From Streptomyces sp. GS7 (GTDB lineage Bacteria > Actinomycetota > Actinomycetes > Streptomycetales > Streptomycetaceae), in the NCBI RefSeq assembly GCF_009834125.1, contig NZ_CP047146.1, forward strand, positions 124,001 through 188,000: a stretch of DNA of 64,000 bases, given 5' to 3'. The position numbers and the translations under genes were made by a program. The notes under the pieces were generated by a model. The model saw nothing but the letters and a program-made list of their open reading frames with translations. It ran no database searches and was not told where the DNA came from. Position 1 is the stretch's first letter. The number at the start of each line of letters is the position of its first letter. Positions 1 through 64,000 of the stretch are shown here, one piece after another.

Positions 1-135
1 GATCTGAGGCCGGTCTGCCCGCCGGGCTCTTTCCGTCAACTCCTCCAGCGCCTCGGGGGCGTTGGGGTGGTCGCACCCGCACGCAGGGCCTCGGCGTGGT
101 GCGCGTTCCGCTCGCGGGTGAGGTGCCGCTTCTCG

Positions 136-159
136 CCGGGGCGGCCGCGGCCGCCCCGG
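136..159. terminator. perfect 24-nt GC palindrome, probable terminator
   Basis: A perfect self-complementary GC-only sequence built on GCGGCCGC lies directly after the stop codon of the minus-strand gene ending at 160. There is no T tract, which is usual for streptomycete terminators. In bases 1-135 I see no supportable gene. Confidence 0.5.
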
Positions 160-1158
160 TCAGGAGGAGTCGGTGGGAGCGGGCGGATGGGGCGGTGAGC
201 GGAGTACGCGGGCGGCCGGGGGGCCCGCGGCGGCGATCGCGAGGACGAGCGCGCCGGTGCCGACGGCGCACCACACACCGGTGCGCAGCGGATCGGTCAG
301 CGCGTCCGCGTACGCATCGGCGGCCGGCCGGGAGACCGAGGCGGGCAGCGCGTCCAGGACCCGGGTGCGGACCAGCGCCAGTGCCGCGGCCAGCAGCGCA
401 CAGGCCACCGTGCAGCCCGCTGTCGCGCAGATCAGCGCCCGGCGCCGGCGCCGCGCCAGCAGCAGCCCGGCCAGCAGGCAGAGCGCGGCGGCCGGCGGCA
501 GCACCAGCGCGCCGGTGCGCGCGGCCTGGAACACCGCCCGGAACCGCGGCACGTCCGGCGGTCTCAGCAGCACGATCGAGGCACCGGTGCGCGGCACCCG
601 GCGGGCGAGGTCGATGCCCAGGCCGTTGCCGGACAGCTGGTGTTTGACGCGTTCGAGGACCGGGGTGAGGTCCAGGGTGACGGGGGTGTCGACCGAGGTG
701 GCCAGCGTGCCGTCCAGGGTCTGGTGCGCGGTGCGGTGCACACCGGTCCAGACGGAGGGAAAGGTGCGGCCGGTGACGACCTGCCGGACCTGTTTGCCGA
801 CGAACTCGCGGATGCCGCGGGTGAACTTCCGCCGCAGTGCCGGCCGTTCGGCGCGCGGGACGACCTTGAGCAGCCCGTCGAGCCGGACATGGGGCATCAC
901 GCTGTTGGTGACGTCGTCGACGAGGGCGTTCTGGATGGCGCGGTTTCCGGCGAGCGGGGCGACCGCGGCCACATAACTGTCGGTGTCGGTGAGTTCCGCG
1001 CGGGCCCATACGGCGGCCAGGCTCAGCGGCAGCAGCAGCGTCCCGACCAGCAGCAGCACCCCGCCGGCCAGCGAGCGTCCGCGGCGCTGCGGCTGCCCGG
1101 GAGGGCACCGCGCCGCCGCCACCCGGCCGTCGGCGCGTACGGGTGCGCTCGCTGACAT
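160..1158 (-). CDS. four-TM integral membrane protein, unknown function
   Basis: 332 residues. The ATG at 1158 follows AAGGACC. One hydrophobic segment near residues 30-52 is followed by a soluble, probably extracytoplasmic domain (about 55-210). Two or three further membrane segments lie in the C-terminal third, with a basic RRRRR loop between them. This layout fits uncharacterised actinobacterial membrane proteins with a large external loop. No catalytic motif is visible and I do not assign a function. It reads alone, 147 bp downstream of another surface-type gene on the same strand. Confidence 0.7.
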   Translation of the reverse strand: MSASAPVRADGRVAAARCPPGQPQRRGRSLAGGVLLLVGTLLLPLSLAAVWARAELTDTDSYVAAVAPLAGNRAIQNALVDDVTNSVMPHVRLDGLLKVVPRAERPALRRKFTRGIREFVGKQVRQVVTGRTFPSVWTGVHRTAHQTLDGTLATSVDTPVTLDLTPVLERVKHQLSGNGLGIDLARRVPRTGASIVLLRPPDVPRFRAVFQAARTGALVLPPAAALCLLAGLLLARRRRRALICATAGCTVACALLAAALALVRTRVLDALPASVSRPAADAYADALTDPLRTGVWCAVGTGALVLAIAAAGPPAARVLRSPPHPPAPTDSS

Positions 1159-1305
1159 CGCGTTGCGGTCCTTCCTGGAACGGCGGACTACGGCCAGCTC
1201 CAGGCAAGTCCGTGGGGCCGTCGGCCGCGAGCGGGGCCGGTGCCAACGGGTGACCGTACGGGTGGGCGGCCGTCCGGGCTCCCGGACAGCCGCCGGTCGC
1301 CGCGG

Positions 1306-1902
1306 TCACCCGGACCGCCGGGCACGGCCGCGCCGGACCGCCCGGACGGCCCCGGAGACGAACAGCGCACTGACCAGGGCCGCCGCACCCCGCCACACCC
1401 ACGTGTCCCGGCGCTCCGGCCCGGGCCGGGCCGTCGGCAGATCGTCCAGGTTGCCGGAGCAGGCGGTGGGGGCGGCGGACGGGCCGGCGTAGACGCAGAC
1501 CGTGGAGGCGGCACGCAGGGTGCCGGGAGCGGCGGTGGTGTCGGGGTCGCGGGGGGCGCCGAGCACCGCGCCGGCGGTGAACACCTGGATGTCGTGCGCG
1601 GGCAGGTCGGCGTGCCACACGGCCTTCTGCCGGCTCGTCCCGTGGCCGCCGACGGTGCCGCCGGCCGCGGTGGCGGAGAGGGTGGTGGCCGGCATCTCCT
1701 GCTCGATGCGGGCCCGGTGGACGTCGTGGGCGCCCAGGTTGTGGACGGTGATGCGGTAGTCGAGTCGCCTGCCCGCCTCGGCCCGGTCGACCCCGTCGGT
1801 CACCGACACCGACACCGAGACGGCGGGTGGGACGGGGACGGCGGCCGGTGGTGCGGGGAGCGTGGCGGCGTACAGCAGCGCGCAGACGGCGGCGGTTCTC
1901 AT
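1306..1902 (-). CDS. secreted DUF11-like protein with C-terminal anchor
   Basis: 198 residues from the ATG at 1902; an upstream in-frame start would only add a non-signal extension. Residues 1-25 look like a signal peptide (hydrophobic stretch rich in Ala, Leu, Pro). A beta-rich domain follows with the DUF11 pattern (SVSVTDGVDRAEAGRRLDYRI, then ITVHNLGAHDV). A single C-terminal membrane segment with a basic tail (RRGRARRSG) suggests membrane anchoring facing outward. Such domains occur in surface adhesin-like or wall-associated proteins; the role here is unknown. Confidence 0.65.
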   Translation of the reverse strand: MRTAAVCALLYAATLPAPPAAVPVPPAVSVSVSVTDGVDRAEAGRRLDYRITVHNLGAHDVHRARIEQEMPATTLSATAAGGTVGGHGTSRQKAVWHADLPAHDIQVFTAGAVLGAPRDPDTTAAPGTLRAASTVCVYAGPSAAPTACSGNLDDLPTARPGPERRDTWVWRGAAALVSALFVSGAVRAVRRGRARRSG

Positions 1903-1996
1903 GCCGTCATCCGAGCACCGGTGCCGCTCGCACCAGTGGCTCTCCGGGCGCTCGCGGGCCGGGTTCACCCGAGTGAGGGCGGCCCGCTCGGCGGGC

Positions 1997-3016
1997 TCAG
2001 TGCCGGTGCGGTCCCGGGCGGTGCACGGGCCCGTGGGAGTCGTCGCAGTGGCCTGCGGCCGGCTCGGGCCCGTGGCCCGGGCCCGGTTCGAGTGTCAGCA
2101 GCTCGTCGTTGTCCTGTTCGCCGACGTGGTCGACCTGGAGGGTGGCGTGGGTGATGCCGTACTCCCCGCTCAGCAGCTCCTGGAGATTGCGGCGGACCTT
2201 GTGGCAGTCGCCGGCCGGTGCGACCAGGATGTGCGCGGAGAGTGCCGGCTGCCCGGAGGTGATCTGCCAGATGTGCAGGTCGTGGACCTCGACGACCTGG
2301 TCGGCGGCCACGAGGTGATCGCCCAGCGCGTCCGGGTCGATCCCGGCCGGGGCGGCTTCCATGAAGATCCGGCCGGACTCCCGCACCAGGCTGGTACCGG
2401 CCTTGAGCATCAGCGCGACGACGACGAGCGAGGCGATCGCGTCGGCCCGCTCGAAGCCGGTGGTCAGCACGATCAGACCGGAGATCGCGGTGGCGATGAA
2501 GCCGAACAGGTCGGTGAGGATGTGCTGGTAGGCGCCCTCCACGTTGAGGCTGGAGCGGTTGGCCTTCGACAGGAACCAGGTGCAGATCAGGTTCACCACC
2601 ACACCGGACAGCGCGGTGACCACCACCAGCCCCCCGGTGACCGCGGGCGGCGAGATCAGCCGCTGGACCGCCTCGTACGCCAGCCAGAGGGAGAGCAGCA
2701 GCAAGGTGATGCCGTTGGCCTGCGCGGAGAGGATCTCGGCGCGCTTGAGGCCGTACGTGTACCCGCCCCGCGCGGGCTTCGCGGCCAGCCGCATCGCGAC
2801 CAGTGCCAGCACGATCGAGACCACGTCGGTGAGCATGTGGGCGGCGTCCGAGATCAGTGCCAGCGACTGTGCCAGGAAGCCGATGGAGACCTCGACCGCC
2901 ATGTAGGCGGTGAGCAGGATGAGTGCGGCCCGCAGCCAGCGCCGGTCTGCGTTCGGGGAGACGGCGTGTGAGTGGCTGTGCGAGTGGCTGTGGCCGCTGT
3001 GGGCGTGCTCGGTCAT
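1997..3016 (-). CDS. cation diffusion facilitator (CDF) metal exporter
   Basis: 339 residues. The ATG at 3016 follows AAGGAGC. The N-terminus is His-rich (repeated HS pairs) and the C-terminal tail is also His-rich, typical of zinc/cobalt CDF exporters. Six membrane segments are expected between about residues 28 and 215. The metal-site motifs SDAAHMLTD (second TM) and HILTD (fifth TM) carry the expected His/Asp pairs. The cytoplasmic C-terminal domain (about 220-300) contains VHDLHIW. It likely exports Zn2+, Co2+ or similar by proton antiport; the neighbouring cobalamin genes make cobalt possible, but the sequence does not decide this. Confidence 0.9.
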   Translation of the reverse strand: MTEHAHSGHSHSHSHSHAVSPNADRRWLRAALILLTAYMAVEVSIGFLAQSLALISDAAHMLTDVVSIVLALVAMRLAAKPARGGYTYGLKRAEILSAQANGITLLLLSLWLAYEAVQRLISPPAVTGGLVVVTALSGVVVNLICTWFLSKANRSSLNVEGAYQHILTDLFGFIATAISGLIVLTTGFERADAIASLVVVALMLKAGTSLVRESGRIFMEAAPAGIDPDALGDHLVAADQVVEVHDLHIWQITSGQPALSAHILVAPAGDCHKVRRNLQELLSGEYGITHATLQVDHVGEQDNDELLTLEPGPGHGPEPAAGHCDDSHGPVHRPGPHRH

Positions 3017-3205
3017 GGGCGCGCTCCTTCCGGGGTCCTCGCTGCGAAGCAAACCGCACTTCGACAAAAGATCCAAAGGCTGCACCGGTGACCGTTGTCA
3101 TTACCGTCGAACGGCGTATCTTCCCTGGTCAGAGCGGTGGAGTGAGTCGGCTGCGCGGACCGGGGCCAGGCGGCGCCGAACGGCCCCGGCGCATGGCCGG
3201 TCGCC

Positions 3206-3219
3206 GTTTCACGTGAAAC
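3206..3219. other. parS site (ParB binding)
   Basis: Perfect 14-bp palindrome GTTTCACGTGAAAC, the Streptomyces parS consensus bound by ParB. It lies in the 278-bp gap between the CDF gene and tsaD. The rest of this gap shows no gene. Confidence 0.9.
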
Positions 3220-3294
3220 ACGCCGTGCCGGAGGCGACGTCGCCACGGAAGGGGCGCGCCCACGGCGCCGCGCACCGGGCGCCTCTCCTGTGGC

Positions 3295-4368
3295 TCATGC
3301 GGCGAGCGCCCGCCCCGCCGCCACCGGATGCAGCGCGGCATACTCCAGCGGCGCCGACGGGTCGATCGAGACATCGAGCGGAGCGGGCTCGGCACCCGCC
3401 CGGACGAGCAGATCGCCGACCGCGGCGATCATCGCGCCGTTGTCCGTGCACAGCCGCAGCGGCGGTACCCGCAGCGCGATGCCCGCCGCTGCGCAGCGCT
3501 CCTCCGCCAGCGCGCGGACCCGGGAGTTGGCGGCCACCCCGCCGACCACCACCAGCGTCCCCACACCGTGCTCGGTGCAGGCGGCCACCGCCTTGCGGGT
3601 CAGCACATCGGCCACCGCCTCCTGGAGCGCCGCCGCCCCGTCGGCGACCGGCAGCGGATGCCCCGCGGCGTGGTGGCTCTCCGCCCAGCGCGCCGCCGCG
3701 GTCTTCAGCCCCGAGAAGGAGAAGGTGAACCGCTTCTCGGGCGGGCCCACGGTGAGCGGGCGGGGAAAGGGGACAGCGCGCGGATCCCCCTCGCGCGCTG
3801 TCCGGTCAATGGCCGGGCCGCCGGGGTACGGCAGCCCGAAGACCCGGGCGACCTTGTCGAAGCACTCCCCGGCGGCGTCGTCCAGAGTGTCGCCGAGGTG
3901 CACGATGCGGTCGCGGGTCAGGTCGCGTACGAGCAACAGCGAGGTGTGCCCACCGGAGACGATCAGCACCACGCAGGGGTCGGGCAGCGGTCCGTGCTCC
4001 AGGGTGTCGGCGGCGACGTGCCCCGCCAGGTGGTGCACCCCGTAGAGCGGCACCCCCAGCGCGTATGCCAGCCCCTTGGCCCCGGCCAGTCCCACCTGGA
4101 GGGCACCGGACAGCCCCGGTCCGGTGGTCACCGCCACCGCCCCGATATCGGCGGCCCGCAGCCCCGCGTCGGCCAGCGCGCCCCGCACCACCGGGGTCAG
4201 CGCGTGCACATGCGCCCGCGCCGCGATCTCCGGCACCACGCCGCCGAACCGGGCGTGCTCGTCCATGCTCGACGCCAGCGCGTGCCCGAGGAGCCGCCCG
4301 TCGCGCACCAGGCCGGCGCCCGTCTCGTCGCAGGACGATTCGATGCCCAGCACCACTGGTGAGCCCAT
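3295..4368 (-). CDS. tsaD: tRNA N6-adenosine threonylcarbamoyltransferase TsaD
   Basis: 357 residues from the ATG at 4368, preceded by GAGGGGAG. It transfers the threonylcarbamoyl group to A37 of ANN-decoding tRNAs together with TsaB and TsaE. The ASKHA fold is clear: N-terminal [11 protein letters not shown], metal-binding [28 protein letters not shown] and the C-terminal [13 protein letters not shown]. Length is normal for the family. In many streptomycetes tsaD sits with tsaE/tsaB/rimI near groES. Here none of these partners is adjacent and the next genes are cobalamin genes, so it is either a relocated or a second copy. Confidence 0.92.
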
Positions 4369-4467
4369 GGACCGCACTCCCCTCGCGTCGTGTCCCGTTC
4401 GGTGTCCCCGGACAGTAATAGCAAGTAATTGCAACCAATGTGCAATAGGGGTGTTCGGTCACCCCTC

Positions 4468-4508
4468 GGCCCTGCTGCGGCCTCCCCGCGGGAGGCCGCA
4501 GCAGGGCC
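4468..4508. other. 19-bp hairpin between divergent tsaD and cobL
   Basis: A near-maximal stem (arms 4468-4486 and 4490-4508, 3-nt loop) built on GGCCCTGCTGCGGCC. It lies upstream of both flanking genes, 52 bp before the cobL start, so it is not a 3' terminator for either. It could sit in the cobL leader as an attenuator or stabilising hairpin. The adjacent stretch 4415-4450 is unusually AT-rich (AGTAATAGCAAGTAATTG) and may hold the promoters. Confidence 0.5.
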
Positions 4509-4559
4509 GGTCAGTAGAGTTCGGCACCCGTCCCTTCGCGCCCCTTGAGGTACCCGGCA

Positions 4560-5852
4560 GTGAGCGCCCCACCACCCCTCTCCGTCGTAGGCATCGGGGC
4601 CGATGGCTGGGACGGTCTGTCCGCCGCCGCCCGGCGGGAGCTGTCCGCGGCCGAGGTGCTGATCGGAGGGGCACGGCAGCTCGGGCTGCTGCCCGCGGAG
4701 TGCGCCGGGGAGCGGGTGCCGTGGCCCTCGCCGCTGCGGCCCGCCGTACCGGGGCTGCTCGCCGCGCACGAAGGGCGCCGGGTGTGCGTACTGGCCAGCG
4801 GGGACCCGATGTTCCACGGGATCGGCCGGACGCTGATCGAGGTGCTGGCGGAGGGGGCGGCGGCGCCGCGGCCGCTGCGCGTGGTGCCGCATCCGTCGTC
4901 CGTGTCCTACGCCTGCGCCCGGCTGGGGTGGGCGGTGGAGGACACCGAGGTGGTCACGCTCGTCGGGCGGCCCGCGGGGAATCTGGCGGGGGCGCTCCAC
5001 GACGGGCGGCGGGTGCTGGTGCTGTCCGCCGGGGCCGGGACACCCGGCGAGGTCGCGGCGCTGCTGCGGGCGCGGGGTTTCGGGCCGACCCGGATGCGTG
5101 TCCTGGAGCAACTCGGCGGCGCGCGCGAGCGGTTGGGCGAGGGTACCGCCGACGGCTGGGACGCGCCGGCGGGCGATCCGCTGAACGTCATCGCGCTGGA
5201 CTGCGTCCGCGCACCGGGCGCACTGCGCCTGCCGGCGGTGCCCGGGCTCCCGGACGACGCCTACGAACACGACGGCCAGCTGACCAAGCGTCATGTCCGG
5301 GCCGCCACCCTGGCCGCGCTGGCGCCCGCGCCCGGCGAACTCCTCTGGGACATCGGCGGCGGCTCCGGCTCCATCGCCATCGAATGGCTGCGCACGCACC
5401 GCAGTTGCCGTGCGGTCAGCGTCGAGCGCGACGGCGAACGGGCCGAGCGGATCGGCCGCAACGCGGACACCCTCGGCGTACCGGCGCTGCGCGTGGTGCA
5501 CGGTCCCGCGCCCGCCGCGCTGGACGGGCTGCCGACGCCGGACGCGGTGTTCATCGGCGGCGGCCTGACCGCCCCCGGACTGCTGGACGCCTGCTGGGCG
5601 GCGCTGCCGCCGGGCGGCCGGATCGTCGCGAACACCGTGACGCTGGAGTCCGAGGCGCTGCTCGCCGACCGGTACCGGCGGTTCGGCGGCGAACTGGTGC
5701 GGCTGGCGGTCGCGCACGCGGTGCCGGTCGGCGGCTTCACGGGCTGGCGGCAGGCGATGCCGGTCACCCAGTGGTCGGCGGTGAAACCCGCACATCCCGG
5801 TGCCCGGGAAACCTCCGTGCACCCCACCCACCAGGAGACCGAGGAACCATGA
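4560..5852 (+). CDS. cobL: precorrin-6Y C5,15-methyltransferase (decarboxylating), CbiE-CbiT fusion
   Basis: 430 residues. I chose the GTG at 4560 (GAGG at 4547-4550) over an in-frame TTG five codons upstream. The N-terminal CbiE domain (about 5-205) starts with VVGIGADGWDGL and has ASGDPMFHGIG, both typical of tetrapyrrole methylases. The C-terminal CbiT domain (about 225-415) has the SAM motif LLWDIGGGSGSIAIEW. It methylates C5 and C15 of the corrin ring and decarboxylates the C12 acetate. The stop overlaps the cobM start by ATGA, so the two are translationally coupled. Confidence 0.95.
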   Translation: MSAPPPLSVVGIGADGWDGLSAAARRELSAAEVLIGGARQLGLLPAECAGERVPWPSPLRPAVPGLLAAHEGRRVCVLASGDPMFHGIGRTLIEVLAEGAAAPRPLRVVPHPSSVSYACARLGWAVEDTEVVTLVGRPAGNLAGALHDGRRVLVLSAGAGTPGEVAALLRARGFGPTRMRVLEQLGGARERLGEGTADGWDAPAGDPLNVIALDCVRAPGALRLPAVPGLPDDAYEHDGQLTKRHVRAATLAALAPAPGELLWDIGGGSGSIAIEWLRTHRSCRAVSVERDGERAERIGRNADTLGVPALRVVHGPAPAALDGLPTPDAVFIGGGLTAPGLLDACWAALPPGGRIVANTVTLESEALLADRYRRFGGELVRLAVAHAVPVGGFTGWRQAMPVTQWSAVKPAHPGARETSVHPTHQETEEP

Positions 5853-6640
5853 CCGTCCACTTCATCGGCGCGGGTCCCGGCGCCGCCGACCTGATCACCC
5901 TGCGCGGCGCCCGTACCCTCGCCGCCTGCGGCGTGTGCCTGTACGCGGGCAGCCTGGTGCCGCGCGAACTGCTCGCCGAATGCCCGCCCGGGGCCCGGCT
6001 GATCGACACCGCGCAGCTCGACCTCGACACGATCACGGTGGAGATGGTGCGGGCCCACAAGGAGGGCCACGACGTCGCCCGGCTGCACTCCGGCGATCCG
6101 TCCGTCTTCAGCGCGGTGGCCGAGCAGATGCGCCGCCTGGACGCGGCCGGGGTGCCGTACGAGGTCGTGCCCGGCGTGCCCGCGTTCGCCGCCGCCGCGG
6201 CGGCCCTCAAGCGCGAACTGACGGTGCCCACCGTCGGGCAGACCGTCATCCTCACCCGGATCGCACAGCAGGCCACCCCCATGCCCGACGGCGAGGACCT
6301 GGCCACCCTGGGGCGCAGCGGTGCGCTGCTGGTGCTGCACCTCGCGGCCCGCTACGTCGACCGGGTCGTGGACGAACTCCTGCCGCACTACGGCGCGGAC
6401 TGCCCGGCCGCCGTCGTGGCGATGGCCTCCCGTCCCGACGAACTCGTCCTGCGCGGCACGCTCGGCGATATCGCCGGCCAGGTGAAGGGCGCGGGGGTGG
6501 TCCGGACAGCAGTGATCATGGTCGGCCGCACGCTGGGCGCCGAGCAGTTCCGCGACAGCCACCTCTACTCGGCGGAGCGGGAGCGCCCGCACGCACCGTG
6601 CGGAGATCCGACGGCCTTTGAGGGTACGTCAGCGCCGTGA
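5849..6640 (+). CDS. cobM: precorrin-4 C11-methyltransferase
   Basis: 263 residues, ATG at 5849 overlapping the cobL stop. A single tetrapyrrole methylase domain: VHFIGAGPGAADLITLRGARTL at the N-terminus, then YAGSLVP, HSGDPSVFSAV and VPGVPAFAAAAA. It methylates C11 of precorrin-4 using SAM. Length is usual. The C-terminus after about residue 250 (PHAPCGDPTAFEG) extends slightly beyond the domain. It forms a two-gene operon with cobL. Confidence 0.95.
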   Translation: MTVHFIGAGPGAADLITLRGARTLAACGVCLYAGSLVPRELLAECPPGARLIDTAQLDLDTITVEMVRAHKEGHDVARLHSGDPSVFSAVAEQMRRLDAAGVPYEVVPGVPAFAAAAAALKRELTVPTVGQTVILTRIAQQATPMPDGEDLATLGRSGALLVLHLAARYVDRVVDELLPHYGADCPAAVVAMASRPDELVLRGTLGDIAGQVKGAGVVRTAVIMVGRTLGAEQFRDSHLYSAERERPHAPCGDPTAFEGTSAP

Positions 6641-6765
6641 TGGGCCCCTCGGACCTGTCCGGATGATTATATGACCGCATCGGGGTGAATATCCGTTTCC
6701 GTGCCGAGGGCTGCCGGTAAGGAAGCTGCGACACCGGGGGGACCGATGCAAAGGAGCACGCCACG

Positions 6766-7086
6766 ATGCGTACCAAAATGGCCGCCGGTGCGGCCGTCGC
6801 CGCGATCCTGCTGTCCCTCTGCGGCACCACCGCCGCCAGTGCCGACGGTCGGGAGGACGGCCACGGGAAGGCGAAGCGCCATCACTTCGAGATGAAGGAG
6901 AGCCCGATCAGGATGGCCGCCTGTGCCCTCGGGTCGGCGCTGGGCGCGCTGACCGGTGGGGACGCCAGCTGCTGGCGGGACCACGGTTACGGACCTGTCT
7001 TCCGTACCCACGAGAAAACCGGTCACCAGCGCATGGACCAGGGTCGCGAGGGCGAGTTCGGGCGCCGGAGCGAGATGTCGCAGTAG
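6766..7086 (+). CDS. small secreted protein, unknown function
   Basis: 106 residues. The ATG at 6766 follows AAAGGAGCACGCC. A signal peptide with KM-AAGAAVAAILLSL and a likely cleavage after ASA (about residue 26) precedes a short, polar, His/Lys/Glu-rich mature part with two cysteines (ACALG and SCWRDHG). No known domain is visible. It lies between cobM and cbiD but has its own ribosome site and is probably unrelated to cobalamin synthesis. Confidence 0.6.
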   Translation: MRTKMAAGAAVAAILLSLCGTTAASADGREDGHGKAKRHHFEMKESPIRMAACALGSALGALTGGDASCWRDHGYGPVFRTHEKTGHQRMDQGREGEFGRRSEMSQ

Positions 7087-7147
7087 TGGCGACGGGCCGC
7101 GCGGCGGGGGGCGCCGGTTTCCGCCGGCGTCCGATCGCCGCGGTGCG

Positions 7148-7161
7148 GTTTCACGTGAAAC
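7148..7161. other. parS site in the cbiD 3' region
   Basis: Perfect GTTTCACGTGAAAC. The palindrome extends by three bases on each side (GCG/CGC), giving 20 symmetrical bases. It sits between the convergent ends of the secreted-protein gene (7086) and cbiD (7180), so its longer stem may also act as a terminator. Confidence 0.9.
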
Positions 7162-7179
7162 CGCACCGCAGCGGCCCGT

Positions 7180-8343
7180 TCAGCCTCCCGGCCCGCGCGG
7201 CTCTGCCCGTCCCACCACCATTCCCGCCCGGTCGATACAGATGACATCGACCGCTACCGGCGCCCCGCGCAGCACGGCCAGTGACGCGTCACGTGCTGTG
7301 GCCGCCACCAGGTCGCCGAGCGGAACGCCGGCCGCCGCGCACAACTGGAGTGCGGCGAGGCCGGTGTTGGCCCCGGCCACCGCGTCCGTCAGCGCCTCGT
7401 CCGCACCGCCCCGCCGGGCCAGCTCGGCCAGGAAGCCCTTGTCCACCTGGGATCGCGCGGAGTGCAGATCCAAATGACCGGCCGCCAGTTTGGACAACTT
7501 GGCGAAGCCGCCGCAGATCGTCAGCCGGTCGACGGGATGGCGGCGGATGTACTTGAGCACCGCCCCCGCGAAATCCCCCATGTCCAGGAGCGCGTCCTCC
7601 GGCAGGTGGTGCAGCGCGACGGCGACCTTCTCCGAGGTCGATCCCGTGCACCCGGCCACATGGCGCCGTCCCGCGGCGCGCGCCACGTCCACCCCGCGCC
7701 GGATCGAGTCGATCCAGGCGGAGCAGGAGTACGGCACGACGATCCCGGTCGTCCCCAGGATCGACAACCCGCCCAGGATCCCCAGCCGCGGATTCCAGGT
7801 GCTGCGGGCGATCTCCTCCCCGTGGTCGACGGAGATCTCCACCTCGACGTCGGCCGCGGCTCCCCCGCCGCCGTACCGTTCGGCGACGGCCGTCAGATGC
7901 TCCCGGATCATCTGGCGCGGTACGGGGTTGACGGCGGGTTCGCCGACATCCAGCGGCAGCCCCGGCCGGGTCACCGTCCCGACCCCGGGACCGGCTCTGA
8001 ACACCACGCCCGAACCGGCCGGCAGCGCGCGTACTGTGGCGCGCACCAACGCCCCGTGCGTCACGTCGGGATCGTCCCCGGCGTCCTTCACCACCCCGGC
8101 CATGGCGCGGGCCGGCTCCGCACCCGGAGCCGTCAGCTCCTCGACGGCGAGGGCGAAGGACGGCGTCTGCCCCTTCGGCAGGGTGATCGTCACCGGGTCC
8201 GGGAACTCCCCGCTCAGCAGTGCCGTGTACGCGGCGCTGCTCGCCGCTGTGGCACACGCCCCGGTCGTCCACCCGTGCCGCAGCCCGGTGTGCGCGAGCT
8301 GCGCGCTCCGGCCTCCCGTACCCTTCGGTTGCGCGTCAGCCAC
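7180..8343 (-). CDS. cbiD: cobalt-precorrin-5B C1-methyltransferase CbiD
   Basis: 387 residues from a GTG at 8343. The family signature LRHGWTTGACATAAS is at residues about 18-32. Further conserved blocks are VEVEISVDHGEEIARSTWNPRLGILGG (split over 180-210), GTTGIVVPYS and CGGFAKLSKLAAGHLDLH. CbiD methylates C1 and expels the C2 unit in the oxygen-independent route and stands in for CobF. No clear ribosome site precedes the GTG, and only 17 bp separate it from the divergent cobK start. Translation may be leaderless or the promoters must lie inside the opposite genes. Confidence 0.93.
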   Translation of the reverse strand: MADAQPKGTGGRSAQLAHTGLRHGWTTGACATAASSAAYTALLSGEFPDPVTITLPKGQTPSFALAVEELTAPGAEPARAMAGVVKDAGDDPDVTHGALVRATVRALPAGSGVVFRAGPGVGTVTRPGLPLDVGEPAVNPVPRQMIREHLTAVAERYGGGGAAADVEVEISVDHGEEIARSTWNPRLGILGGLSILGTTGIVVPYSCSAWIDSIRRGVDVARAAGRRHVAGCTGSTSEKVAVALHHLPEDALLDMGDFAGAVLKYIRRHPVDRLTICGGFAKLSKLAAGHLDLHSARSQVDKGFLAELARRGGADEALTDAVAGANTGLAALQLCAAAGVPLGDLVAATARDASLAVLRGAPVAVDVICIDRAGMVVGRAEPRGPGG

Positions 8344-8360
8344 GGAGGAACCCGCTGCCC

Positions 8361-9149
8361 ATGCCGATGAACGACACCGCCCGCCACGTACTGGTCCTCG
8401 GCGGCACCACGGAAGCCCGCCGCCTGGCCGCCGCCCTGGAGCAGGAACCGCGGGTACGGGTGACGAGTTCCCTCGCCGGGCGGGTGGCGGCACCGCGGCT
8501 GCCCGCCGGGGAGGTGCGCATCGGCGGGTTCGGCGGCCCCGAGGGCCTCGCCCGCTGGCTGCGCGAGCATGCGGTGGACGCGCTCATCGACGCCACCCAT
8601 CCTTTCGCCGGCACGATCAGTTTCCACGCGGCCCAGGCCGCCGCCACCGCCCATACTCCCCTGCTGGCGCTCCGCCGCCCGGGCTGGGTCCCCGGACCCG
8701 GCGACATCTGGCACCCGGTCCCCTCATTGGCCGACGCCGCCCGTGCCCTCCCCGGCCTGGGCGCCCGGGTCTTCCTCACCACGGGCCGGATGGGGCTGTC
8801 GCACTTCGCCCACCTCACGGACCTCTGGTTCCTGGTCCGCTCCGTCGACGCGCCCGAGCCGCCGCGCCCGCCCCGTATGACGGCCCTTCTGGACCGCGGC
8901 CCCTTCACCCTGGACGGGGAGCGGGACCTGCTGCGCCACCATCGCATCGACGTCCTGGTGACCAAGGACAGCGGCGCGGCGGCGACGGCCCCCAAGCTGA
9001 CGGCGGCGCGCGAGGCCGGAATCCCCGTGGTGGTCGTCCAGCGGCCACCCGCCCCGGAAGGGGTACCGGTGGCCGCAGGGCCCGAGGAGGCCGCGGACTG
9101 GCTGCGGACGGCCCTCGGACTACCGCCGGTCACCCGCCAACTCGGCTGA
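8361..9149 (+). CDS. cobK: precorrin-6A reductase CobK
   Basis: 262 residues. The ATG at 8361 follows GGAGGAA at 8344-8350; a second ATG lies two codons later. It starts with VLVLGGTTEARRLAAAL, a Rossmann-like NADPH fold, followed by DATHPFA and LLALRRPGW. VFLTTGRMGL and VTKDSG(A)AAT blocks complete the family pattern. It reduces the C18-C19 bond of precorrin-6A with NADPH. It is divergent from cbiD and convergent with cobIJ. Confidence 0.93.
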   Translation: MPMNDTARHVLVLGGTTEARRLAAALEQEPRVRVTSSLAGRVAAPRLPAGEVRIGGFGGPEGLARWLREHAVDALIDATHPFAGTISFHAAQAAATAHTPLLALRRPGWVPGPGDIWHPVPSLADAARALPGLGARVFLTTGRMGLSHFAHLTDLWFLVRSVDAPEPPRPPRMTALLDRGPFTLDGERDLLRHHRIDVLVTKDSGAAATAPKLTAAREAGIPVVVVQRPPAPEGVPVAAGPEEAADWLRTALGLPPVTRQLG

Positions 9150-9158
9150 GAACGGGCC

Positions 9159-9195
9159 GGATTGGGGGCCGGCCCGTCGCCCGGCCCCCAAATCC
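9159..9195. terminator. bidirectional terminator between cobK and cobIJ
   Basis: Arms 9159-9172 and 9181-9195 form a GGGGGCCGG stem with an 8-nt loop, flanked by ATT/AAAT. It lies between the convergent cobK stop (9149) and cobIJ stop (9224) and can serve both strands. Confidence 0.65.
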
Positions 9196-9223
9196 TGTCC
9201 GATGGGTCAGGGTCGGAAAGACC

Positions 9224-10786
9224 CTAGGACTCCGGGTACCTCCGGGGCGTCCAGACGGTCTGGGTCCCGTCATCGCGCCGCACCGCCTGCGTCTGCGACG
9301 AGCCGACGAGGAGGATGGTGCGCATGTCCACCTGGTCCGGGTCGAGGTCGGCGAGCGGGACGGTCCGCAGGGATTCCTCGGGGCCGCCGACGTCGCGGGC
9401 CAGGATGACCGGGGTGTCCGGCGCGCGGTGCTCCAGGAGGAGTTCGCGAGCCTTGGCCACCTGCCATGTACGGGAGCGCGAGCCGGGGTTGTACAGGGCC
9501 AGGGCCAGATCGGCGGAGGCCGCCGCACCGAGGCGGGTGGCGATGACGTCCCAGGGCTTGAGGCGGTCGGAGAGCGAGATGACCGCGTAGTCGTGGCCCA
9601 GCGGGGCGCCGGCGCGGGCGGCGGCGGCGTTGGCGGCGGTGACCCCGGGCAGCACGCGCACCGGGACGGAGCGGTACGGGTCCTGGGAGGCGACTTCCAG
9701 GACCGCGGTGGCCATGGCGAAGATGCCGGGGTCGCCGCCGGAGACCACGGCCACCCGCCGGCCGCGGCGGGCCAGGTCGAGGGCGAGTTCGGCGCGCTCG
9801 GACTCGACCTTGTTGTCGGAGCCGTGGCGGCGCTGCCCGGGGCGTATCGGCACGCGGTCCAGGTACGTGGTGTAGCCGACCAGGTCCTCGGCGGCGGCCA
9901 GCGCGCCGCGGGACTCGGGGGTGAGCCAGAGGGGGCCGGCGGGACCGGTGCCCACCACGACGACCTCGCCGTGCTCGGCGGCCGGCGGCGCTTCGGTGGC
10001 CGCGATCCGACTGGGCACCACCGCGACCGAGAAGTACGGGACGGTGTCGGCGTCGATGGCGGCGAGCCGGTCAGTGCGCTCACCGGACATGGTGGCGCGT
10101 TCGACGTAGCGGGCCTCCGCGATCCGGCCGGAGCGTGCCATGGCGCGGCGCACGGTCGGGAAGGTGCGGCCGAGCTTCATGACGACGGCGGAGTCGGTGG
10201 CGGCCAGCCGCGCCGTCAGCTCTTCCTCCGGCAGCGTGCCGGGGAGGATCGTCAGCACCTCGTCGGCCTCGGCGAGCGGGGTGCCCAGGCAGGCCGCGGC
10301 GGCGCTGAAGGAGGTGACGCCGGGGACGACCTCGGTCGGGTAGCGGTCGGCCAGCCGCTTGTGCATGTGCTGGTACGAGCCGTAGAAGAGCGGATCGCCC
10401 TCGGAGATGACGGCGACGGTGCGGCCGGCGTCGAGGTGGGCGGCGAGCCGGGCCGCCGCGGACTCGTAGAACTCGTCCAGCGCGCCCCGGTAGCCGCCGG
10501 GGTGGTCGGTCGACTCGGTGGTGACCGGGTAGACCAGCGCTTCCTCGATGTGGTCGGCTCGGATGTGCTTCGCCGCGATGGAGCGCGCGATGGAGCGTCC
10601 GTGCCGGGCGCTGTGATACGCCACCACGTCCGCCTGGGCGATGACCTCCACCGCCCGCACCGTCATCAGGGACGGGTCGCCGGGGCCGAGGCCGACGCCG
10701 TAGAGACGGCCGGTGGACCGCTCCGGGTGCTGCGCCGACTGCTGTTCCGGCACGCCGTTGTGGGCCTGCTGCTCGCTCACGCTCAC
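9224..10786 (-). CDS. cobIJ: CobIJ fusion: precorrin-2 C20- and precorrin-3B C17-methyltransferase
   Basis: 520 residues from the GTG at 10786 (a GTG two codons later is possible). The CobI half (about 25-265) shows [29 protein letters not shown] and [12 protein letters not shown]. The CobJ half (about 280-515) shows [55 protein letters not shown] and YNPGSRSR. The fused protein makes two successive SAM-dependent ring methylations around the CobG step. The GTGA overlap with cobH and of cobH with cobG shows one coupled operon cobG-cobH-cobIJ. Confidence 0.95.
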
Positions 10787-11415
10787 TCTTCCTCGCTCGC
10801 CAGGGCGTTGATAGCGGCTGCGGTCATGGCGCTGCCGCCGCGCCGCCCGCGCACCACGATGTGATCCAGCTTCGACGGGTGGTCGATCAGCGCGTCCTTG
10901 GACTCGGCCGCGCCGATGAAGCCGACGGGTATGCCGATGACGGCGGCGGGGCGGGGCGCCCCTTCCTCGATCATTTCGAGGAACCGGAAGAGAGCGGTGG
11001 GGGCGTTGCCGAAGGCGACCACCGCGCCCTCCATCCGGTCCCGCCACAGTTCCAGCGCGGCGGCGCTGCGCGTCGTCCTCATCCGCGCGGCGAGCTCCGG
11101 CACGGACGGGTCGGTGAGCGTGCAGAGCACCTCGTTGTCGGCGGGCAGCCGCTTGCGGGTGACGCCGCTGGCGACCATGTTGGCGTCGCAGAGGATCGGT
11201 GCACCGGCGCGCAGTGCGGCGCGGGCACGCGCCACGACCCCGGGGCTGAAGGCCAGGTCGCGTACGAGGTCGACCATGCCGCAGGCGTGGATCATCCGGA
11301 CCGCGACCTGGCCGGCGTCGGCGGGCAGCCCGGAGAGATCCGCCTCGGCGCGGATGGTGGCGAAGGACTGGCGGTAGATCTCCGCCCCGTCCTTTTCGTA
11401 CTCGAACGCGGTCAC
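10783..11415 (-). CDS. cobH: precorrin-8X methylmutase CobH
   Basis: 210 residues, GTG start at 11415 overlapping the cobG stop. It moves the methyl group from C11 to C12 to give hydrogenobyrinate. Conserved family blocks are [15 protein letters not shown], with the catalytic His, [23 protein letters not shown] and [14 protein letters not shown]. Length and order are normal. It is coupled at both ends by 4-bp overlaps. Confidence 0.95.
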
Positions 11416-12983
11416 TGGGGCCTCGGGGTGGTGGGTTGAGGGGTGATGGGGGTGGTGTGGGACGGACCCGGTGCCGGTCGTGTTTCACGTGAAACCGGGT
11501 CCGGTGCGGCCGATTCCCGTGAAACGGTGGGCAGTTGGGGTGTTTCACGTGAAACCGGCGCCGGTCGTGAGGGTCTCCGTACGGCGGGGGACGGTGCCGG
11601 GTCCTCGGGCCGTACGACGGCGGTGCGGTAGCCGTCGGGTGTCGCGACGACATCGACCCACGTTCCGCGGGGGTGTCCGCAGCGGCGTGCGCAGCCGGAC
11701 CAGTGGACGGGGAGGCCGCCGCCTCCCGCGGGTGCGGAGGCACCCTCGGCGAGGGCGGCGGCGACGTCGGCGCGGACATCCGTCAGGGACTTGGTGCACC
11801 CGGGGCGGCCGGTGCAGGCGCTGAGGCCGTGCCAAGGGGAGGCCGGGTCGGTGATCAGCCCGGCGGTGGCGAGTTCGCGGAGGCGCAGGGGCGCGGTCGC
11901 GGCCGGCAGGCCGGGAAGGACGATCCCGCGCCAGGGGGTGAGCCGCAGTTCGCCCGCGCCGTCGTCGGCGGCGATGCCGGTCAGCGCGCGCCACTGGGCG
12001 ACGGTCAGCCGACCCAGGGGCGCGAGAACGGCAAGCGCCCGGCGCCCGTCGGCGCCGTCGACGAGGCCGGGGGCGCGGGAGTCGGCGTACCGCGGGGCAG
12101 AGAGCGGACCGGGGGCCTCGGCGGCATCCGCAGCGCATTCCGAATATCCCGCGTCATTCACGCAATTCACGTCATTCACGTGTTCCGCGGCGATGCCCGC
12201 CGCCCGCAGGGCTCGCGCCACCTCGCGGGCGGTGAGCGCGCGGTCGGCGGGGAGTTCGCGGACCCGCCAGGCGCCGCTGCCGCTCGCCGCGGCGATGGTC
12301 AGAAAGGTCTCGGCGGCGGTGAGCGCGGCACGCGGAACGTCCTCGCCGGCGATCCGCAGCGCGGCCGGGTCGTCACCGACCCGCAGCAGCGCCCCGCTCC
12401 CGGACGCGGCACCCGCAGCGCCCGATTCCGCGATCTCCGATCCCGCGATGCCCGATTCTGCGATCAAGGTCACATCGCCGCCGAGCCCCGCCACATCCCC
12501 CCGCCCGTCGTCGAGGACGAAGAGGAACCGGCCCGAAAGCCCCGTCGCGGCCGTGCTCGCGCAGAGCAGCGCGTCCAGGCCGCGGGCCCACACCCGCACG
12601 TCAGGCGGGGTGTGCCGGTCCAGTCCGGCCAGCGGCGAGGCCACGATGTTGCGGATCCGCTCATGGCGGACGGAAGGGAGCAGCCCGGCGCCGGCGAGCA
12701 GGTCCGCGAGCCGCCGGCCGCAGCCGTCGGGCAGTCCGCGGAGTTCGGCGTTGCCGCGGGAGGTGAGCGAGAGGTGGCCGTCGCCGAGGTGTGCGGCGGC
12801 GTCTGCGAGCGCGGTGGCCTGGCCTACCGTCAAGTCCCCTGCCGGCAGCCGCACTCGGGCCAGCTGCCCGTCCGCGGCGGAGTGCAGCCGCAGCGCTCCC
12901 GGGCAGGCGTCACCACGATCCCGTACGGGCGGTTCGGCCCGGTGGGGCGGTGGTGCGGGGGAGGGCGGCATGGCGGCGAGCAT
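11412..12983 (-). CDS. cobG: precorrin-3B synthase CobG with parS-encoded C-terminal repeats
   Basis: 523 residues from the ATG at 12983 (an ATG at 12971 is the alternative). CobG is a nitrite/sulfite-reductase-like iron-sulfur mono-oxygenase of the aerobic pathway. Two ferredoxin-like half domains begin [16 protein letters not shown] and [14 protein letters not shown]. The 4Fe-4S cysteines are CTGRPGC and CARRC. Residues about 205-225 hold a low-complexity [14 protein letters not shown] stretch. The last about 45 residues are an extra proline-rich tail with three ten-residue repeats starting VSRET, VSRES and VSRET. The DNA of these repeats is ParB sites (see the separate entry). Confidence 0.92.
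11482..11555. repeat. parS array inside cobG: two perfect sites and one degenerate
   Basis: Perfect GTTTCACGTGAAAC occurs at 11482-11495 and 11542-11555. A two-mismatch copy (GATTCCCGTGAAAC) lies at 11512-11525. The starts are exactly 30 bp apart. Read on the minus strand each site encodes VSRE(T/S), so the array is in frame in the dispensable tail of CobG. It lies about 1.4 kb from the cobG start, at the end of the gene. Confidence 0.92.
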
Positions 12984-13077
12984 ACCTACGCCGGGTCGCT
13001 CCGAAACCGGGGGCGCAAGGCCCCGGCGAGCGCCCCCGGAGGCGCGCTCCCGCTGCCGGGACGCAGCCCTTACTATG

Positions 13078-13215
13078 CAGGTCGGTGGGTCGGCTGACCC
13101 GCCGGACGCCAGCGACGGCGCCAGGGAGGAAGCCCGGTGAGAATCCGGCGCGGTCCCGCCACTGTGAACCCGGCCACCGCCGGGTGAGCCAGGAACTCCC
13201 GCCGTCCATACGACC
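13078..13215 (+). promoter_or_regulatory. cobalamin riboswitch upstream of cobN
   Basis: The leader contains the cobalamin-aptamer core in order: GGGAGGAAGCCCGGTGAG, AATCCGG, the universal GCCACTG (13158-13164) and, after a GC hairpin, GAGCCAGGAAC (13186-13196). Adenosylcobalamin binding should repress cobN expression. The start codon follows at 13251. Outer boundaries are approximate. Only cobN on the plus strand can be controlled; the divergent cobG operon is not covered. Confidence 0.92.
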
Positions 13216-13250
13216 ACCCGGGGCGCGGATACCCCGAGGAAGGCTGCGCC

Positions 13251-16200
13251 GTGATCCTGCTGCTGTCGACCTCCGACACCGACCTGCTCAGCGCTCGTGC
13301 CGCCGCGGGGCCGGTGCCGTACCGGCTCGCCAACCCGGCCCGACTCGACGTCGCCGAACTGCCCGGCCTCCTCGACGGCACCGATCTCGTCGTCGTACGC
13401 CTCCTCGGCGGCATCCGCGCCTGGCAGGAGGGGCTCGACGTGCTGCTGGCCGCGGACCAGCACCGCCCGGTCGTCGTCCTCACCGGTGAACAGGCCCCCG
13501 ACGCCCAGCTCATGGAGGCGTCCACCGTCCCGGTCGGCATCGCGGCCGAGGCGCACGCCTACCTCGCGCACGGCGGCCCGGCCAACCTGGAGCAGCTGGC
13601 CCGCTTCCTCAGCGACACCGTCCTGCTCACCGGCCACGGTTTCGAGCCGCCCGCGCCCGCGCCCTCCTGGGGCCGGCTGGAGCGCGCGGCGTGCGACGCC
13701 GGCGGCCCGACGGTCGCCGTGCTCTACTACCGCGCCCACCACATGAGCGGCAACACCGCCTTCGTACAAGATCTGTGCGACCGGATCGAGGAGGCCGGCG
13801 GCCGTCCGCTCCCGCTCTTCGTCGCCTCGCTGCGCGCCCCCGAGCCGGAGCTGATCGAGGAACTGCGCGCCGCCGACGCGATCGTCACCACCGTGCTGGC
13901 CGCGGGCGGCACCAAGCCCGCGGAGGCGTCGGCGGGCGGCGACGACGAGTCCTGGGACGCGGGCGCGCTGGCCGCCCTGGACGTGCCGATCCTCCAGGCG
14001 CTGTGCCTGACCGGGTCGCGCGCCGCCTGGGAGGAGAACGACGAGGGGGTGTCCCCGCTCGACGCCGCCTCGCAGATCGCGGTGCCCGAGTTCGACGGGC
14101 GGCTGATCACCGTGCCGTTCTCCTTCAAGGAGATCGACGAGGACGGCCTCCCGGTGTACGTCGCCGACCCCGAACGCGCCGCCCGGGTCGCCGGGATCGC
14201 CGTCCGGCACGCCCGGCTGCGGCACATCCCGGCCGCCGAGAAGCGCCTGGCGCTGGTGCTGTCCGCGTACCCCACCAAGCACTCCCGGATCGGCAACGCG
14301 GTCGGCCTGGACACCCCGGCGAGCGCCGTCGAGCTGCTGCGCCGCCTCCAGGCCGAGGGCTACGACTTCGGCGCCGAGCCGGTCCCCGGGCTCGCGTCCG
14401 GCGACGGCGACGAGCTGATCTACGCCCTCATCGAGGCCGGTGGCCACGACCAGGAGTGGCTGACCGAGGAGCAGCTGGCCCGCAACCCGGTCCGGATCCC
14501 GGCCGCCGACTACCGCCGCTGGTACGCGACGCTTCCGGAGGAACTCCGCAGCTCCGTCGAGGAGCACTGGGGCCCGCCGCCCGGCGAGATGTTCGTCGAC
14601 CGCTCCCACAACCCCGACGGCGACATCGTGCTCGCCGCGCTGCGCCGCGGCAATCTGCTGATCCTCATCCAGCCGCCGCGCGGCTTCGGCGAGAACCCGA
14701 TCGCGATCTACCACGACCCCGATCTGCCGCCCTCGCACCACTACTTGGCGGCCTACCGCTGGATCGCCGCCCCCGCCGCGGACGGCGGCTTCGGCGCCGA
14801 CGCGATGGTGCACCTCGGCAAGCACGGCAATCTGGAGTGGCTGCCCGGCAAGAACGCCGGACTCTCCGCGGCCTGCGGCCCGGACGCGGCGCTCGGCGAC
14901 CTCCCGCTCGTCTACCCGTTCCTGGTCAACGACCCGGGCGAGGGCACCCAGGCCAAGCGCCGGGTGCACGCCACCCTCGTCGACCACCTCGTCCCGCCGA
15001 TGGCCCGCGCGGACTCCTACGGCGACATCGCCCGCCTTGAGCAGCTGCTCGACGAGTACGCCGCGATCTCCTCGATGGACCCGGCCAAGCTGCCCGCCAT
15101 CCGCGCGCAGATCTGGACGCTGATCCAGGCCGCCAAGCTCGACCACGACCTGGGCATGGACGAACGCCCCGACGACGACGGCTTCGACGACTTCCTGCTG
15201 CACGTCGACGGCTGGCTGTGCGAGGTCAAGGACGCCCAGATCCGCGACGGGCTGCACGTCCTGGGCGGTGCGCCGACCGGCGAGGCGCGGGTCAACCTCG
15301 TCCTCGCCATCCTGCGCGCCCGGCAGATCTGGGGCGGCACCTCGGCGCTGCCCGGACTGCGCGAGGCACTGGGCCTGGACGAGTCGGCCGCGACCCGGAC
15401 GGCCGCCGACGACGCCGAGGCCCTCGCCCGCGCGCTGGTCCAGGCGATGGAGGACGCGAAGTGGGACCCGGCCGCGGTGGCCGGGGTCGCCGACGGGCAC
15501 CCGGCCGCGGTCGCCGACATCCTCGACTTCGCCGCCCGGCAGGTCGTGCCGCGGCTGGCCGCCACCACCGACGAACTCGACCACGCGGTGCACGCGCTCA
15601 ACGGCGGCTTCGTGCCGGCCGGTCCGTCCGGCTCGCCGCTGCGCGGGCTGGTCAACGTCCTTCCGACGGGCCGCAACTTCTACTCCGTCGACCCCAAGGC
15701 CGTGCCGTCGCGCCTCGCCTGGGAGACCGGTCAGGCGCTCGCCGACTCGCTGCTGTCCCGCTACCGCGACGACAACGGCGACTGGCCGGAGTCGGTGGGC
15801 CTGTCCCTGTGGGGCACGAGCGCGATGCGCACCTCCGGGGACGATGTGGCGGAGGCGCTGGCGCTGCTCGGGGTCCGCCCCGTGTGGGACGACGCCTCGC
15901 GCCGGGTGACCGGCCTGGAGGCCGTCCCGCTCGACGAGCTGGGCCGCCCCCGCATCGACGTCACCCTCCGCATCAGCGGCTTCTTCCGGGACGCGTTCCC
16001 GCACGTCATCGGCCTGCTCGACGACGCGGTACGGCTCGCCGCCGGCCTCGACGAGCCCGCCGACCGCAACTTCATCCGGGCCCACGCCCAGGCCGACCTG
16101 GCCGCCCACGGCGACGAACGCCGCGCCACCACCCGGATCTTCGGCTCCCGTCCGGGCACGTACGGCGCGGGCCTGCTCCAGCTCATCGACTCCCGCGACT

Positions 16201-16853
16201 GGCGCACCGACGCGGACCTGGCCGAGGTCTACACCGTCTGGGGCGGCTACGCGTACGGCCGCGGGCTCGAAGGCCGCCCGGCCCGCGACGAGATGGAGAC
16301 CGCCTACAAGCGCATCGCGGTGGCCGCCAAGAACACCGACACCCGCGAGCACGACATCGCGGACTCCGACGACTACTTCCAGTACCACGGCGGCATGGTC
16401 GCCACGGTCAAGGCGCTCAAGGGCAAGGCCCCCGAGGCGTACATCGGCGACTCGACCCGCCCCGAGACGGTCCGCACCAGGACGCTCGTCGAGGAGACCT
16501 CCCGGGTCTTCCGCGCCCGGGTCGTCAACCCCCGCTGGATCGAGGCGATGCGTCGCCACGGCTACAAGGGCGCCTTCGAACTCGCCGCAACCGTGGACTA
16601 CTTGTTCGGCTACGACGCCACGACCGGGGTCGTCGCCGACTGGATGTACGACAAGCTCGCCCAGACCTACGTCCTCGACCCGGAGAACCGCGCCTTCCTC
16701 CAGGAGGCCAACCCCTGGGCACTGCACGGCATCGCCGAACGCCTGCTGGAGGCCGAGTCCCGCGGTATGTGGGAGAAGCCCGACGCGGAGACGCTGGCCG
16801 CCCTGCGGGACGCCTTCCTGGAGACGGAGGGCGAGCTGGAGGGGGAGGACTGA
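13251..16853 (+). CDS. cobN: cobaltochelatase subunit CobN
   Basis: 1200 residues; GTG start at 13251 preceded by GAGGAAGG. CobN is the large, Mg-chelatase-H-like subunit that inserts cobalt into hydrogenobyrinic acid a,c-diamide with ATP. Conserved CobN/BchH blocks are VLYYRAHHMSGNTAFV, LVLSAYPTKHSRIGNAVGLDTP, IYHDPDLPPSHHYLAAYRW, MVHLGKHGNLEWLPGKN, TGRNFYSVDPKAVPS, VYTVWGGYAYGRG and HGYKGAFELAATVDYLFGYDA. Length is usual. The CobS/CobT partners are not in the window. Expression should respond to B12 through the riboswitch. Confidence 0.96.
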   Translation: MILLLSTSDTDLLSARAAAGPVPYRLANPARLDVAELPGLLDGTDLVVVRLLGGIRAWQEGLDVLLAADQHRPVVVLTGEQAPDAQLMEASTVPVGIAAEAHAYLAHGGPANLEQLARFLSDTVLLTGHGFEPPAPAPSWGRLERAACDAGGPTVAVLYYRAHHMSGNTAFVQDLCDRIEEAGGRPLPLFVASLRAPEPELIEELRAADAIVTTVLAAGGTKPAEASAGGDDESWDAGALAALDVPILQALCLTGSRAAWEENDEGVSPLDAASQIAVPEFDGRLITVPFSFKEIDEDGLPVYVADPERAARVAGIAVRHARLRHIPAAEKRLALVLSAYPTKHSRIGNAVGLDTPASAVELLRRLQAEGYDFGAEPVPGLASGDGDELIYALIEAGGHDQEWLTEEQLARNPVRIPAADYRRWYATLPEELRSSVEEHWGPPPGEMFVDRSHNPDGDIVLAALRRGNLLILIQPPRGFGENPIAIYHDPDLPPSHHYLAAYRWIAAPAADGGFGADAMVHLGKHGNLEWLPGKNAGLSAACGPDAALGDLPLVYPFLVNDPGEGTQAKRRVHATLVDHLVPPMARADSYGDIARLEQLLDEYAAISSMDPAKLPAIRAQIWTLIQAAKLDHDLGMDERPDDDGFDDFLLHVDGWLCEVKDAQIRDGLHVLGGAPTGEARVNLVLAILRARQIWGGTSALPGLREALGLDESAATRTAADDAEALARALVQAMEDAKWDPAAVAGVADGHPAAVADILDFAARQVVPRLAATTDELDHAVHALNGGFVPAGPSGSPLRGLVNVLPTGRNFYSVDPKAVPSRLAWETGQALADSLLSRYRDDNGDWPESVGLSLWGTSAMRTSGDDVAEALALLGVRPVWDDASRRVTGLEAVPLDELGRPRIDVTLRISGFFRDAFPHVIGLLDDAVRLAAGLDEPADRNFIRAHAQADLAAHGDERRATTRIFGSRPGTYGAGLLQLIDSRDWRTDADLAEVYTVWGGYAYGRGLEGRPARDEMETAYKRIAVAAKNTDTREHDIADSDDYFQYHGGMVATVKALKGKAPEAYIGDSTRPETVRTRTLVEETSRVFRARVVNPRWIEAMRRHGYKGAFELAATVDYLFGYDATTGVVADWMYDKLAQTYVLDPENRAFLQEANPWALHGIAERLLEAESRGMWEKPDAETLAALRDAFLETEGELEGED

Positions 16854-16880
16854 GGCGCGAAGTGGCGTGACGGGGGCGGC

Positions 16881-16894
16881 GTTTCACGTGAAAC
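16881..16894. other. parS site between cobN and MFS gene
   Basis: Perfect GTTTCACGTGAAAC in the 79-bp gap between the convergent cobN stop (16853) and the MFS gene stop (16933). Flanking GGGGCGGC and CACCGCCCCCG extend the stem, so the site may double as a terminator. Confidence 0.9.
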
Positions 16895-16932
16895 ACCGCC
16901 CCCGTTCTCCTTCGCGAACCCCGTCCGGGCCC

Positions 16933-18180
16933 TCAACTCCGCGGCCACTCCAGCTGCTTGGCGCGGTGCACCCACGCCGCCAGGACCACCAGGACCGCGG
17001 TCGCGCCGCCCAGCGCCATCACGGTCGACGGCGACGTACGGTCCACGATCATCCCGCCGGCCAGCGCGCCGAGCGACAGCGTCGCCTGGAACGAGGCGGT
17101 GAACAGCACCGACGCCGCCTCCGGCGCGGCGGGCGCCGCCTTGGCGAACCAGGTCTGCGAAGCGACCGGTACCGCGCCGTACGCGATGCCCCAGACCACC
17201 AGCAGCACCAGCGCACCCCCTTCCCCGCGGCCCAGGACCGGAAGCAGCAGCGTGGCGAGGGCGAGCAGCCCCGCCGCGGCCCCGAAGACGGTGCGCGGGC
17301 GGCGCGCCACCATCCCGCCGCCGAGGAAGTTCCCGGCGATTCCCGCGATGCCGTACGCGAGCAGGAAAACGGTGATCAGCCCGGCGGATGCCACGTGGGT
17401 GACCTGTTCCAGGAAGGGCGTCACATAGGTGTAGGCGCCGAAGTGCGCGAGCACGACGAGGAAGGTCATCAGCAGCGCGAAACGGGTAGGGACGCCGCGC
17501 AGCATGCCGCGCAGCATCGTCGCGCTGGTGGCCCGTACGGCGGGAAGCGACGGGCTCACCAGGGCCATCAGCACCAGCACGCCGAGCGACAGCGCCCCCA
17601 CGACGGCGCAGGCCGTCCGCCAGCCGGCGAGGTTGCCGAGGAAGGTCCCCGCGGGCACCCCGAGCACCGAGCCCAGCGGCACCGCGGAGAAGATCACCGC
17701 GGTCGCCCGGCCCGCCGACTCCGCGGGCACCAGCCGCTCGGCCAGCCCGGCCCCGATCGACCAGAAACCCCCGATGACGATGCCGACCAGCACCCGGGAC
17801 AGCAGCACCAGCCAGTAGGCCGGTGCGACCGTGGCGAGCAGGTTCGCCAGCGCCAGCAGCGCGAGGAAGGCGCACAGCATCAGCCGCCGGTCGATCCGTG
17901 CGGTGGCCACCGTCACCGTCGGCGCGGCGCAGGCGGCCAGCAGCCCGGGGAGCGTCATCATCAGCCCGGCCGTGCCGTCCGAGATGCGGAAGTCGGCCGC
18001 GATATCGGTGAGCAGGCCGATCGGCAGGATTTCGGTGGTGACGATGGAGAAGATCCCCAGCATCACCGCGATCACGGCGAGCCAGCCGTTCAGCGGCGAG
18101 CGGGCGACGGCCGCGGGTCCTGCGGCTGCGGCTGCGGCTGCGGATTCGGATGCGGTGGCGGTGCGGGCGGCGGTCGGCAT
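16933..18180 (-). CDS. MFS transporter, drug-efflux (AraJ/DHA1) type
   Basis: 415 residues. An Ala-rich N-terminus (about 1-28) precedes twelve predicted membrane segments. The loop 2-3 region has RIDRRLMLCAFLAL in place of the classical G-x3-D-R-x-G-R-R motif. The motif-C-like stretch ERLVPAESAGRATAVIFSAVPLGSVLGVP is characteristic of DHA1 exporters (split here by domain: ERLVPAESAGRA and AVPLGSVLGVPAGTFLG). Substrate cannot be predicted. It has a separate transcription unit with no obvious regulator beside it. Confidence 0.85.
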   Translation of the reverse strand: MPTAARTATASESAAAAAAAGPAAVARSPLNGWLAVIAVMLGIFSIVTTEILPIGLLTDIAADFRISDGTAGLMMTLPGLLAACAAPTVTVATARIDRRLMLCAFLALLALANLLATVAPAYWLVLLSRVLVGIVIGGFWSIGAGLAERLVPAESAGRATAVIFSAVPLGSVLGVPAGTFLGNLAGWRTACAVVGALSLGVLVLMALVSPSLPAVRATSATMLRGMLRGVPTRFALLMTFLVVLAHFGAYTYVTPFLEQVTHVASAGLITVFLLAYGIAGIAGNFLGGGMVARRPRTVFGAAAGLLALATLLLPVLGRGEGGALVLLVVWGIAYGAVPVASQTWFAKAAPAAPEAASVLFTASFQATLSLGALAGGMIVDRTSPSTVMALGGATAVLVVLAAWVHRAKQLEWPRS

Positions 18181-18302
18181 GGATTCCGTCCTGGTGAGCG
18201 GTCTGTTGCGGTGCTCACCAGTGCAGCAGTCGGCCGCCCCCGAGGTCCGGCAGGTTTACGACGTCGCGGTGCGGCGCCGCCGGGGGCGGAGACGAAGCGG
18301 CC

Positions 18303-19040
18303 TCAGCCGGCGGCCTTCTCGGCGGTGATCTCCCCGTTCGAGGTGGTCAGGTCGAGCCGGTAGCGCCCCGCCGGATCCTGGGTGACGCCGATCTTCTTCG
18401 CGCCGTTGTCGGTGTCCGCGGACACCCTGTAGTGGGCGTCCGGCACCGTCACCGCGATCGCGCCGTTGGACGTCTTCGCCCGGACGTCCTGCGGTGTCGT
18501 CGTGGTCAGGTCGATCCGGCCGTTCGAGGTCTCGACGGCGGTGCGGCTGCCCGCCAGCCCCTTGCCGGTGACCGCGCCGTTCGTCGTCCGGACGTCCACG
18601 GCGCCGGACACCTGGTCCAGGTCGATGCTGCCGGAGCTGGTGGACACCTTCACCGCGCCCACGCTGGACAGCTTCAGCGCGCCGTTGGTGGTCTCGCCGG
18701 TGACCGGGACGGTGCCGGGCAGATCGACCGTGTAGCTCACCGAGCACTCGTCGCCGCAGCCGCCGAGCACCAGGGTCCCGCCCTCGACGCGGTGGCTGGG
18801 GCCCTGCGGGCGGTCGCCGCGGTAGGTGACCGACCGGTGGACGGAGACCGTGTCGCCGCCCTTGCCGCCGTGCACCGTCACCGCGCCGTCGCGGGTGTCC
18901 ACCCGGACGGAGGTGATCTTCTGCGACACCGCGGCGTCGTCCGTGAAGGTCGTGCCGGCCACCAGGCTGCACGCACCGACGGTGACCGCCCCGATTCCGA
19001 CCAGCGCCACGGCCCCGATGAAGCGGACCTGCCTGCGCAT
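18303..19040 (-). CDS. DUF4097 beta-repeat lipoprotein
   Basis: 245 residues from the ATG at 19040. The N-terminal segment VGIGAVTVGACSLVAG ends in a lipobox (VGAC), so it is a predicted lipoprotein. The mature part is the DUF4097 beta-helix: repeated strands of the type TTNGALKL, TSSGSIDL, TTNGAVTG, TSNGRIDL, TSNGAIAV and TSNGEITA. These domains often occur in proteins of envelope-stress or adhesin type; the function is unknown. The gene stands alone between the MFS gene and a divergent DUF1876 gene. Confidence 0.8.
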   Translation of the reverse strand: MRRQVRFIGAVALVGIGAVTVGACSLVAGTTFTDDAAVSQKITSVRVDTRDGAVTVHGGKGGDTVSVHRSVTYRGDRPQGPSHRVEGGTLVLGGCGDECSVSYTVDLPGTVPVTGETTNGALKLSSVGAVKVSTSSGSIDLDQVSGAVDVRTTNGAVTGKGLAGSRTAVETSNGRIDLTTTTPQDVRAKTSNGAIAVTVPDAHYRVSADTDNGAKKIGVTQDPAGRYRLDLTTSNGEITAEKAAG

Positions 19041-19291
19041 GAATACCCCCCGATACGAAATGAGTTGGCCCTCTCCGCGGCGCGTCCCCGGGCGCCGGGC
19101 CGAAGCCCGCCGCGCGGGCCCGCTCCCACCGGATCCCGGCCCTTCCCGCGTGACACTACGGACCCGGCCGCCCGCCCGGCCATGGGGCCAGCCCCCCAAT
19201 TGCCCTGTGGCCAGCCTCCAGATGCGGCTGGTCGGCGCCGGTGCGACGCTGTGTGTGGGGACTGTTCCCAGGGGGCGGAGGGAGGCTTCCG

Positions 19292-19576
19292 GTGACCGGT
19301 ACGGGTAGGCGTACGAAGACGTGGAACGCCGAGATCAGCATCGTCGAATCCGGCAGCGAGGTCCAGGCCGAGGCCCGGCTGCGCGGCAAGGAAGGCGGGC
19401 AGATCGTCGGCCAGGGAACCGCCAGGTGCAATCCGACGGACGAGAACGTCCCCGCCATCGGGGACGAGCTGGCGACCGCGCGGGCGCTGTCGGACCTGAG
19501 CCATCAGCTGCTCAACCGCGCCGCGCACGACATCGAGGTGCACACCTCCCGCCCCGTCGAGCGGCTGCAGGCCTGA
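19292..19576 (+). CDS. DUF1876 (dsRBD-like) protein
   Basis: 94 residues. The GTG at 19292 with GGAGG at 19281-19285 is preferred to an upstream ATG without a ribosome site. The pattern TKTWNAEISIVESGSEVQAEARL ... GQGTARCNPTD ... IGDELATARALSDLSHQLL is the actinobacterial DUF1876 family (split motifs shown; the whole is longer). Function is not established. It is convergent with the LCP gene, separated by a strong hairpin. Confidence 0.8.
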   Translation: MTGTGRRTKTWNAEISIVESGSEVQAEARLRGKEGGQIVGQGTARCNPTDENVPAIGDELATARALSDLSHQLLNRAAHDIEVHTSRPVERLQA

Positions 19577-19597
19577 CGAGCGGTGGGTCACAACGCC

Positions 19598-19625
19598 GCG
19601 CTCCGGCTCGGGCGAGCCGGAGCGC
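19598..19625. terminator. 12-bp stem terminator between DUF1876 and LCP genes
   Basis: Perfect arms GCGCTCCGGCTC (19598-19609) and its complement (19614-19625) with a GGGC loop, placed between two convergent genes; likely works on both strands. Confidence 0.7.
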
Positions 19626-19641
19626 AACTGCGCGGCGGCCG

Positions 19642-21114
19642 TCAGCTGTTGGCGGTGGTGAAGTCCGGCCCGATGGTCAGCGTCACCGCGCCCGGTGACG
19701 CCTGTGCCGACTCCGCGGCCTTGGTGCCCGGCAGCCGGGCGGCCAGCACCTCGCCCTGGGTCTTCAGCGAAGCCGGGTAGCCGATGCTGGTCTTGTCCGT
19801 GGTCGGCGCGTTGCCGGTGGCGACGATGGTGAAGCCGAGCTTGCGGAGCTCCTCGGCGGCGGTGGCGGCCCGGCCGGGCGTGCCGGTGCCGTTGAGGACC
19901 CGGATCCGGACGGAGTGCGCGGTCACCGGGTTCTTCGCGGCCTCGGCGAACCTGGCCTTCCCGGCGGCGCCGATCTCGCGGTCGTGGGCCAGGTCGCTGA
20001 ACAGCTCGCTGGCCTGCGGGTACTGCCAGATCACGTTGGCCTTGTCGCTGGGGATGTCCGCCTCGCGCGGATAGGTGGGCACGGTGAGGAAGGTGAGGCG
20101 GTCGGAGGGGATGTCCTTGACCGTGGAGGCGAGGTCGTACAGGGGCTTGACGCCGGCCAGATCGTTGTCCGTGGTGAGGGACTTGGTCGCCGAGTCCAGG
20201 AAGCCGTAGAGCGCGGTCGGGCTGGTGAGCTGGGACTGGGCCTTGGCCGCGATCGCCTTCATGAACTCCTGCTGGCGGCCGATCCGGCCGAGGTCGGAGC
20301 CGTCGCCGACGCTGTAGCGGGTGCGGACGTAGCCGAGCGCCTTCTCGTCCTTGACGGTCTGGCAGCCGGCCTCCATGTCCAGTTGGGCCTTCTTGTCGTG
20401 GATGGCGTGCTTGGGGCAGACCTCGATGCCGCCCAGCGCGTCGACCATGCCCTTGAAGCCCTCGAAGTTGACGGAGACGAAGTGGTCGATCCGCAGCCCG
20501 GTGTTCTTCTCGAGCGTCTTGATGCTGCACGCCGCGGCGTTGATGACGTTGCCGCTGAGCCCGCCGATCGAGAACGCCTCATTGATCTTGAAGTGGTGCG
20601 GGGACGACTGCCCGCCGCCGCCCTTGTCGCACGCCGGGATCCGCACCCAGGAGTCCCGCGGGAAGGACACCGCGGTGGCCCACTTATGGTTCGCCGCGAT
20701 GTGCAGCACCATCAGGGTGTCCGACTGCATCGTGGTCAGGCCGCTGCCGTACTTGCCGCCGGTGCCCGCCCGGCTGTCCGAGCCGACGACCAGGATGTTC
20801 TTGGAGCCGGGGCTGAGGTTGACCGGCCGGTCGCCGCCCAGCGCGCTGCTGACGTCCCCGCCGTGGATGTTGCCGTTCAGGTGCTGGTACACCCACGCGC
20901 CCACCCCGGCCGTGCCGAGCAGGACGACGCCGACCACCCCGCCCGTCCAGGCCAGGATCCGGCCGCGCCGGGTCATCCGGGTCTTCCCGGCCTTGCGGCG
21001 CTCGGCGCGGGTGCCGCCGTCCGCGGCGGACGCGTCGTCGTCCGCCGCGCGCCGCCCGCTCCCTTCGCCGCTGCCCCGCCGGGCCGTCTGCCTGTGCGTC
21101 TGCCTGTCATGCAC
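19642..21114 (-). CDS. LytR-CpsA-Psr (LCP) glycopolymer ligase with LytR_C domain
   Basis: 490 residues. A basic cytoplasmic N-terminus (about 1-50), one membrane anchor (WTGGVVGVVLLGTAGVGAWV), then the LCP domain (about 95-290) with LVVGSDSRAG, SDTLMVLH, SFPRDSWVRIP and the DALGGIEVC stretch. The lipid-phosphate-contacting RTRYSVGDGSDLGRIGRQQ region is complete (Arg residues present). The C-terminal LytR_C domain (about 375-470) starts VRIRVLNGTGTPG. LCP enzymes attach teichoic acid or other glycopolymers to peptidoglycan outside the membrane. Single gene. Confidence 0.92.
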   Translation of the reverse strand: MHDRQTHRQTARRGSGEGSGRRAADDDASAADGGTRAERRKAGKTRMTRRGRILAWTGGVVGVVLLGTAGVGAWVYQHLNGNIHGGDVSSALGGDRPVNLSPGSKNILVVGSDSRAGTGGKYGSGLTTMQSDTLMVLHIAANHKWATAVSFPRDSWVRIPACDKGGGGQSSPHHFKINEAFSIGGLSGNVINAAACSIKTLEKNTGLRIDHFVSVNFEGFKGMVDALGGIEVCPKHAIHDKKAQLDMEAGCQTVKDEKALGYVRTRYSVGDGSDLGRIGRQQEFMKAIAAKAQSQLTSPTALYGFLDSATKSLTTDNDLAGVKPLYDLASTVKDIPSDRLTFLTVPTYPREADIPSDKANVIWQYPQASELFSDLAHDREIGAAGKARFAEAAKNPVTAHSVRIRVLNGTGTPGRAATAAEELRKLGFTIVATGNAPTTDKTSIGYPASLKTQGEVLAARLPGTKAAESAQASPGAVTLTIGPDFTTANS

Positions 21115-21324
21115 GCCGATGGCCCTTCTGGTCCTTCTGGAGCTGGTCTTGCTGTACGAGGGGGTGCGCGGAAACGGAGTCGCGCGCGCGTCCGGGGCCG
21201 GCCGCGCATCGGGAAAGGAGCGTGTATCTGAGGACGGGCGCGGGTACAGGGGAGGGCGTGGATTCCGTGGCCGCGGCCGGCGGCAGCGGCGATCCGGGGC
21301 GGGGCGGACGGCCGTGCGGGCGGC

Positions 21325-21573
21325 TCAGATTCCGGTGGTGGGCAGGAGCCGTACGGACTCCGGGTCGTAGCGCAGCCACTGCGGGGCGCTGCCGCCGGGC
21401 ACGGTGCGCAGCAGGCACCACTCGTCGCCCGCGGTATCCGTCCACCAGGCGCTGATCCGGCCCAACTCCCAGGCGCCGTCCCGATATTGGACCTCGACTG
21501 GTTGATAGACCCATCGCACCTCCGCCTCTGGAGGCGGGCTGTCCCCGGTCAGGGGTCCGCACCTCGTTGCCAT
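21325..21573 (-). CDS. small conserved protein with upstream BlaI-type operator
   Basis: 82 residues from the ATG at 21573. It is rich in Trp (WVYQPVEVQYRDGAWELGRISAWW) with YRDGAWELG and WCLLRTVPGG motifs, seen in short streptomycete hypotheticals; no function is known (long motif shown only in part: VQYRDGAWELGRI). A perfect BlaI-type operator lies 51-74 bp upstream, so it probably belongs to the same regulon as the blaI/M56 pair next to it. Confidence 0.6.
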   Translation of the reverse strand: MATRCGPLTGDSPPPEAEVRWVYQPVEVQYRDGAWELGRISAWWTDTAGDEWCLLRTVPGGSAPQWLRYDPESVRLLPTTGI

Positions 21574-21623
21574 CTCCCCCTCCGGCCACGCCTGTTGCGC
21601 ATGTCAGGCGCAACCCTACCGGC

Positions 21624-21647
21624 AACTTCTACAACGCTGTAGAAGTT
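21624..21647. promoter_or_regulatory. BlaI/MecI-type operator 1
   Basis: Perfect inverted repeat AACTTCTACA-ACGC-TGTAGAAGTT. The core TACA-N4-TGTA matches the BlaI-family operator pattern. It lies upstream of the minus-strand gene starting at 21573 and 73 bp downstream of the M56 gene stop. Confidence 0.75.
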
Positions 21648-21719
21648 GACCGCTGTGCTACGGATCACAGACCGGTGTCCGCCGCGTGGCGCGCTGGAGA
21701 GTCAGGGATCAGTGTGCCC

Positions 21720-22685
21720 TCACCAGGGCGTTGCCGCCTTCAGAACGAGGAACAGCGCTACCGCCGAGTTCAGCGAGGACAGCGCGGAGGCCGCCGTACC
21801 CGCCGCCGCGACCAGCGCGGCCAGCCCCGCCGGGGTCAGCGCCGGCGGCCAGTTGCGCGCCGGCGGCACCGGTCCGAGCAGCGCCGCCACCCGCCGCGGC
21901 ACCGGCCCCGGCTCGGGCGCCGCGAACTGCGCCAGCCCCGGATACGGCGCGGGCCGCGCGATCAGCGCCGCCTTTCCCACCGCCCGCGCGGTCAGCCGCC
22001 GGTCGCCGACCGCCCGCGCCGCCTCCTCGTCCGCCCAGCGCTCGGTGCTGAAGGCGACCGCCGAACGCAGCGGCAGCAGCAGGGGATTGACGCATCCGGC
22101 CAGCCGTACGGCCAGCAGGTAGCGGTGGTGGCGGCAGCGCAGATGTGCGCGCTCATGGGCGAACAGGGCGCGCTGCTCGGCGCCGTTCAGACTGCGCAGC
22201 ATGCCCCGGGAGACCGCGATCCGGCCGGGCCGGGCGGGCCGCCCCGGCCTCGCGGGCGTGCCGGGCACGGCATAGGCGTACGGATCGTCGTCCGGCAGCA
22301 CCGCGGGATCGGCGCCGGCCGGCAGCACGTCCAGCGCGCCGTGGGTCCGCGCCCGGATGCGGCGGTCGCGGCGCAGCGCGCTGCCGACCGCGGTGAGCGC
22401 GGCGGCCAGCGCGAGGATCGCCGCGGTGCCGGCGATCTCCGCGTGCGGCACCGCGGACCGCACCTCCGGGTCCGACCAGCCGTCCGGCAGCGGATTGCCG
22501 GGCAGTTGGGCGGTGCCGACGACCACCAGCAGCCCCAGGCAGAGCGTGCTGCACAGGCCGAGGACCGCGGCGAGCAGGGTCAGCAGGCGGGTGGTGACCC
22601 GGGGGGGGAGGTGCTGCTCCGCGAGCCGGGCGATCGGCAGCGTGCTGAGCGGCAGAACGAGCGGCAGGAACACGAAGACGCCCAC
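21720..22685 (-). CDS. M56-family membrane zinc metallopeptidase
   Basis: 321 residues with about five membrane segments (three in the first 115 residues, one near 190, one at the C-terminus). The zinc-protease signature HERAH lies in ALFAHERAHLRCRHH, followed by the third-ligand region STERWADEEAARAVGDRRL. It is a BlaR1-like peptidase without a sensor penicillin-binding domain, typical of the streptomycete blaI/M56 pairs. It starts 4 bp after the blaI stop, so it is in the same operon. It likely cleaves or inactivates BlaI on envelope signals. Confidence 0.85.
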   Translation of the reverse strand: MGVFVFLPLVLPLSTLPIARLAEQHLPPRVTTRLLTLLAAVLGLCSTLCLGLLVVVGTAQLPGNPLPDGWSDPEVRSAVPHAEIAGTAAILALAAALTAVGSALRRDRRIRARTHGALDVLPAGADPAVLPDDDPYAYAVPGTPARPGRPARPGRIAVSRGMLRSLNGAEQRALFAHERAHLRCRHHRYLLAVRLAGCVNPLLLPLRSAVAFSTERWADEEAARAVGDRRLTARAVGKAALIARPAPYPGLAQFAAPEPGPVPRRVAALLGPVPPARNWPPALTPAGLAALVAAAGTAASALSSLNSAVALFLVLKAATPW

Positions 22686-22688
22686 CGG

Positions 22689-23189
22689 TCAGCCTCCGCG
22701 TGCTTCGTCCGCGGGGTGATCGGGACCCGCTCCGGGACCGGGGGCTGCGTTTCTGCCGTCCGCGCCGTCTTTGCCGTCCTCACCGTCCTCGACGCGGTCC
22801 AGGAGGCTGCGCAGCAGTTGCTCGTCGTGTGCCGAGAGCGCGGACACGAAGCTGGTCAGGACGGCGTCCCGGTCCGGTTCGCCGTCCAGCACGCGGCGCA
22901 TCCGCAGCGCGGCGAGCCCGGCCTCGTCGGCCGCCGGCGTCCAGGCGTACGCCCGGCCGGTCCGCTCGCGGGTGACCGCCCCCTTGGTGTGCAGCCGGGA
23001 CAGGATCGTCATCACGGTGGTGTACGCGAGGCCGTCGCCGAGCCGGTCCTGGACCCAGGCGGCGGTGACCGGTCCGGGTGCGTGGTGCAGTGCGGCCAGG
23101 ACCTGGGCCTCCAACTGGCCCTGCCCGCGCCGGGTCCGCTGCCGGCCGGGGCTCTGGCCGAGGGACTCCCCGAAGGGGGTGCCGCCCAT
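22689..23189 (-). CDS. BlaI/MecI-family transcriptional repressor
   Basis: 166 residues from the ATG at 23189. A winged helix-turn-helix covers about residues 18-95 (LEAQVLAALHHAPGPVTAAW; TTVMTILSRLHTKGAVTRE). The C-terminal dimerisation/cleavage segment contains VLTSFVSALSAHDEQLLRSLL. The tail after about 130 is acidic and low-complexity. It should repress its own operon through the operator at 23337-23358 and the 21325-21573 gene through the operator at 21624-21647. Confidence 0.9.
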   Translation of the reverse strand: MGGTPFGESLGQSPGRQRTRRGQGQLEAQVLAALHHAPGPVTAAWVQDRLGDGLAYTTVMTILSRLHTKGAVTRERTGRAYAWTPAADEAGLAALRMRRVLDGEPDRDAVLTSFVSALSAHDEQLLRSLLDRVEDGEDGKDGADGRNAAPGPGAGPDHPADEARGG

Positions 23190-23336
23190 CTCGTCGCCTC
23201 CCGTCGCACGGGCGTCCCGCGGGCCGGGACACCGGGGCATTTTACGGCGCGGGCCGGTCCCGGCCAGGGCCCGGCGGCCCGGCCGCTGCGCCCGGATCGC
23301 GGCGGTTGCGCCGCGCGGCACGGATCCCCGCCACCG

Positions 23337-23358
23337 ACTTCTACACCCCTGTAGTTTT
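23337..23358. promoter_or_regulatory. BlaI/MecI-type operator 2
   Basis: ACTTCTACA-CCCC-TGTAGTTTT: left arm identical to operator 1 and the TACA-N4-TGTA core kept. It lies 148 bp upstream of the blaI start and 84 bp upstream of the divergent terD start, so it could control either. Confidence 0.65.
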
Positions 23359-23441
23359 CCTGGACGACCGCCGGAAAACGGGCAACATCAGTCGGTACCG
23401 GCACACCACCACGCAAACAGGCAGCATCTGGGACGGAAGCC

Positions 23442-24091
23442 ATGGGAGTCTCGCTGGCCGAGGGAGGCCATGTCTCGCTGTCGAAGTCCCCCGGTCTCGG
23501 CTCCTCCCCCCACGCTCGGCTTCGCTCGCGCGGGGGTACCCCCATGCCCGGGAGGTGCCCCCATAGCCCGGCCTGACCGCGGTCTCGGTCGGCCTGGGCT
23601 GGGCCGTGCGGACGACCACGGGCGCGGACTACGACCTGGACGCCAGTGCGCTGCTGTGCACCGACGGCGGCAAGGTCGCCTCGGACCGGCACTTCGTCTT
23701 CTACGACAACCTCAACAGCCCGGACGGTTCGGTGCGGCACACCGGCGACAACCTGACCGGTGAGGGGGAGGGCGACGACGAGACCATCAACGTCAGCCTC
23801 AGCGGCGTCCCGGCCGAGATCACGAAGATCGTCTTCCCGGTCTCCCTCCACGACGCGCAGAGCCGGGGGCAGAGTTTCGGCCAGGTTCGCAACGCGTGCA
23901 TCCGCGTCGTCAACCAGGCCGGCGGGGTGGAGTCGGCCCGCTACGACCTGACCGAGGACGCCTCGACCGAGACCGCGATGGCCTTCGGCGAGCTCTACCG
24001 GAACGGCGGCGAGTGGAAGTTCCGCGCCGTGGGCCAGGGTTACGCCTCCGGGCCGGCGGGCATCGCGGCGGACTTCGGCGTCGACGTCTGA
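23442..24091 (+). pseudogene. terD: terD, interrupted by a 77-nt palindromic insertion
   Basis: The gene starts at ATG 23442 with the normal TerD N-terminus (MGVSLAEGGHVSLSKSPGL). It breaks at 23498 and resumes in another frame at 23575 with TAVSVGLGWAVRTTTG, continuing to a normal TerD C-terminus (AADFGVDV). Removing 23498-23574 restores one continuous frame with a CTG leucine codon at the joint, so the cause is a single insertion. Translation from 23442 ends at a TGA (23574-23576) after 44 residues. The remaining frame has a GTG at 23606 but lacks the first strand of the calcium-binding TerD fold. Calcium-site residues DYDLDASA and the later GDDETINV are intact. Confidence 0.85.
23498..23574. 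mobile_element. 77-nt insertion: short palindromic repeat element with CT duplication
   Basis: 75-nt element followed by a repeated CT that matches the two bases just left of the insertion, as a 2-bp target duplication would. It contains CACGCTCGGCTTCGCTCGCG and the inverted pairs GGGGGTACCCCC and CATGCCCGGG/GGTGCCCCCAT, so it folds into hairpins. It encodes nothing. From memory such CTCGGCTTCGCTCG palindromes are dispersed in many streptomycete genomes; I saw no second copy in this window. Confidence 0.7.
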
Positions 24092-24156
24092 GCCGGTCCG
24101 GCCGCGCGGCAGGGGAGCGGGAGCCCGGTGCGGCGCCCGCTCCCTTGTGCGTGCGG

Positions 24157-24609
24157 TCAGAGGTCGAACTCGGCCGGGGCGATCCCCAGCGCGAAGCACA
24201 CCTCGCGCACCAGCGCCCGCTCGGTCGCGTCGAAGTCGCCGTCGGCGCCGCCGATGACGATGCCGATCTGGACGACCGCCCGTGCCTCCACCGGCTTCTT
24301 CACCTTGCCGACCTCCTGGAGCACCGCGACCCGGCCGAAGTCGAAGTCGGCGGCGAGCTTGTCCAGGTAGCCGTCGAAGCGCCGCTGGAGATCGTCCGCC
24401 GGGAAGTTCCGGAGCACCTCGTTGGTGGCGATCAGCTGCGCCACCCGTCGCCGCTCCGAGGCGTCGACGGTGCCGTCCGCGGCGGCCACCAGGGCGCACA
24501 TCGCCATGCTCGCGTCGCGGAAGGCGCCGCTCTTGAGGTCGTTCTTCTTGGCGACGAGCTGGGTCTGCATCGTCTGCGCGGAATCCTTGATCCGGTCCCA
24601 CAGCGCCAT
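24157..24609 (-). CDS. TerB-family tellurite-resistance protein
   Basis: 150 residues from the ATG at 24609 with GAGGAGAG upstream. An all-helical TerB domain with two metal-binding acidic patches: ALVAAADGTVDASERRRV (about 40-57) and GIVIGGADGDFDATERALV (about 117-135). The N-terminus WDRIKDSAQTMQTQL is typical. TerB acts with TerD-type proteins in membrane-associated stress complexes. It is convergent with the broken terD; a GGGAGCGGG/CCCGCTCCC hairpin at 24112-24144 separates them. Confidence 0.85.
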   Translation of the reverse strand: MALWDRIKDSAQTMQTQLVAKKNDLKSGAFRDASMAMCALVAAADGTVDASERRRVAQLIATNEVLRNFPADDLQRRFDGYLDKLAADFDFGRVAVLQEVGKVKKPVEARAVVQIGIVIGGADGDFDATERALVREVCFALGIAPAEFDL

Positions 24610-24870
24610 CTGGCTCTCCTCGACTGGTCGGGCGGACGGCATCCGGAGGCGATGCGCCAGGCACGTGTCAGGCATGCTTCCGGTATGCAATTGGTCATGC
24701 GGAAGTAAAACCTACTGTCCCGTGGAAGGTGCGCGGAGGTCGCCCCCTGCCCTCATGCCCCGGTTTGGTGCGGTATGCGGCATCGCTGCGGGGTACCGTG
24801 GGAGGCACCGGCGGAATGCGAAGAATGCACCGAAGTGCCGAGAACACCCGGGGCATCCGGGAGTATTCGG

Positions 24871-25107
24871 GTGAGCACCATGCAGACCTTCTTGACCGTG
24901 ATCGTGCTGCTGGCCCTGGTCGCGATGGGCGTGCTGTTCATCGCCCGGGTCTACGCCCAGCAGGCCGGACGCCCCAACCCGCACCGCTATGCGCATCTGT
25001 GGGAGTCGTTCCAGCATCGGCTCCACAGGCACCCGCACGGCGCCCACCCCGGACCGCATCCGGCGGGCCCGCCGCCGCCCTCCCGGGACACAGGTCACGA
25101 CCGGTGA
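24871..25107 (+). CDS. small single-TM protein coupled to a desaturase
   Basis: 78 residues from GTG 24871, or 75 from ATG 24880. One membrane segment (FLTVIVLLALVAMGVLFIARV) is followed by a His/Pro-rich cytoplasmic tail (HRLHRHPHGAHPGPHPAG, histidines regularly spaced), which might bind metal. The stop overlaps the desaturase start by GTGA. A small partner or stabiliser of the desaturase is possible; the function is unknown. Confidence 0.6.
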   Translation: MSTMQTFLTVIVLLALVAMGVLFIARVYAQQAGRPNPHRYAHLWESFQHRLHRHPHGAHPGPHPAGPPPPSRDTGHDR

Positions 25108-26090
25108 CCCCGACCGCCGGCCACGTTCCGTCGGCGAAGGAGTACGACGGGACGTCGCCGTTCCCCGATACCGGCCCCGACCCGCGGCCGAGCGGCGGCC
25201 GGCGGATGTATGTCACGGTCACCGGCATCATCGTCGTCGCCCCGTTCGTCGGCCTGGCGGTCGCCATCCCGCTGCTGTGGGGCAGCGTCGTCCACCTCAC
25301 GGACCTGCTGCTGGCCCTTGTCTTCTACGTCGTCACCGGCCTCGGCGTCACCATCGGCTTCCACCGCGGCCTCACCCACGGCAGCTACACCGCGGCGCCC
25401 GCGCTGCGCGTGGTGCTCGCCGTCGCCGGATCGCTGAGCTTCCAGGGCGACGTCATCGACTGGGTGGCGACCCACCGCCGCCACCACGCCTTCACCGACC
25501 GCCCCGGCGACCCGCACTCCCCCTACCGCTACGGCACCAGCCTGCGCGGTCAGCTCCGGGGACTGGTGCACTCACACATCGGCTGGCTCTTCGGCAACGA
25601 CCCCACCCCGCACGAGCGCTACGCGCCCGACCTGCTCGCCGACCCCGCCATCCGCGCGGTGGACCGGGCGTTCCCCGCGCTGTGCCTGCTCACCCTGGCC
25701 CTGCCGTTCGCCCTGGGCTGGGCCCTCGGTGGCACCTGGGTCACCGCCCTGACCGCCCTGCTGTGGGCCGGCTTCATCCGCATCGCGCTGCTCCACCACG
25801 TCACCTGGAGCGTCAACTCGCTCTGCCATGTGATCGGCGACCGGCCGTTCCGCACCCGGCGCCACGACCGGGCGACCAACCTGTGGCCGCTGGCCCTGCT
25901 CTCGTTCGGCGAGAGCTGGCACAACCTCCACCACGCCGACCCGACCTGCGCCCGGCACGGTGTCGACCGCGGCCAGATCGATGTGTCCGCCGCGGTCATC
26001 CGGCTCTTCGAACGCCTCGGCTGGGTATGGGACGTGCGCTGGCCGGACCCGGCGCGGGTCGCGGCCCGTCGCGTCAGGAGCCCCGTATGA
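25104..26090 (+). CDS. acyl-lipid/acyl-CoA delta-9-type fatty acid desaturase
   Basis: 328 residues, GTG at 25104 overlapping the preceding stop. Integral membrane di-iron desaturase with the three histidine boxes HRGLTH, HRRHH and HNLHH, plus WVATHRRHHAF and the GESWHNLHHADP block. About four membrane segments fall at 35-80 and 185-240. It introduces a cis double bond into a saturated acyl chain using oxygen and an electron donor. The downstream DUF5994 gene overlaps it by ATGA, giving a three-gene operon. Confidence 0.92.
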   Translation: MTPTAGHVPSAKEYDGTSPFPDTGPDPRPSGGRRMYVTVTGIIVVAPFVGLAVAIPLLWGSVVHLTDLLLALVFYVVTGLGVTIGFHRGLTHGSYTAAPALRVVLAVAGSLSFQGDVIDWVATHRRHHAFTDRPGDPHSPYRYGTSLRGQLRGLVHSHIGWLFGNDPTPHERYAPDLLADPAIRAVDRAFPALCLLTLALPFALGWALGGTWVTALTALLWAGFIRIALLHHVTWSVNSLCHVIGDRPFRTRRHDRATNLWPLALLSFGESWHNLHHADPTCARHGVDRGQIDVSAAVIRLFERLGWVWDVRWPDPARVAARRVRSPV

Positions 26091-26524
26091 CCAGCGCCCC
26101 CGGGGGCCGTGCCCCACATCCCGATCCTCCCCGGCACCACGCCCCGCCGCCCGTCGCCCGACTGGCCATCGCGCCGCACAGCGAGGTGACCCGGCGGATC
26201 GACGGGGTCTGGTGGCCGCACTCGGCCGACCTGGTCACCGAACTCCCCGAGCTGCTGGCCGCGTTGCCCTTCGACTGGCCGCGGATCACCCATGCCACGG
26301 TGAACGGCGCCGGCTGGCCCGCGCTGCCCGGCAGCATCCTGGTCTCCGGCCATGTCGTCCGCCTGCGCCGGACCATCAACCGCTCCGGCCCGGACACCGT
26401 CTGCCTGGTCTCCACCGGCGTCGGCCGCTGGGACCTGCTGATCATCCCGCCCACCACCCCGGAGCCCACCGCGGTGCGCATCATGGCGGAGATGTCCCGA
26501 AGCGGCGAGCGGACACCGGCCTGA
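26087..26524 (+). CDS. DUF5994-family protein
   Basis: 145 residues, ATG at 26087 overlapping the desaturase stop. The core RRIDGVWWPHSADLVTELPEL followed by LVSGHVVRLRR and WDLLIIPP is the streptomycete DUF5994 pattern (written here in parts). The first 25 residues are Pro/His-rich and probably disordered. No enzymatic motif. Membership in the desaturase operon is the only hint of function. Confidence 0.7.
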   Translation: MTSAPGGRAPHPDPPRHHAPPPVARLAIAPHSEVTRRIDGVWWPHSADLVTELPELLAALPFDWPRITHATVNGAGWPALPGSILVSGHVVRLRRTINRSGPDTVCLVSTGVGRWDLLIIPPTTPEPTAVRIMAEMSRSGERTPA

Positions 26525-26830
26525 GGCGGTGTGTATCGCGCACCGCGCGGCCCGCAGGACGGGCATACCCCGGGGGCCCACCGCGCGCATCCGCTGACGT
26601 CCCGCCCCGCCCGCCCCGAGCCCCCGCAACCGCCCGCGCCGGTCCCGTCCGCACCCCTCAGGCCAGGGGTTTCGCGGGTCCGGCTACTGCGGACGGGTGG
26701 TGTTCATCCGAAGAACGCCGATCCGGGGGCGTCGGTCCGTGAATCCTCCCATTGCGTACTCATCATAAGAAAACGCAACAGAAGGAACGCGTGGATCCCC
26801 CAATGGGGTCCCGACCGAAAGAGAGGGATC
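26525..26830. other. 306-bp gap without a gene; promoter region for 26831
   Basis: GC-rich up to about 26740, with no supportable reading frame. The last 90 bases are AT-richer (GCGTACTCATCATAAGAAAA) and hold an AAAGAGAGG ribosome site just before ATG 26831, so the promoter of the next gene is probably here. Confidence 0.5.
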
Positions 26831-27343
26831 ATGGCTGCGAACAAGGTCATGAAGTTCTGGGCGGTGTGCCTGGCCGTCCTCGGCAAACTCCTGGCGTCAC
26901 TGGGTGTCTCCGCCACGGCCTCGGCGGCCCGCCGGGACGCCGCTGTCTACGAGCGCACCCTGGGCAGCGCGGACCCGGGCCCGACGACCCCCAAGGCGGT
27001 GGCCGGCAGCGAGCCGGGTCACGATCCCGGGGCCGTGACGCCTGCCGCGGAACCGGCTCGGCCTCTCGTGCCGGCCGCGCGTACCGCGCCGCGGTACGGC
27101 CAGTCCGGCTCGGTCCGGATGATGCGCCCGCTGCCGTCGCTCCCGCCGACCATCAAGCAGCGCATCGGTGCCGAGGCGCACGGAGCCTCGCCCACCTCGC
27201 GTACCGCGCGCACCCGCGTCTTCGCCGGCAGCGTGCCGCTGTCCAGCGTTCCCGCCGATGCCGCACTCCACGGCGGCAGCGGTCCGGTCACCCCGCTCAT
27301 CCCGGCGGCCCGAGGCCGTTCGCACTCCGCCCGTGCCGTCTGA
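26831..27343 (+). CDS. DUF6344-like streptomycete protein
   Basis: 170 residues. The start MAANKVMKFWAVCLAVL with an N-terminal hydrophobic helix and LLASLGVSATASA matches a family I recall as DUF6344. The rest is low-complexity, Pro/Ala/Arg/Ser-rich with PLPSLPPTIKQRIGAEAHG as the only conserved-looking block. Export by this N-terminus is possible but no clean signal cleavage site stands out. Function unknown. Confidence 0.6.
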   Translation: MAANKVMKFWAVCLAVLGKLLASLGVSATASAARRDAAVYERTLGSADPGPTTPKAVAGSEPGHDPGAVTPAAEPARPLVPAARTAPRYGQSGSVRMMRPLPSLPPTIKQRIGAEAHGASPTSRTARTRVFAGSVPLSSVPADAALHGGSGPVTPLIPAARGRSHSARAV

Positions 27344-27531
27344 TCCGGGCGGACACGTCGCACGCAGGTCAGGACCGCCCGCCGTGGCGGCGGAACGGCG
27401 CGTACCACGCGTACCAACTCCGCACCGGAACCGCACCGTTGACGCTCACCGGCAGCGCCGGACGAGCAGCCCGGACGGAACCGGCGAACACCTCGGCACG
27501 ACGCACGGCAGCACCGACGGCAGCACGCACG

Positions 27532-27622
27532 GTACGACAGAAGGCAGTACGTACGACAGAACGCAGCACGTACGGTAGAAGCCAGAGCACCACACGCAGC
27601 AGTACCCACAGCAGTACCCACA
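27532..27622. repeat. degenerate 19-bp and perfect 12-bp tandem repeats
   Basis: Three units beginning GTACG(A/G) at 27532, 27551 and 27570 (19, 19 and 21 bp; first GTACGACAGAAGGCAGTAC). They are followed by two perfect 12-mers GCAGTACCCACA at 27599 and 27611. They lie in the 376-bp gap 27344-27720, which otherwise has only the parS site. No gene is evident; the stretch marks the junction of core and cluster. Confidence 0.65.
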
Positions 27623-27686
27623 GACTTTGATGTGACGTTGCACAGGACGTCGCGGGCGCGAGGGCAGGACACCGCAGCCATCCGCC

Positions 27687-27700
27687 GTTTCACGTGAAAC
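27687..27700. other. parS site at the cluster boundary
   Basis: Perfect GTTTCACGTGAAAC, extended symmetrically by CC and GG on the outside. Rightmost parS seen in the window; it sits 20 bp from the end of the first cluster gene (stop at 27721). Confidence 0.9.
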
Positions 27701-27720
27701 GGCCGGCGGCCGGGGTCCGT

Positions 27721-29208
27721 TCAGCCCCCCGCACCGGGGCCCGGCCCCGGCGCCAGACCCAGGTGCGCACGCAGCGCACGGGTGTCGGTCTTTCCGTTCG
27801 CGGTGAGCGGGAAGTGGCCCACGACATGGACGGCGTTGGGCTGTTCGTACTCCGCGAGATGCGGGGCGAGCCGCCGGCGCCAGGTGAGCGGGGCCTCGTC
27901 ATCGGGGTCCGCGACGACGAAGTGCAGCGCGCTGCCCCGGCGTTGGTCCGGGACGGCCAGTACCTTCACCGGCCGGCCGCAGGCTTCGGCGCGGCGCTCC
28001 AGGCTCTCGGGGTAGAGCGTGAAGCCCAGCCGGTGCACGGCCTGGTTGCGGCCCACGACCCGTACGATGCCGTCCGCGTCGACGCTGCCGAGATCGGCCG
28101 TCGGATACCAGGCGTCCGGGTCGACCGGTGCCGGCGAGCCGTCGTCCTGGAGGTAGCCCGCCATCAGCCCCGGGGAGCGCACCTCGATGCCGCCGAGTTC
28201 GCCGGGCGCGGCAGGAGTGCCGTCGGGGCGCAGCACGCGCAGCCGCACGCCGGGCAGGGGACGCCCGCAGCCGAGTGGTGCGTCGGGGGTGGCCAGCGCG
28301 ACATTGCCGAGTTCCGTCAGGCCGTAGCCGTCCAGCAGCGGGCGGCCCATCGCCGTGCGGAAGGACTCGGCCAGCGGGGCGGGCAGCGGGGCGCCCCCGA
28401 CACCCCAGATGCGGACGCCCGCGAGGCCGGCGCGCACCTCGGGGCGGCGGCGCAGCACGCCCAGAAGTGAGTGGTACGTGGACGGTGCGGCGTCGACGGA
28501 GGTGGCGCCGTGCGCCGCGGCCTGCTGCACGGCCGCGTCGATCCGCTGGTAGGGCGTGACCAGCAGGGTGCAACGGGCCAGCCACCACAGCAGGATGACG
28601 GAGAGCCCGTACTGGTGGGAGAAGGGCAGCAGCGGGGCGAGCACGTCGTCCGTGCGGTAGCCCATGGCCTGGATGGTGCGCCGCGAGTTGTCGAGCACGG
28701 CGCGGCCGGGCTTCACCACGCCCTTGGGGCGCCCGGTGGTGCCCGAGGACCAGAGGACGAGCGCGTCGGGCCGGTCGAACCAGCGGGTCAGGTCGACGGC
28801 GGCGCCCGGTGGCTGCGGGGCGTCCGCGGCGAGCCGGGGGTAGTGGACGACGCGGTGGGCGGGGAGGCCGGGCAGGGCCGTGGTGGCGTCGGCGGTGACC
28901 AGCCGGGCGGCGTGCGCCTGCCGGGCGGCGGCGCCCGCGTCGGCCGCGGAGAGGCGGTGGTCGAGCGGGATGAGGGAGGTGTCGAGGTGCATCAGGGCCA
29001 GCAGCGTCACGACGTAGTCGACGCTGTTGTCGCCCTGGACCAGCACCCGCTCGCCGGGCCGGACACCGAGTTCCCGTAAGGCGTGCGCGGCGGCGTGGAC
29101 CCGGCGGTCGAGGGTGTGGCCTTCCAGGCGGGCGGTGCCGTCGGCGCCGTCGACGAGGCGGGCGGCACCGACCGGAGGGGCGAGCGTGGTGGCGATGGTG
29201 TCGGTCAT
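27721..29208 (-). CDS. AMP-dependent acyl-ACP/CoA ligase (starter activation)
   Basis: 495 residues. The ATG at 29208 overlaps the dehydratase stop by ATGA, so a longer upstream frame is rejected. ANL-superfamily motifs in order: SSGTTGRPKGVVKPG (A3, phosphate loop, about 170), YGLTELGNVAL (A5), WYPTADLGSVD (A7), VVGRNQ (A8) and LTANGKTDTRAL with the A10 lysine. It adenylates a carboxylic acid and passes it to CoA or, given the ACP gene 1.6 kb away, to ACP. It is the last gene of the operon FabI-like, MaoC-like, ligase. The substrate is probably the starter acid of the acyl chain; this is inference. Confidence 0.85.
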   Translation of the reverse strand: MTDTIATTLAPPVGAARLVDGADGTARLEGHTLDRRVHAAAHALRELGVRPGERVLVQGDNSVDYVVTLLALMHLDTSLIPLDHRLSAADAGAAARQAHAARLVTADATTALPGLPAHRVVHYPRLAADAPQPPGAAVDLTRWFDRPDALVLWSSGTTGRPKGVVKPGRAVLDNSRRTIQAMGYRTDDVLAPLLPFSHQYGLSVILLWWLARCTLLVTPYQRIDAAVQQAAAHGATSVDAAPSTYHSLLGVLRRRPEVRAGLAGVRIWGVGGAPLPAPLAESFRTAMGRPLLDGYGLTELGNVALATPDAPLGCGRPLPGVRLRVLRPDGTPAAPGELGGIEVRSPGLMAGYLQDDGSPAPVDPDAWYPTADLGSVDADGIVRVVGRNQAVHRLGFTLYPESLERRAEACGRPVKVLAVPDQRRGSALHFVVADPDDEAPLTWRRRLAPHLAEYEQPNAVHVVGHFPLTANGKTDTRALRAHLGLAPGPGPGAGG

Positions 29209-29690
29209 GGGTGCTCCGATCCCGTGGGGTCGAGGGGGTGCCGGTCCGGTCCCCGGGGGACGGCGGCGGGGCACAGCAGCGAGGCGGTCGTGGTGGCCAC
29301 CCAGGTGCCGTCGGGGGCCAGGAACTCGCTCTCCAGGGTGAGGAGTCGGCGCCCGGCGAGAGGGGTGCTGCCGGTGACGCGGACGGTGGCGTGCAGGGTG
29401 TCGCCGGCGTGGACGGGGCGGCCGTGGCGCAGGGTCTGGGCGCGGTGCACGGCGCCGTCGGCGGTGCATCCGGCCCCCTCGCGCAGCAGGCGGTCCTCCG
29501 CGTCGGCGGTGAGGGTGGCGAGGTAGCCGGGCGGCGCGACGACGTCAGGGTGGCCGAGGGCGCGGGCGGCGGCCGGGTCGGTGTGCGCGGGGTGCGCGGT
29601 GCCGCCGAGCGCCGCGGCGTAGGCGGCCACCCGGGCCCGCTCGATGACGTACGTACGGCGCACGGCCCCGCCCGCCGGTCTCCCGTCCAT
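29205..29690 (-). CDS. MaoC/HadA-type (FAS1-like) 3-hydroxyacyl dehydratase
   Basis: 161 residues. Single hot-dog domain of the MaoC N-terminal (HadA/HadC) kind: TYVIERARVAAYAAALGGTAHPAHTDP is followed by VVAPPGYLATL (motifs in parts) and a C-terminal LLTLESEFLAPDGTWVATTTASLL strand pair. HadA-type subunits usually lack the full Asp-His dyad and work with a HadB-type partner. I do not see the R-hydratase Asp/His pair, so this may be a structural or divergent dehydratase. It dehydrates or binds the 3-hydroxyacyl-ACP intermediate. It starts 6 bp after the enoyl reductase stop. Confidence 0.75.
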   Translation of the reverse strand: MDGRPAGGAVRRTYVIERARVAAYAAALGGTAHPAHTDPAAARALGHPDVVAPPGYLATLTADAEDRLLREGAGCTADGAVHRAQTLRHGRPVHAGDTLHATVRVTGSTPLAGRRLLTLESEFLAPDGTWVATTTASLLCPAAVPRGPDRHPLDPTGSEHP

Positions 29691-29696
29691 CGGCGG

Positions 29697-30467
29697 TCAG
29701 TCGCCGATCATGTGGTGGCCGCCGTCCGCGTGCACGATCTCGCCGGTGGTGGCGGGCAGCCAGTCCGACAGCAGCGCCAGGCAGGTCCGGGCGACCGGCT
29801 CCGCGTTCTGCGGGTCCCAGCCCAGCGGCGCGCGCCCCGCCCAGCCCTTCTCGAAGGACGGGCCGTCGCCGCCGATACCGCTCGCGGCCAGGGTGCGCAG
29901 CGGCCCCGCGGCGACGAGGTTGGCCCGGATGCCCTGGCCGCCGAGGTCGCGCGCCAGATAGCGCGAGCACGCCTCCAGCCCGGCCTTGGCGACGCCCATC
30001 CAGTCGTAGCCGGGCCAGGCGCGGGAGGCGTCGAAGTCCACGCCGACGACGGAGGAGCCGGGCCGCAGCAGCGGGCGGCAGGCCCTGGTCAGCGCCACCA
30101 GGGAGTACGTGGAGGTGTGCAGCGCCTGGGCGACATCGCTCCAGGGGGCGGTGAGGAAGCCGCCGTCCAGACAGCCGGCGGGGGCGTTGGCGACCGAGTG
30201 CAGGACGCCGTCGAGCCCGTCGAGGTGGGCGCCGACCCGGTCGGCGAGGGCGGCGAGCTGCGCCTCGTCGGTGACGTCCAGTTCCACGACGGGGGGTTCC
30301 TCCGGCAGCCGGCGGGCGAGCCGGGCCACGAGGGACGGCCGGCCGTAGGCGGTCAGCACGATGCGGGCGCCCTCCCGCTGGGCGAGCCGGGCCACGGCGT
30401 AGGCGATCGAGCTCTCCGTGATCACGCCGGTGATCAGCAGCCGCTTTCCGTCGAGCAGACCACTCAT
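29697..30467 (-). CDS. FabI/InhA-type enoyl-ACP reductase
   Basis: 256 residues from the ATG at 30467 with GGAGG upstream; an in-frame extension to 30524 lacks support. An SDR fold with LLITGVITESSIAYAVARL, the FabI-specific dinucleotide motif (GVITESSIAY rather than GxxxGxG). LHSVANAP and the catalytic Y-x6-K (YDWMGVAKAGLEA) follow, then IRANLVAAGPLRTLAASGI. It reduces the enoyl intermediate with NAD(P)H. First gene of the minus-strand operon, divergent from the ACP gene. Confidence 0.88.
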   Translation of the reverse strand: MSGLLDGKRLLITGVITESSIAYAVARLAQREGARIVLTAYGRPSLVARLARRLPEEPPVVELDVTDEAQLAALADRVGAHLDGLDGVLHSVANAPAGCLDGGFLTAPWSDVAQALHTSTYSLVALTRACRPLLRPGSSVVGVDFDASRAWPGYDWMGVAKAGLEACSRYLARDLGGQGIRANLVAAGPLRTLAASGIGGDGPSFEKGWAGRAPLGWDPQNAEPVARTCLALLSDWLPATTGEIVHADGGHHMIGD

Positions 30468-30607
30468 CGCTCCTCCGTCTGACTCATCCTGACTCTTTCC
30501 CGACCCCGGAGTCACCCGGCGCAACTGAGAACGCGCCCGAATCCAGTGCCATGACAGCAGCCTGACAGGTCGTCAAGCCAATCGTTGACAACTTATCCGA
30601 CCTCCAG

Positions 30608-30633
30608 TTGACTACAATAGTCAAGCAGAGTCA
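30608..30633. promoter_or_regulatory. operator between enoyl reductase and ACP genes
   Basis: An inverted repeat TTGACT-ACAAT-AGTCAA (30608-30624) overlaps AGCAGAGTCA (30624-30633), the reverse complement of the decamer TGACTCTGCT found at other cluster promoters. Two TGACTC copies also lie at 30480 and 30490, near the enoyl reductase start. The 318-bp gap 30468-30785 thus looks like a shared divergent control region. Confidence 0.65.
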
Positions 30634-30785
30634 AAAGAATGACTGACGCGCGCGGGCCTCGTCGCCGCGCGGCGAGCGCATCCGCGCGCCCGCTCCGGGC
30701 GCGGGCCGCCACCGCCCTCCGTACGCACCCCCAGGCCGATGCCCCACACCGTCAAGTCCCCTTCCGCCCAAGAGAGGTGACCGTC

Positions 30786-31031
30786 ATGACACGCGAAGAG
30801 ATCGTCGCTCAGCTCGCCGAGATCCTGAACGAGGTGGCCGGCGTCGTGCCGACCGAGGTGACCGAGGAGAAGTCCCTGGTCGAAGAACTCGATGTGGACT
30901 CCCTGGCGATGGCCGAGGTCATCGTCGTCGCCGAGGAGCGCTTCGGCGTCGAACTCCCCGAAGAGGAGATGAAGGACATGCACACCGTTTTGGACATGGT
31001 GATCCGGGTGGAGAAGCGGCTGGCCTCCTGA
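30786..31031 (+). CDS. discrete acyl carrier protein
   Basis: 81 residues from the ATG at 30786 (AAGAGAGGTGA upstream). It is acidic throughout and four-helical, with the phosphopantetheine serine in ELDVDSLAMAEV (Ser about 38). Family length is normal. As a stand-alone ACP next to ligase, reductase and phosphopantetheinyl transferase genes, it is the likely carrier of the growing acyl chain and the acyl donor for the GNAT enzyme. It has its own promoter region with cluster operators. Confidence 0.93.
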   Translation: MTREEIVAQLAEILNEVAGVVPTEVTEEKSLVEELDVDSLAMAEVIVVAEERFGVELPEEEMKDMHTVLDMVIRVEKRLAS

Positions 31032-31252
31032 GCGGGCCCGCCGTCCGCGGTGCTTCGGTCAGGCCGCGCCGGCCCGGCCGGAGTGCCTCTTCCGCGAGGG
31101 ATGTGAGGAGGGGTCGGTGAATTTCGGGCAACCGCCGGACGGCGCCCGGCCGGTCGTCAAGGCGTGACACGCCGCTGCGCGCCTCGGGTTCAAGTTGGCG
31201 AAATCTGGTAATCCCAGTCAGTAAACCGGAGTTGATTCTCAGTCGGCACTTG

Positions 31253-31281
31253 TTGACTCAGGCATAGACCAGGGTTACCTT
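31253..31281 (+). promoter_or_regulatory. promoter for the first phosphopantetheinyl transferase gene
   Basis: TTGACT (31253-31258) and TACCTT (31276-31281) with a 17-bp spacer form a sigma-70-like promoter. The -35 box overlaps TGACTCAGGC, a variant of the cluster motif. The 343-bp gap 31032-31374 is otherwise empty of genes and is AT-richer than its surroundings. Confidence 0.55.
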
Positions 31282-31374
31282 GAAGATCGCCTGAGAGTAA
31301 TTGATAGCGATTCAGTGCCCTGCTTTCCCGGACGCGACCAGGCCGGAGAAAGGAGACAAGGTGCGAGGGGATCT

Positions 31375-32175
31375 ATGCGGGGGGATGAGCCCTTCTGTGG
31401 CGCGCATACGCTCGACCGTGCGAACGAATCCGCCGAATCCTCCTGGTGGGAGGGTGGTTGGACGTCGGAACGGCAGGATGAATTAGCCGATGGTCGCCTG
31501 CACGTATTCTCGCCGGACGCCGCGGATATTGATCGGCCGGCCGCTTTGGCGGATTTCCTGGCGCGATTGCTGCAATGCTCCGCGGACGATATTTCCCTGA
31601 CCCGCGACGACTTCGGGCGCCCGGTCTCCGCCGCGCTGCCCGGGTACACCGGCTGGCCCCCCGGCGCCCGCCTCTGCCTCGCCCTCGGCGACGATCCCGG
31701 CCGCCGGCTGCTGGCCCTGGTCCGCGACCTCCCGGTGGCCCTCAGCGTCCACACCGTGCCCCGCGGCCCGGTCGGTGAACTGCTGCTCCCCTTCACCGCG
31801 CTGGAGCGCGAGTTCGTCCGCCGGGCCCCGGCCGAGCGGCGGGCGCGGCGGCTGGCCCGGCTGTGGACCCGCAAGGAGGCCGCCCTCCGGCTCACCGGCC
31901 GAGGCGGACTGGCCACCGCGGACGAGGTCGACGCGCTGGGCGGGGCGCGGGAGGCGGCCGGCACCGTCACCCTGCCGGCCTCCGTGGCGCGGCCCACGGC
32001 GGCCGCGTACGGCGGCGGCGCCCGCGCGAGCACCGCGCACGGCGGCCTCGCCTACGTACGGGAGCTGCCGGCCGGGCCGGACCGGGTGGCCTGCGCGGCC
32101 ACCGCCGCGCCGGTGCCCGGTGTACGGCTCTGGGGGCCGGCCGCCCTGGATTCGCCGCCCGTTCCCGGCAGTTGA
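31375..32175 (+). CDS. Sfp-like 4'-phosphopantetheinyl transferase 1
   Basis: 266 residues from ATG 31375 (GAGGGG just upstream); an ATG 20 codons earlier lacks a ribosome site. The C-terminal half has RLARLWTRKEAALRLTGRG, the W-(S/T)-x-K-E-A signature binding CoA and Mg2+. The upstream G-x-D-x-E motif is not recognisable: the corresponding stretch reads VALSVHTV, with Ser in place of the metal-binding Asp. It would convert the apo-ACP to holo-ACP. The missing Asp makes activity uncertain; a second such enzyme lies at the other end of the cluster. Confidence 0.75.
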   Translation: MRGDEPFCGAHTLDRANESAESSWWEGGWTSERQDELADGRLHVFSPDAADIDRPAALADFLARLLQCSADDISLTRDDFGRPVSAALPGYTGWPPGARLCLALGDDPGRRLLALVRDLPVALSVHTVPRGPVGELLLPFTALEREFVRRAPAERRARRLARLWTRKEAALRLTGRGGLATADEVDALGGAREAAGTVTLPASVARPTAAAYGGGARASTAHGGLAYVRELPAGPDRVACAATAAPVPGVRLWGPAALDSPPVPGS

Positions 32176-32202
32176 GTCGCGGGACGGGGCGGCGCGGCGG
32201 CT

Positions 32203-33480
32203 CTACGGCATGATCACCGCATGCGGGTCCGGCCCCTCGCCGCCGCGTGCGCCGGCGCTCAGTTCGCGCCAGGTCTCCAGCGCAAGCCGGAACGCGCCGG
32301 CCTTCTCGTAGCCCGCCGCGGCGGCCTTGAAGCCGTCCTCGGCGGCTGCCGCGTCGCCGGCGGCGCGGTGTGCGCGCGCTCGGTAGAGCGTGCACCGGGC
32401 GCGGTCCAGCGGGGACAGCTCACCGGTTTCGAGGTCGATCGCGGCGGCGTGCCCGGCAGCCGCCCCGGGGTCGCCGTGGCGCAGCGCGGCGGCGGTCTCC
32501 AGCACGGCGAGCCAGCTCCGCGTGCCGGGCGTGGTGACCAGCGACGCCGCCTGCCGGGCGCGCTCCATGAGGGCGTCCGCGGCGTCCTCGGGGCCCGCGG
32601 TGAGCGCCAGCAGCGTACGGGAGCGGGCCAGCCGGAGCCGGAGCCGTACGCCGTCCGTCTCGGCGATCAGCTCGTCCGCCTCGGCGAGGAGCGCCAGCGC
32701 CCGGTCGGGGTGGCCGCCCAGATACTGCGCACCGGCCGCCGCCCACAGGGCGCTCGCCCGCAGTTCGCCCGCGGGCAGCGGCGCGACCTCCGCCCGCAGC
32801 GGCGCCCCGAGTTCTTCGGCGCGGCCCCACTCGCCGCTGTCCACGGAGGCGGAGAGCAGCGCGACCTGCGCCTGGGCCCGCTCCGGGCGGCCCGGCTCCA
32901 GCTCGCCGGTGACCCGTACGGCCTCCTCGGCGAAGCGGACCCCGTCGGAGAGCCGGCCGGCGGTGCGCAGCAGCTGGGCCAGCTCGATGGCGACCCGGGC
33001 GTGCAGGACGGGCGCGGAGCGGGTGAGCGGGTCGTCCAACAGCCGGCGCAGCGCCGCCTCGTGGCGGGCGGGATCGTCGAGCCGGCCGAGGACCGTGGCC
33101 AGCTCCCAGCGCGCCTCCCAGCGGACCTCGTCCTGGTCGGCGCCGTCGGCCTGCTCCACCACGGACTCCAGCTGGCGCAGCGCCGCGGACCAGTCGCCGG
33201 CCAGCTGGCTGGCCCGGGCGGCGACCAACTGGCCCACCAGGCCGAGGCGTTGGGCGAGCCGGTCGGCGGGCTGCTCGGTGGCGCTCAGCGCCTCGACGGT
33301 GGTGCCCAGGCGCTGCGCGATGGACCGCGCGATCTTGGTGCCGGGGATCCTGCGGCCGTTCTCGACCAATGAGACGTAGCTGGGGGAGAGGTCGTCGCCG
33401 GCGAGATCCCCCTGGGACAGACCCTGAGCGCGCCGGACCTCCCGCACTCGCTTCCCGAAGGCAGGCTGCTCAATCGTCAA
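32203..33480 (-). CDS. XRE helix-turn-helix regulator with TPR domain (1)
   Basis: About 425 residues from a TTG at 33480; the frame stays open to a GTG at 33567, which would add 29 residues. The start is not certain. The paralogue at 39064 begins its HTH about nine residues in, which favours the later start. HTH: FGKRVREVRRAQGLSQGDLAG, DDLSPSYVSLVENGRRIPG. Residues about 85-420 are repeated helix pairs of TPR type (WEARWELATVLGRL, ALWAAAGAQYLGG). This architecture resembles quorum-responsive or pathway-specific activators. It is convergent with the first phosphopantetheinyl transferase gene. Confidence 0.8.
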   Translation of the reverse strand: MTIEQPAFGKRVREVRRAQGLSQGDLAGDDLSPSYVSLVENGRRIPGTKIARSIAQRLGTTVEALSATEQPADRLAQRLGLVGQLVAARASQLAGDWSAALRQLESVVEQADGADQDEVRWEARWELATVLGRLDDPARHEAALRRLLDDPLTRSAPVLHARVAIELAQLLRTAGRLSDGVRFAEEAVRVTGELEPGRPERAQAQVALLSASVDSGEWGRAEELGAPLRAEVAPLPAGELRASALWAAAGAQYLGGHPDRALALLAEADELIAETDGVRLRLRLARSRTLLALTAGPEDAADALMERARQAASLVTTPGTRSWLAVLETAAALRHGDPGAAAGHAAAIDLETGELSPLDRARCTLYRARAHRAAGDAAAAEDGFKAAAAGYEKAGAFRLALETWRELSAGARGGEGPDPHAVIMP

Positions 33481-33776
33481 GAAAATCGCTCGCAGTTGAG
33501 TTGGGGGGACGGACGGTGACGGTCGGTGGACGGCGTTACGCGGTGTGGTGACGGTGAGTCTACTCACCGGGCCGTGGCGCGGTGCGGCCTGTGGACGGCC
33601 CGGCGTGGGCCGGACGGGCGTCCGGCCGTGGCATCCGGGGCCACCAGTGAGTCATTTTTTGTCATGGAGATGTTAGGGCGGTGCTCTCCCTGGTCGGCGC
33701 GCAGGTGCTGGGAAGGGGTGGTTGTGGTGGGGGTTCCGCTGCGCGACCTGTTGTCATGTTCTCTCGTTGCCGGCAA

Positions 33777-33807
33777 TGACTCTGCTTGACAATAAATGAC
33801 AATTGGC
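33777..33807. promoter_or_regulatory. cluster operator and promoter upstream of the ALDH gene
   Basis: TGACTCTGCT (33777-33786) runs into TTGACAATAAATGACAATTG, containing a direct TGACAAT repeat 10 bp apart. Further TGAGTCA and TTGTCAT copies lie at 33647-33664 and 33751-33757. The ALDH ATG is at 33849 after GAGGAGGG. Confidence 0.6.
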
Positions 33808-33848
33808 TGACGCTGACCCTCCATGGACTACGCCCCGAGGAGGGACAC

Positions 33849-35132
33849 ATGAGCTCCGCTCCCGCATGGCCGACCGTGGCCGCCGAGCCGAAGGAGGACG
33901 ACCGCACCGAAGGCCGTGGTGAGGGCGGTGCCGAAGGCGGCAGCGCGCGCCTGCGGGCGGCGGCGTTACGCCGGGTCCGGGACTTCCTGGCGGCGGACGG
34001 CGGCGTCGTGCACGAGCTGCTGTGCGAGATCTCCACCCACCGCGCCGCGCGCTACGAGATCGAGTCGACCATCGCCACCCTCGACGGGGCCCTGGACGAG
34101 GTGGCCGCCCACCGGCCCGGCCGGGTGCCGCGGCTCGCCGCGTTCATGCCGTCGAACGTCATCCTCTACTCCTACGCCCTCTACCTCCTCGTCCCCGCGC
34201 TCTACACCGACGAGCTGGTCTTCCGCCCCTCCAGCCGGGTCAAGGACCAGATGCGGCGGCTGCACGCGCTGCTCGCCGAGCGGCACCGGCTGCCGATCAC
34301 CCTCAGCGGCGCCAGCCAGCGGGAGTTCCTGCGGGAGGAGGTGCTGCCCGCCGACGTCGTGGTGTTCACCGGCGCCTACCGCAACGCCGAGCAGATCCGC
34401 GGCCAGCTCTCCCCCGGGCAGCTCTTCCTCTTCCTCGGATCGGGCGTCAACCCGTTCGTCGTCGCCCCCGGGGCCGATGTCGCGCAGGCCGCCCGGGACG
34501 CGATCGCCATCCGGGTGCTGAACACCGGTCAGGACTGCCTGGGCCCCGATCTGTTCACGGTCCACGAGTCGCTGCTCGGCCCGTTCGTGGACGCCCTCGT
34601 CGGCGAGCTGAAGGGGCTGCGCTACGGCCCGTACTCCGACCCGGACGCCGACTTCGGGCCGATCTTCTACGAGGACGCGTTGGAGGAGGCGGCCCAGTTC
34701 CTCGCCCGCAACCGGGCCGGCATCGTGCACGGCGGGCATGTCGACTTCCGCACCCGGCGGGTAGACCCCACGGTCGTCGTCGGCGAGGAGGTGAGCCCGC
34801 GCACGCACGTACCGGAGTTCTTCGCGCCGATCTTCAACGTGGCCGGCTACCGCGACCAGGACGCCCTGGCCGCGACCCTGACCACCGGCATGTTCACCGA
34901 ACGCGCCCTGGGCTCCAGCGTCTACGGCGACGCCCCCGAACTGGTCGCGGCGCTGCGCCGGCGGACCACCGTCACCGTCGACACCACGCTGCTGTCCATC
35001 GACAACGGCAACGCGCCCTTCGGCGGCTACGGCCGGATGGCCAACTACATCTCCGACGGCCAGGAGCTGCGCGCCGAGCCGGTGCTGATCTCGCAGGCCG
35101 TCGCCGCGCACCGCCCGGGAGCCGCCCGGTGA
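33849..35132 (+). CDS. aldehyde dehydrogenase-family protein with altered active site
   Basis: 427 residues. ALDH fold: the catalytic cysteine is in VLNTGQDCLGPD (about residue 233) and the C-terminal block is DNGNAPFGGYGRMANYI. The usual ELGG motif with the general-base Glu reads FLGSG here, so that Glu is missing. Without it, hydrolysis of the thioacyl intermediate is doubtful, and transfer to another acceptor such as CoA is an alternative. The first about 30 residues are Glu/Gly-rich and disordered. The stop overlaps the ThDP-enzyme start by GTGA, so the two act together, perhaps making the starter acid or thioester from an aldehyde. Confidence 0.78.
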   Translation: MSSAPAWPTVAAEPKEDDRTEGRGEGGAEGGSARLRAAALRRVRDFLAADGGVVHELLCEISTHRAARYEIESTIATLDGALDEVAAHRPGRVPRLAAFMPSNVILYSYALYLLVPALYTDELVFRPSSRVKDQMRRLHALLAERHRLPITLSGASQREFLREEVLPADVVVFTGAYRNAEQIRGQLSPGQLFLFLGSGVNPFVVAPGADVAQAARDAIAIRVLNTGQDCLGPDLFTVHESLLGPFVDALVGELKGLRYGPYSDPDADFGPIFYEDALEEAAQFLARNRAGIVHGGHVDFRTRRVDPTVVVGEEVSPRTHVPEFFAPIFNVAGYRDQDALAATLTTGMFTERALGSSVYGDAPELVAALRRRTTVTVDTTLLSIDNGNAPFGGYGRMANYISDGQELRAEPVLISQAVAAHRPGAAR

Positions 35133-36868
35133 CCCCGCGGACCTACCCCAGCGCCTGGGCGGCCGTCGCCGACCACCTGCGCCACCTGGGCACCGGCGCG
35201 GTGTTCGGGCTCCCCGGGGACGACATGGCGCCGCTCGGTGAACTGGAGCGTGCCGACACCTCCGTCGTCCTCTGCCGGGACCAGCGCAACGCCGTCTTCA
35301 TGGCGACCGGTTACGCGCTCGCCGCCGGCCGCCCCGGGGTGTGCGTGATCGGCAAGGGCCCGGCGCTGACCAATGCGCTCACCGGCGTCCTGGAGGCGCG
35401 CTCGGCCGCCGCCCCGCTGCTCCTGATCGCCGACGGCACCCGGCTCGACCGGCTCGGCACCGGCGCGTTCCAGGAGCTGGACCAGCTCACCGCGGTCCGC
35501 CCGTACGTCAAGTGGGCGGCCCGCGTCGACGAGCCCGACCGGCTGCCCGGCACCCTGGAGAAGGCCGTCGCGCTCGCCGTCAACGGCACCCCCGGCCCGG
35601 TCTACGTCGAACTCGCCGAACAGCTGGCGGACCGGCCGGTGACCCGTACCGGGCCCTGGCGCAACGCCGCGCCGCAACGGTTGGCGCCCGACCCCGACGC
35701 GCTGGCCGCCACCGCGCGCCGGATCGCCGCGGCCCGGCGCCCGCTGCTGCTGGTCGGCGGCGGCGCCCGGCACCGCAACACCGGCCGCCGGATCGAGCGG
35801 CTGGCCGAGCGGCTGGGCGCGGGCGTCTTCTGCACCGCCTCGGGCCGCGGCGCGGTCGCCGAGGACCATCCCCTGTACTGCGGCGTCAGCGGCCTGTACA
35901 CGGTCGCTCCCGCGGACGCGCTGTGGCGCGAGGCGGATCTGGTCGTCGCGCTGGGCAGCCGGCTGGAGGAGACCGCGACGTTCGGCTGGCCGGACGCGGA
36001 GGCGGGTGAACCACCCGTCGTCCAGGCCGTATTGGGCGAGGACGGGCTGTCCATGGAGCGGCCCGGGGCGTACGTCCTCGGGGACGCCGGGCGGATCGTC
36101 GACGGCTGGCACGACCTGCTCGCCGGCCACGAGGCGGGCACCGGGTGGCCGGACCGGGTCCGGGAGGTACGGGCCGGACTGGCCCGGCGGGCCGCGGACC
36201 GCGCCGCCGAGGCGGAGCAGGCGGCGCCCGAGGGCACCGTGCCGGTGGCGCGGGTGCTGTCCTCCCTGGACCGCGCGGTCCCCGCGGACCGGGTGCTCGT
36301 CCAGGAGAACGGCCTCCAGGACATGTGGTCCTACTACTTCCCCCACTGGACGCTCGGTGCGGGCGGCGGGTCGGTGGTGCCCAGCGAGCAGACACCGCTG
36401 GGCTTCGGCGCCGCCGCCGCTGTCGGCGTCCGGCTTGCCGGGCCCGCCGGGCGCCCCGTGGTGGCGCTGGTCGGCGACGGCGCGTTCCACCTCTTCCGGG
36501 CCGAGCTGCCGTCCGTCGCCGACGCACGGGTCGCCGTCCTCTACGTCGTGCTCGACAACGGGGGCTACGGCTGGCTCCAGTCCAACCTGGACCGGGTCTC
36601 CGGCGCGGGCTCGCGGTTCGCCTTCACCGCGGCGCGCCCCACGGGCACCGAGGGCCTGGCTGCCGCGTACGGGCTGGGCTACCGGCGGGTGACCGACGCC
36701 GACGCGCTGGACGCGGCGCTGGCCGCCGCCTGGCAGGAGGTCGCCGGCGGTACCGCCTCGGTGGTGGAGGTGGCGGTCTCGCTGGCCGACACCCCGCCGG
36801 GGATGGCCGGTTCGGCGGGCGACTTCCCGGAGCGGGAGGGCGCCGAGGAGGATCCGCACGGCGGGTGA
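35129..36868 (+). CDS. thiamine-diphosphate enzyme (acetolactate synthase / 2-oxoacid decarboxylase-like)
   Basis: 579 residues, GTG at 35129. The three-domain POX/ALS fold: N-terminal PYR domain (VFGLPGDDMAPL; DQRNAVFMATGYALA; GKGPALTNALTGV), central domain (LLLVGGGARHRN) and C-terminal PP domain with GDGAFHLFRAELPS and LDNGGYGWL (ThDP/Mg2+ binding; NN reads DN). The catalytic Glu that normally activates ThDP (RHEQGA or NEGNA) is Gln here (RDQRNA). Such a change is known to alter ThDP enzymes (glyoxylate carboligase has Val). It probably forms or decarboxylates a 2-oxo acid whose product passes to the coupled ALDH. Confidence 0.82.
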   Translation: MTPRTYPSAWAAVADHLRHLGTGAVFGLPGDDMAPLGELERADTSVVLCRDQRNAVFMATGYALAAGRPGVCVIGKGPALTNALTGVLEARSAAAPLLLIADGTRLDRLGTGAFQELDQLTAVRPYVKWAARVDEPDRLPGTLEKAVALAVNGTPGPVYVELAEQLADRPVTRTGPWRNAAPQRLAPDPDALAATARRIAAARRPLLLVGGGARHRNTGRRIERLAERLGAGVFCTASGRGAVAEDHPLYCGVSGLYTVAPADALWREADLVVALGSRLEETATFGWPDAEAGEPPVVQAVLGEDGLSMERPGAYVLGDAGRIVDGWHDLLAGHEAGTGWPDRVREVRAGLARRAADRAAEAEQAAPEGTVPVARVLSSLDRAVPADRVLVQENGLQDMWSYYFPHWTLGAGGGSVVPSEQTPLGFGAAAAVGVRLAGPAGRPVVALVGDGAFHLFRAELPSVADARVAVLYVVLDNGGYGWLQSNLDRVSGAGSRFAFTAARPTGTEGLAAAYGLGYRRVTDADALDAALAAAWQEVAGGTASVVEVAVSLADTPPGMAGSAGDFPEREGAEEDPHGG

Positions 36869-36921
36869 GCGCGGCGGCGGGCGCCGCCGGGAGCGTGCGC
36901 CCGCCGCGACCGCCGTGCTGT

Positions 36922-36963
36922 GGCCCGGCGGTGTACGTCGTCCACGTCGTACACCGCCGGGCC
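36922..36963. terminator. 16-bp perfect stem terminator
   Basis: Arms 36922-36937 (GGCCCGGCGGTGTACG) and 36948-36963 are perfectly complementary with a 10-nt loop. The hairpin lies between the ThDP-enzyme stop (36868) and the convergent permease stop (37092) and can end transcription on both strands. Confidence 0.8.
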
Positions 36964-37091
36964 TTGTGCGTGCCCCGCCCCTGCCGGCCACGGGGGAAGC
37001 CGGACGGGGGCGGGGCACGTCTTCTTCGTACGGAGGGGGCCGCGCCGCGGCGTGCCGGGGGTGGTTGCCGCCGCTCCGTACGGGTCCGGGG

Positions 37092-37928
37092 TCAGGTCTT
37101 CCTGGCGAACTTCGCGAGGGCGATCGGGGCGGTGACCGCCGTCAGGCCCACCGACCACAGCACCGTCCAGGTCACCGGGCCGGCCACCGGGCCCTCGCCC
37201 AGGGCCAGTCCGCGGGCCGCGTCGGCCATGTGGGTCAGGGGGTTGAGGCGGGTGAGGCTTTCGAGCCAGTGCGGCATCGTCGCCGGCGACACGAAGATCG
37301 AGGACCCGAACTGAAGCGGCGTCAGGACCACCACCGACAGCCCCTGCACGGCCTGGGCGCTGCGCAGCGTCAGCCCCAGGAGCATGAAGGTCCACACCAG
37401 GGACGTGCCGAACACGGCGGTCAGCCCGGTCGCGGCCAGCAGGCCGGGCCAGCGCCCTGCGACGTCGAAGCCGAGCAGCGCGGCGACGGCCAGCAGGACC
37501 GCGATGGCGACCAGCATCCGGCCGGTCTCCACCACGACCTTGGCGATCAGCACCGAGGAGCGCGCGATGGGCAGGGTGCGGAAACGGTCCATCAGGCCCG
37601 TGCGGAAGTCGTCGTTGACGCCCGTGCCGACCGCCATCGCGATGGTCATCCCCAGGATCACCATCAGGCCCGGCACCAGGAACCCCAGGTACCGGGTGCG
37701 GTCGCCGCCGGCGCCGAGCACGCCGCCGAAGACGAAGACGAACAGCAGCGTCAGCACGACCGGCATCAGCAGCGCGTCGGTCATCGACTCCGGGTTCTGC
37801 CGGATCTGCAGGAGGTTGCGGCGGACCAGCGCGCCGGTGTGCCGCAGATGGGACCGCACCGCGATCCGCCCCTCGTCGCGACGGAGCGCGGCGGGCGCGG
37901 GGTGCGGCGGGGCCTCGTACGACGTCAT
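37092..37928 (-). CDS. ABC-2-type (DrrB-like) transport permease
   Basis: 278 residues with six membrane segments between about 50 and 265, and the ABC-2 block MTDALLMPVVLTLLFVFVFGG then LVPGLMVILGMT. Near the C-terminus, TRLNPLTHMADAARGLALG is the typical DrrB family ending. DrrB-type permeases pair with a DrrA ATPase to export drugs or lipids. No ATPase gene is adjacent or elsewhere in the window, so the partner must be encoded elsewhere. It follows the LiaF-like gene by 33 bp and is probably in one operon with it. Export or self-protection for the peptide product is possible. Confidence 0.85.
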   Translation of the reverse strand: MTSYEAPPHPAPAALRRDEGRIAVRSHLRHTGALVRRNLLQIRQNPESMTDALLMPVVLTLLFVFVFGGVLGAGGDRTRYLGFLVPGLMVILGMTIAMAVGTGVNDDFRTGLMDRFRTLPIARSSVLIAKVVVETGRMLVAIAVLLAVAALLGFDVAGRWPGLLAATGLTAVFGTSLVWTFMLLGLTLRSAQAVQGLSVVVLTPLQFGSSIFVSPATMPHWLESLTRLNPLTHMADAARGLALGEGPVAGPVTWTVLWSVGLTAVTAPIALAKFARKT

Positions 37929-37961
37929 CGCTGCTCCTCCCTCGATCCGGCGGCCGGTGGC

Positions 37962-38621
37962 TCAGGCCCCGCGCCGGCGCTCGTCGAGCCACTTCTGCCA
38001 GTACGTGCGCCGGTCGCTGCTGGGATGGGCGACGACGATGTCGCCGAAGACCGCGGAGCCGGTGATGCGCACCAGCGGGGTGACGGACTCCGGGCCGGAG
38101 TGCGCCCGGGTCAGATCGCGCAAATCGCCGAAGAGCTTGCTGCAGTTCAGCTCGACCCGGACGCCCTCGGGGAGGAGCAGGTGCACATCGCCGAGCACCG
38201 CGCGGGCCGAGATGGTCAGTTCGCCGGTCGACGGGGCCGGGGAGGAGCACAGGTCGAGGGTCAGATCGCCGAAGACGGCGGTGGCCTCGATGCCGTTCTC
38301 CAGGGCGGGGCTGCTCAGTGTCAGATCGCCGAACACCGCCTTGAACACCCGCTGTCCGGCGGTAGCCGGCGAGGGCGGCGGTGCGGCGGCGGGCAGATCC
38401 TCGCCGACCGACGCCAACTCCTCACGCGTACGGGCCAGATAGGCCGCCTCGTAGCGCTCGGCCAGTTCCTCCAGCGTCAGCCGGCCTTCCACGGTGGCTT
38501 CCCGCAGCCGCTCGATCATGTCCTCGCGCTCGGCGTCCGAGGCGAGCACCGAGGGCTGCCGGGGCGCGGTCGGCGACGGCGCCGACTCCTTGTGCAGATC
38601 GGGGCGTTGGGGCTGCGTCAT
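37962..38621 (-). CDS. DUF1707 / LiaF-like cell-envelope stress protein
   Basis: 219 residues from the ATG at 38621 with GGAGG upstream; a longer frame starts at 38714. DUF1707 domain at about 25-75 (ASDAEREDMIERLREATVEG; LEELAERYEAAYLA). The C-terminal LiaF-like beta-repeat region has five strands of the form VFGDLTL, VFGDLTLDL, VLGDVHLLLPEG, LFGDLRDL and VFGDIVV. LiaF-type proteins act with LiaRS-like two-component systems sensing wall antibiotics. A CTACATCG site upstream is shared with the promoter region of the kinase gene at 50 kb. Confidence 0.8.
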   Translation of the reverse strand: MTQPQRPDLHKESAPSPTAPRQPSVLASDAEREDMIERLREATVEGRLTLEELAERYEAAYLARTREELASVGEDLPAAAPPPSPATAGQRVFKAVFGDLTLSSPALENGIEATAVFGDLTLDLCSSPAPSTGELTISARAVLGDVHLLLPEGVRVELNCSKLFGDLRDLTRAHSGPESVTPLVRITGSAVFGDIVVAHPSSDRRTYWQKWLDERRRGA

Positions 38622-39063
38622 GGGAGGGGCCTCCGCTGGTCGGGCGGTAGTGATGCGGGCGCCGCGATGCCCCCGCGCGGTCTCATCCGACCACGTCACA
38701 GGGGGTGCGGACATCGGCGTGCGGTACTACATCGAAAGGTGCAGGCGGCGGTTGCGGGCACCCGGTTCGGCCTATCCCTCGTCCGGTTCCGGCGGACGGG
38801 CGGGCGTTGCGTCAGGTCCGCGCGCCGCTCCCCGCCGCTCCCCGTATTGGTTGTGCGCACCATTGATCCGGGGCCTGCGAAATGATCTCGTCATGGCTTG
38901 GTGAAGTCCTGTGTGAAGTCGAGTGAAGAAAGTAAAAAGGATGTCGACTTCTTCTTGACTGCTTGGTAAAGTAGCCTGCGCTCATTGTGACTCGGGATTT
39001 GTCTAGCCGACCACAGTCGCCGACCACAGTCATCAAACCGTTCGAATCCGGAGGATTTGTCGA
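38622..39063. promoter_or_regulatory. divergent control region, LiaF-like / XRE-TPR 2
   Basis: 442 bp without a gene. It holds CTACATCGAA at 38727-38736, two GTGAAGTC copies around 38901-38920, TTGACT at 38955-38960, and TGACTCGG at 38988-38995 (variant of the cluster motif). The 3' part is clearly AT-richer than the window average, as expected for promoters. Confidence 0.5.
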
Positions 39064-40308
39064 ATGCCTGAGCTGGCGGACACCGGGAGGCGAATCAAAG
39101 AGCTCCGGGTCGGCGCGGGAATGACCCAGCACGATCTCGCCGGATCCGACATGTCCTCCAGCTACATCTCCCTTGTCGAACGCGGGAAGCGCATTCCCAG
39201 CGGCCGGGCCCTCAAGATCCTGGCCGAACGCCTCGGGGTCGGCGTGACGGAAATATCCGGCGGCGCCGAGTCGGCCGAATCCACCGGCCGGGTCCGCAGG
39301 CTGGATCTGGTCGGTCGATTGGTCGCGGCCCGCCGCCAATGGGAGGGCGGCGATGCCGAGGGTGCGCTCCGGGAATTCCGCGCGCTGGCCGAGACCGAAT
39401 CGGCCGGCCGGCAGGACGACGTATATACCGAGGCGCAGCTCGCCATTGCCGAAATACTGGGGTCACTGGGCCGCGCCGACGAAGGCGCGGCCGTCCTGCT
39501 GCGGATGCTGGACGCGCTCGCCGCCGCGCCGTACGCCGAGGCCCGGCTGCGCGCGCTGATCGCGCTCGCCGACCTGCTGGAGTCGGCCGGCCGGGTCCAG
39601 GACGGGCTCCGCTACGCGCTGACCGGCTCGCTGGAGTCCGACCGGGCCCCCGGCACCGGCTTCCACTCGCTGCTGGTCCTCGACGTCCTGACCCGCTGCG
39701 CCTACTGGAGCGGCTGCGCCCACTGGGCGCCGGCCACCGACCGCGGCCGGCCGCCCGCGCACGGGGTGCTGCCCGGGCCGCGCGCCAGTATCGAGCTGCA
39801 CCGGGCGCTGGACCTGTGGGACCGCGGCGCGGCGGACCGGGCGGCGGAGCTGCTGGCCGACACCGTGCGCCGGGTCACCCCGGCCGCCGGATTCCGGCTC
39901 TGGGAGAAGATCAACGGCCGTTACGCGCTGCTGCTGCTCGGCCGCGGCGAGCGGAGCGCCGCGCGCAGCATCGTGGAGCGCGGGCTGGTGGTCGCCTCCG
40001 TGGCGCAGGAACCGGACTTCCCGCTCTGGCTGATGACCGCCGAGGCGGTCTGCGCGGAGGCCGCCGGCGATCCGGCGCGGGTCCGGTCGCTGGGTACTGA
40101 GCTGGCCGCGCTGCCCGACACCGGCCGCAGCCACGAGAAAGCCGCCGCGCTCCTGGAGATCGCGGCGGCACACGAGCGGATCGGGGACCGGGAAAAGGCG
40201 GCCGGTTACTTCCGGTATTCCGCCGAGCTGTTCCGGCGCGCCCAGGCGTACCGGCACGCCGACCGGGCCCGGGAACGGCTCACCGAACTCCTCGAAAAGC
40301 GGAACTGA
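39064..40308 (+). CDS. XRE helix-turn-helix regulator with TPR domain (2)
   Basis: 414 residues from ATG 39064 (CGGAGGATTTGTCG upstream). HTH at about 9-65: RIKELRVGAGMTQHDLAG then SYISLVERGKRIPSGRALK. It aligns with regulator 1 almost residue by residue in this part (DLAG-x-DxSxSY(V/I)SLVExGxRIP). TPR-like helices follow (ALLEIAAAHERIGDREKAAG near the end). The two paralogues probably bind related operators; the decamer TGACTCTGCT is the candidate. Target specificity cannot be read from sequence. It is transcribed toward the peptide operon. Confidence 0.85.
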   Translation: MPELADTGRRIKELRVGAGMTQHDLAGSDMSSSYISLVERGKRIPSGRALKILAERLGVGVTEISGGAESAESTGRVRRLDLVGRLVAARRQWEGGDAEGALREFRALAETESAGRQDDVYTEAQLAIAEILGSLGRADEGAAVLLRMLDALAAAPYAEARLRALIALADLLESAGRVQDGLRYALTGSLESDRAPGTGFHSLLVLDVLTRCAYWSGCAHWAPATDRGRPPAHGVLPGPRASIELHRALDLWDRGAADRAAELLADTVRRVTPAAGFRLWEKINGRYALLLLGRGERSAARSIVERGLVVASVAQEPDFPLWLMTAEAVCAEAAGDPARVRSLGTELAALPDTGRSHEKAAALLEIAAAHERIGDREKAAGYFRYSAELFRRAQAYRHADRARERLTELLEKRN

Positions 40309-40348
40309 CGCCCGCCGGGGAGACGTGCGGTCCACCCGGGCGGGCGTC
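40307..40348 (+). terminator. terminator after regulator 2
   Basis: Arms GACGCCCGCC (40307-40316) and GGCGGGCGTC (40339-40348) begin inside the stop codon of regulator 2; loop of 22 nt, GC-rich, no T tract. Confidence 0.55.
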
Positions 40349-40402
40349 GGAGCGGGAACTGCCAAAAGCGTTGGCCGTGCCACAAATGCCGTAAATGCGA
40401 CG

Positions 40403-40582
40403 CTATTTATTCGACTTCTTCCCCAGCCCCAGGAGCGCGAAGAGCGCCTCCGCGCCGCCGACGATGGCCAGGACGAGTCCGGCCTTGTGAAGTGAGATGA
40501 CCGGCGTCTCCACTTCCTTTGTGGTGAGCCACAGGATGACGCCGACGATCGCCAGAAAAATGCCTACGGCAATACCCTTCAT
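40403..40582 (-). CDS. 59-residue two-TM membrane protein (DUF5708-like)
   Basis: 59 residues from the ATG at 40582 with GAGGGAA upstream; the longer frame to 40801 has no support. Two membrane helices (IAVGIFLAIVGVILWL and AGLVLAIVGGAEALFALLGL) are joined by KEVETPVISLHK, and the tail is basic (GKKSNK). It resembles short streptomycete proteins I recall as DUF5708. In this place, between a regulator and the peptide operon, an immunity or envelope role is conceivable but not shown. Confidence 0.6.
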   Translation of the reverse strand: MKGIAVGIFLAIVGVILWLTTKEVETPVISLHKAGLVLAIVGGAEALFALLGLGKKSNK

Positions 40583-40813
40583 GAGTTCCCTCGTCCCTCG
40601 TTGGTGGTGCCGGAGCTGGTTGACCGCTCCAGCGTCCCGCCCGGCCCGCCGGTCCGGATCATCCGCAGGTAGGCACTTTCCCCGGCGCCTCCTGTCACTT
40701 TCTATGTACGCCGGACCCCTACCCGCGGCCCGGCGCACGGGAGCGGACACGGGGCGCGACGGTGGCGGCAGCCGGCGCACCGCGCTTGTCTGGCGCCCCA
40801 TCAGTCAAATTTC

Positions 40814-40941
40814 ATGACTCTGCTAGTCATGCGGAGGGTGGCGTTTTCGCTGGTGAGCGACGTTCTTGCCCCTGTTGACCTGCTCGGTCTGCTGACTCTG
40901 CTGCGAGCGAGGCGTTGACAATCCTCTGACTCGGCTGTCAT
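40814..40941. promoter_or_regulatory. operator array upstream of the peptide/ketosynthase operon
   Basis: Inverted repeat ATGACT-CTGCT-AGTCAT (40814-40830), TGACTCTGCT again at 40893-40902, and TGACTCGGCTGTCAT at 40927-40941. TTGACA at 40915-40920 can serve as a -35 box. The 420-bp gap 40583-41002 contains no gene. The first repeat has the same 6-5-6 layout as the one at 30608-30624. Confidence 0.7.
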
Positions 40942-41002
40942 CTTTCTGGTCATGAGGGCACCCCAGTCGTGACAAGGGGCAGAAAAGTAGGAGGCGGGTT
41001 TC

Positions 41003-42271
41003 ATGGAGTTACGGGCAGCGGATCGGCGGCGGGTCGTCGTCACCGGCTGCGGCGTGGTGTCCCCCGTGGGCAACACCACCGCGGACTTCTGGGCCGCCCT
41101 CCTGGCCGGCCGCAGCGGCGTCGGCGCCGTGACCCGCTTCGACGCCTCCGGCCTGCCGGTGCGTATCGCGGGTGACGTCAAGGACTTCGACCCGGCCGCC
41201 GACGCTTCCCTCACGCCCCAAGAGGCCCGCCGCAGCGACCGGTTCACCCAGTACGCGGTGGCCGCCGCCGCCCAGGCGCTGCGCGCCGCCGGCCTCACAC
41301 CCCCGGACGGCATCGACCCGTACCGCTTCGCCGCGGTGATCGGCTCCGGCTACGGTGCCGCCCCCGCGATCCAGCAGCAGTACGACGTCCTCAAGGAGCA
41401 GGGCCCGCGCCGGGTCTCCCCGTACCACTCGGTGCTCACCGCGATCGACCACCCGGCGAGCCTGCTGTCCATCAAGTACGGCATCGCCGGCCCCAGCAAC
41501 GCGGTCTCCGCGGCCTGCGCCACCGGCGCGGTGGCCATCGGGGAGGCGGCCGAGCTGATCCGGCACGGCCGCGCCGACATCGCGCTGGCCGGCGGCACGG
41601 ACGACTCGCTCACCGCCGTCGACCTGGCCGGCACCGCCAACGCCAGGGCCCTCTCCCGCCGCAACGACGACCCCGAAGGCGCCAGCCGGCCCTTCGACCG
41701 GGACCGGGACGGCTTCGTGATGGCGGTCGGCGCCACCGTGGTGACGCTGGAGGAGGCCGGGCACGCCGAGCGGCGCGGCGCCCCGATCCTCGCCGAGGTG
41801 GCCGGCTACGCCGCGACCACCGACGCCCACCACGCCACCGCCCCCGACCCCACCGGCGCCGGAGCCGTCCGCGCGATGCGGGCCGCGCTCGCCGACGCCG
41901 GCAAGGACCCCGAGGACGTCGGGCAGATCAGCGCCCACGGCACCGGCACCGTCCTCAACGACCGCATCGAGGCCGCCGCGCTGCGCGAGGTGCTGGGCCC
42001 CGACACCCTGCGGCGCACCCCGGTCACCGCCGTCAAGAGCATGACCGGGCACATGCTCGGCGCCTCCGGGGCGGCCGAGGCCGCCGCCGCGGTGCTCTCG
42101 CTGCGGGACCGGGTGATCCCCCCGATCCGCAACTGCGACCACCCCGGGGAACCGGATCTCGACCTGGTCACCAAGGGCGCCCGCGACTGGGACGGAGACG
42201 TGGTGCTCAGCAATTCGTTCGGCTTCGGCGGACACAACGCCGTACTTGTACTGGCCCGCTACACCGGCTGA
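41003..42271 (+). CDS. FabF-type beta-ketoacyl-ACP synthase
   Basis: 422 residues; AGGAGG before ATG 41003. The KAS II fold has an intact Cys-His-His triad: VSAACATGAVAIGEA (Cys about 173), SAHGTGTVLND (His about 311) and the Lys/His block VKSMTGHMLGASGA. The C-terminal SNSFGFGGHNAVLV is normal. It elongates ACP-bound acyl chains with malonyl-ACP by decarboxylative condensation. It is not a KAS III, so chain initiation presumably comes from the ligase-loaded ACP. First gene of the operon KS, GNAT, LanKC, precursors. Confidence 0.93.
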   Translation: MELRAADRRRVVVTGCGVVSPVGNTTADFWAALLAGRSGVGAVTRFDASGLPVRIAGDVKDFDPAADASLTPQEARRSDRFTQYAVAAAAQALRAAGLTPPDGIDPYRFAAVIGSGYGAAPAIQQQYDVLKEQGPRRVSPYHSVLTAIDHPASLLSIKYGIAGPSNAVSAACATGAVAIGEAAELIRHGRADIALAGGTDDSLTAVDLAGTANARALSRRNDDPEGASRPFDRDRDGFVMAVGATVVTLEEAGHAERRGAPILAEVAGYAATTDAHHATAPDPTGAGAVRAMRAALADAGKDPEDVGQISAHGTGTVLNDRIEAAALREVLGPDTLRRTPVTAVKSMTGHMLGASGAAEAAAAVLSLRDRVIPPIRNCDHPGEPDLDLVTKGARDWDGDVVLSNSFGFGGHNAVLVLARYTG

Positions 42272-42285
42272 GGAGGGAACGCACC

Positions 42286-42972
42286 GTGCAGGGACGACTG
42301 GTGACCTTGGAATGGCCCGGCGACGACGACTGGGCGGCGATCGCCTCCTGGCTGCGGCCCGGCTCGCCGGCGGCCGTGATGAGCGGCGACTGGGAACTGC
42401 TGGGCGCCGCCGACGTCGAACAGGCCAACCGCTCCGGGCGGGTCAGCCACATGGTGATCCGCACCCACGACGGCGAACGCATCGGCACCGTCAGCTACCA
42501 GCGCACCGGCCGGATCGGCGGCTACTCCGTCGGCGGCGCCATCGGCACCCCGGAACTCTGGCGCCGCGGCTACGGCGCGGAGGCCGTGGTCCTCCTCGTC
42601 GACTATCTCTTCCACCAGCTCGACGCGCACCGCGTCCAGGTCACCACCGCCGCCTACAACAAGAGCATCATCCGGCTGATGACCAAGACCCAGTTCGTGG
42701 TCGAGGGCATCCTGCGGGACCACTGCTACCTCGACGGCGCCTACCACGACGCGATCGTGTGGGGGATCCTCCGCGACGAGCACTACGCCTCGCTCAAGCC
42801 CAGCGCGACGAACCGCGTACTGGCCGTCGGGCTGGAGGACTTCGTGACCGAGGACGACAAGGTCCAGGCCCGCGAGATCCTCGCCGGGCACCTGGCGGAA
42901 ACCGGCCGCAGCGCGGTCGCGGCCTTCCTCGACACGGCCGCGTCCGCCGGGAACGAGCGGGGTGCCGCATGA
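42286..42972 (+). CDS. GNAT acyltransferase, probable acyl-ACP:peptide ligase
   Basis: 228 residues; GTG at 42286 after AGGAGGGAA. RimJ/RimL-like GNAT fold at about 15-175: IGTVSYQRTGRIGGYSVGG, IGTPELWRRGYGAEAVVLLVDY (acyl-donor loop RRGYGA) and HRVQVTTAAYNKSIIRL. An extra C-terminal helical segment (about 180-228) is absent from simple acetyltransferases. In goadvionin and lipoavitide pathways a GNAT enzyme joins an ACP-bound acyl chain to the N-terminus of the processed peptide. This gene overlaps LanKC by ATGA and follows the ketosynthase, so the same role is likely here. Confidence 0.82.
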   Translation: MQGRLVTLEWPGDDDWAAIASWLRPGSPAAVMSGDWELLGAADVEQANRSGRVSHMVIRTHDGERIGTVSYQRTGRIGGYSVGGAIGTPELWRRGYGAEAVVLLVDYLFHQLDAHRVQVTTAAYNKSIIRLMTKTQFVVEGILRDHCYLDGAYHDAIVWGILRDEHYASLKPSATNRVLAVGLEDFVTEDDKVQAREILAGHLAETGRSAVAAFLDTAASAGNERGAA

Positions 42973-45686
42973 GGGACGGCGCCGAGAGCTTCGCCCTGGC
43001 CGACCGCACCTTCTTCGACTGGCCCGGCAACTGGGACCTGGAGGCCACCCGCTTCCCGGCTCCGCCGCTCCCCGAAGGCTGGACGTACGACGAGAACGAA
43101 GCCTGGTCCTTCTGCCGCCCGCCCCGGGACGAGAACCGCCAACTCCCCGACCAGGGCTGGAAGATCCACGTCAGCGCGGCCCCTGAGGACGCCGAGCGCA
43201 CCCTCGCCGACGTCGCCGCCTACTGCGTCCGGCACGGCCTGCTCTTCAAGTACCTCAAGAGCGCCAACGTCCTGCGCGCGCTGAGCCGCAAGTACGCCCA
43301 GCGCTCCTCCGCCGGCAAGCTGCTGACCGTCTACCCCGTGGACGAGGCGGACCTGGCCCGCACCCTCGAAGGGCTGGACGCCGTCGTCGGCGGCCGTCCC
43401 GGACCGTACGTCCTGACCGACCTGCGCTTTCGCGAGGGCCCGCTGTACGTCCGCTACGGCGGCTTCCGCACCCGGTACATGGAAGACGCCGAGGGCGGCG
43501 GCGATCTCGTCACGGCCGTGCGGCGCCCCGACGGCACCCTGGAGGCGGACCGCCGCACCCCCGTCTTCCGCACCCCCGACTGGGTCCCGCTCCCGGACGT
43601 CCTCAAGGACTCGCTGGCCGCCCGCCAGGCCGTGGACGACTTCCCCTACCGGATCACCGGAGCGCTGCACTTCTCGCACGGCGGCGGCGTCTACCGCGCC
43701 GAGCCGGCCGGGGAGCACGCCCTCGGGGCGGGAGCGCGCAGCGTCGTCCTCAAGGAGGGCCGTCCGTACTCCGGTACGGACGGCGTCGGCCGGGACGCGG
43801 TCGCCCGGCTCGCCCACGAGCACCGGATCCTGACCACGCTCGCCGGGCTGCCCGGCATCCCCCGCACCTTCGGCACCTTCGAGGTCCGCGACCACCTGTT
43901 CCTGGTCCTGGAGGACGTCGAGGGGAAGGACTTCCAGTCCTGGCTGGCCGGCGTCTACCCGCTGACCGTGCCCGAGCCCGACGAGGCGGCCGTGGCCGCC
44001 CACCGGGACCGCGCGCTGGCCCTGTTCGCCCGGATCGAGGCGCTGGTCGCCTCGGTCCACGGACGCGGCATCCGGATCGGCGACCTGCACCCGGGCAACT
44101 TCATCATCCAGCCCGGCGACATCCCGGTCCTCCTGGACTTCGAGGTGGCCGACGCGATCGACCGGGCAACCCCCAGCAGCCTCGGCGCACCGGGCTTCCA
44201 CCGGGCCGACGCCACCGGTGCGGACGGCGACCGCTACGCACTCGCCGCCATCGCCCTGTGGCTGTTCCTGCCGCTCGCCGCGCTCGGCGGCCTGTCCCCC
44301 GACAAGGCGCCCGCGCTGCTCGACATCGCGGCCCGCCGGTTCGGCCTCCCGGAGGACCTGGTGGCCCGGCTGGCCGGGCAGCTCGCCCCGGCAGCTCAGG
44401 CAGGGCCGTCCGAAGGCGCCCCGCCGTGCGCCCTGGTCAGCGCCCCCGGCCCGTTCCCGGCCCCGGACCTGATCGCCTCCATCGGGCGCGGGCTGCGCGA
44501 CAGCGCCACCCCGCACCGCACGGACCGGCTGCACCCCGGGGACTTCGCCCAATTCGCCGAGGGCGGCGCGGGGTTCGCGCACGGCGCCGCCGGCGTCCTG
44601 TGGGCCCGGCACACCGTGCTCGGGGAACGCGACGCGCACCACGTCGCCTGGCTGCGGGCCGCCGCCGACCGGGTACCGGCCGAGCGGATCGGCTTCTACG
44701 ACGGGCTGCACGGCATCGCGTACGTCCTCGCGGAGCTGGGCGACGAGGAAGGGGCGCGCCGCGCGCTGGACCGGGCCGGCGGGCAACTCGACGTACGGCA
44801 CTGCCCCAGCCTCTACCGCGGACTGTCCGGCGCCGGCCTCAACCTGCTGCACTTCGCGGACCGTTGGGCGGACGACACGGCACGCGCGACGGCCCTGCGA
44901 CTGGCCGACCGGGTCACCGACCGGCTGGCCGACGCCCTCCGGGAGCCGGTCGAGTACCAGCGGCGGACCGGTTCCCGGCACGCCGGCGGGCTGATGTACG
45001 GCTGGTCCGGACCGGCGCTGTTCCTGCTCCGCGCCCATCAGGCCACCGGCGACACCGGCCTGCTGGACCAGGCGGTCTGGGCCGTCCACCGCGACCTCGA
45101 CCGCTGTGCGTCAGGACCGCAGGACACGCTCCAGGTCGACGAGGGGTTCCGGCTCCTGCCCTATCTGGACAACGGCAGCGCGGGCATCGCCCTGGTGGCG
45201 GCCGAACTCCTCGGCCACCGCGACGACGCCCGGATCCGTGCGGCCCTGCCCGGGCTGCTGCGGGCCTGCTCCGCCGACTTCGTCATCGAATCGGGGCTGT
45301 GGGGCGGACGCGCCGGACTGATCGGCACCCTCGCCGCCCTGCGCGAGTGGGTCCCGCTGCCCGCGGCGGACGCCGAGCGGCAGCTCCACCGCCATCTGGC
45401 CAATCTCCAGCAGCACGCCATGAGGCTGAACGGCGCGACGGTCTTCCCCTGTGACGGCCGGGCCCGGATCTCCATGGACGTGGCCACCGGCGGGGCCGGC
45501 GTACTGCTGGCCCTCGCCGCCGCCGAACGGGGCACCCGGCTGCTCCCGTTCCTCACCGACTCGCGGTCCGCCGCGGCCGTTCACCCGGCCGTCCCGGAGC
45601 GCGCCCGCGGCGCCCACGGCGCCGCGACCCCCGCCGTCCCGTCCGGGCCGGAGGGCACTGCGGACAACGGAAGGGAGGTGTCGTAA
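42969..45686 (+). CDS. class III lanthipeptide synthetase LanKC
   Basis: 905 residues. N-terminal lyase-like domain (about 1-220) with LFKYLKSANVLRALSRKY and SSAGKLLTVYP, the class III signature. Kinase domain (about 235-490): VVLKEGRPYSG (ATP lysine), IRIGDLHPGNFII (catalytic loop) and VLLDFEVA (metal Asp). C-terminal LanC-like domain (about 525-860): YDGLHGIAYVL, YRGLSGAGLNLL, GLMYGWSGPALFLL and ESGLWGGRAGLIG, without the Cys-Cys-His zinc ligands of LanC/LanL, hence class III. It phosphorylates Ser/Thr of the precursor, eliminates phosphate and closes thioether/carbacyclic rings. The first precursor ATG follows its stop directly. Confidence 0.95.
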   Translation: MRDGAESFALADRTFFDWPGNWDLEATRFPAPPLPEGWTYDENEAWSFCRPPRDENRQLPDQGWKIHVSAAPEDAERTLADVAAYCVRHGLLFKYLKSANVLRALSRKYAQRSSAGKLLTVYPVDEADLARTLEGLDAVVGGRPGPYVLTDLRFREGPLYVRYGGFRTRYMEDAEGGGDLVTAVRRPDGTLEADRRTPVFRTPDWVPLPDVLKDSLAARQAVDDFPYRITGALHFSHGGGVYRAEPAGEHALGAGARSVVLKEGRPYSGTDGVGRDAVARLAHEHRILTTLAGLPGIPRTFGTFEVRDHLFLVLEDVEGKDFQSWLAGVYPLTVPEPDEAAVAAHRDRALALFARIEALVASVHGRGIRIGDLHPGNFIIQPGDIPVLLDFEVADAIDRATPSSLGAPGFHRADATGADGDRYALAAIALWLFLPLAALGGLSPDKAPALLDIAARRFGLPEDLVARLAGQLAPAAQAGPSEGAPPCALVSAPGPFPAPDLIASIGRGLRDSATPHRTDRLHPGDFAQFAEGGAGFAHGAAGVLWARHTVLGERDAHHVAWLRAAADRVPAERIGFYDGLHGIAYVLAELGDEEGARRALDRAGGQLDVRHCPSLYRGLSGAGLNLLHFADRWADDTARATALRLADRVTDRLADALREPVEYQRRTGSRHAGGLMYGWSGPALFLLRAHQATGDTGLLDQAVWAVHRDLDRCASGPQDTLQVDEGFRLLPYLDNGSAGIALVAAELLGHRDDARIRAALPGLLRACSADFVIESGLWGGRAGLIGTLAALREWVPLPAADAERQLHRHLANLQQHAMRLNGATVFPCDGRARISMDVATGGAGVLLALAAAERGTRLLPFLTDSRSAAAVHPAVPERARGAHGAATPAVPSGPEGTADNGREVS

Positions 45687-45773
45687 ATGACCATCATGGA
45701 CCTGCAGGGCATCGAGGTGCCCGCCGAGCGTGAGGCTCAGGCGCTGGGCTCGACCATCAGCACCGGCTGCTGA
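45687..45773 (+). CDS. lanthipeptide precursor 1 (core GSTISTGC)
   Basis: 28 residues, starting at the base after the LanKC stop; GGGAGG lies inside the last LanKC codons. The leader has the class III recognition helix pattern IMDLQGIEVPAEREAQAL (residues 3-20), with I-x-x-L-Q. The predicted core is Gly21 to Cys28, GSTISTGC. Ser22, Ser25 and Cys28 give S-x2-S-x2-C, suited to a labionin- or avionin-type ring ending at the C-terminal Cys. Thr23 and Thr26 could also be dehydrated. Too short for ordinary gene finders. Confidence 0.9.
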   Translation: MTIMDLQGIEVPAEREAQALGSTISTGC

Positions 45774-45776
45774 CGC

Positions 45777-45811
45777 GCCGTCAGGTGCCCCGCATCGGCA
45801 CCTGATACGGC
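45777..45811 (+). terminator. hairpin after precursor 1
   Basis: TCAGGTGCC (45781-45789) pairs with GGCACCTGA (45797-45805), extended by GCCG/CGGC with a TA bulge; 7-nt loop. It may partly terminate or protect the precursor mRNA. Confidence 0.6.
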
Positions 45812-45865
45812 TCGTCACCACCGTGGTCAACCACCACTGCGACACATCGAAGGGAGGTTTCCGAT

Positions 45866-45952
45866 ATGTCGATCATGGACCTGCAGGGCATCGAGGTGCC
45901 CGCCGAGCGTGAGGCCCAGGCGCTGGGCTCCACCGTCAGCACCGGTTGCTGA
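45866..45952 (+). CDS. lanthipeptide precursor 2 (core GSTVSTGC)
   Basis: 28 residues from ATG 45866 with AAGGGAGG upstream. Identical to precursor 1 except Ser2 for Thr2 and Val24 for Ile24. The same leader motif IMDLQ and core GSTVSTGC. It is separated from precursor 1 by 92 bp that hold a perfect hairpin. Confidence 0.9.
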   Translation: MSIMDLQGIEVPAEREAQALGSTVSTGC

Positions 45953-45957
45953 CGCCG

Positions 45958-45980
45958 TCCGGTGCCTGCACAGCACCGGA
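45958..45980 (+). terminator. hairpin after precursor 2
   Basis: TCCGGTGC (45958-45965) pairs with GCACCGGA (45973-45980), 7-nt loop. Same position relative to the stop codon as the other two hairpins but a different sequence, so the pairing has been kept by compensating changes. Confidence 0.6.
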
Positions 45981-46029
45981 CCTCTCACCGTACACATCAC
46001 CACCGAATCGCGGAAGGGAGGTGTCGTAA

Positions 46030-46116
46030 ATGACCATCATGGACCTTCAGGGCATCGAGGTGCCGGCCGAGCGTGAGGCCCAGGCTCTCGGCTCCACCGT
46101 CAGCACGGGCTGCTGA
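46030..46116 (+). CDS. lanthipeptide precursor 3 (core GSTVSTGC)
   Basis: 28 residues from ATG 46030. Differs from precursor 1 only by Val24 for Ile24, and has the same core as precursor 2. The 36 bases spanning its ribosome site and first codons are identical to those of copy 1, including the GTCGTAA that is the LanKC stop context in copy 1. It is therefore a recent duplicate of copy 1. A hairpin follows at 46123. Confidence 0.9.
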   Translation: MTIMDLQGIEVPAEREAQALGSTVSTGC

Positions 46117-46122
46117 CACGGC

Positions 46123-46159
46123 GCCCGGTGGTCCCGCGCTGCGGTGCGGGCCACCGGGC
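46123..46159 (+). terminator. hairpin after precursor 3
   Basis: GCCCGGTGG pairs with CCACCGGGC, continued by CCCGC/GCGGG past a bulged T. It lies between the last precursor and the FAD/NAD-binding protein gene and is the strongest of the three, likely setting high precursor and low downstream expression. Confidence 0.6.
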
Positions 46160-46259
46160 TCCTGCGGTTTCCGGGCGGTTCCCGGCGCGCGCTCCGGATC
46201 GGGTCCGGGAGGCGCGTTCACGAGAGGCAGGGCAGGACGGGAGGACGGGGAGGACGGCG

Positions 46260-48050
46260 ATGGGGAAGGACCCGCACCACGGCGGGAAGACCGGCGCACC
46301 GCTCTCCCTCTGCGTCATCGGCTGCGGCCCGCGCGGCGCCTCCATCGTGGAGCGCATCCTCGCCAACGTGCCCGCCCTGTACGGCGACCGCCCGCTGGAC
46401 CTGCACGTCGTCGACCCGTACCCGCCGGGCGCCGGCCGCACCTGGCGCACCGACCAGCCGGGCCTGCTGTGGATGAACTCCGCCGCCGACCAGGTCACCA
46501 TGTACCCCGACGAGAGCGTCGCCTGCGCCGGACCACCGCGCCCCGGCCCCACCACCGCCGGGTGGCTCGACGCCCCGCTGCACGACGGCGCCTATGCCGC
46601 CCGCCGCGACCAGGGCCGCTATCTGCGCAGCTTCTTCGCCGAGGTGACCGGCGCGCGGCCCGCGTCGGTACGGCTGCACGTCCACCGGGCGCGCGCCGTC
46701 GACCTGTTGCGCACCGCCCCGTACGGCCGCCCGGGACGCCAGCGGGTGGTCCTCGACTCCGGCCGGACCGTCCTCGCCGACCGGGTGGTCCTCGCCCAGG
46801 GCCATGTGGACACCCTCGCCGCCCCCGCCCCGCCCGGACTGACCCGGATCGGCCCCGGCCCCGCCGACCCGGACGCGCTGGACCGCATACCGGCCGGGGC
46901 GCCCGTCGTCGTCCGCGGCCTCGGCCTGGTCTTCGTCGACTGCCTGGCCCTGCTGACGGAGGGCCGCGGCGGCCGCTTCTCCGGGGCGCCCGGCGGCTCG
47001 CTGCGCTATCTGCCGTCCGGCCGCGAACCCCGCCTGTACGCGGGCTCCCGCCGCGGTGTACCGCTGCCCCCGAAGCCGTCGGCCACCGCGCCCGCGGCGC
47101 CCGACGGCGGCCTCCGCTTCGCCACGCCCGGCGCCTGCCGCGCCGCGCTGGCCCGCCCCGGCGCGTCCTTCGGCCGCGACGTCTGGCCGCTGGTGCTGGC
47201 CGAACTGGCCTGGCACCACTACCGCGCCCTGTTCGCCGCCGCGCCCGATCGCACCTGCATGACCTGGCAGGACTTCGACGCCCAGTACGCCCTGCTGTTC
47301 ACCGACGCCGGCCGGCTGGCCAAACTGGCCCGCGCGGCGGTCCCCGACCCCGCCGACCGCCTCGACCTCGACCGGCTGGCCGACCCGCTGGCCGGCCGCC
47401 GCTTCACCGGCGGCGACGACCTCCAGCGGCAGCTGCGCGCCCACCTGGCCGCGACCCTGCGCCGCCGTACGGGACCGGCGGCCGGCCCCGAACTCGCCCT
47501 GGTGGACGGCCTCCGCCGGACCGGCGAGGTCGTCGAGGAGCTGTGGCGCTCCGGCGACCTGGACGAGGCCTCGGTCGCCGACGCGCTGCGCCGCTTCGCC
47601 CTCGGTACGTACCTCAGCTCGGGCCCGCCGCCGCTGCGCGCCCGGCAGCTGCTGGCGCTGGCGGAGGCGGGCGTGGTGACGTTCGTGGGCCCCGGCATGC
47701 GCGTGGAGACCGGGCCGGCCGGCTTCCGGGCGCTCAGCCCCGCCGTCCCCGGCGCCGTCCACGAGGCGGCCGTCCTCCTGGACGCCCGGCTGGCGCCCGC
47801 CGGTCCGGACCGGGTCGCCGACCCGCTGCTGCGCGCGCTTGCGGCCCGCGGTGAGCTGGCACCGGACCCCGCCGGAGAGGACGGCGGGCCGCCGCGGCTG
47901 TCCGGTGCGGAGCTGCACCCGGTCGCCGCGGACGGCACCGTGCACCGCGACCGGATCGTGGCCGGCCCGGCCCAGTTCCCGCGCCCGCGGGCCAACGCCG
48001 TGGCCTTCCGCCAGAACGACGCCATCGCCCGGCGGTTGCTGGCCCGCTGA
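46260..48050 (+). CDS. large FAD/NAD(P)-binding protein, role unknown
   Basis: 596 residues; GGGAGGACGGGGAGG before ATG 46260. N-terminal Rossmann motif CVIGCGPRGASIVERIL (G-x-G-x2-G) and HVVDPYPPGAGRTWRTDQP, the pattern of the FAD_NAD_binding_9 family. Further blocks are WMNSAADQVTMYPDES, VVLAQGHVDT, VVVRGLGLVFVDCLALLT (second dinucleotide motif), and C-terminal RANAVAFRQNDAIARRLL. No substrate is known for this type. As the gene directly after the precursors, it may be a redox tailoring enzyme, for example acting on the C-terminal Cys in place of a missing LanD decarboxylase. That is speculation. Confidence 0.75.
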   Translation: MGKDPHHGGKTGAPLSLCVIGCGPRGASIVERILANVPALYGDRPLDLHVVDPYPPGAGRTWRTDQPGLLWMNSAADQVTMYPDESVACAGPPRPGPTTAGWLDAPLHDGAYAARRDQGRYLRSFFAEVTGARPASVRLHVHRARAVDLLRTAPYGRPGRQRVVLDSGRTVLADRVVLAQGHVDTLAAPAPPGLTRIGPGPADPDALDRIPAGAPVVVRGLGLVFVDCLALLTEGRGGRFSGAPGGSLRYLPSGREPRLYAGSRRGVPLPPKPSATAPAAPDGGLRFATPGACRAALARPGASFGRDVWPLVLAELAWHHYRALFAAAPDRTCMTWQDFDAQYALLFTDAGRLAKLARAAVPDPADRLDLDRLADPLAGRRFTGGDDLQRQLRAHLAATLRRRTGPAAGPELALVDGLRRTGEVVEELWRSGDLDEASVADALRRFALGTYLSSGPPPLRARQLLALAEAGVVTFVGPGMRVETGPAGFRALSPAVPGAVHEAAVLLDARLAPAGPDRVADPLLRALAARGELAPDPAGEDGGPPRLSGAELHPVAADGTVHRDRIVAGPAQFPRPRANAVAFRQNDAIARRLLAR

Positions 48051-48072
48051 GTCCGGCCCCGGCGCCCGGCCC

Positions 48073-48801
48073 TCACCCCCGCAGGGTGACCCCGTGCTGC
48101 TGCGCCAGGATCGCCGCCTGCACCCGGCTGCGCAGGTTCAGCTTCGACAGGATCCGGCTGGTATGCGTCTTGACGGTGCCCTCGGCCAGGTTCAGGGTCT
48201 GGGCGATGGCGCTGTTGGCCAGCCCCCGCCCGATGCAGGCCAGCACCTCCAACTCCCGCTTGGTGAGGGTGTCCAGGGTCTGCGCGGCCCCGTCCGGCAG
48301 CGAGGGCCGCGACGACGGCGCCTGGAGGGCGAACTCGGAGATCAGCCGCCGGGCGATCGCCGGGGTCAGGAAGCCCTCCCCGTGCGCCACCTCCCGTACG
48401 GCGCCGACCAGGACGGCCGGTTCCGCGTTCTTGAGGATGAAGCCGCCGGCCCCGGCCCGCAGCGCCCCGAAGATGTACTCGTTGAGGTCGAAGGTGGTCA
48501 GCACCAGGACCTCCGCGAGACCGCGCTCGACGATCCTGCGGGTGGCGGCGACACCGTTGAGCAGCGGCATCTGCACATCCATCAGCACGACGTCGGGCCT
48601 CAGTTCGCCGGCCATCCGCACCGCCGCCTCACCGTCGCCGGCCTCGCCGACGACCGTGATGCCCGGGTCGGTCTGGAGGACGAGGACCAGACCGGAACGC
48701 ACCGCCGCCTGGTCGTCGGCGACCAGCACCCGAATGTCCGGCCGGCTCTCCTCAGGGGCCTGGGCACGCTCCGCCACCGGTTTCTCCACCGCATACTCCA
48801 C
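48073..48801 (-). CDS. NarL/LuxR-type response regulator
   Basis: 242 residues, GTG start at 48801. Receiver domain (about 20-140): VLVADDQAAVRSGL, phospho-acceptor Asp in VVLMDVQMP, TTFDLNEY and the Lys in GGFILKNAE. LuxR-type HTH (about 175-235): LTKRELEVLACIGRGLANSAI and TVKTHTSRILSKL. It pairs with the kinase at 49001-50272, with 199 bp between them. The cluster position and a LiaF-like protein nearby suggest an envelope-stress pair. Confidence 0.92.
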   Translation of the reverse strand: MEYAVEKPVAERAQAPEESRPDIRVLVADDQAAVRSGLVLVLQTDPGITVVGEAGDGEAAVRMAGELRPDVVLMDVQMPLLNGVAATRRIVERGLAEVLVLTTFDLNEYIFGALRAGAGGFILKNAEPAVLVGAVREVAHGEGFLTPAIARRLISEFALQAPSSRPSLPDGAAQTLDTLTKRELEVLACIGRGLANSAIAQTLNLAEGTVKTHTSRILSKLNLRSRVQAAILAQQHGVTLRG

Positions 48802-48825
48802 TTCTGATCACCGTCCAGGAACTCG

Positions 48826-48900
48826 GGACTCGGACACCCGGCGCTCGGACACCCGGGACTCGGACGCAGAGCGCTCGGACACACAGGACTGCGGGACGCG
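48826..48900. repeat. 15-bp tandem repeats between response regulator and kinase genes
   Basis: Five adjoining 15-mers: GGACTCGGACACCCG, GCGCTCGGACACCCG, GGACTCGGACGCAGA, GCGCTCGGACACACA and a degenerate fifth. GGACTC and GCGCTC starts alternate, so the true unit may be 30 bp. No gene is supported in the gap 48802-49000. Confidence 0.75.
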
Positions 48901-49000
48901 CTCCCGCAGGACGCGCCCCCCAAGGACGCGGACCCCGGTCGGCGCGGCCGGGCAGCGGCACCCGCCGGCACCCGCACGTCGGCCAACACCCGCCCGCCCA

Positions 49001-50272
49001 TCAGGAGTTCTGACCCAACGGGAGCACCGCGCGGACCCGCCAGCGGCCGGGGGCCGACCGGTCGGGGCCCGCGTCGAAGACGCCGCCGACCAGCGTGGCC
49101 CGCTCGGACATCCCGGCGAGCCCGGCGCCGGCCCCGGCGGTCGCCGGATCCCCGGGGCGCCGCTGCCGGGCGGGCACGTCCGGGCGGGCCAGCGGGCTCT
49201 CGACGGAGATGGTCAGCTGCTCGGCGCCGGTCTCGCAGCGGATCCGCACCCGCCCGGCCGCGGCGTGCTTGAGGCAGTTGGTCAGCGCCTCCTGCACGAT
49301 GCGGTACGCGGTCACCTCGATCACCGACGACACCTCGGGGAAGCTCTCGGGGAACTCGGTGTGCAGCGTCAGCTCCGCCGCGGCGGCGGCGGGCCGGGCC
49401 TGTTCGACCAGCGCCCCCAGCGCGTTCAGCTGCGGCCGGTCCCAGTCGTCGTCCACCGCCCGGTCGGAGCGCAGCAGCACCACCATGCGCCGCATCTCGG
49501 CCAGCCCCTGCACGCTGTTCTCGCGGATCACCGCCAGCGCCCGCAGCACCGGATCCTCCTCGTCCGCCCCGCCGCCCCGGTCCTTCCGGCCGCCGTGGGC
49601 CTCCTGGAGGGACAGCACCGCGCTGGAGTGGATGGCGATGGCGCTGAGGTGGTTGGCGACCAGGTCGTGCAACTCCCGTGCCATCCGGGTGCGTTCGGTC
49701 TGGAGCACGGTCTTGCGGTCCAGCTCCGCCAGCCGGTTGATCTGCGCCGCCCGCTGCCGCTCGGCGTCCGCCTGCTCCTTGTGGTTCCGTATCAACACCC
49801 CGGTCCAGACCGGGGAGATGAGCAGCAGCGCCACGATCAGCCCGGTCGTCACGCCCTCGGACCGGTCGCCGATGAAGAGGAAGACGACGGTGGCGGCCAT
49901 GGTCGCCGCGACGGTGCCGAACTGGAGCGCCCGGCACAGCCAGGGCGCCCCGTACAGCGCCGCCGCGTACAGCAGGTCGGTGTAGATCAGCACCGGCCCC
50001 AGCCCGCCGCTGGCCGCCGCTTCGAGGCTGACGGTCACGGTGCCCACGAGCACCGCGGCCAACGGCAGCACACTGCGGAAGGCGGTCGCCGCGCACAGCA
50101 CCAGCACCGGGAGGACGGCCTGCCATACGGGGATCTCGCCTCCCATCACCCGCGGCCCGCCCAGGACATACAGAATCAGGCAGCCGGCGAAGAAACCCAC
50201 CGCCATTCTGAGGTCACGGAGCGGTATGGGCGCGCGGCGCAGTTGCTTACTTGCGAAATGGCGTAACCACAC
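49001..50272 (-). CDS. NarL-family sensor histidine kinase
   Basis: 423 residues from the GTG at 50272. Five or six membrane segments in residues about 23-165 and little extracytoplasmic sequence, so it is an intramembrane-type sensor. HisKA_3 box: RMARELHDLVANHLSAIAIHSS (phospho-His within ELHD; motif written over 22 positions as ARELHDLVANHLSAIAIH). HATPase region near 330-415 includes AYRIVQEALTNCLKHA and GAGAGLAGMSERATLVGG. Cognate regulator is the next gene downstream. Promoter region has a CTACAT-N6-ATGTAG site. Confidence 0.92.
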   Translation of the reverse strand: MWLRHFASKQLRRAPIPLRDLRMAVGFFAGCLILYVLGGPRVMGGEIPVWQAVLPVLVLCAATAFRSVLPLAAVLVGTVTVSLEAAASGGLGPVLIYTDLLYAAALYGAPWLCRALQFGTVAATMAATVVFLFIGDRSEGVTTGLIVALLLISPVWTGVLIRNHKEQADAERQRAAQINRLAELDRKTVLQTERTRMARELHDLVANHLSAIAIHSSAVLSLQEAHGGRKDRGGGADEEDPVLRALAVIRENSVQGLAEMRRMVVLLRSDRAVDDDWDRPQLNALGALVEQARPAAAAAELTLHTEFPESFPEVSSVIEVTAYRIVQEALTNCLKHAAAGRVRIRCETGAEQLTISVESPLARPDVPARQRRPGDPATAGAGAGLAGMSERATLVGGVFDAGPDRSAPGRWRVRAVLPLGQNS

Positions 50273-50338
50273 ACCAGGACACTACTTCCGCGTACGGCCC
50301 GATCCCTTGGCCTGGCCGCCGAATTGGGTCGCTGCTCC

Positions 50339-50434
50339 CTACATCGAAGTATGTAGCCGGACATCAGCAGGAGGGATGACTCGAAGGCTCCGGAGGGCAT
50401 GCAAACCTAGGGCTGACTGTACCGATCGATGTAG
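50339..50434. promoter_or_regulatory. inverted CTACATCG sites between kinase and transferase genes
   Basis: CTACAT-CGAAGT-ATGTAG at 50339-50356 and a reverse copy CGATGTAG at 50427-50434. The same CTACATCGAA occurs upstream of the LiaF-like gene at 38727. A binding site of the local response regulator is a reasonable guess. They lie in the 256-bp divergent gap 50273-50528. Confidence 0.5.
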
Positions 50435-50528
50435 GCGAAATAGGGGGAGCACGAGTCGCCCGCCGATTGAAGGCTGCCACTCACCGGTGCGGCCGAGCCA
50501 CCGCTCAACTGTGGAGGACGGAAAGTAC

Positions 50529-51245
50529 GTGGAAACGAACGCCGCTCTTCTCGATCTTGACCAGGAACTCCTCGACCAGGAACTCCCTGGCCAGTTCGGC
50601 CCCGATCAAGTCCCCGTCTTCGTGGTCCCCGTGGGGGACGTCCCCGAAGGGAACGACCCGCACCCCGGGTGCGGGAGCGAGTTGACCGCCGACAGCTGTC
50701 CGTCCCTCAACGGACACACCAGAGCCACCCTGGACGCCGCGTCCCGCGGCTGGCTGCTCGCCCGGCTCCCCGCCCGGGTCCGCGCCGCGATGACCGCCGC
50801 CGGCCACTGGGAGCTGTACGGCACCCGCGGCCTGCTGGTCGTGGCCTGCGGCGACGGTGCCCGCCAGATGGGCTTCTCCGTCGAATCCGTGCGCCGCGTA
50901 CGCCAGGAGACCTCCGCGCTGCACACCCCGTACGAGATCCTCACCGCGCGGGAGTCCCGCGCAGCCGCCGGCCGCCCGGCCGCCGAACGCGAACGCCTCA
51001 TCACCCGCTTCTGGGTGCGCAAGGACGCCGCCCTCCAGGCTGTCGGCCGCGGCCTCTCCCTCGCCCCCGAGCGCATCGAAGCCGGTTTCCCCGCCGACTC
51101 CGGCACGGTCGCCGTCCCCGGCCCCTGCGGCAGCGAAATCCCGGTCAGCGTCCGCAACTTCACCTTCTCCCCGGCGTACGAGTTCGCGGTGGCGACTCCG
51201 GAACCGCACTGTGTCACGCCCGCGTTCGCCTATTCCGTCAGGTAA
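50529..51245 (+). CDS. Sfp-like 4'-phosphopantetheinyl transferase 2
   Basis: 238 residues from the GTG at 50529 (GGAGG at 50513-50517). The CoA/Mg2+ signature is present as LITRFWVRKDAALQAVGRG (Glu to Asp in K-E-A). The upstream motif reads ARQMGFSVESV: the second acidic residue of G-x-D-x-E is kept but the Asp is Ser, as in transferase 1. The N-terminus is an acidic stretch with repeated DQELLDQELPGQ. It marks the right edge of the cluster and probably activates the ACP. Confidence 0.75.
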   Translation: METNAALLDLDQELLDQELPGQFGPDQVPVFVVPVGDVPEGNDPHPGCGSELTADSCPSLNGHTRATLDAASRGWLLARLPARVRAAMTAAGHWELYGTRGLLVVACGDGARQMGFSVESVRRVRQETSALHTPYEILTARESRAAAGRPAAERERLITRFWVRKDAALQAVGRGLSLAPERIEAGFPADSGTVAVPGPCGSEIPVSVRNFTFSPAYEFAVATPEPHCVTPAFAYSVR

Positions 51246-51501
51246 ATTCCCGCGGACACCGCCCGTTTCCACCCCGGCGGTCCGGGGAAAGGGAAACGGG
51301 CCGATCCGCGGGGCGGCTTCCGTCTCCGCGGCTGAATTGCCGTATCCCGACCGACAGGAGGCCCACCCGGGTGAAAACGCCTCCGTCCGGCCTACGTGAT
51401 CCTGCCGAAAAGCATATTGACGGGTTACCTGGTGCCTGCCCCTCAGTCGCGGCGGGCAGGACCCCACGACGCCGCCGGAGCACGCAGGAGGAAGTACCGC
51501 C

Positions 51502-51906
51502 ATGCCGTCGCCTCTCGCCGTACGCACCGCCGTCGCACTCCCGTCCGCCCTGCTCGCCCTGCTGACCGCCGCCGGCGGCGCCGCGGCGGACGAACCGCCC
51601 CCCTCCGGTACCGACTGGGAGAAGGTCGCCGCCTGCGAGAGCAGCGGCGACTGGCACTCCAACACCGGCAACGGCTACCACGGCGGCCTCCAGATCTCCC
51701 CGTCCACCTGGCGCGCCTACGGCGGCGACCGGTTCGCGCGGCGCGCCGACCTGGCCAGCCGCGCCGAGCAGATCGCCGTCGCCGAGCGCATCGTCCAGGA
51801 CCAGGGCCTGGGCGCCTGGCCCAACTGCGCCCCGCAGGCCCTCGCCCGCGCCCGCTACGTGGCCGACCGCGGCTATCCGGGACGGCGCCTCGGGCTGCGT
51901 CTCTGA
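51502..51906 (+). CDS. secreted Rpf-like transglycosylase-family protein
   Basis: 134 residues. Signal peptide about 1-29 (ALPSALLALLTAAGGAAA-DE). The Rpf/transglycosylase domain starts at DWEKVAACESSGDWHSNTGN, with the catalytic Glu in ACESSGDW, and continues GYHGGLQISPSTWRAYGG. It ends in QGLGAWPNC. No LysM domain is attached, so it is a short type. Rpf proteins cleave peptidoglycan to aid regrowth of dormant cells or spores. In the 256-bp upstream gap I saw no riboswitch signature. Confidence 0.9.
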   Translation: MPSPLAVRTAVALPSALLALLTAAGGAAADEPPPSGTDWEKVAACESSGDWHSNTGNGYHGGLQISPSTWRAYGGDRFARRADLASRAEQIAVAERIVQDQGLGAWPNCAPQALARARYVADRGYPGRRLGLRL

Positions 51907-52093
51907 CCGGGCGGAACGCGTCCCGGCCCGCCGGCCGGTCCGGCCGGAGGGCCGTCACGGTGAAATCGGTGGTCGGACAGGGTGAACGCGCGAGACCGGC
52001 CGCTGTACAGGCTTGGCCGGCATGAGGTCGCCCGATAGCAAGACTGCGGGGTTTACCAACGGGTTTACCAACCGCGAGGGGCAGGACCGCACA

Positions 52094-52432
52094 GTGAAGA
52101 GAACGGCACGCATCAACATTCTGCTCGCAGGGGTTCTCGGCCTCCTGCTGGTCGGCGGCGCGGCGTCACCCGCCATGGCCTGGGGGGACGGAGAGAACGA
52201 CGCCGAGGGCTACAGCTACACCAGCTTCCACGCCGGATTCAGGTGCGAGGGCCGCACCAGCAGGGTCTGCATCAACGGCCCCGTGGGCAGCGGAAACGTC
52301 AGGGACGCGCAGAACATCAGCATCACCGGCAATCCCGGCAGCACCGCCAGCCCGGTGTCCAACAGCGGTTCCAACAACAGCGGTTCCAGCGTTACGGGCC
52401 CCTCGGCGGGCAGCAGCAACAAATCGGGCTGA
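52094..52432 (+). CDS. small secreted protein A (CxNGPVxSGN family)
   Basis: 112 residues from the GTG at 52094 (GAGGGG upstream). Signal peptide about 1-32 (INILLAGVLGLLLVGGAASPAMA). The mature part has two cysteines (FRCEGRTSRVC), then INGPVGSGN and ITGNPGSTAS, ending in a Ser/Gly/Asn-rich tail. The C-(I/V)-NGPV-x-SGN block recurs in the convergent gene at 52532, so the two are paralogues. Chaplin- or rodlin-like surface roles are conceivable but the canonical motifs are absent. Confidence 0.7.
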   Translation: MKRTARINILLAGVLGLLLVGGAASPAMAWGDGENDAEGYSYTSFHAGFRCEGRTSRVCINGPVGSGNVRDAQNISITGNPGSTASPVSNSGSNNSGSSVTGPSAGSSNKSG

Positions 52433-52461
52433 CCGGTCAGCCGGGCCCCAGGGCCTGCCCG

Positions 52462-52491
52462 AACCGGCCCCGGAGCGATCCGGGGCCGGTT
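52462..52491. terminator. 12-bp stem bidirectional terminator
   Basis: AACCGGCCCCGG (52462-52473), loop AGCGAT, CCGGGGCCGGTT (52480-52491), then TTCC. Classical intrinsic terminator between the convergent secreted-protein genes. Confidence 0.85.
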
Positions 52492-52531
52492 TTCCGTTGT
52501 CCGCGGGCCGGAGCCCGGTGGGGGAACGGCC

Positions 52532-52981
52532 TCAGCGAATGACCTTGACGAGCTTGGCGATCTTGGAGATGTCGTTGTGACTGGCCCGCTCGTTACCGTG
52601 GGACTCGTTGAGGCTGTTGGTGGAGCCGGCGGCGATCTTGGGGTTGCCGGCGTCCACCGGGTTCCCGCGGTTGCGGAAGTTGTTGCTGTTCTTGTTGTTG
52701 CCGCTGTGCACCGGCCCGTTGACGCACGGATGCGGCGATTTCACCCTGGGGGACTGGTAGTTGAAGTCGACGAGGCGGTTGTCGCACAGCACGCCGGACA
52801 TCATTCCGGTCACCGTGGCGAGATCGGCGCCCGTCACCGCGGACAGCAGTGATCCGTCCGTACCCGTCACCGCGGACAGCAGCGATCCGTTCGGAGGGGT
52901 CTGCGCCTGCGCGGCTCCGGAGCCGAACAGCACCAGACCGCACACCCCGGCGACCGTTCCCGCCTGCACTAGTCTTTTCAC
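52532..52981 (-). CDS. small secreted protein B (CxNGPVxSGN family)
   Basis: 149 residues. Signal peptide about 1-27 (AGVCGLVLFGSGAAQA). A duplicated segment follows, GSLLSAVTGTD and GSLLSAVTGAD. Two cysteines (GVLCDNRL, PHPCVNG) and the shared block CVNGPVHSGN come next, then an Asn/Lys-rich region and GNPVDAGNP. The tail ISKIAKLVKVIR is basic and amphipathic. Paralogue of the gene at 52094 in convergent orientation; function unknown. Confidence 0.7.
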   Translation of the reverse strand: MKRLVQAGTVAGVCGLVLFGSGAAQAQTPPNGSLLSAVTGTDGSLLSAVTGADLATVTGMMSGVLCDNRLVDFNYQSPRVKSPHPCVNGPVHSGNNKNSNNFRNRGNPVDAGNPKIAAGSTNSLNESHGNERASHNDISKIAKLVKVIR

Positions 52982-53200
52982 GACGCTCCTTGCTTCGTCA
53001 GCCTGCCGTCCGGACGTATCGTGCTGCCGTTGTCCGCCCGTGTCGTCGATAACCCGCAGGGAGCCAAACCCTCACGGGCCATAATCAGTCGGGTGGCCCA
53101 ACAGCCCCGTACGGCGCGGCCCGGCCCGGAAGGTGCGGGGGGCAGCCCGACCCGAAGTCCGCGCGGCCCTCATGGGTAGCGGCGGCGGCGCCAACCCCCC

Positions 53201-53395
53201 TTGATCCATTGCGACTTACGCGGGGATCCCTCCGACGGGCCGTCCGACATCCTGGTGATCCAGAACCGTCGGGACCCGTGCACCCCGTACTTCGGTGCGT
53301 TGCGGATGCGGGCCGCCCTCGGCGGCCGGGCGCGGCTGGGCGCGGCCGGGCCGGAGCACCCGTGCGGGGGCGGTCCGGCCCGGCCGTACTCTCAG
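53201..53395 (+). pseudogene. remnant of a TAP-type alpha/beta-hydrolase (C-terminal domain)
   Basis: The frame reads PSDILVIQNRRDPCTPYFGA then LRMRAALGGRARL, matching the C-terminal domain of secreted tripeptidyl-aminopeptidase-like hydrolases (pattern LxxQxxxDPxTPYxGAxxM). The catalytic serine domain is absent upstream and the expected GGHG histidine block is replaced by unrelated sequence (GPEHPCGGG). The fragment is flanked by gene-free sequence from 52982. A degraded gene is the simplest reading. Confidence 0.6.
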
Positions 53396-53817
53396 CGGCC
53401 CGCCGCCCCGAGCGCGTGCCCGGCGGTCGCGTCCACGTGGTCCGGGATCTCCTCGTGCCGGTCGCCGACCGTCATCGTGCCGGTGGGCTCGAAGACCAGG
53501 ATCGAGGCGCCGGACGGGGAGTGCGGCTTGTGCTCGGTGCCGCGGGGGACGGTGAAGACCGAGCCCCGGGGGAGTCGGACCGTCCGCTCCCCTGCGGCTT
53601 CGCGCAGCGAGATGAACAGCTCGCCCTCCACGACCAGGAAGAACTCGTCCGTGTCGGTGTGGGCGTGCCAGAGGTGCTCGCCCCGCACCTTGGCGACCCG
53701 TACGTCGTAGTCGTTGACCCGGGTGACGATCCGGGGGCTCCACAGGGCGTCGAAGGAGGCCAGCGCCGCGCTGAGGACGAGCGGCTCGGTTGCCTGGTCA
53801 CGTGCTTGATCACTCAT
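53392..53817 (-). CDS. cupin-domain protein
   Basis: 141 residues from the ATG at 53817. Single cupin barrel with metal-binding motif 1 EHLWHAHTDTDEFFLVVEGEL (His-x-His, Glu; shown as HLWHAHTDTDEFF) and motif 2 VPRGTEHKPHSPSGA. Such small cupins are often sugar isomerases, dioxygenases or sensors; no specific substrate is evident. Divergent from the GlxA-type regulator 51 bp away, which may control it. Confidence 0.8.
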   Translation of the reverse strand: MSDQARDQATEPLVLSAALASFDALWSPRIVTRVNDYDVRVAKVRGEHLWHAHTDTDEFFLVVEGELFISLREAAGERTVRLPRGSVFTVPRGTEHKPHSPSGASILVFEPTGTMTVGDRHEEIPDHVDATAGHALGAAGR

Positions 53818-53868
53818 GGCCCGATCCTGTCCCGGGCGCGCGGCCGCCGCGAGTGCTAGGAATCGCAT

Positions 53869-54873
53869 ATGCCGCAAGGATCCTCGCAACCGGCCGCCGG
53901 CCGCCCGCACCGCGTCGTCGTCATCGTCGACGAGAACTCCAACCCCTTCGAACTCGGCTGCGCCATCGAGGTGTTCGGCCTGCCCCGCCCCGAAATCGGC
54001 CGGGACCTCTACGACTTCCGGCTCTGCTCACCCGAGCCGAGGACATTGATGCGCGACGGGTTCTTCACCCTCACCGGCGTCGCCGACCTGGCCGCGGCCG
54101 ACGAAGCGGACACCCTGATCGTCCCGAACCGGCCGGACGTCGACGTGCCGCGCCGCGCCGCCGTGCTCGATGCCGTCCGCCGGGCGCGGGACCGCGGCGC
54201 GCGCCTGGTCGGCTTCTGCAGCGGCGCGTTCACCCTCGCCGAGGCGGGGGTCCTGGACGGCCGCCGGGCCACCGCCCACTGGCGGTGGGCGGACAGCTTC
54301 CGGGCCCGCTTCCCCGCCGTCCGGCTGGAGACCGACGTGCTGTTCGTGGACGACGGCGACATCCTCACCGCCGCGGGCAGCGCCGCGGCGCTCGACCTGG
54401 GGCTGTACGTGGTCCGCCGCGACCACGGCGCGGAGATCGCCAACGCGGTCAGCCGGCGGCTGGTCTTCGCCGGCCACCGGGACGGCGGCCAGCGCCAGTT
54501 CGTGGAGCGCCCCGTGCCGCGCGTGGCCGACTCCTCGCTGGCCCCCCTCCTGGCCTGGGCGCAGGAACACCTGGACGCCCCGCTCACCGTCTCCGGGCTG
54601 GCCGCACGCGCCACCGTCAGCCCGGCCACCCTCCACCGCCGCTTCCGTGCCCAGCTGGGCACCACCCCGCTGGCCTGGCTGACCGGCGAACGGCTCGCCC
54701 TCGCCTGCCGGTTGATCGAACGCGGCGAGCCCCGCCTCGACGTCGTCGCCCGGAAGTGCGGCCTGGGCACGGCCGCCAATCTGCGCGCCCTGATGCGTCG
54801 CGAGACGGGGCTGACACCGTCCGCGTACCGGCGCCGCTTCGGTCCGCCCACGGCGCCCCGGCCCGCCGCATGA
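53869..54873 (+). CDS. GlxA-type AraC regulator with DJ-1/PfpI domain
   Basis: 334 residues. DJ-1/PfpI-like domain (about 15-185): VVVIVDENSNPFELGCAIEVF and the elbow cysteine in GFCSGAFTLAEAGVLDGRRAT (Cys at GFCSG). AraC HTH pair (about 225-325): LTVSGLAARATVSPATLHRRF and VVARKCGLGTAANLRALMRRE. These regulators respond to small molecules, often amines or aldehydes. The divergent cupin gene is the likely target. Confidence 0.9.
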   Translation: MPQGSSQPAAGRPHRVVVIVDENSNPFELGCAIEVFGLPRPEIGRDLYDFRLCSPEPRTLMRDGFFTLTGVADLAAADEADTLIVPNRPDVDVPRRAAVLDAVRRARDRGARLVGFCSGAFTLAEAGVLDGRRATAHWRWADSFRARFPAVRLETDVLFVDDGDILTAAGSAAALDLGLYVVRRDHGAEIANAVSRRLVFAGHRDGGQRQFVERPVPRVADSSLAPLLAWAQEHLDAPLTVSGLAARATVSPATLHRRFRAQLGTTPLAWLTGERLALACRLIERGEPRLDVVARKCGLGTAANLRALMRRETGLTPSAYRRRFGPPTAPRPAA

Positions 54874-54904
54874 CAACCCCCGCCACCCGCCTTAACCTGG
54901 GAAA

Positions 54905-56029
54905 ATGGCCGGTGATCTGGTCACAGTCAGTCTCTGCGGCGATGTGATGCTCGGCCGCGGCGTCGACCAGATCCTGCCGCATCCCGGCGATCCCGAGCTG
55001 CGCGAGCCGTACGTGGCGGACGCCCGCTCCTACATCGGGCTGGCCGAGGCGGCGAACGGCCCGATCCCCCGCCCGGTCGCCTTCCCCTGGCCGTGGGGCG
55101 ACGCGCTGGCGGCCCTCGACGGGGCCGCGCCCGCCGCCCGCGTGATCAACCTGGAGACCAGCGTCACCCGGAGCGACACCTTCGCCCCCGGCCGGCAGAT
55201 CCACTACCGCATGAACCCCGCCAACCTCCCGTGCCTGGCCGCGGCCCGCCCGGACGTCTGCGTGCTGGCCAACAACCACGTGCTGGACTTCGGCCGCGCC
55301 GGGCTGGCGGAGACCCTGGAGAGCCTGGCGGGCGCGGGCCTGCGCGCCGCGGGCGCGGGGGCGAACGCGGCGGCGGCGCGGCACCCGGCCGCCGTCCCCC
55401 TCGACGGCGGCCGCCGGCTGCTGACCCTCTCCTTCGGGATGCCGTCCAGCGGCATCCCCCACACCTGGGCCGCGACCGCGCGGCACGGCGGGGTGCACTT
55501 CGTGGCCCGCCCGACGCTCGCCGCCGCGACCGAGCTGGTGGCCCGGCTGGGCCCGGAGAAGCGCCCCGGCGACCTGGCGGTGGCCTCGGTCCACTGGGGC
55601 TCCAACTGGGGCTACGAGGTCTCCCCCGAGCAGATCGCCTTCGCCCACACGCTCGTCGACGGCGGTGTGGACGTCGTCCACGGCCACTCCGCGCACCACC
55701 CCCGCCCCCTGGAGGTCTACCGGGGAAAGCTCGTCCTCCACGGCTGCGGCGACTTCATCGACGACTACGAGGGCATCACCGGCTTCGAGCGCTACCGCGA
55801 CGACCTGCGCCCGCTCTACCTCGCCTCCCTGGAGCCCGACACCGGACGGCTCCACGCACTGCGGATCGTCCTCTTCCAGGCCCACCGGATGCGCCTGCGG
55901 TACGCCGGGCCGGACGACTGCCGGTGGCTGGCGGCCCTCCTCGACCGGATCGGCACCGGCTTCCGCCCCTGCGCCGTCTCGGCCGCGGAGGCCACCCTGA
56001 CCCTCCGCCCGGCACCGGACGCGGTGTGA
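54905..56029 (+). CDS. CapA-family protein (metallophosphatase-like)
   Basis: 374 residues; ATG at 54905. Signature blocks SLCGDVMLGRGVDQIL, VINLETSVTRS, VLANNHVLDFG, VASVHWGSNWGYEVS and HGHSAHHPRP, all typical of CapA/PgsA proteins with a calcineurin-like fold. The family includes poly-gamma-glutamate synthesis proteins; many soluble actinobacterial members have no proven role. No signal peptide or membrane anchor is evident, so it is probably cytoplasmic. Confidence 0.88.
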   Translation: MAGDLVTVSLCGDVMLGRGVDQILPHPGDPELREPYVADARSYIGLAEAANGPIPRPVAFPWPWGDALAALDGAAPAARVINLETSVTRSDTFAPGRQIHYRMNPANLPCLAAARPDVCVLANNHVLDFGRAGLAETLESLAGAGLRAAGAGANAAAARHPAAVPLDGGRRLLTLSFGMPSSGIPHTWAATARHGGVHFVARPTLAAATELVARLGPEKRPGDLAVASVHWGSNWGYEVSPEQIAFAHTLVDGGVDVVHGHSAHHPRPLEVYRGKLVLHGCGDFIDDYEGITGFERYRDDLRPLYLASLEPDTGRLHALRIVLFQAHRMRLRYAGPDDCRWLAALLDRIGTGFRPCAVSAAEATLTLRPAPDAV

Positions 56030-56056
56030 CCGCCCCCGGCCCCCGGCAGTACCGCG

Positions 56057-56953
56057 CTACCTCCCGGCCACCGCCTCGGCCAGCGCCAGCACCCGCCGGG
56101 CGTCCTCCACATGCAGGTTCTCGATCATCCGCCCGTCGACGGTGACCACGCCCCGCCCCTCCCGCTCGGCGAGCTCGAACGCCTCGATGACCTTGCGCGC
56201 GCGGGCGATGTCCTCCTCGGCCGGTGCGAACACCCGGTTGCACGGCTCGACTTGGGACGGATGGATCAGCGTCTTCCCGTCGAAGCCGAACTGCCGCCCC
56301 TGGACGCATTCCGCCTCGAACCCCACGAGGTCCCGCACGTCGTTGTAGACCCCGTCCAGGATCGCCTTCCCCGACTCGCGGGCCGCCAGCAGCGCCAGCG
56401 ACAGCCCGGTCAGCAGCGGCGCCCGGCCCGGCACGTGTTCCGCGTGCAGCTCCTTCGCCAGGTCGTTGGTGCCCATCACCAGCACCGTGAGGCGCTCGCT
56501 CGCCCCGGCCACCGCACGGGCGTCCAGCATCGCCCGCGGCGTCTCCACCATCGCCCAGATCGCGGTGCGGTCCGGCGCCCCGGCCGCCTCCAGCGCCCGC
56601 TCGACCTCCCGTACGGTCTGCGCGGACTCCACCTTCGGCACCACGACCGCGTCCGGACCGGCCTCGGCCGCCGCCCGCAGGTCGTCGGCGTGCCACGCGG
56701 TACCGGGCCCGTTGACCCGGATCGTCACCTCCCGGTGCCCGTACGCGCCCGAGGCCGCGGCCGCCGCCACCCGCTGCCGGGCCTCGGCCTTGGCGTCCGG
56801 CGCGACCGCGTCCTCCAGGTCGAGGATCAGCGCGTCGGCCGGCAGCGACCTGGCCTTCTCCAGCGCCCGTTCGTTGGCCCCCGGCATGTACAGCACCGAC
56901 CGCCGGGCCCGCACGGCACCGTGCGCCTCCGCGCTCCGCACCACGTCCGTCAC
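56057..56953 (-). CDS. HpcH/HpaI (CitE-like) malyl-CoA thioesterase/lyase
   Basis: 298 residues from the GTG at 56953, overlapping the upstream stop by GTGA. TIM-barrel CitE family: [66 protein letters not shown] and [14 protein letters not shown] (metal-binding Glu and Asp included). Paired with a longer homologue as in actinobacterial ethylmalonyl-CoA pathways, where the short protein is a (S)-malyl-CoA thioesterase. That assignment is by context. Confidence 0.85.
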
Positions 56954-58071
56954 TGCTCCTCCCCTGCCGCCGCCGCTGCGGCATACGCCGCCCGCAGCTC
57001 CGGGTCCCGCGCCGCGAGCGTCTGCGCCAGCTCCGCCACCACCCGGCACTGCTTGAACGTGGCGTCGTCCTGCATCTTGCCGTCGATCATCACCGCGCCG
57101 GTGCCGTCGCCCATGGCCGCGATGACCCGGCGGGCCCAGGCGACGTCGTCCGGGTCCGGCGAGAACACCTTCTTCGCGATCCCGATCTGCACCGGATGCA
57201 GGCTCCACGCCCCGACGCACCCGAGCAGGAACGCGTTGCGGAACTGGTCCTCGCAGCCGACGGTGTCCTTGATGTCGCCGAACGGCCCGTAATACGGCAG
57301 GATCCCGTGCGCCGCGCAGGCGTCCACCATCCGCGCGATCGTGTAGTGCCAGAGGTCCTGTTGGAACACGGCGCGCGGGGCGTCCGGTCGCTCCCGGTCC
57401 GGGTCCTGGCGCACCAGGTATCCCGGATGCCCGCCGCCGACCCGGGTGGTCTTCATCCGCCGGCTGGCCGCCAGATCGGCCGGCCCCAGCGACATCCCCT
57501 GCATCCGGGGGCTGGCCCCGGCGATCTCCTCGACGTTTGCGACACCGGCGGGCGTCTCCAGAATGGCGTGCACCAGGATCGGCCGCCGGATCCCGGCCCG
57601 CGCCTCCAGCTGGGCCACCAGCCGGTCCACGTAGTGGATGTCCGCGGCGCTCTCCACCTTCGGCACCATGATCACGTCGAGCCGGTCCCCGATCTCGGTG
57701 ACCAGCGTCAGCAGATCGTCCAACGCCCACGGCGAGTCAAGGCTGTTGATCCGCGTCCACAGCTGCGTCTCGCCGAAGTCGACGCTCCGGGCGACCTCGA
57801 CCAGCCCCGCCCGCGCCGCCTCCTTGCGGTCCGCGGCGACCGCGTCCTCCAGATTGCCGAGCAGCACATCGACCGTCGGCGCGATGGCCGGCACCTTGGC
57901 CGCCATCTTCGGGTTCCCCGGATCAAAGAAATGGATCATCCGCGACGGACGGAACGGCACCTCCCGCACCGGCTCCGGTGCCCCGACCGCCAACGGGCGA
58001 AAGAAGTCCTTCGGAGAGCGCATCCACATCTCCCAACTCGGATCGGCATCCCGGCCGCCCCCACCCGCCAT
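56950..58071 (-). CDS. malyl-CoA / beta-methylmalyl-CoA lyase-like protein
   Basis: 373 residues. CitE-type lyase with [78 protein letters not shown] and [15 protein letters not shown]. The longer size and an insertion around 200-260 ([14 protein letters not shown]) fit Mcl1-type lyases, which split beta-methylmalyl-CoA and malyl-CoA. It may supply propionyl-CoA and glyoxylate and so feed methylmalonyl-CoA pools. Operon with the thioesterase-like gene. Confidence 0.85.
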
Positions 58072-58198
58072 CCGACGGCGACCGCCGGGCTCACTCTAGG
58101 TCCGCGACCGCCCGACATTACCGGGCAGTACGTGTGCCCTTGATCACGCAGCGCGAGAGCCCCGCGGGCGCCGCGGTGCCCGGCCCCGGTCTCACCGC

Positions 58199-58696
58199 TC
58201 ACACCGCCCGCTGGAACAGCGCACCCGACCGCCGGTGCGGCAGGTCCACGACGCGCACCGGCACGAAGCCCACCGAGCGGTAGTAGCGGTGCAGCCCGGG
58301 GTTGTCCTTCCAGGCGTCCAGCCGCAGATACGCCTTCCCGGCCGCCGCCGCCCGGCCGGCGGCCCAGTCCAGCAGCACGGCCCCGATCCCCTCCCCAACG
58401 GCCTGCCGGCCGACCGTCATCCGGTGCATGTACAGCGCCGAGTCCGGCCGGTCGGCGGCACCCCAGAACTCCGGGTCGGCGAACCCGTCGAGCTGGAACA
58501 TCCCGACGGGGCGCTGCCGCCGCAGCGCGAGGAACAGCTCGCCGCGCCGCAGCGCCGCGGTGATCAGGTCGCGGCGCGGTGGGTACTGCCACTGGTCGAT
58601 TCCCCGTACGGCAAGCCAGGTTGAGGCTTCGGTGAACAGGGTCTCCACCGTCTCGCGCTCGTCGGGCCGGGCGGCCCTGATCTCCGGATCGCTCAT
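58199..58696 (-). CDS. GNAT-family N-acetyltransferase
   Basis: 165 residues from the ATG at 58696 (GGGGAGAG upstream). GNAT fold with MHRMTVGRQAVGEGIGAVLLDW (acetyl-CoA loop RQAVGEGIG) and LRLDAWKDNPGLHRYYRSVGF, the usual motif B. The substrate is unknown. Single gene. Confidence 0.85.
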   Translation of the reverse strand: MSDPEIRAARPDERETVETLFTEASTWLAVRGIDQWQYPPRRDLITAALRRGELFLALRRQRPVGMFQLDGFADPEFWGAADRPDSALYMHRMTVGRQAVGEGIGAVLLDWAAGRAAAAGKAYLRLDAWKDNPGLHRYYRSVGFVPVRVVDLPHRRSGALFQRAV

Positions 58697-58820
58697 CTCT
58701 CCCCGTTCCGGGCCCGGTTGCGGGTGCCCTCCATCCATCGGCCCACCGGCCCGTTTCCTTCCCCGGACTCGGCCGTTGGCCCTGGTGGCAATTTTTCGCT
58801 CTCCTCACGAAGGGACCATG

Positions 58821-59138
58821 ATGCGTCTGTTCCGCCCGATCACCCTCGGTATCACCGGTTTCGCACTGGCCGTGACCCTCCCCGCAAGCGCGGCGCTCGC
58901 CGACAGCGGAACGTTCGGCTGGGTGGGGCCCGGCGGCAAGCAGTACTTCGTCCGGAACCTGCCGGGCAAGCGGTGTCTCGACATGCGCCAGGAGGCCCGC
59001 GGCGCCCGCAACGGGACGAAGCAGCCCCTTCGCATCTACGCCCGCAAGGGCTGCAAGGGACCGGCGACCCGTCTCGCCCCGGGCGCCTCGGCCCCCTCCG
59101 GTACGCGCTTCGCCAGCGTCGTCTTCAACCCCAGCTAG
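58821..59138 (+). CDS. small secreted basic protein
   Basis: 105 residues. ATG 58821 is preferred to the adjoining ATG 58818 because AAGGGA lies six bases upstream. Signal peptide about 1-27 (ITLGITGFALAVTLPASAALA). The mature part is basic with two cysteines (GKRCLDMRQ, KGCKGPATR). No known domain. The stop forms part of a hairpin with the convergent regulator gene. Confidence 0.65.
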   Translation: MRLFRPITLGITGFALAVTLPASAALADSGTFGWVGPGGKQYFVRNLPGKRCLDMRQEARGARNGTKQPLRIYARKGCKGPATRLAPGASAPSGTRFASVVFNPS

Positions 59139-59164
59139 GGCCTGGCCCATTGGACCGGCCCTAG
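59135..59164. terminator. hairpin joining two convergent stops
   Basis: CTAGGGCC (59135-59142) and GGCCCTAG (59157-59164) pair and contain the stop codons of both convergent genes. Confidence 0.6.
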
Positions 59165-59850
59165 GGGCGCTCCCGCGGGTCCGGGTCGTCCGGGTGGGCC
59201 AGCCCGGTCCGGTAGGCGAGGACCACGAGTTGCGCCCGGTCGCGGGCGCCGAGCTTGGCCATCGCGCGGTTGACATGGGTCTTGGCGGTGAGCGGCGTGA
59301 CGAAGAGCAGCTCGGCGATCTCGTCGTTGGACAGCCCCGCGGCGACCAGGGTGACGACCTCTTCCTCCCGCGGCGTGAGCGTGGCGAGCCCCGGTGGCGC
59401 GGTACGGCTGCGCGGGGCCGGCTGGGCGAGGAAGCGGGCGATCAGGGCCTTGGTGGCGTGCGGTGACAGCAGGGCGTCGCCGGCCGCGACGAGCCGGATG
59501 GCGTCCAGGAGTTCACCGGGGTTGATGCCCTTGCCGAGGAAGCCGCTGGCACCGGCGCGGAGCGCCTCGGCGACGTACTCCTCGTTCTCGAAGGTGGTCA
59601 GGACCAGGACCTTCACGCCCGCGAGGTCCTCGTCGGCGGTGATCAGCCCGGTCGCGGTGATCCCGTCGAGGTCGGGCATCCGGATGTCCATCAGCACGAG
59701 GTCGGCGCGCCGGCTGCGGGCGAGCGCCACGGCCTCGCGCCCGGTGGCCGCCTCGGCGACGACCTCCATGCCGGGGGTGGAGTCGATGAGCATCCGGAAG
59801 GTGCCGCGCAGCAGCGCCTGGTCGTCGGCGAGCAGGACGCGGATGGTCAT
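59161..59850 (-). CDS. NarL/LuxR-type response regulator
   Basis: 229 residues, ATG at 59850. Receiver: VLLADDQALLRGTF, acceptor Asp in LVLMDIRMPDLDG, TTFENEEY, GFLGKGINP (Lys). LuxR HTH: LTPREEEVVTLVAAGLSNDEI and TAKTHVNRAMAKLGA. Starts 2 bp before the kinase stop region, so it forms one operon with the kinase gene upstream. Confidence 0.92.
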   Translation of the reverse strand: MTIRVLLADDQALLRGTFRMLIDSTPGMEVVAEAATGREAVALARSRRADLVLMDIRMPDLDGITATGLITADEDLAGVKVLVLTTFENEEYVAEALRAGASGFLGKGINPGELLDAIRLVAAGDALLSPHATKALIARFLAQPAPRSRTAPPGLATLTPREEEVVTLVAAGLSNDEIAELLFVTPLTAKTHVNRAMAKLGARDRAQLVVLAYRTGLAHPDDPDPRERP

Positions 59851-59852
59851 GA

Positions 59853-61040
59853 TCAGCCCTTTCGGCCGGTGTGCAGCGGCAGTTCGGCGTGGAGACGGAA
59901 GCCCCCGTCGGGGCGCGGCCCCGCGCTGAGGGTGCCGCCGGCGGCCTTGGCGCGCTCGTACATGCCGATCATCCCGTGCCCGGTCCCGGCGCCGGGGCCG
60001 GGCTGCGCACCGGTCCCGGCCCGGCCGTCGTCCTCGACGGTGAGGCGCAGGACGTCGGTGCGGAAGTCCAGGCGGACCCGCGCCGCCACGGGGCCGGCGT
60101 GCTTGCGGGTGTTGGTGAGTGCTTCCTGGATGATCCGGTAGGCCGCCAGGCCGGTGATCGACGCCGGCTCGGCGGGGTGGCCGGTGCGCTCCAGGGTGAC
60201 GTCGAGCCCGCTGTGCCGGAACGAGGCCAGCAGCGCGTCGAGGCCGGCGAGGCCGGGTGCGGGCTCACGGGGCGCGTCCGGGGACTCGCCGTGCCGCAGC
60301 AGCCCCACGGTGGTGCGCAGTTCGTCCAGCGCCGTCCGGCTGGTGTCCCGGATGCGCTCCAGCGCCTGGTAGGCGTGGTCGGGGTCGGACCGCATCAGGT
60401 GGTGGGCCACGCCCGCCTGGGCGTTGACCAGGGTGATGTGGTGGGCGACGACGTCGTGCAGCTCCCGGGCGATGCGCAGCCGCTCCTCGGTGACCCGGCG
60501 GCGGGCCTCCGCCTCCCGCGTGTGCTCGGCGCGCTCGGCGCGTTCCACCGCGGCGGCGAGCAGCCGGCGGCTGCTGCGCACGGCGTCGCCGCTGGCCGCC
60601 GCCAGGCCGATGCCGATGAGCACCGCCAGGTACTGCCAGAGGTTGTCCAGGCTCGGCCGCCGGATCACCGATACGGCGAGCAGCAGCGCGCCGGCGCCCC
60701 CGCCGATGCGCCACGCCGTCCGCCGCTCGCTGCGCACCGCCACCGTGTAGAGCGCGACCGCGGTGGCGGCGGGCGACGGGCCGGGGAAGGAGACCAGGGC
60801 GAGCTGGGCGATGTTGGCGGCCAGGGTCGCCGCGACCACCTGGAACGGCCACCGGCTGCGGACCAGCAGCGGCAGGCAGGCCAGCGCCAGGCCGCCGAGG
60901 TACCAGGCGGCCGGCGTCCGGTGGTAGTACGCGGTGATCACCGCCACCGGACTCGACAGCACGAAGCAGAGCCCCGCGCCCACCGGATCCGCCGTCCAGG
61001 GCCGGGCCCCCGGCCGCCCGGTCCGGTCGCTCAACTGCAC
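59853..61040 (-). CDS. NarL-family sensor histidine kinase
   Basis: About 395 residues from a GTG at 61040; GAGGGA touches the start, so a nearby alternative is possible. Several membrane segments in residues about 20-160 (VGAGLCFVLSSPVAVITAYY, VAATLAANIAQLALV). HisKA_3 box LRIARELHDVVAHHITLVNAQA (phospho-His in ELHDVV; shown as ARELHDVVAHHITLV). HATPase with AYRIIQEALTNTRKHAG and GTGHGMIGMYERAKAAGG. Cognate regulator follows. The neighbouring ferredoxin/P450 genes may be targets but this is not shown. Confidence 0.9.
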   Translation of the reverse strand: MQLSDRTGRPGARPWTADPVGAGLCFVLSSPVAVITAYYHRTPAAWYLGGLALACLPLLVRSRWPFQVVAATLAANIAQLALVSFPGPSPAATAVALYTVAVRSERRTAWRIGGGAGALLLAVSVIRRPSLDNLWQYLAVLIGIGLAAASGDAVRSSRRLLAAAVERAERAEHTREAEARRRVTEERLRIARELHDVVAHHITLVNAQAGVAHHLMRSDPDHAYQALERIRDTSRTALDELRTTVGLLRHGESPDAPREPAPGLAGLDALLASFRHSGLDVTLERTGHPAEPASITGLAAYRIIQEALTNTRKHAGPVAARVRLDFRTDVLRLTVEDDGRAGTGAQPGPGAGTGHGMIGMYERAKAAGGTLSAGPRPDGGFRLHAELPLHTGRKG

Positions 61041-61093
61041 TCCCTCACCGTACGCATCCCGTTCCGGACCTGCGGCGGAGCCGTTGCGGCCGG

Positions 61094-61288
61094 CTACCTC
61101 TCCACCGTGATGGCGAGCGCCGGGCAGCTGGCGGCGGCCTCCTCGACCTCGACCAGCCGCGCGTCGGACGGGGCGGGGTCGAGCAGGACGACGATGCCGT
61201 CCTCGTCGCGCTGGTCGAAGACGTCCTCGGCCGCCAGCACGCACTGCCCGGCGCCGACGCACCTGTCCTCGTCGATCGTGACCTTCAC
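61094..61288 (-). CDS. [3Fe-4S] ferredoxin
   Basis: 64 residues. Three cysteines in CVGAGQC and SCPALAI, the pattern of actinobacterial 3Fe-4S ferredoxins that feed CYP105-type P450s. It starts 67 bp after the P450 stop on the same strand, so it is the likely electron donor of that enzyme. Confidence 0.93.
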   Translation of the reverse strand: MKVTIDEDRCVGAGQCVLAAEDVFDQRDEDGIVVLLDPAPSDARLVEVEEAAASCPALAITVER

Positions 61289-61355
61289 AGGGATCCTCCG
61301 TACGGGATGGCGGGGTGTTGCGGAGTCGTGGCGCGCCGCCGCGCCGCTGTAGTGC

Positions 61356-62555
61356 TCACCAGGTCACCGGCAGCTCGTGGACGCCGTAGACGAGCATGTC
61401 GTCGCGCATCGGCACCTGCTCCACCGGCACCGCCAGCCGCAGGTCCGGGAACCGTGCGAACAGCGCGGACAGCGCGGCCTTCATCTCCACCCGCGCCAGC
61501 TGCTGCCCCAGGCACTGGTGGATGCCGTGCCCGAAGGCGAGGTGCGACCGGCTCGACCGGCTGACGTCCAACTGGTCGGGCTCGTCGGGGAACTGGTCCG
61601 CATCGCGGTTGCCGGACGACAGCACGGCGACCACCATGCTGCCCGCCTTGATCAGCCGGCCGTCCAGTTCCACGTCCTCCAGCGCGGTGCGGCGCACCCC
61701 GTACTGGACGACGCTGAGATAGCGCAGCAGCTCCTCGACGGCGCCGTCCATCAGGGACGGGTCGGCGCGCAGGGCGGCCAGCTGCCCGGGGTTGCGCAGC
61801 AGGCACATGGTGCTCAGCGCGATCATGTTGGCGGTCGTCTCGTGTCCGGCGAGCAGCAACAGCCCGCCGACACCGGCCAGTTCCTCGTCCGTCAGCTCGC
61901 CCGACTGCACCAGCCCGCTGAGGATGTCGTCACGGGGCTCGGCCCGCTTGTCGGCCGCCAGCCGGCGGAAGTACGCGTTCATCGCCGCCTGGGCCTGCTG
62001 CACCTCCTCGGGGCCCGCGTCCAGCCGGATCAGCGTGGCCGAGTTCCGCTGGAACTCCTCCCGGTCCGCGTACGGCACCCCGAGCAGCTCGCAGATCACC
62101 AGGGACGGGATCGGCAGCGCGAAGTCCTGGACCAGGTCGACCGGGCCCCCGGCGGCGGCCATCGCGTCCAGGTGCTCGGACACCATCCGCTCCACGGCGG
62201 GGGCCAGCTGCCGCATCCGGCGCACCGTGAACTGCCCGGTGAGCAGCCGGCGGAACCGGGTGTGCTCCGGCGCGTCCATCAGGATGAACATCCCCGGCGG
62301 GGGCGGCGGCGCCGGCGTGCCCGCCGCCGCGGGGTCGCCGGTCCGCAGCTGCCGCCGGCGGGCGCTGAACCGCGGGTCGGACAGCACCGACCGTACGTCC
62401 GCGTACCGGCTGACCAGCCACCCGGTCGCGCCGTCGGGCAGGGTCACCTCGGCGACCGGGGCCTCGTCCCGCAGCGTGCGGTACTCCGCGGGCGGGTCGA
62501 ACGGGCAGGTCCGTGCCACCGGCTGCCTCTCGGTGACGTGTGACGTCTGGCTCAC
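61356..62555 (-). CDS. cytochrome P450, CYP105-like
   Basis: 399 residues from the GTG at 62555 (AAAGGACC upstream). I-helix LLLAGHETTANMIAL, K-helix EELLRY, and heme loop HLAFGHGIHQCLGQQLARVE with the axial Cys. N-terminal FDPPAEYRTLRDEAPVAEV and DPRFSAR are typical of CYP105. These soluble enzymes hydroxylate varied small molecules or xenobiotics. Partner ferredoxin is downstream. No biosynthetic genes adjoin, so a detoxifying or stand-alone role is plausible. Confidence 0.93.
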   Translation of the reverse strand: MSQTSHVTERQPVARTCPFDPPAEYRTLRDEAPVAEVTLPDGATGWLVSRYADVRSVLSDPRFSARRRQLRTGDPAAAGTPAPPPPPGMFILMDAPEHTRFRRLLTGQFTVRRMRQLAPAVERMVSEHLDAMAAAGGPVDLVQDFALPIPSLVICELLGVPYADREEFQRNSATLIRLDAGPEEVQQAQAAMNAYFRRLAADKRAEPRDDILSGLVQSGELTDEELAGVGGLLLLAGHETTANMIALSTMCLLRNPGQLAALRADPSLMDGAVEELLRYLSVVQYGVRRTALEDVELDGRLIKAGSMVVAVLSSGNRDADQFPDEPDQLDVSRSSRSHLAFGHGIHQCLGQQLARVEMKAALSALFARFPDLRLAVPVEQVPMRDDMLVYGVHELPVTW

Positions 62556-62577
62556 GCAGCGGTCCTTTCGCGACGAA

Positions 62578-62602
62578 CGACGGAAGTTAGCGACGGAAGT
62601 TA
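62578..62602. repeat. direct repeat CGACGGAAGTTA at the P450 promoter
   Basis: CGACGGAAGTTA occurs at 62578-62589 and 62591-62602, 13 bp apart and 23-47 bp upstream of the P450 start. A regulator operator is possible. The rest of the 402-bp gap 62556-62957 is GC-rich and shows no supportable gene. Confidence 0.55.
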
Positions 62603-62957
62603 CGGAACTTCTCGGTGCCCGGGGCCCTTTCGGCGGACGCCGTCCGCTCCGGCCCCCGGCCCTGTCCACCGTGCCGTCCGCCCCCGCCGCTGTCGTCGCC
62701 CACCCGCAGACACCTCACCTGCCGCGGATGCGGTACACGGCCGACGCCCGTACCGCGCCCGCAGCACCCGCCGCAGGCCGCCGGGCCCCCGCCGAGCCCC
62801 CTCGGATCCAGGCGTACCCCGACGCCGGGAACCACAACGGTCTCGTCGGGGGACGCAACTCCCGCCGCTCACAAGGACGTTCATCCACCGACGGCCCATC
62901 GGGCCGGACCGGCGGGTGAGTTGCCTCCACCACGGCCCCGGCCGACCCGTGCGGGTG

Positions 62958-63380
62958 TCACGGCGCGAAGCGACGCGCGCCCGTGATCGACCACACCTCG
63001 GCGATCCGGCCGCCGTCGATCGCGAACATGTCGATGCCGCTCTTGGTGACCACGGACCCCTCGGCGTCCGGCACATCGACGGTCCACCGGGCGACGGCGC
63101 ATCCGGTCCCGGTGTCCACGACGGGGGCGCCGTCGACGGCGTAGCGCAGGCCGGGAGCGGGGAAGCGGTCACGGAACGCGCCGATGTAGGCGGCGATGTC
63201 GTCCGGGCCGCGGAAGGCATCGGCGTCGGCGGTGGCGGCGCCTCCGAAGCGGATGCGGAACGCCGGGGTGAGAATCCGCGAGGCGAGCGCGAGTTCGCCG
63301 TTCCAGATGGCCGTCCACTGGTCGAACAGGGTGACGGCGTGGTCGCGGGTCAGGTCGGTCGCCGGGGCGTGCGTGGTCAT
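62958..63380 (-). CDS. SnoaL/NTF2-like protein
   Basis: 140 residues. Cone-shaped NTF2 fold of the SnoaL type: FDQWTAIWNGELALASRILT, YIGAFRDRFPAPGLRYAVDG and ARWTVDVPDAEG blocks (first two written in part). The end DGGRIAEVWSI is a family hallmark. Such proteins include cyclases and dehydratases but also many of unknown role. Located 88 bp downstream of the WYL regulator gene, probably co-transcribed with it or controlled by it. Confidence 0.85.
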   Translation of the reverse strand: MTTHAPATDLTRDHAVTLFDQWTAIWNGELALASRILTPAFRIRFGGAATADADAFRGPDDIAAYIGAFRDRFPAPGLRYAVDGAPVVDTGTGCAVARWTVDVPDAEGSVVTKSGIDMFAIDGGRIAEVWSITGARRFAP

Positions 63381-63468
63381 TCGGATGCCTTTCCACTGGG
63401 GCCGGTCGGCCCTCCGCTTGGTGTGGGCACCACTCTCCGGCGCTCCGGCGACACCGTCCTGTCGGTGA

Positions 63469-64000
63469 TTAACCGGACTTCACGACCTCGCTCAGCCCGG
63501 TCTTCTCGTGGCCGAAGGTGTCCAGTTCCGCGAGGTCGACCAGCCGCGGCGGTGCGGTCTCGTCGAGCCGGTGCGCCTCCTGGATCCGGTCGAGCCGGAA
63601 ACCGCGGACGGCGTCCCGCAGCCTGCACCAGGCGATCAGGTACCACCGCTCACCACCGAGGAACCCCAACGGCTCGACCAGCCGGTCGGTCGTCGCGCCC
63701 CGTGCGTCCGCGTAGACCAGCCGCAGCACGCGACGGTCGGACACGGCGTCCCGCAGTACGCGCGAGACCTCGGGTGACGGCGACGGCGACACCAGGAGCT
63801 GCACCCGCGCGGCGAACTCGTCCGCCGCCGCCCGCTCCCGTTCCGGCATCACGGCCCGCACCTTGCGCAGGGCGTCGCGGGCGTCCGCGGCGAAGGGGGT
63901 TCCGCCGAGGGCGTGCAGTCCGACGGCCAGTGCGGTGGCCTGTGCCGGGGTGATGTTCAGCGGCGGCAGGGTGCGTTCCCTGTCCAGGACGTAGCCGCCG
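63469..64000 (-). CDS. YafY-type WYL-domain transcriptional regulator (5' end outside window)
   Basis: Partial: the frame is open to the window edge, so the N-terminal helix-turn-helix is missing. Visible residues begin GGYVLDRERTLPPLNITPAQ and contain ATALAVGLHALGGTPFA, then the WYL domain (RVLRLVYADARG, EPLGFLGGERWYLIAWCRLR, GFRLDRIQEA). WYL regulators bind nucleic-acid or small-molecule ligands. Likely controls the following SnoaL-like gene. Confidence 0.88.
   Translation of the reverse strand, partial: GGYVLDRERTLPPLNITPAQATALAVGLHALGGTPFAADARDALRKVRAVMPERERAAADEFAARVQLLVSPSPSPEVSRVLRDAVSDRRVLRLVYADARGATTDRLVEPLGFLGGERWYLIAWCRLRDAVRGFRLDRIQEAHRLDETAPPRLVDLAELDTFGHEKTGLSEVVKSG

Follow-up and report, generated by a model that had tools for sequence, protein, structure and literature searches.

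The window analysed here is a 64,000-nt stretch of the forward strand of Streptomyces sp. GS7 (GCF_009834125.1, contig NZ_CP047146.1, positions 124,001-188,000), in which gene starts were taken from simple ORF calling and 39 of the 59 called genes were covered by a Pfam scan; from 18.3 to 51.9 kb the scan covers all genes except one encoding 94 aa (19292-19576) and the precursors. A set of acyl and peptide genes occupies positions 27721-48050. An AMP-forming acyl ligase (27721-29208; PF00501, 192 bits), a MaoC/HadA-like dehydratase (29205-29690; PF13452, 62 bits) and an InhA/FabI-type enoyl-ACP reductase (ENR; 29697-30467; PRK07889, 392 bits against a cut-off of 299) are encoded on the reverse strand, and are followed on the forward strand by an acyl carrier protein (ACP; 30786-31031; PRK00982, 94 bits, cut-off 84) and a weakly matching phosphopantetheinyl transferase (PPTase; 31567-32175; PF01648, 25.8 bits, cut-off 25). 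An aldehyde-dehydrogenase-family enzyme (ALDH; 33849-35132; PF00171, 84 bits) overlaps by four bases a ThDP-dependent enzyme (35129-36868; PF02776, PF00205 and PF02775), both on the forward strand. Further along that strand lie a FabF-type ketosynthase (KS; 41003-42271; PRK07314, 476 bits, cut-off 387), a GNAT (42286-42972; PF13302, 50 bits) with a four-base overlap to the class III lanthionine synthetase LanKC (42969-45686; NCBIfam lanthi_synth_III NF038151, 905 bits, cut-off 575; RamC_N, 236 bits), three 28-aa precursors with the cores GSTISTGC (45687-45773), GSTVSTGC (45866-45952) and GSTVSTGC (46030-46116), and an FAD/NADPH N-hydroxylase-family flavoprotein (46260-48050; PF13454) that matches PDB 8cp2 over its full length with 262 bits.

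Interspersed with these are two XRE-type regulators (both PF01381), of which the reverse-strand one (32203-33447) belongs to the conserved core and the second (39064-40308) is on the forward strand, a reverse-strand ABC-2 permease and DUF1707/LiaF-like protein (37092-38621; PF01061, PF08044 and PF09922), for which export or self-protection is a possible role, and a small reverse-strand DUF5708 protein (40403-40582; PF18969). In the window, regulators and the permease separate most of the acyl genes from LanKC. To the right are a reverse-strand two-component system (48073-50206; PF00072, PF00196 and PF07730), probably outside the core, and a forward-strand PPTase-like gene (50529-51245; PF01648, 24.2 bits, below the cut-off of 25). 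The profile matches and coordinates bear out the LanKC, the overlapping GNAT, the three 28-residue precursors and the separate ligase, dehydratase, reductase, ACP and KS that a preliminary description had named, and of its two PPTases the first stands, whereas the second is a sub-threshold neighbour of the conserved core. Its statement that KAS III, ketoreductase, PKS module and acyltransferase are lacking agrees with the Pfam scan of 39 of the 59 called genes, which found none. It had overlooked the ALDH, the ThDP enzyme and the family of the flavoprotein, as well as the lack of a LanD in the cluster and an agmatinase-family gene within the fatty-acid operon of sister clusters.

In a survey of 295 Streptomyces genomes (thresholds: LanKC, E<=1e-200; ligase, at least 71% identity; GNAT, E<1e-100), LanKC, GNAT and ligase have an identical distribution, being found in the same nine genomes. 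A comparison of 15 clusters, comprising 12 of the window type and three that are diverged and rearranged, revealed the ligase, ENR, ACP, ALDH, ThDP enzyme, KS, GNAT, LanKC and precursors in all 15. The MaoC-type dehydratase is present in all 12 window-type clusters and one diverged cluster, the first PPTase in all 12 and two diverged (that of G057 was probably cut off at the sequence edge), and the core XRE regulator in 14 of the 15, with an edge-cut copy in G057 and, at a contig break, none seen in G003. The flavoprotein occurs in 12/12 window-type and 0/3 diverged clusters; the permease/LiaF-like pair, without matches in the three diverged clusters, and the second XRE regulator and DUF5708 gene are likewise confined to the window type. 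The two-component system is absent from view in L013 and the diverged clusters, and the second PPTase-like gene is found at nine of the 12 window-type loci, some of the others being edge-cut, with no match in the diverged clusters. The ligase gene is broken across two frames in G004, and the KS gene in L010/G004. Flanking genes are common to most window-type clusters, so that the common gene content of these clusters partly reflects plain inheritance. KS and LanKC share four bases in all three diverged clusters, and precursor, reductase and ligase lie downstream in the same direction. For example, G057 has a co-directional run of KS, LanKC, precursor, ENR, agmatinase, MaoC and ligase, with four-base overlaps at KS/LanKC and agmatinase/MaoC, and in G051 the run is the same but for the missing MaoC.

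Given the identical distribution over nine of 295 genomes and the co-directional runs shared by the diverged clusters, it is well supported that the acyl and peptide genes form one RiPP/fatty-acid hybrid pathway, as the preliminary description had proposed; the counter-case that it had raised, of acyl genes serving another pathway, is contradicted by the same co-occurrence and runs. Fatty-acid genes for an independent lipid that merely adjoin a plain SapB-like class III lanthipeptide cluster would be compatible with the regulators and permease intervening in the window and with a ligase-ALDH-ThDP-KS cassette that occurs elsewhere without LanKC matches, but such an arrangement is very improbable when LanKC, GNAT and ligase keep to the same genomes and LanKC, precursor, KS, ENR and ligase share one overlapping run in diverged clusters. 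Within the single hybrid pathway, the GNAT is a candidate N-acyltransferase, in line with the N-acylation of class III peptides by GNATs described in an extract of the literature (PMC13060382). The closest solved structures to it by sequence are spermidine N-acetyltransferases, which would suit an enzyme that acetylates the peptide or confers self-protection, the ACP-bound acyl chain going elsewhere; we regard this as improbable, as the protein has 228 aa with an extension past the GNAT domain, overlaps LanKC in the window and accompanies the acyl genes in 15/15 clusters.

Our preferred reading, to which we assign a probability of about three in four, is that the cluster yields a class III octapeptide, N-acylated and lipolanthine-like, by means of a non-modular fatty-acid cassette. 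All 39 precursors of the 15 clusters have the core S2-T3-x-S5-x-x-C8, as found with a search pattern that required the leader motif and the last Cys and not the serines, and this spacing is that of the lipolanthine octapeptide if the putative cleavage site is correct. In the order of steps that we infer, LanKC, which has LanKC relatives among PDB structures, would phosphorylate, dehydrate and cyclise the last eight residues (G-S-T-I/V-S-T-G-C) via Ser2, Ser5 and Cys8. A protease whose gene lies elsewhere would then cut off the 20-residue leader at the putative site, exposing the Gly1 amine, to which the GNAT would pass the acyl chain carried by the ACP. To build this chain, the ligase, presumably the starter-activating enzyme, would load a starter acid onto the ACP, itself activated by the neighbouring PPTase; malonyl units drawn from primary metabolism would be added by the FabF-type synthase, with reduction by housekeeping FabG, and the MaoC-type and InhA-type enzymes would finish the cycle. 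The aligned ACP has the DSL serine motif. The KS scores 491.5 bits with TIGR03150 (fabF), just short of the cut-off of 493.75, and retains the C-H-H triad of ketosynthases in 9/9 aligned rows; it would extend chains as a KAS II, though it could catalyse a different reaction. The dehydratase scores below the cut-offs of HadA models, the Asp of the Asp-His pair that marks MaoC/HadA-like dehydratases was not seen in its sequence, and this HadA-like protein may need a partner.

A ligase-primed starter, as first proposed, is incomplete as a description: the ligase is present, but travels with the ALDH and ThDP enzyme, and other loci hold ligase and ALDH as a fusion or as neighbours. This association, together with the agmatinase-family gene in sister operons, points to an amino-acid-derived, perhaps guanidino, starter; we propose with less confidence that the ALDH/ThDP pair supplies it from a 2-oxo acid and that it has an arginine-derived guanidino head. 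Microvionin and nocavionin have bis-methylated guanidino fatty acids (excerpt of PMC10373908), and an amidinohydrolase unmasks the guanidino chain of marginolactones (excerpt of PMC4737276). The diverged sister clusters also have a methyltransferase. Agmatinase, arginine-oxidase-like and nitrilase genes were not found in the window-type cluster, where the arginine-oxidase-like query has a best match of E=0.04 in the window and the nitrilase query none, and neither query has a match at E<=1e-10 in nine loci or the other cluster regions. The arginine monooxygenase and guanidinobutyramide hydrolase of the arginoketide starter pathway are thus missing here, and the ligase is not nested among ligases that adjoin arginine-oxidase-like genes. 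The starter cassette is common to other clusters, for which we found no description.

In alignments, the ALDH keeps the cysteine of GQDC and has no Glu at the general-base position, a role that Glu fills in ALDHs, and in the ThDP enzyme Gln52 stands where the catalytic Glu would be, according to a 13-row alignment and a comparison with PDB structures; together these make a plain route from 2-oxo acid to acid doubtful. The ALDH residues would suit the reductive direction, in which ligase and ALDH make an aldehyde by the LuxE/LuxC-like logic of acid-to-aldehyde conversion and the ThDP enzyme couples it to a 2-oxo acid, the resulting acyloin or alpha-hydroxy-beta-keto acid being used by the ketosynthase or GNAT. 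The fusion or adjacency of ligase and ALDH also favours this direction, as do the closest solved relatives of the ThDP enzyme by sequence, titled 'HKA synthase', a likeness that suggests C-C bond formation. However, by structure acetolactate synthase ranks first with BbmA tied, the 26% identity to BbmA is no higher than that of several other rows (range 20-26%), and the presence of ACP, KS, ENR and dehydratase beside the trio is what ordinary extension would predict, so that we consider the reductive direction rather unlikely. An avionin ring requires a LanD-type decarboxylase. A PF02441 search found no LanD at the cluster in 14 of the 15 genomes, the nearest PF02441 protein being 54 kb off (G146); in G003, a 26.5-bit PF02441 match that scores weakly with CoaBC models lies beside the cluster, within inserted DNA of which the window shows no sign. 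Avionin membership is therefore not established, and we predict, with less confidence, that the ring retains its C-terminal carboxylate. Were a LanD-type flavoprotein encoded elsewhere to decarboxylate Cys8 to an avionin as in microvionin, the product would be a true lipolanthine. PF02441 proteins are present in 15/15 genomes and the core spacing is compatible with avionin, which nocaviogua A, in an extract of PMC10435860, bears at positions 2, 5 and 8; against this, the matches in the window's own genome include a UbiX-type protein and another, in a 525-aa frame, that would fit CoaBC, and the 15 clusters have no clear cluster-linked decarboxylase. We view this as rather unlikely; the locus offers a test case for how a class III ring is finished when its cluster encodes no LanD.

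Compared with the CreE-type L-aspartate N-hydroxylase 8cp2, the flavoprotein retains Arg13, Asn62, Arg577 and Arg593 and has lost Arg276, Arg412, Asn413 and Arg416, with Gly at 412 and Glu at 416 in 12/12 sequences and Glu, Ala or Ser at 413; Arg266 is replaced by Lys, and position 409 is Arg or Gln. Arg/Asn residues form a cluster in the aspartate entry chamber (excerpt of PMC10404684), and the flavoprotein does not preserve that cluster, which makes it an N-hydroxylase homologue whose substrate pocket has changed. An extended version of the preferred reading would have a hitherto undescribed octapeptide with an S-x-x-S-x-x-C ring that keeps its C-terminal carboxylate, there being no decarboxylase, and with a fatty acid whose arginine-derived guanidino head arises by a new ThDP/ALDH/ligase starter route and is then N-oxygenated by the flavoprotein, an aspartate N-hydroxylase relative retuned to a cationic substrate; this is speculative and improbable as a whole.

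Lipolanthines (microvionin, nocavionin and nocaviogua) share with the present family a class III synthetase, a Ser2/Ser5/Cys8 octapeptide core and a fatty-acid/polyketide-derived acyl part (excerpt of PMC10435860), with the N-terminal lipid attached via a GNAT (excerpt of PMC13060382). The window cluster differs in having no cluster-encoded LanD-type cysteine decarboxylase, in its stand-alone fatty-acid enzymes of KAS II type, which come with an ALDH/ThDP pair, in its trio of near-identical precursors and in the N-hydroxylase-family flavoprotein, this comparison drawing on published descriptions of the lipolanthines. Goadvionins reportedly have an octapeptide and a GNAT. As partly described, they too have an acyltransferase that couples an acyl chain and a class III peptide, with a polyketide acyl part, whereas no PKS module turned up in this locus; the diverged sister clusters carry agmatinase and methyltransferase genes and may resemble goadvionins more. 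Lipoavitides are said to use a chain-starting KAS III and a hydroxy-dimethylpentanoyl group. The present locus has their combination of non-modular fatty-acid enzymes, class III peptide and acyltransferase, as defined in a citing passage and a title, and differs in its FabF-type KS and in having the ligase, the ALDH and the ThDP enzyme; no KAS III was found among the Pfam-scanned genes of the locus (18.3-51.9 kb). Arginoketides (azalomycin and desertomycin), whose loci were assigned by gene content in our comparison, share the same broad ligase family and, with the diverged clusters only, an agmatinase-family enzyme; their pathways combine a modular PKS with two enzymes, an arginine monooxygenase and an amide hydrolase (excerpt of PMC10322714), and homologues of neither of these two were found here.

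Among the matches listed in open-licence literature, none describes this cluster by title or abstract start. Fatty-acid/RiPP hybrids are few, one 2023 paper counting 12 lipolanthines in three groups (excerpt of PMC10435860), and the present family is conserved in at least 15 Streptomyces genomes. Its small, separable enzymes could be reconstituted or swapped. Some members of the known lipopeptide family are antibacterial.

The cluster is real, is conserved in at least 15 genomes and is best read as a lipolanthine-like pathway for a fatty-acid-capped class III octapeptide made with non-modular enzymes. It works in the same manner as the lipolanthine and lipoavitide systems cited. We do not class it among the lipolanthines, since a search for a decarboxylase gene in the cluster found none. 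Gene calling with Pfam and NCBIfam scans of the window, which is part of one 9.07-Mb contig, bore out the enzymes named in the preliminary description, viz., the ligase (27721-29208, reverse strand), a HadA-like MaoC, an InhA-type ENR (29697-30467, reverse strand), the ACP (30786-31031), a FabF-type KS (41003-42271), the GNAT (42286-42972), LanKC (42969-45686) and three precursors. The two phosphopantetheinyl transferases it listed were also both matched by Pfam, but each match is weak. The scans added two genes that it had not mentioned, an aldehyde-dehydrogenase-family enzyme (ALDH; 33849-35132) and a ThDP enzyme (35129-36868) overlapping it by four bases, and assigned a family to the flavoprotein 3' of the precursors (46260-48050). 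None of the scanned cluster genes encodes an ATP-binding partner for the ABC-2 type permease (37092-37928).

Nine close loci, all from named Streptomyces, were compared with the window. The gene order ALDH, ThDP enzyme, permease, LiaF-like, XRE, DUF5708, KS, GNAT, LanKC, precursors and flavoprotein is conserved in eight, and in the ninth (L013) a contig end truncates the locus, making the permease its first gene. A ligase orthologue was found in all nine genomes, lying in G003 and G007 on a separate contig and adjoining a contig end. In G004 the ligase (L062 5766-7261) and the KS (L010 7902-9235) are each split over two frames while the ThDP gene is intact, reflecting either a decayed cluster or sequencing errors. 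An insertion at L009 15102-21574, between the flavoprotein and a two-component system, holds a weak flavoprotein match and a regulator that by eye is TetR-like; a smaller gap-filler occupies this position in L010 and L015.

LanKC (E<=1e-200), ligase (>=71% identity, all remaining matches at E<=1e-90 reaching at most 50%) and GNAT (E<1e-100) mark the identical nine of 295 Streptomyces genomes. Two such identical sets would arise by chance at about 2e-17 were the nine independent, a figure that kinship makes far too strong; since relatedness inflates it, the rearranged diverged clusters are better evidence of linkage than co-occurrence. In these sister clusters (genomes G045, G051 and G057; LanKC 46-48% identity) the common gene set is shuffled but still linked, and each of the three has a four-base overlap between KS and LanKC. 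In G057 the KS, LanKC, precursor, ENR, an agmatinase-family gene, MaoC and ligase are co-directional, neighbouring genes either overlapping or lying no more than 81 bases apart; the same run lacks MaoC in G051, and the agmatinase and ligase keep the matching order in G045 (tblastn). The reading that the acyl genes belong to another pathway, which the preliminary description had set against its proposal of a single one, is thus contradicted by the co-occurrence and by these rearranged yet linked sets. Loci L048-L049 (G051), L044-L045 (G045) and L046-L047 (G057) represent another subtype among lipidated class III clusters, with cores SSTVSSHC and ASTASNHC. The G051 cluster also holds an R2-like oxidase, a P450, a VinK-like acyltransferase, a second KS, a glycosyltransferase, a PIG-L deacetylase and a NodS-like methyltransferase in addition to its agmatinase.

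Window-type clusters (n=12) encode three precursors each and diverged clusters (n=3) one, and all 39 carry Ser2, Thr3, Ser5 and Cys8 within the last eight residues, the search pattern having demanded the leader motif and last Cys while leaving Ser and Thr free. Residues 2, 5 and 8 form the avionin of nocaviogua A in a passage of PMC10435860. The microvionin avionin involves MicKC and MicD, and the LanD type comprises flavin-dependent Cys decarboxylases, according to sections of PMC10373908. A PF02441 search of the 15 genomes found no LanD-type gene at the cluster in 14, the closest being 54 kb off (G146); G003 has a weak 26.5-bit protein within an insertion absent from the window. The ring may thus retain its carboxylate, unless a decarboxylase encoded elsewhere acts on it in trans; we prefer the retained carboxylate at slightly better than even odds. 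A more distant, minimal locus in G103 (L115 2567-8014) comprises LanKC (40%), GNAT, a DrrAB-like transporter and a precursor core VSTASWHC, located with a pattern that demanded the serines and Cys; none of the fatty-acid genes has a relative at E<=1e-5 in the 55 kb read there. The window's own genome has a second LanKC (G000:C1:1867399-1869993, 41% identity), which may be the SapB/RamC-type gene that Streptomyces usually carry.

The flavoprotein, present in all 12 window-type clusters and none of the three diverged ones, aligns from end to end with L-aspartate N-hydroxylase (262 bits). Asn62, Arg13 and Arg577 are retained, whereas Arg412 is replaced by Gly and Arg416 by Glu in all 12 flavoproteins, and Asn413 is replaced by Glu, Ala or Ser; N413E abolished aspartate hydroxylation in the characterised enzyme, as part of PMC10404684 describes. 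The alignment, which is weakly conserved in this stretch, suggests a more acidic pocket that a cationic substrate would suit.

The KS retains its C-H-H triad in 9/9 aligned rows. The starter is probably common to window and diverged types, because the two types are 71-78% alike in their ligase, ALDH and ThDP enzymes. Goadvionins bear a trimethylammonio head. Bis-methylated guanidino fatty acids occur in microvionin and nocavionin (portions of PMC10373908), and in marginolactones an agmatinase-family enzyme takes the amidino group off a guanidino chain (portions of PMC4737276). An agmatinase-family gene lies inside the fatty-acid operon of all three diverged clusters (TIGR01230, 185 bits, cut-off 174); none was found in the window or the remaining window-type regions. 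Together these heads, the marginolactone precedent and an agmatinase present in the diverged clusters but not found in the window type suggest, tentatively and at somewhat under even odds, that a guanidino head is retained in the window-type product. Against it, the cluster ligases do not fall in the tree among ligases that accompany arginine-oxidase-like genes; the group nearest to the cluster ligases is L050/L068-L070/L076 (support 0.76), gene context covering 21 of 33 non-orthologous ligase matches (20 plus L050).

Ligase-ALDH-ThDP runs recur in loci without a LanKC match, with a FabF-type KS in seven of the 20 read (L068, L069, L070, L075, L076, L081 and L083) and with no KS seen in L050 (10187-14409); the trio is therefore a portable, recurring cassette. 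Its chemistry may be starter supply from a 2-oxo acid or acyloin formation, in which the ThDP enzyme joins an aldehyde to a 2-oxo acid. Among solved structures, sequence comparison places the ThDP enzyme nearest to BbmA entries that bear the title ThDP-dependent HKA synthase (234 bits; an acetolactate synthase scores 205), while by structure an acetolactate synthase comes first, tied with BbmA. Residue 52 is Gln in 13/13 aligned rows and Glu in both BbmA and acetolactate synthase, this Glu being the catalytic residue in ThDP enzymes such as BbmA. The ALDH retains the GQDC cysteine and, aligned with solved relatives, has Phe in place of the Glu of the LELGG motif, which we take to be their general base; this Glu is absent from every cluster or cassette ALDH sequence examined. 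The L050 run adjoins BioF-type and condensation-domain genes, and that of L083 adjoins SbnA/SbnB diaminopropionate genes.
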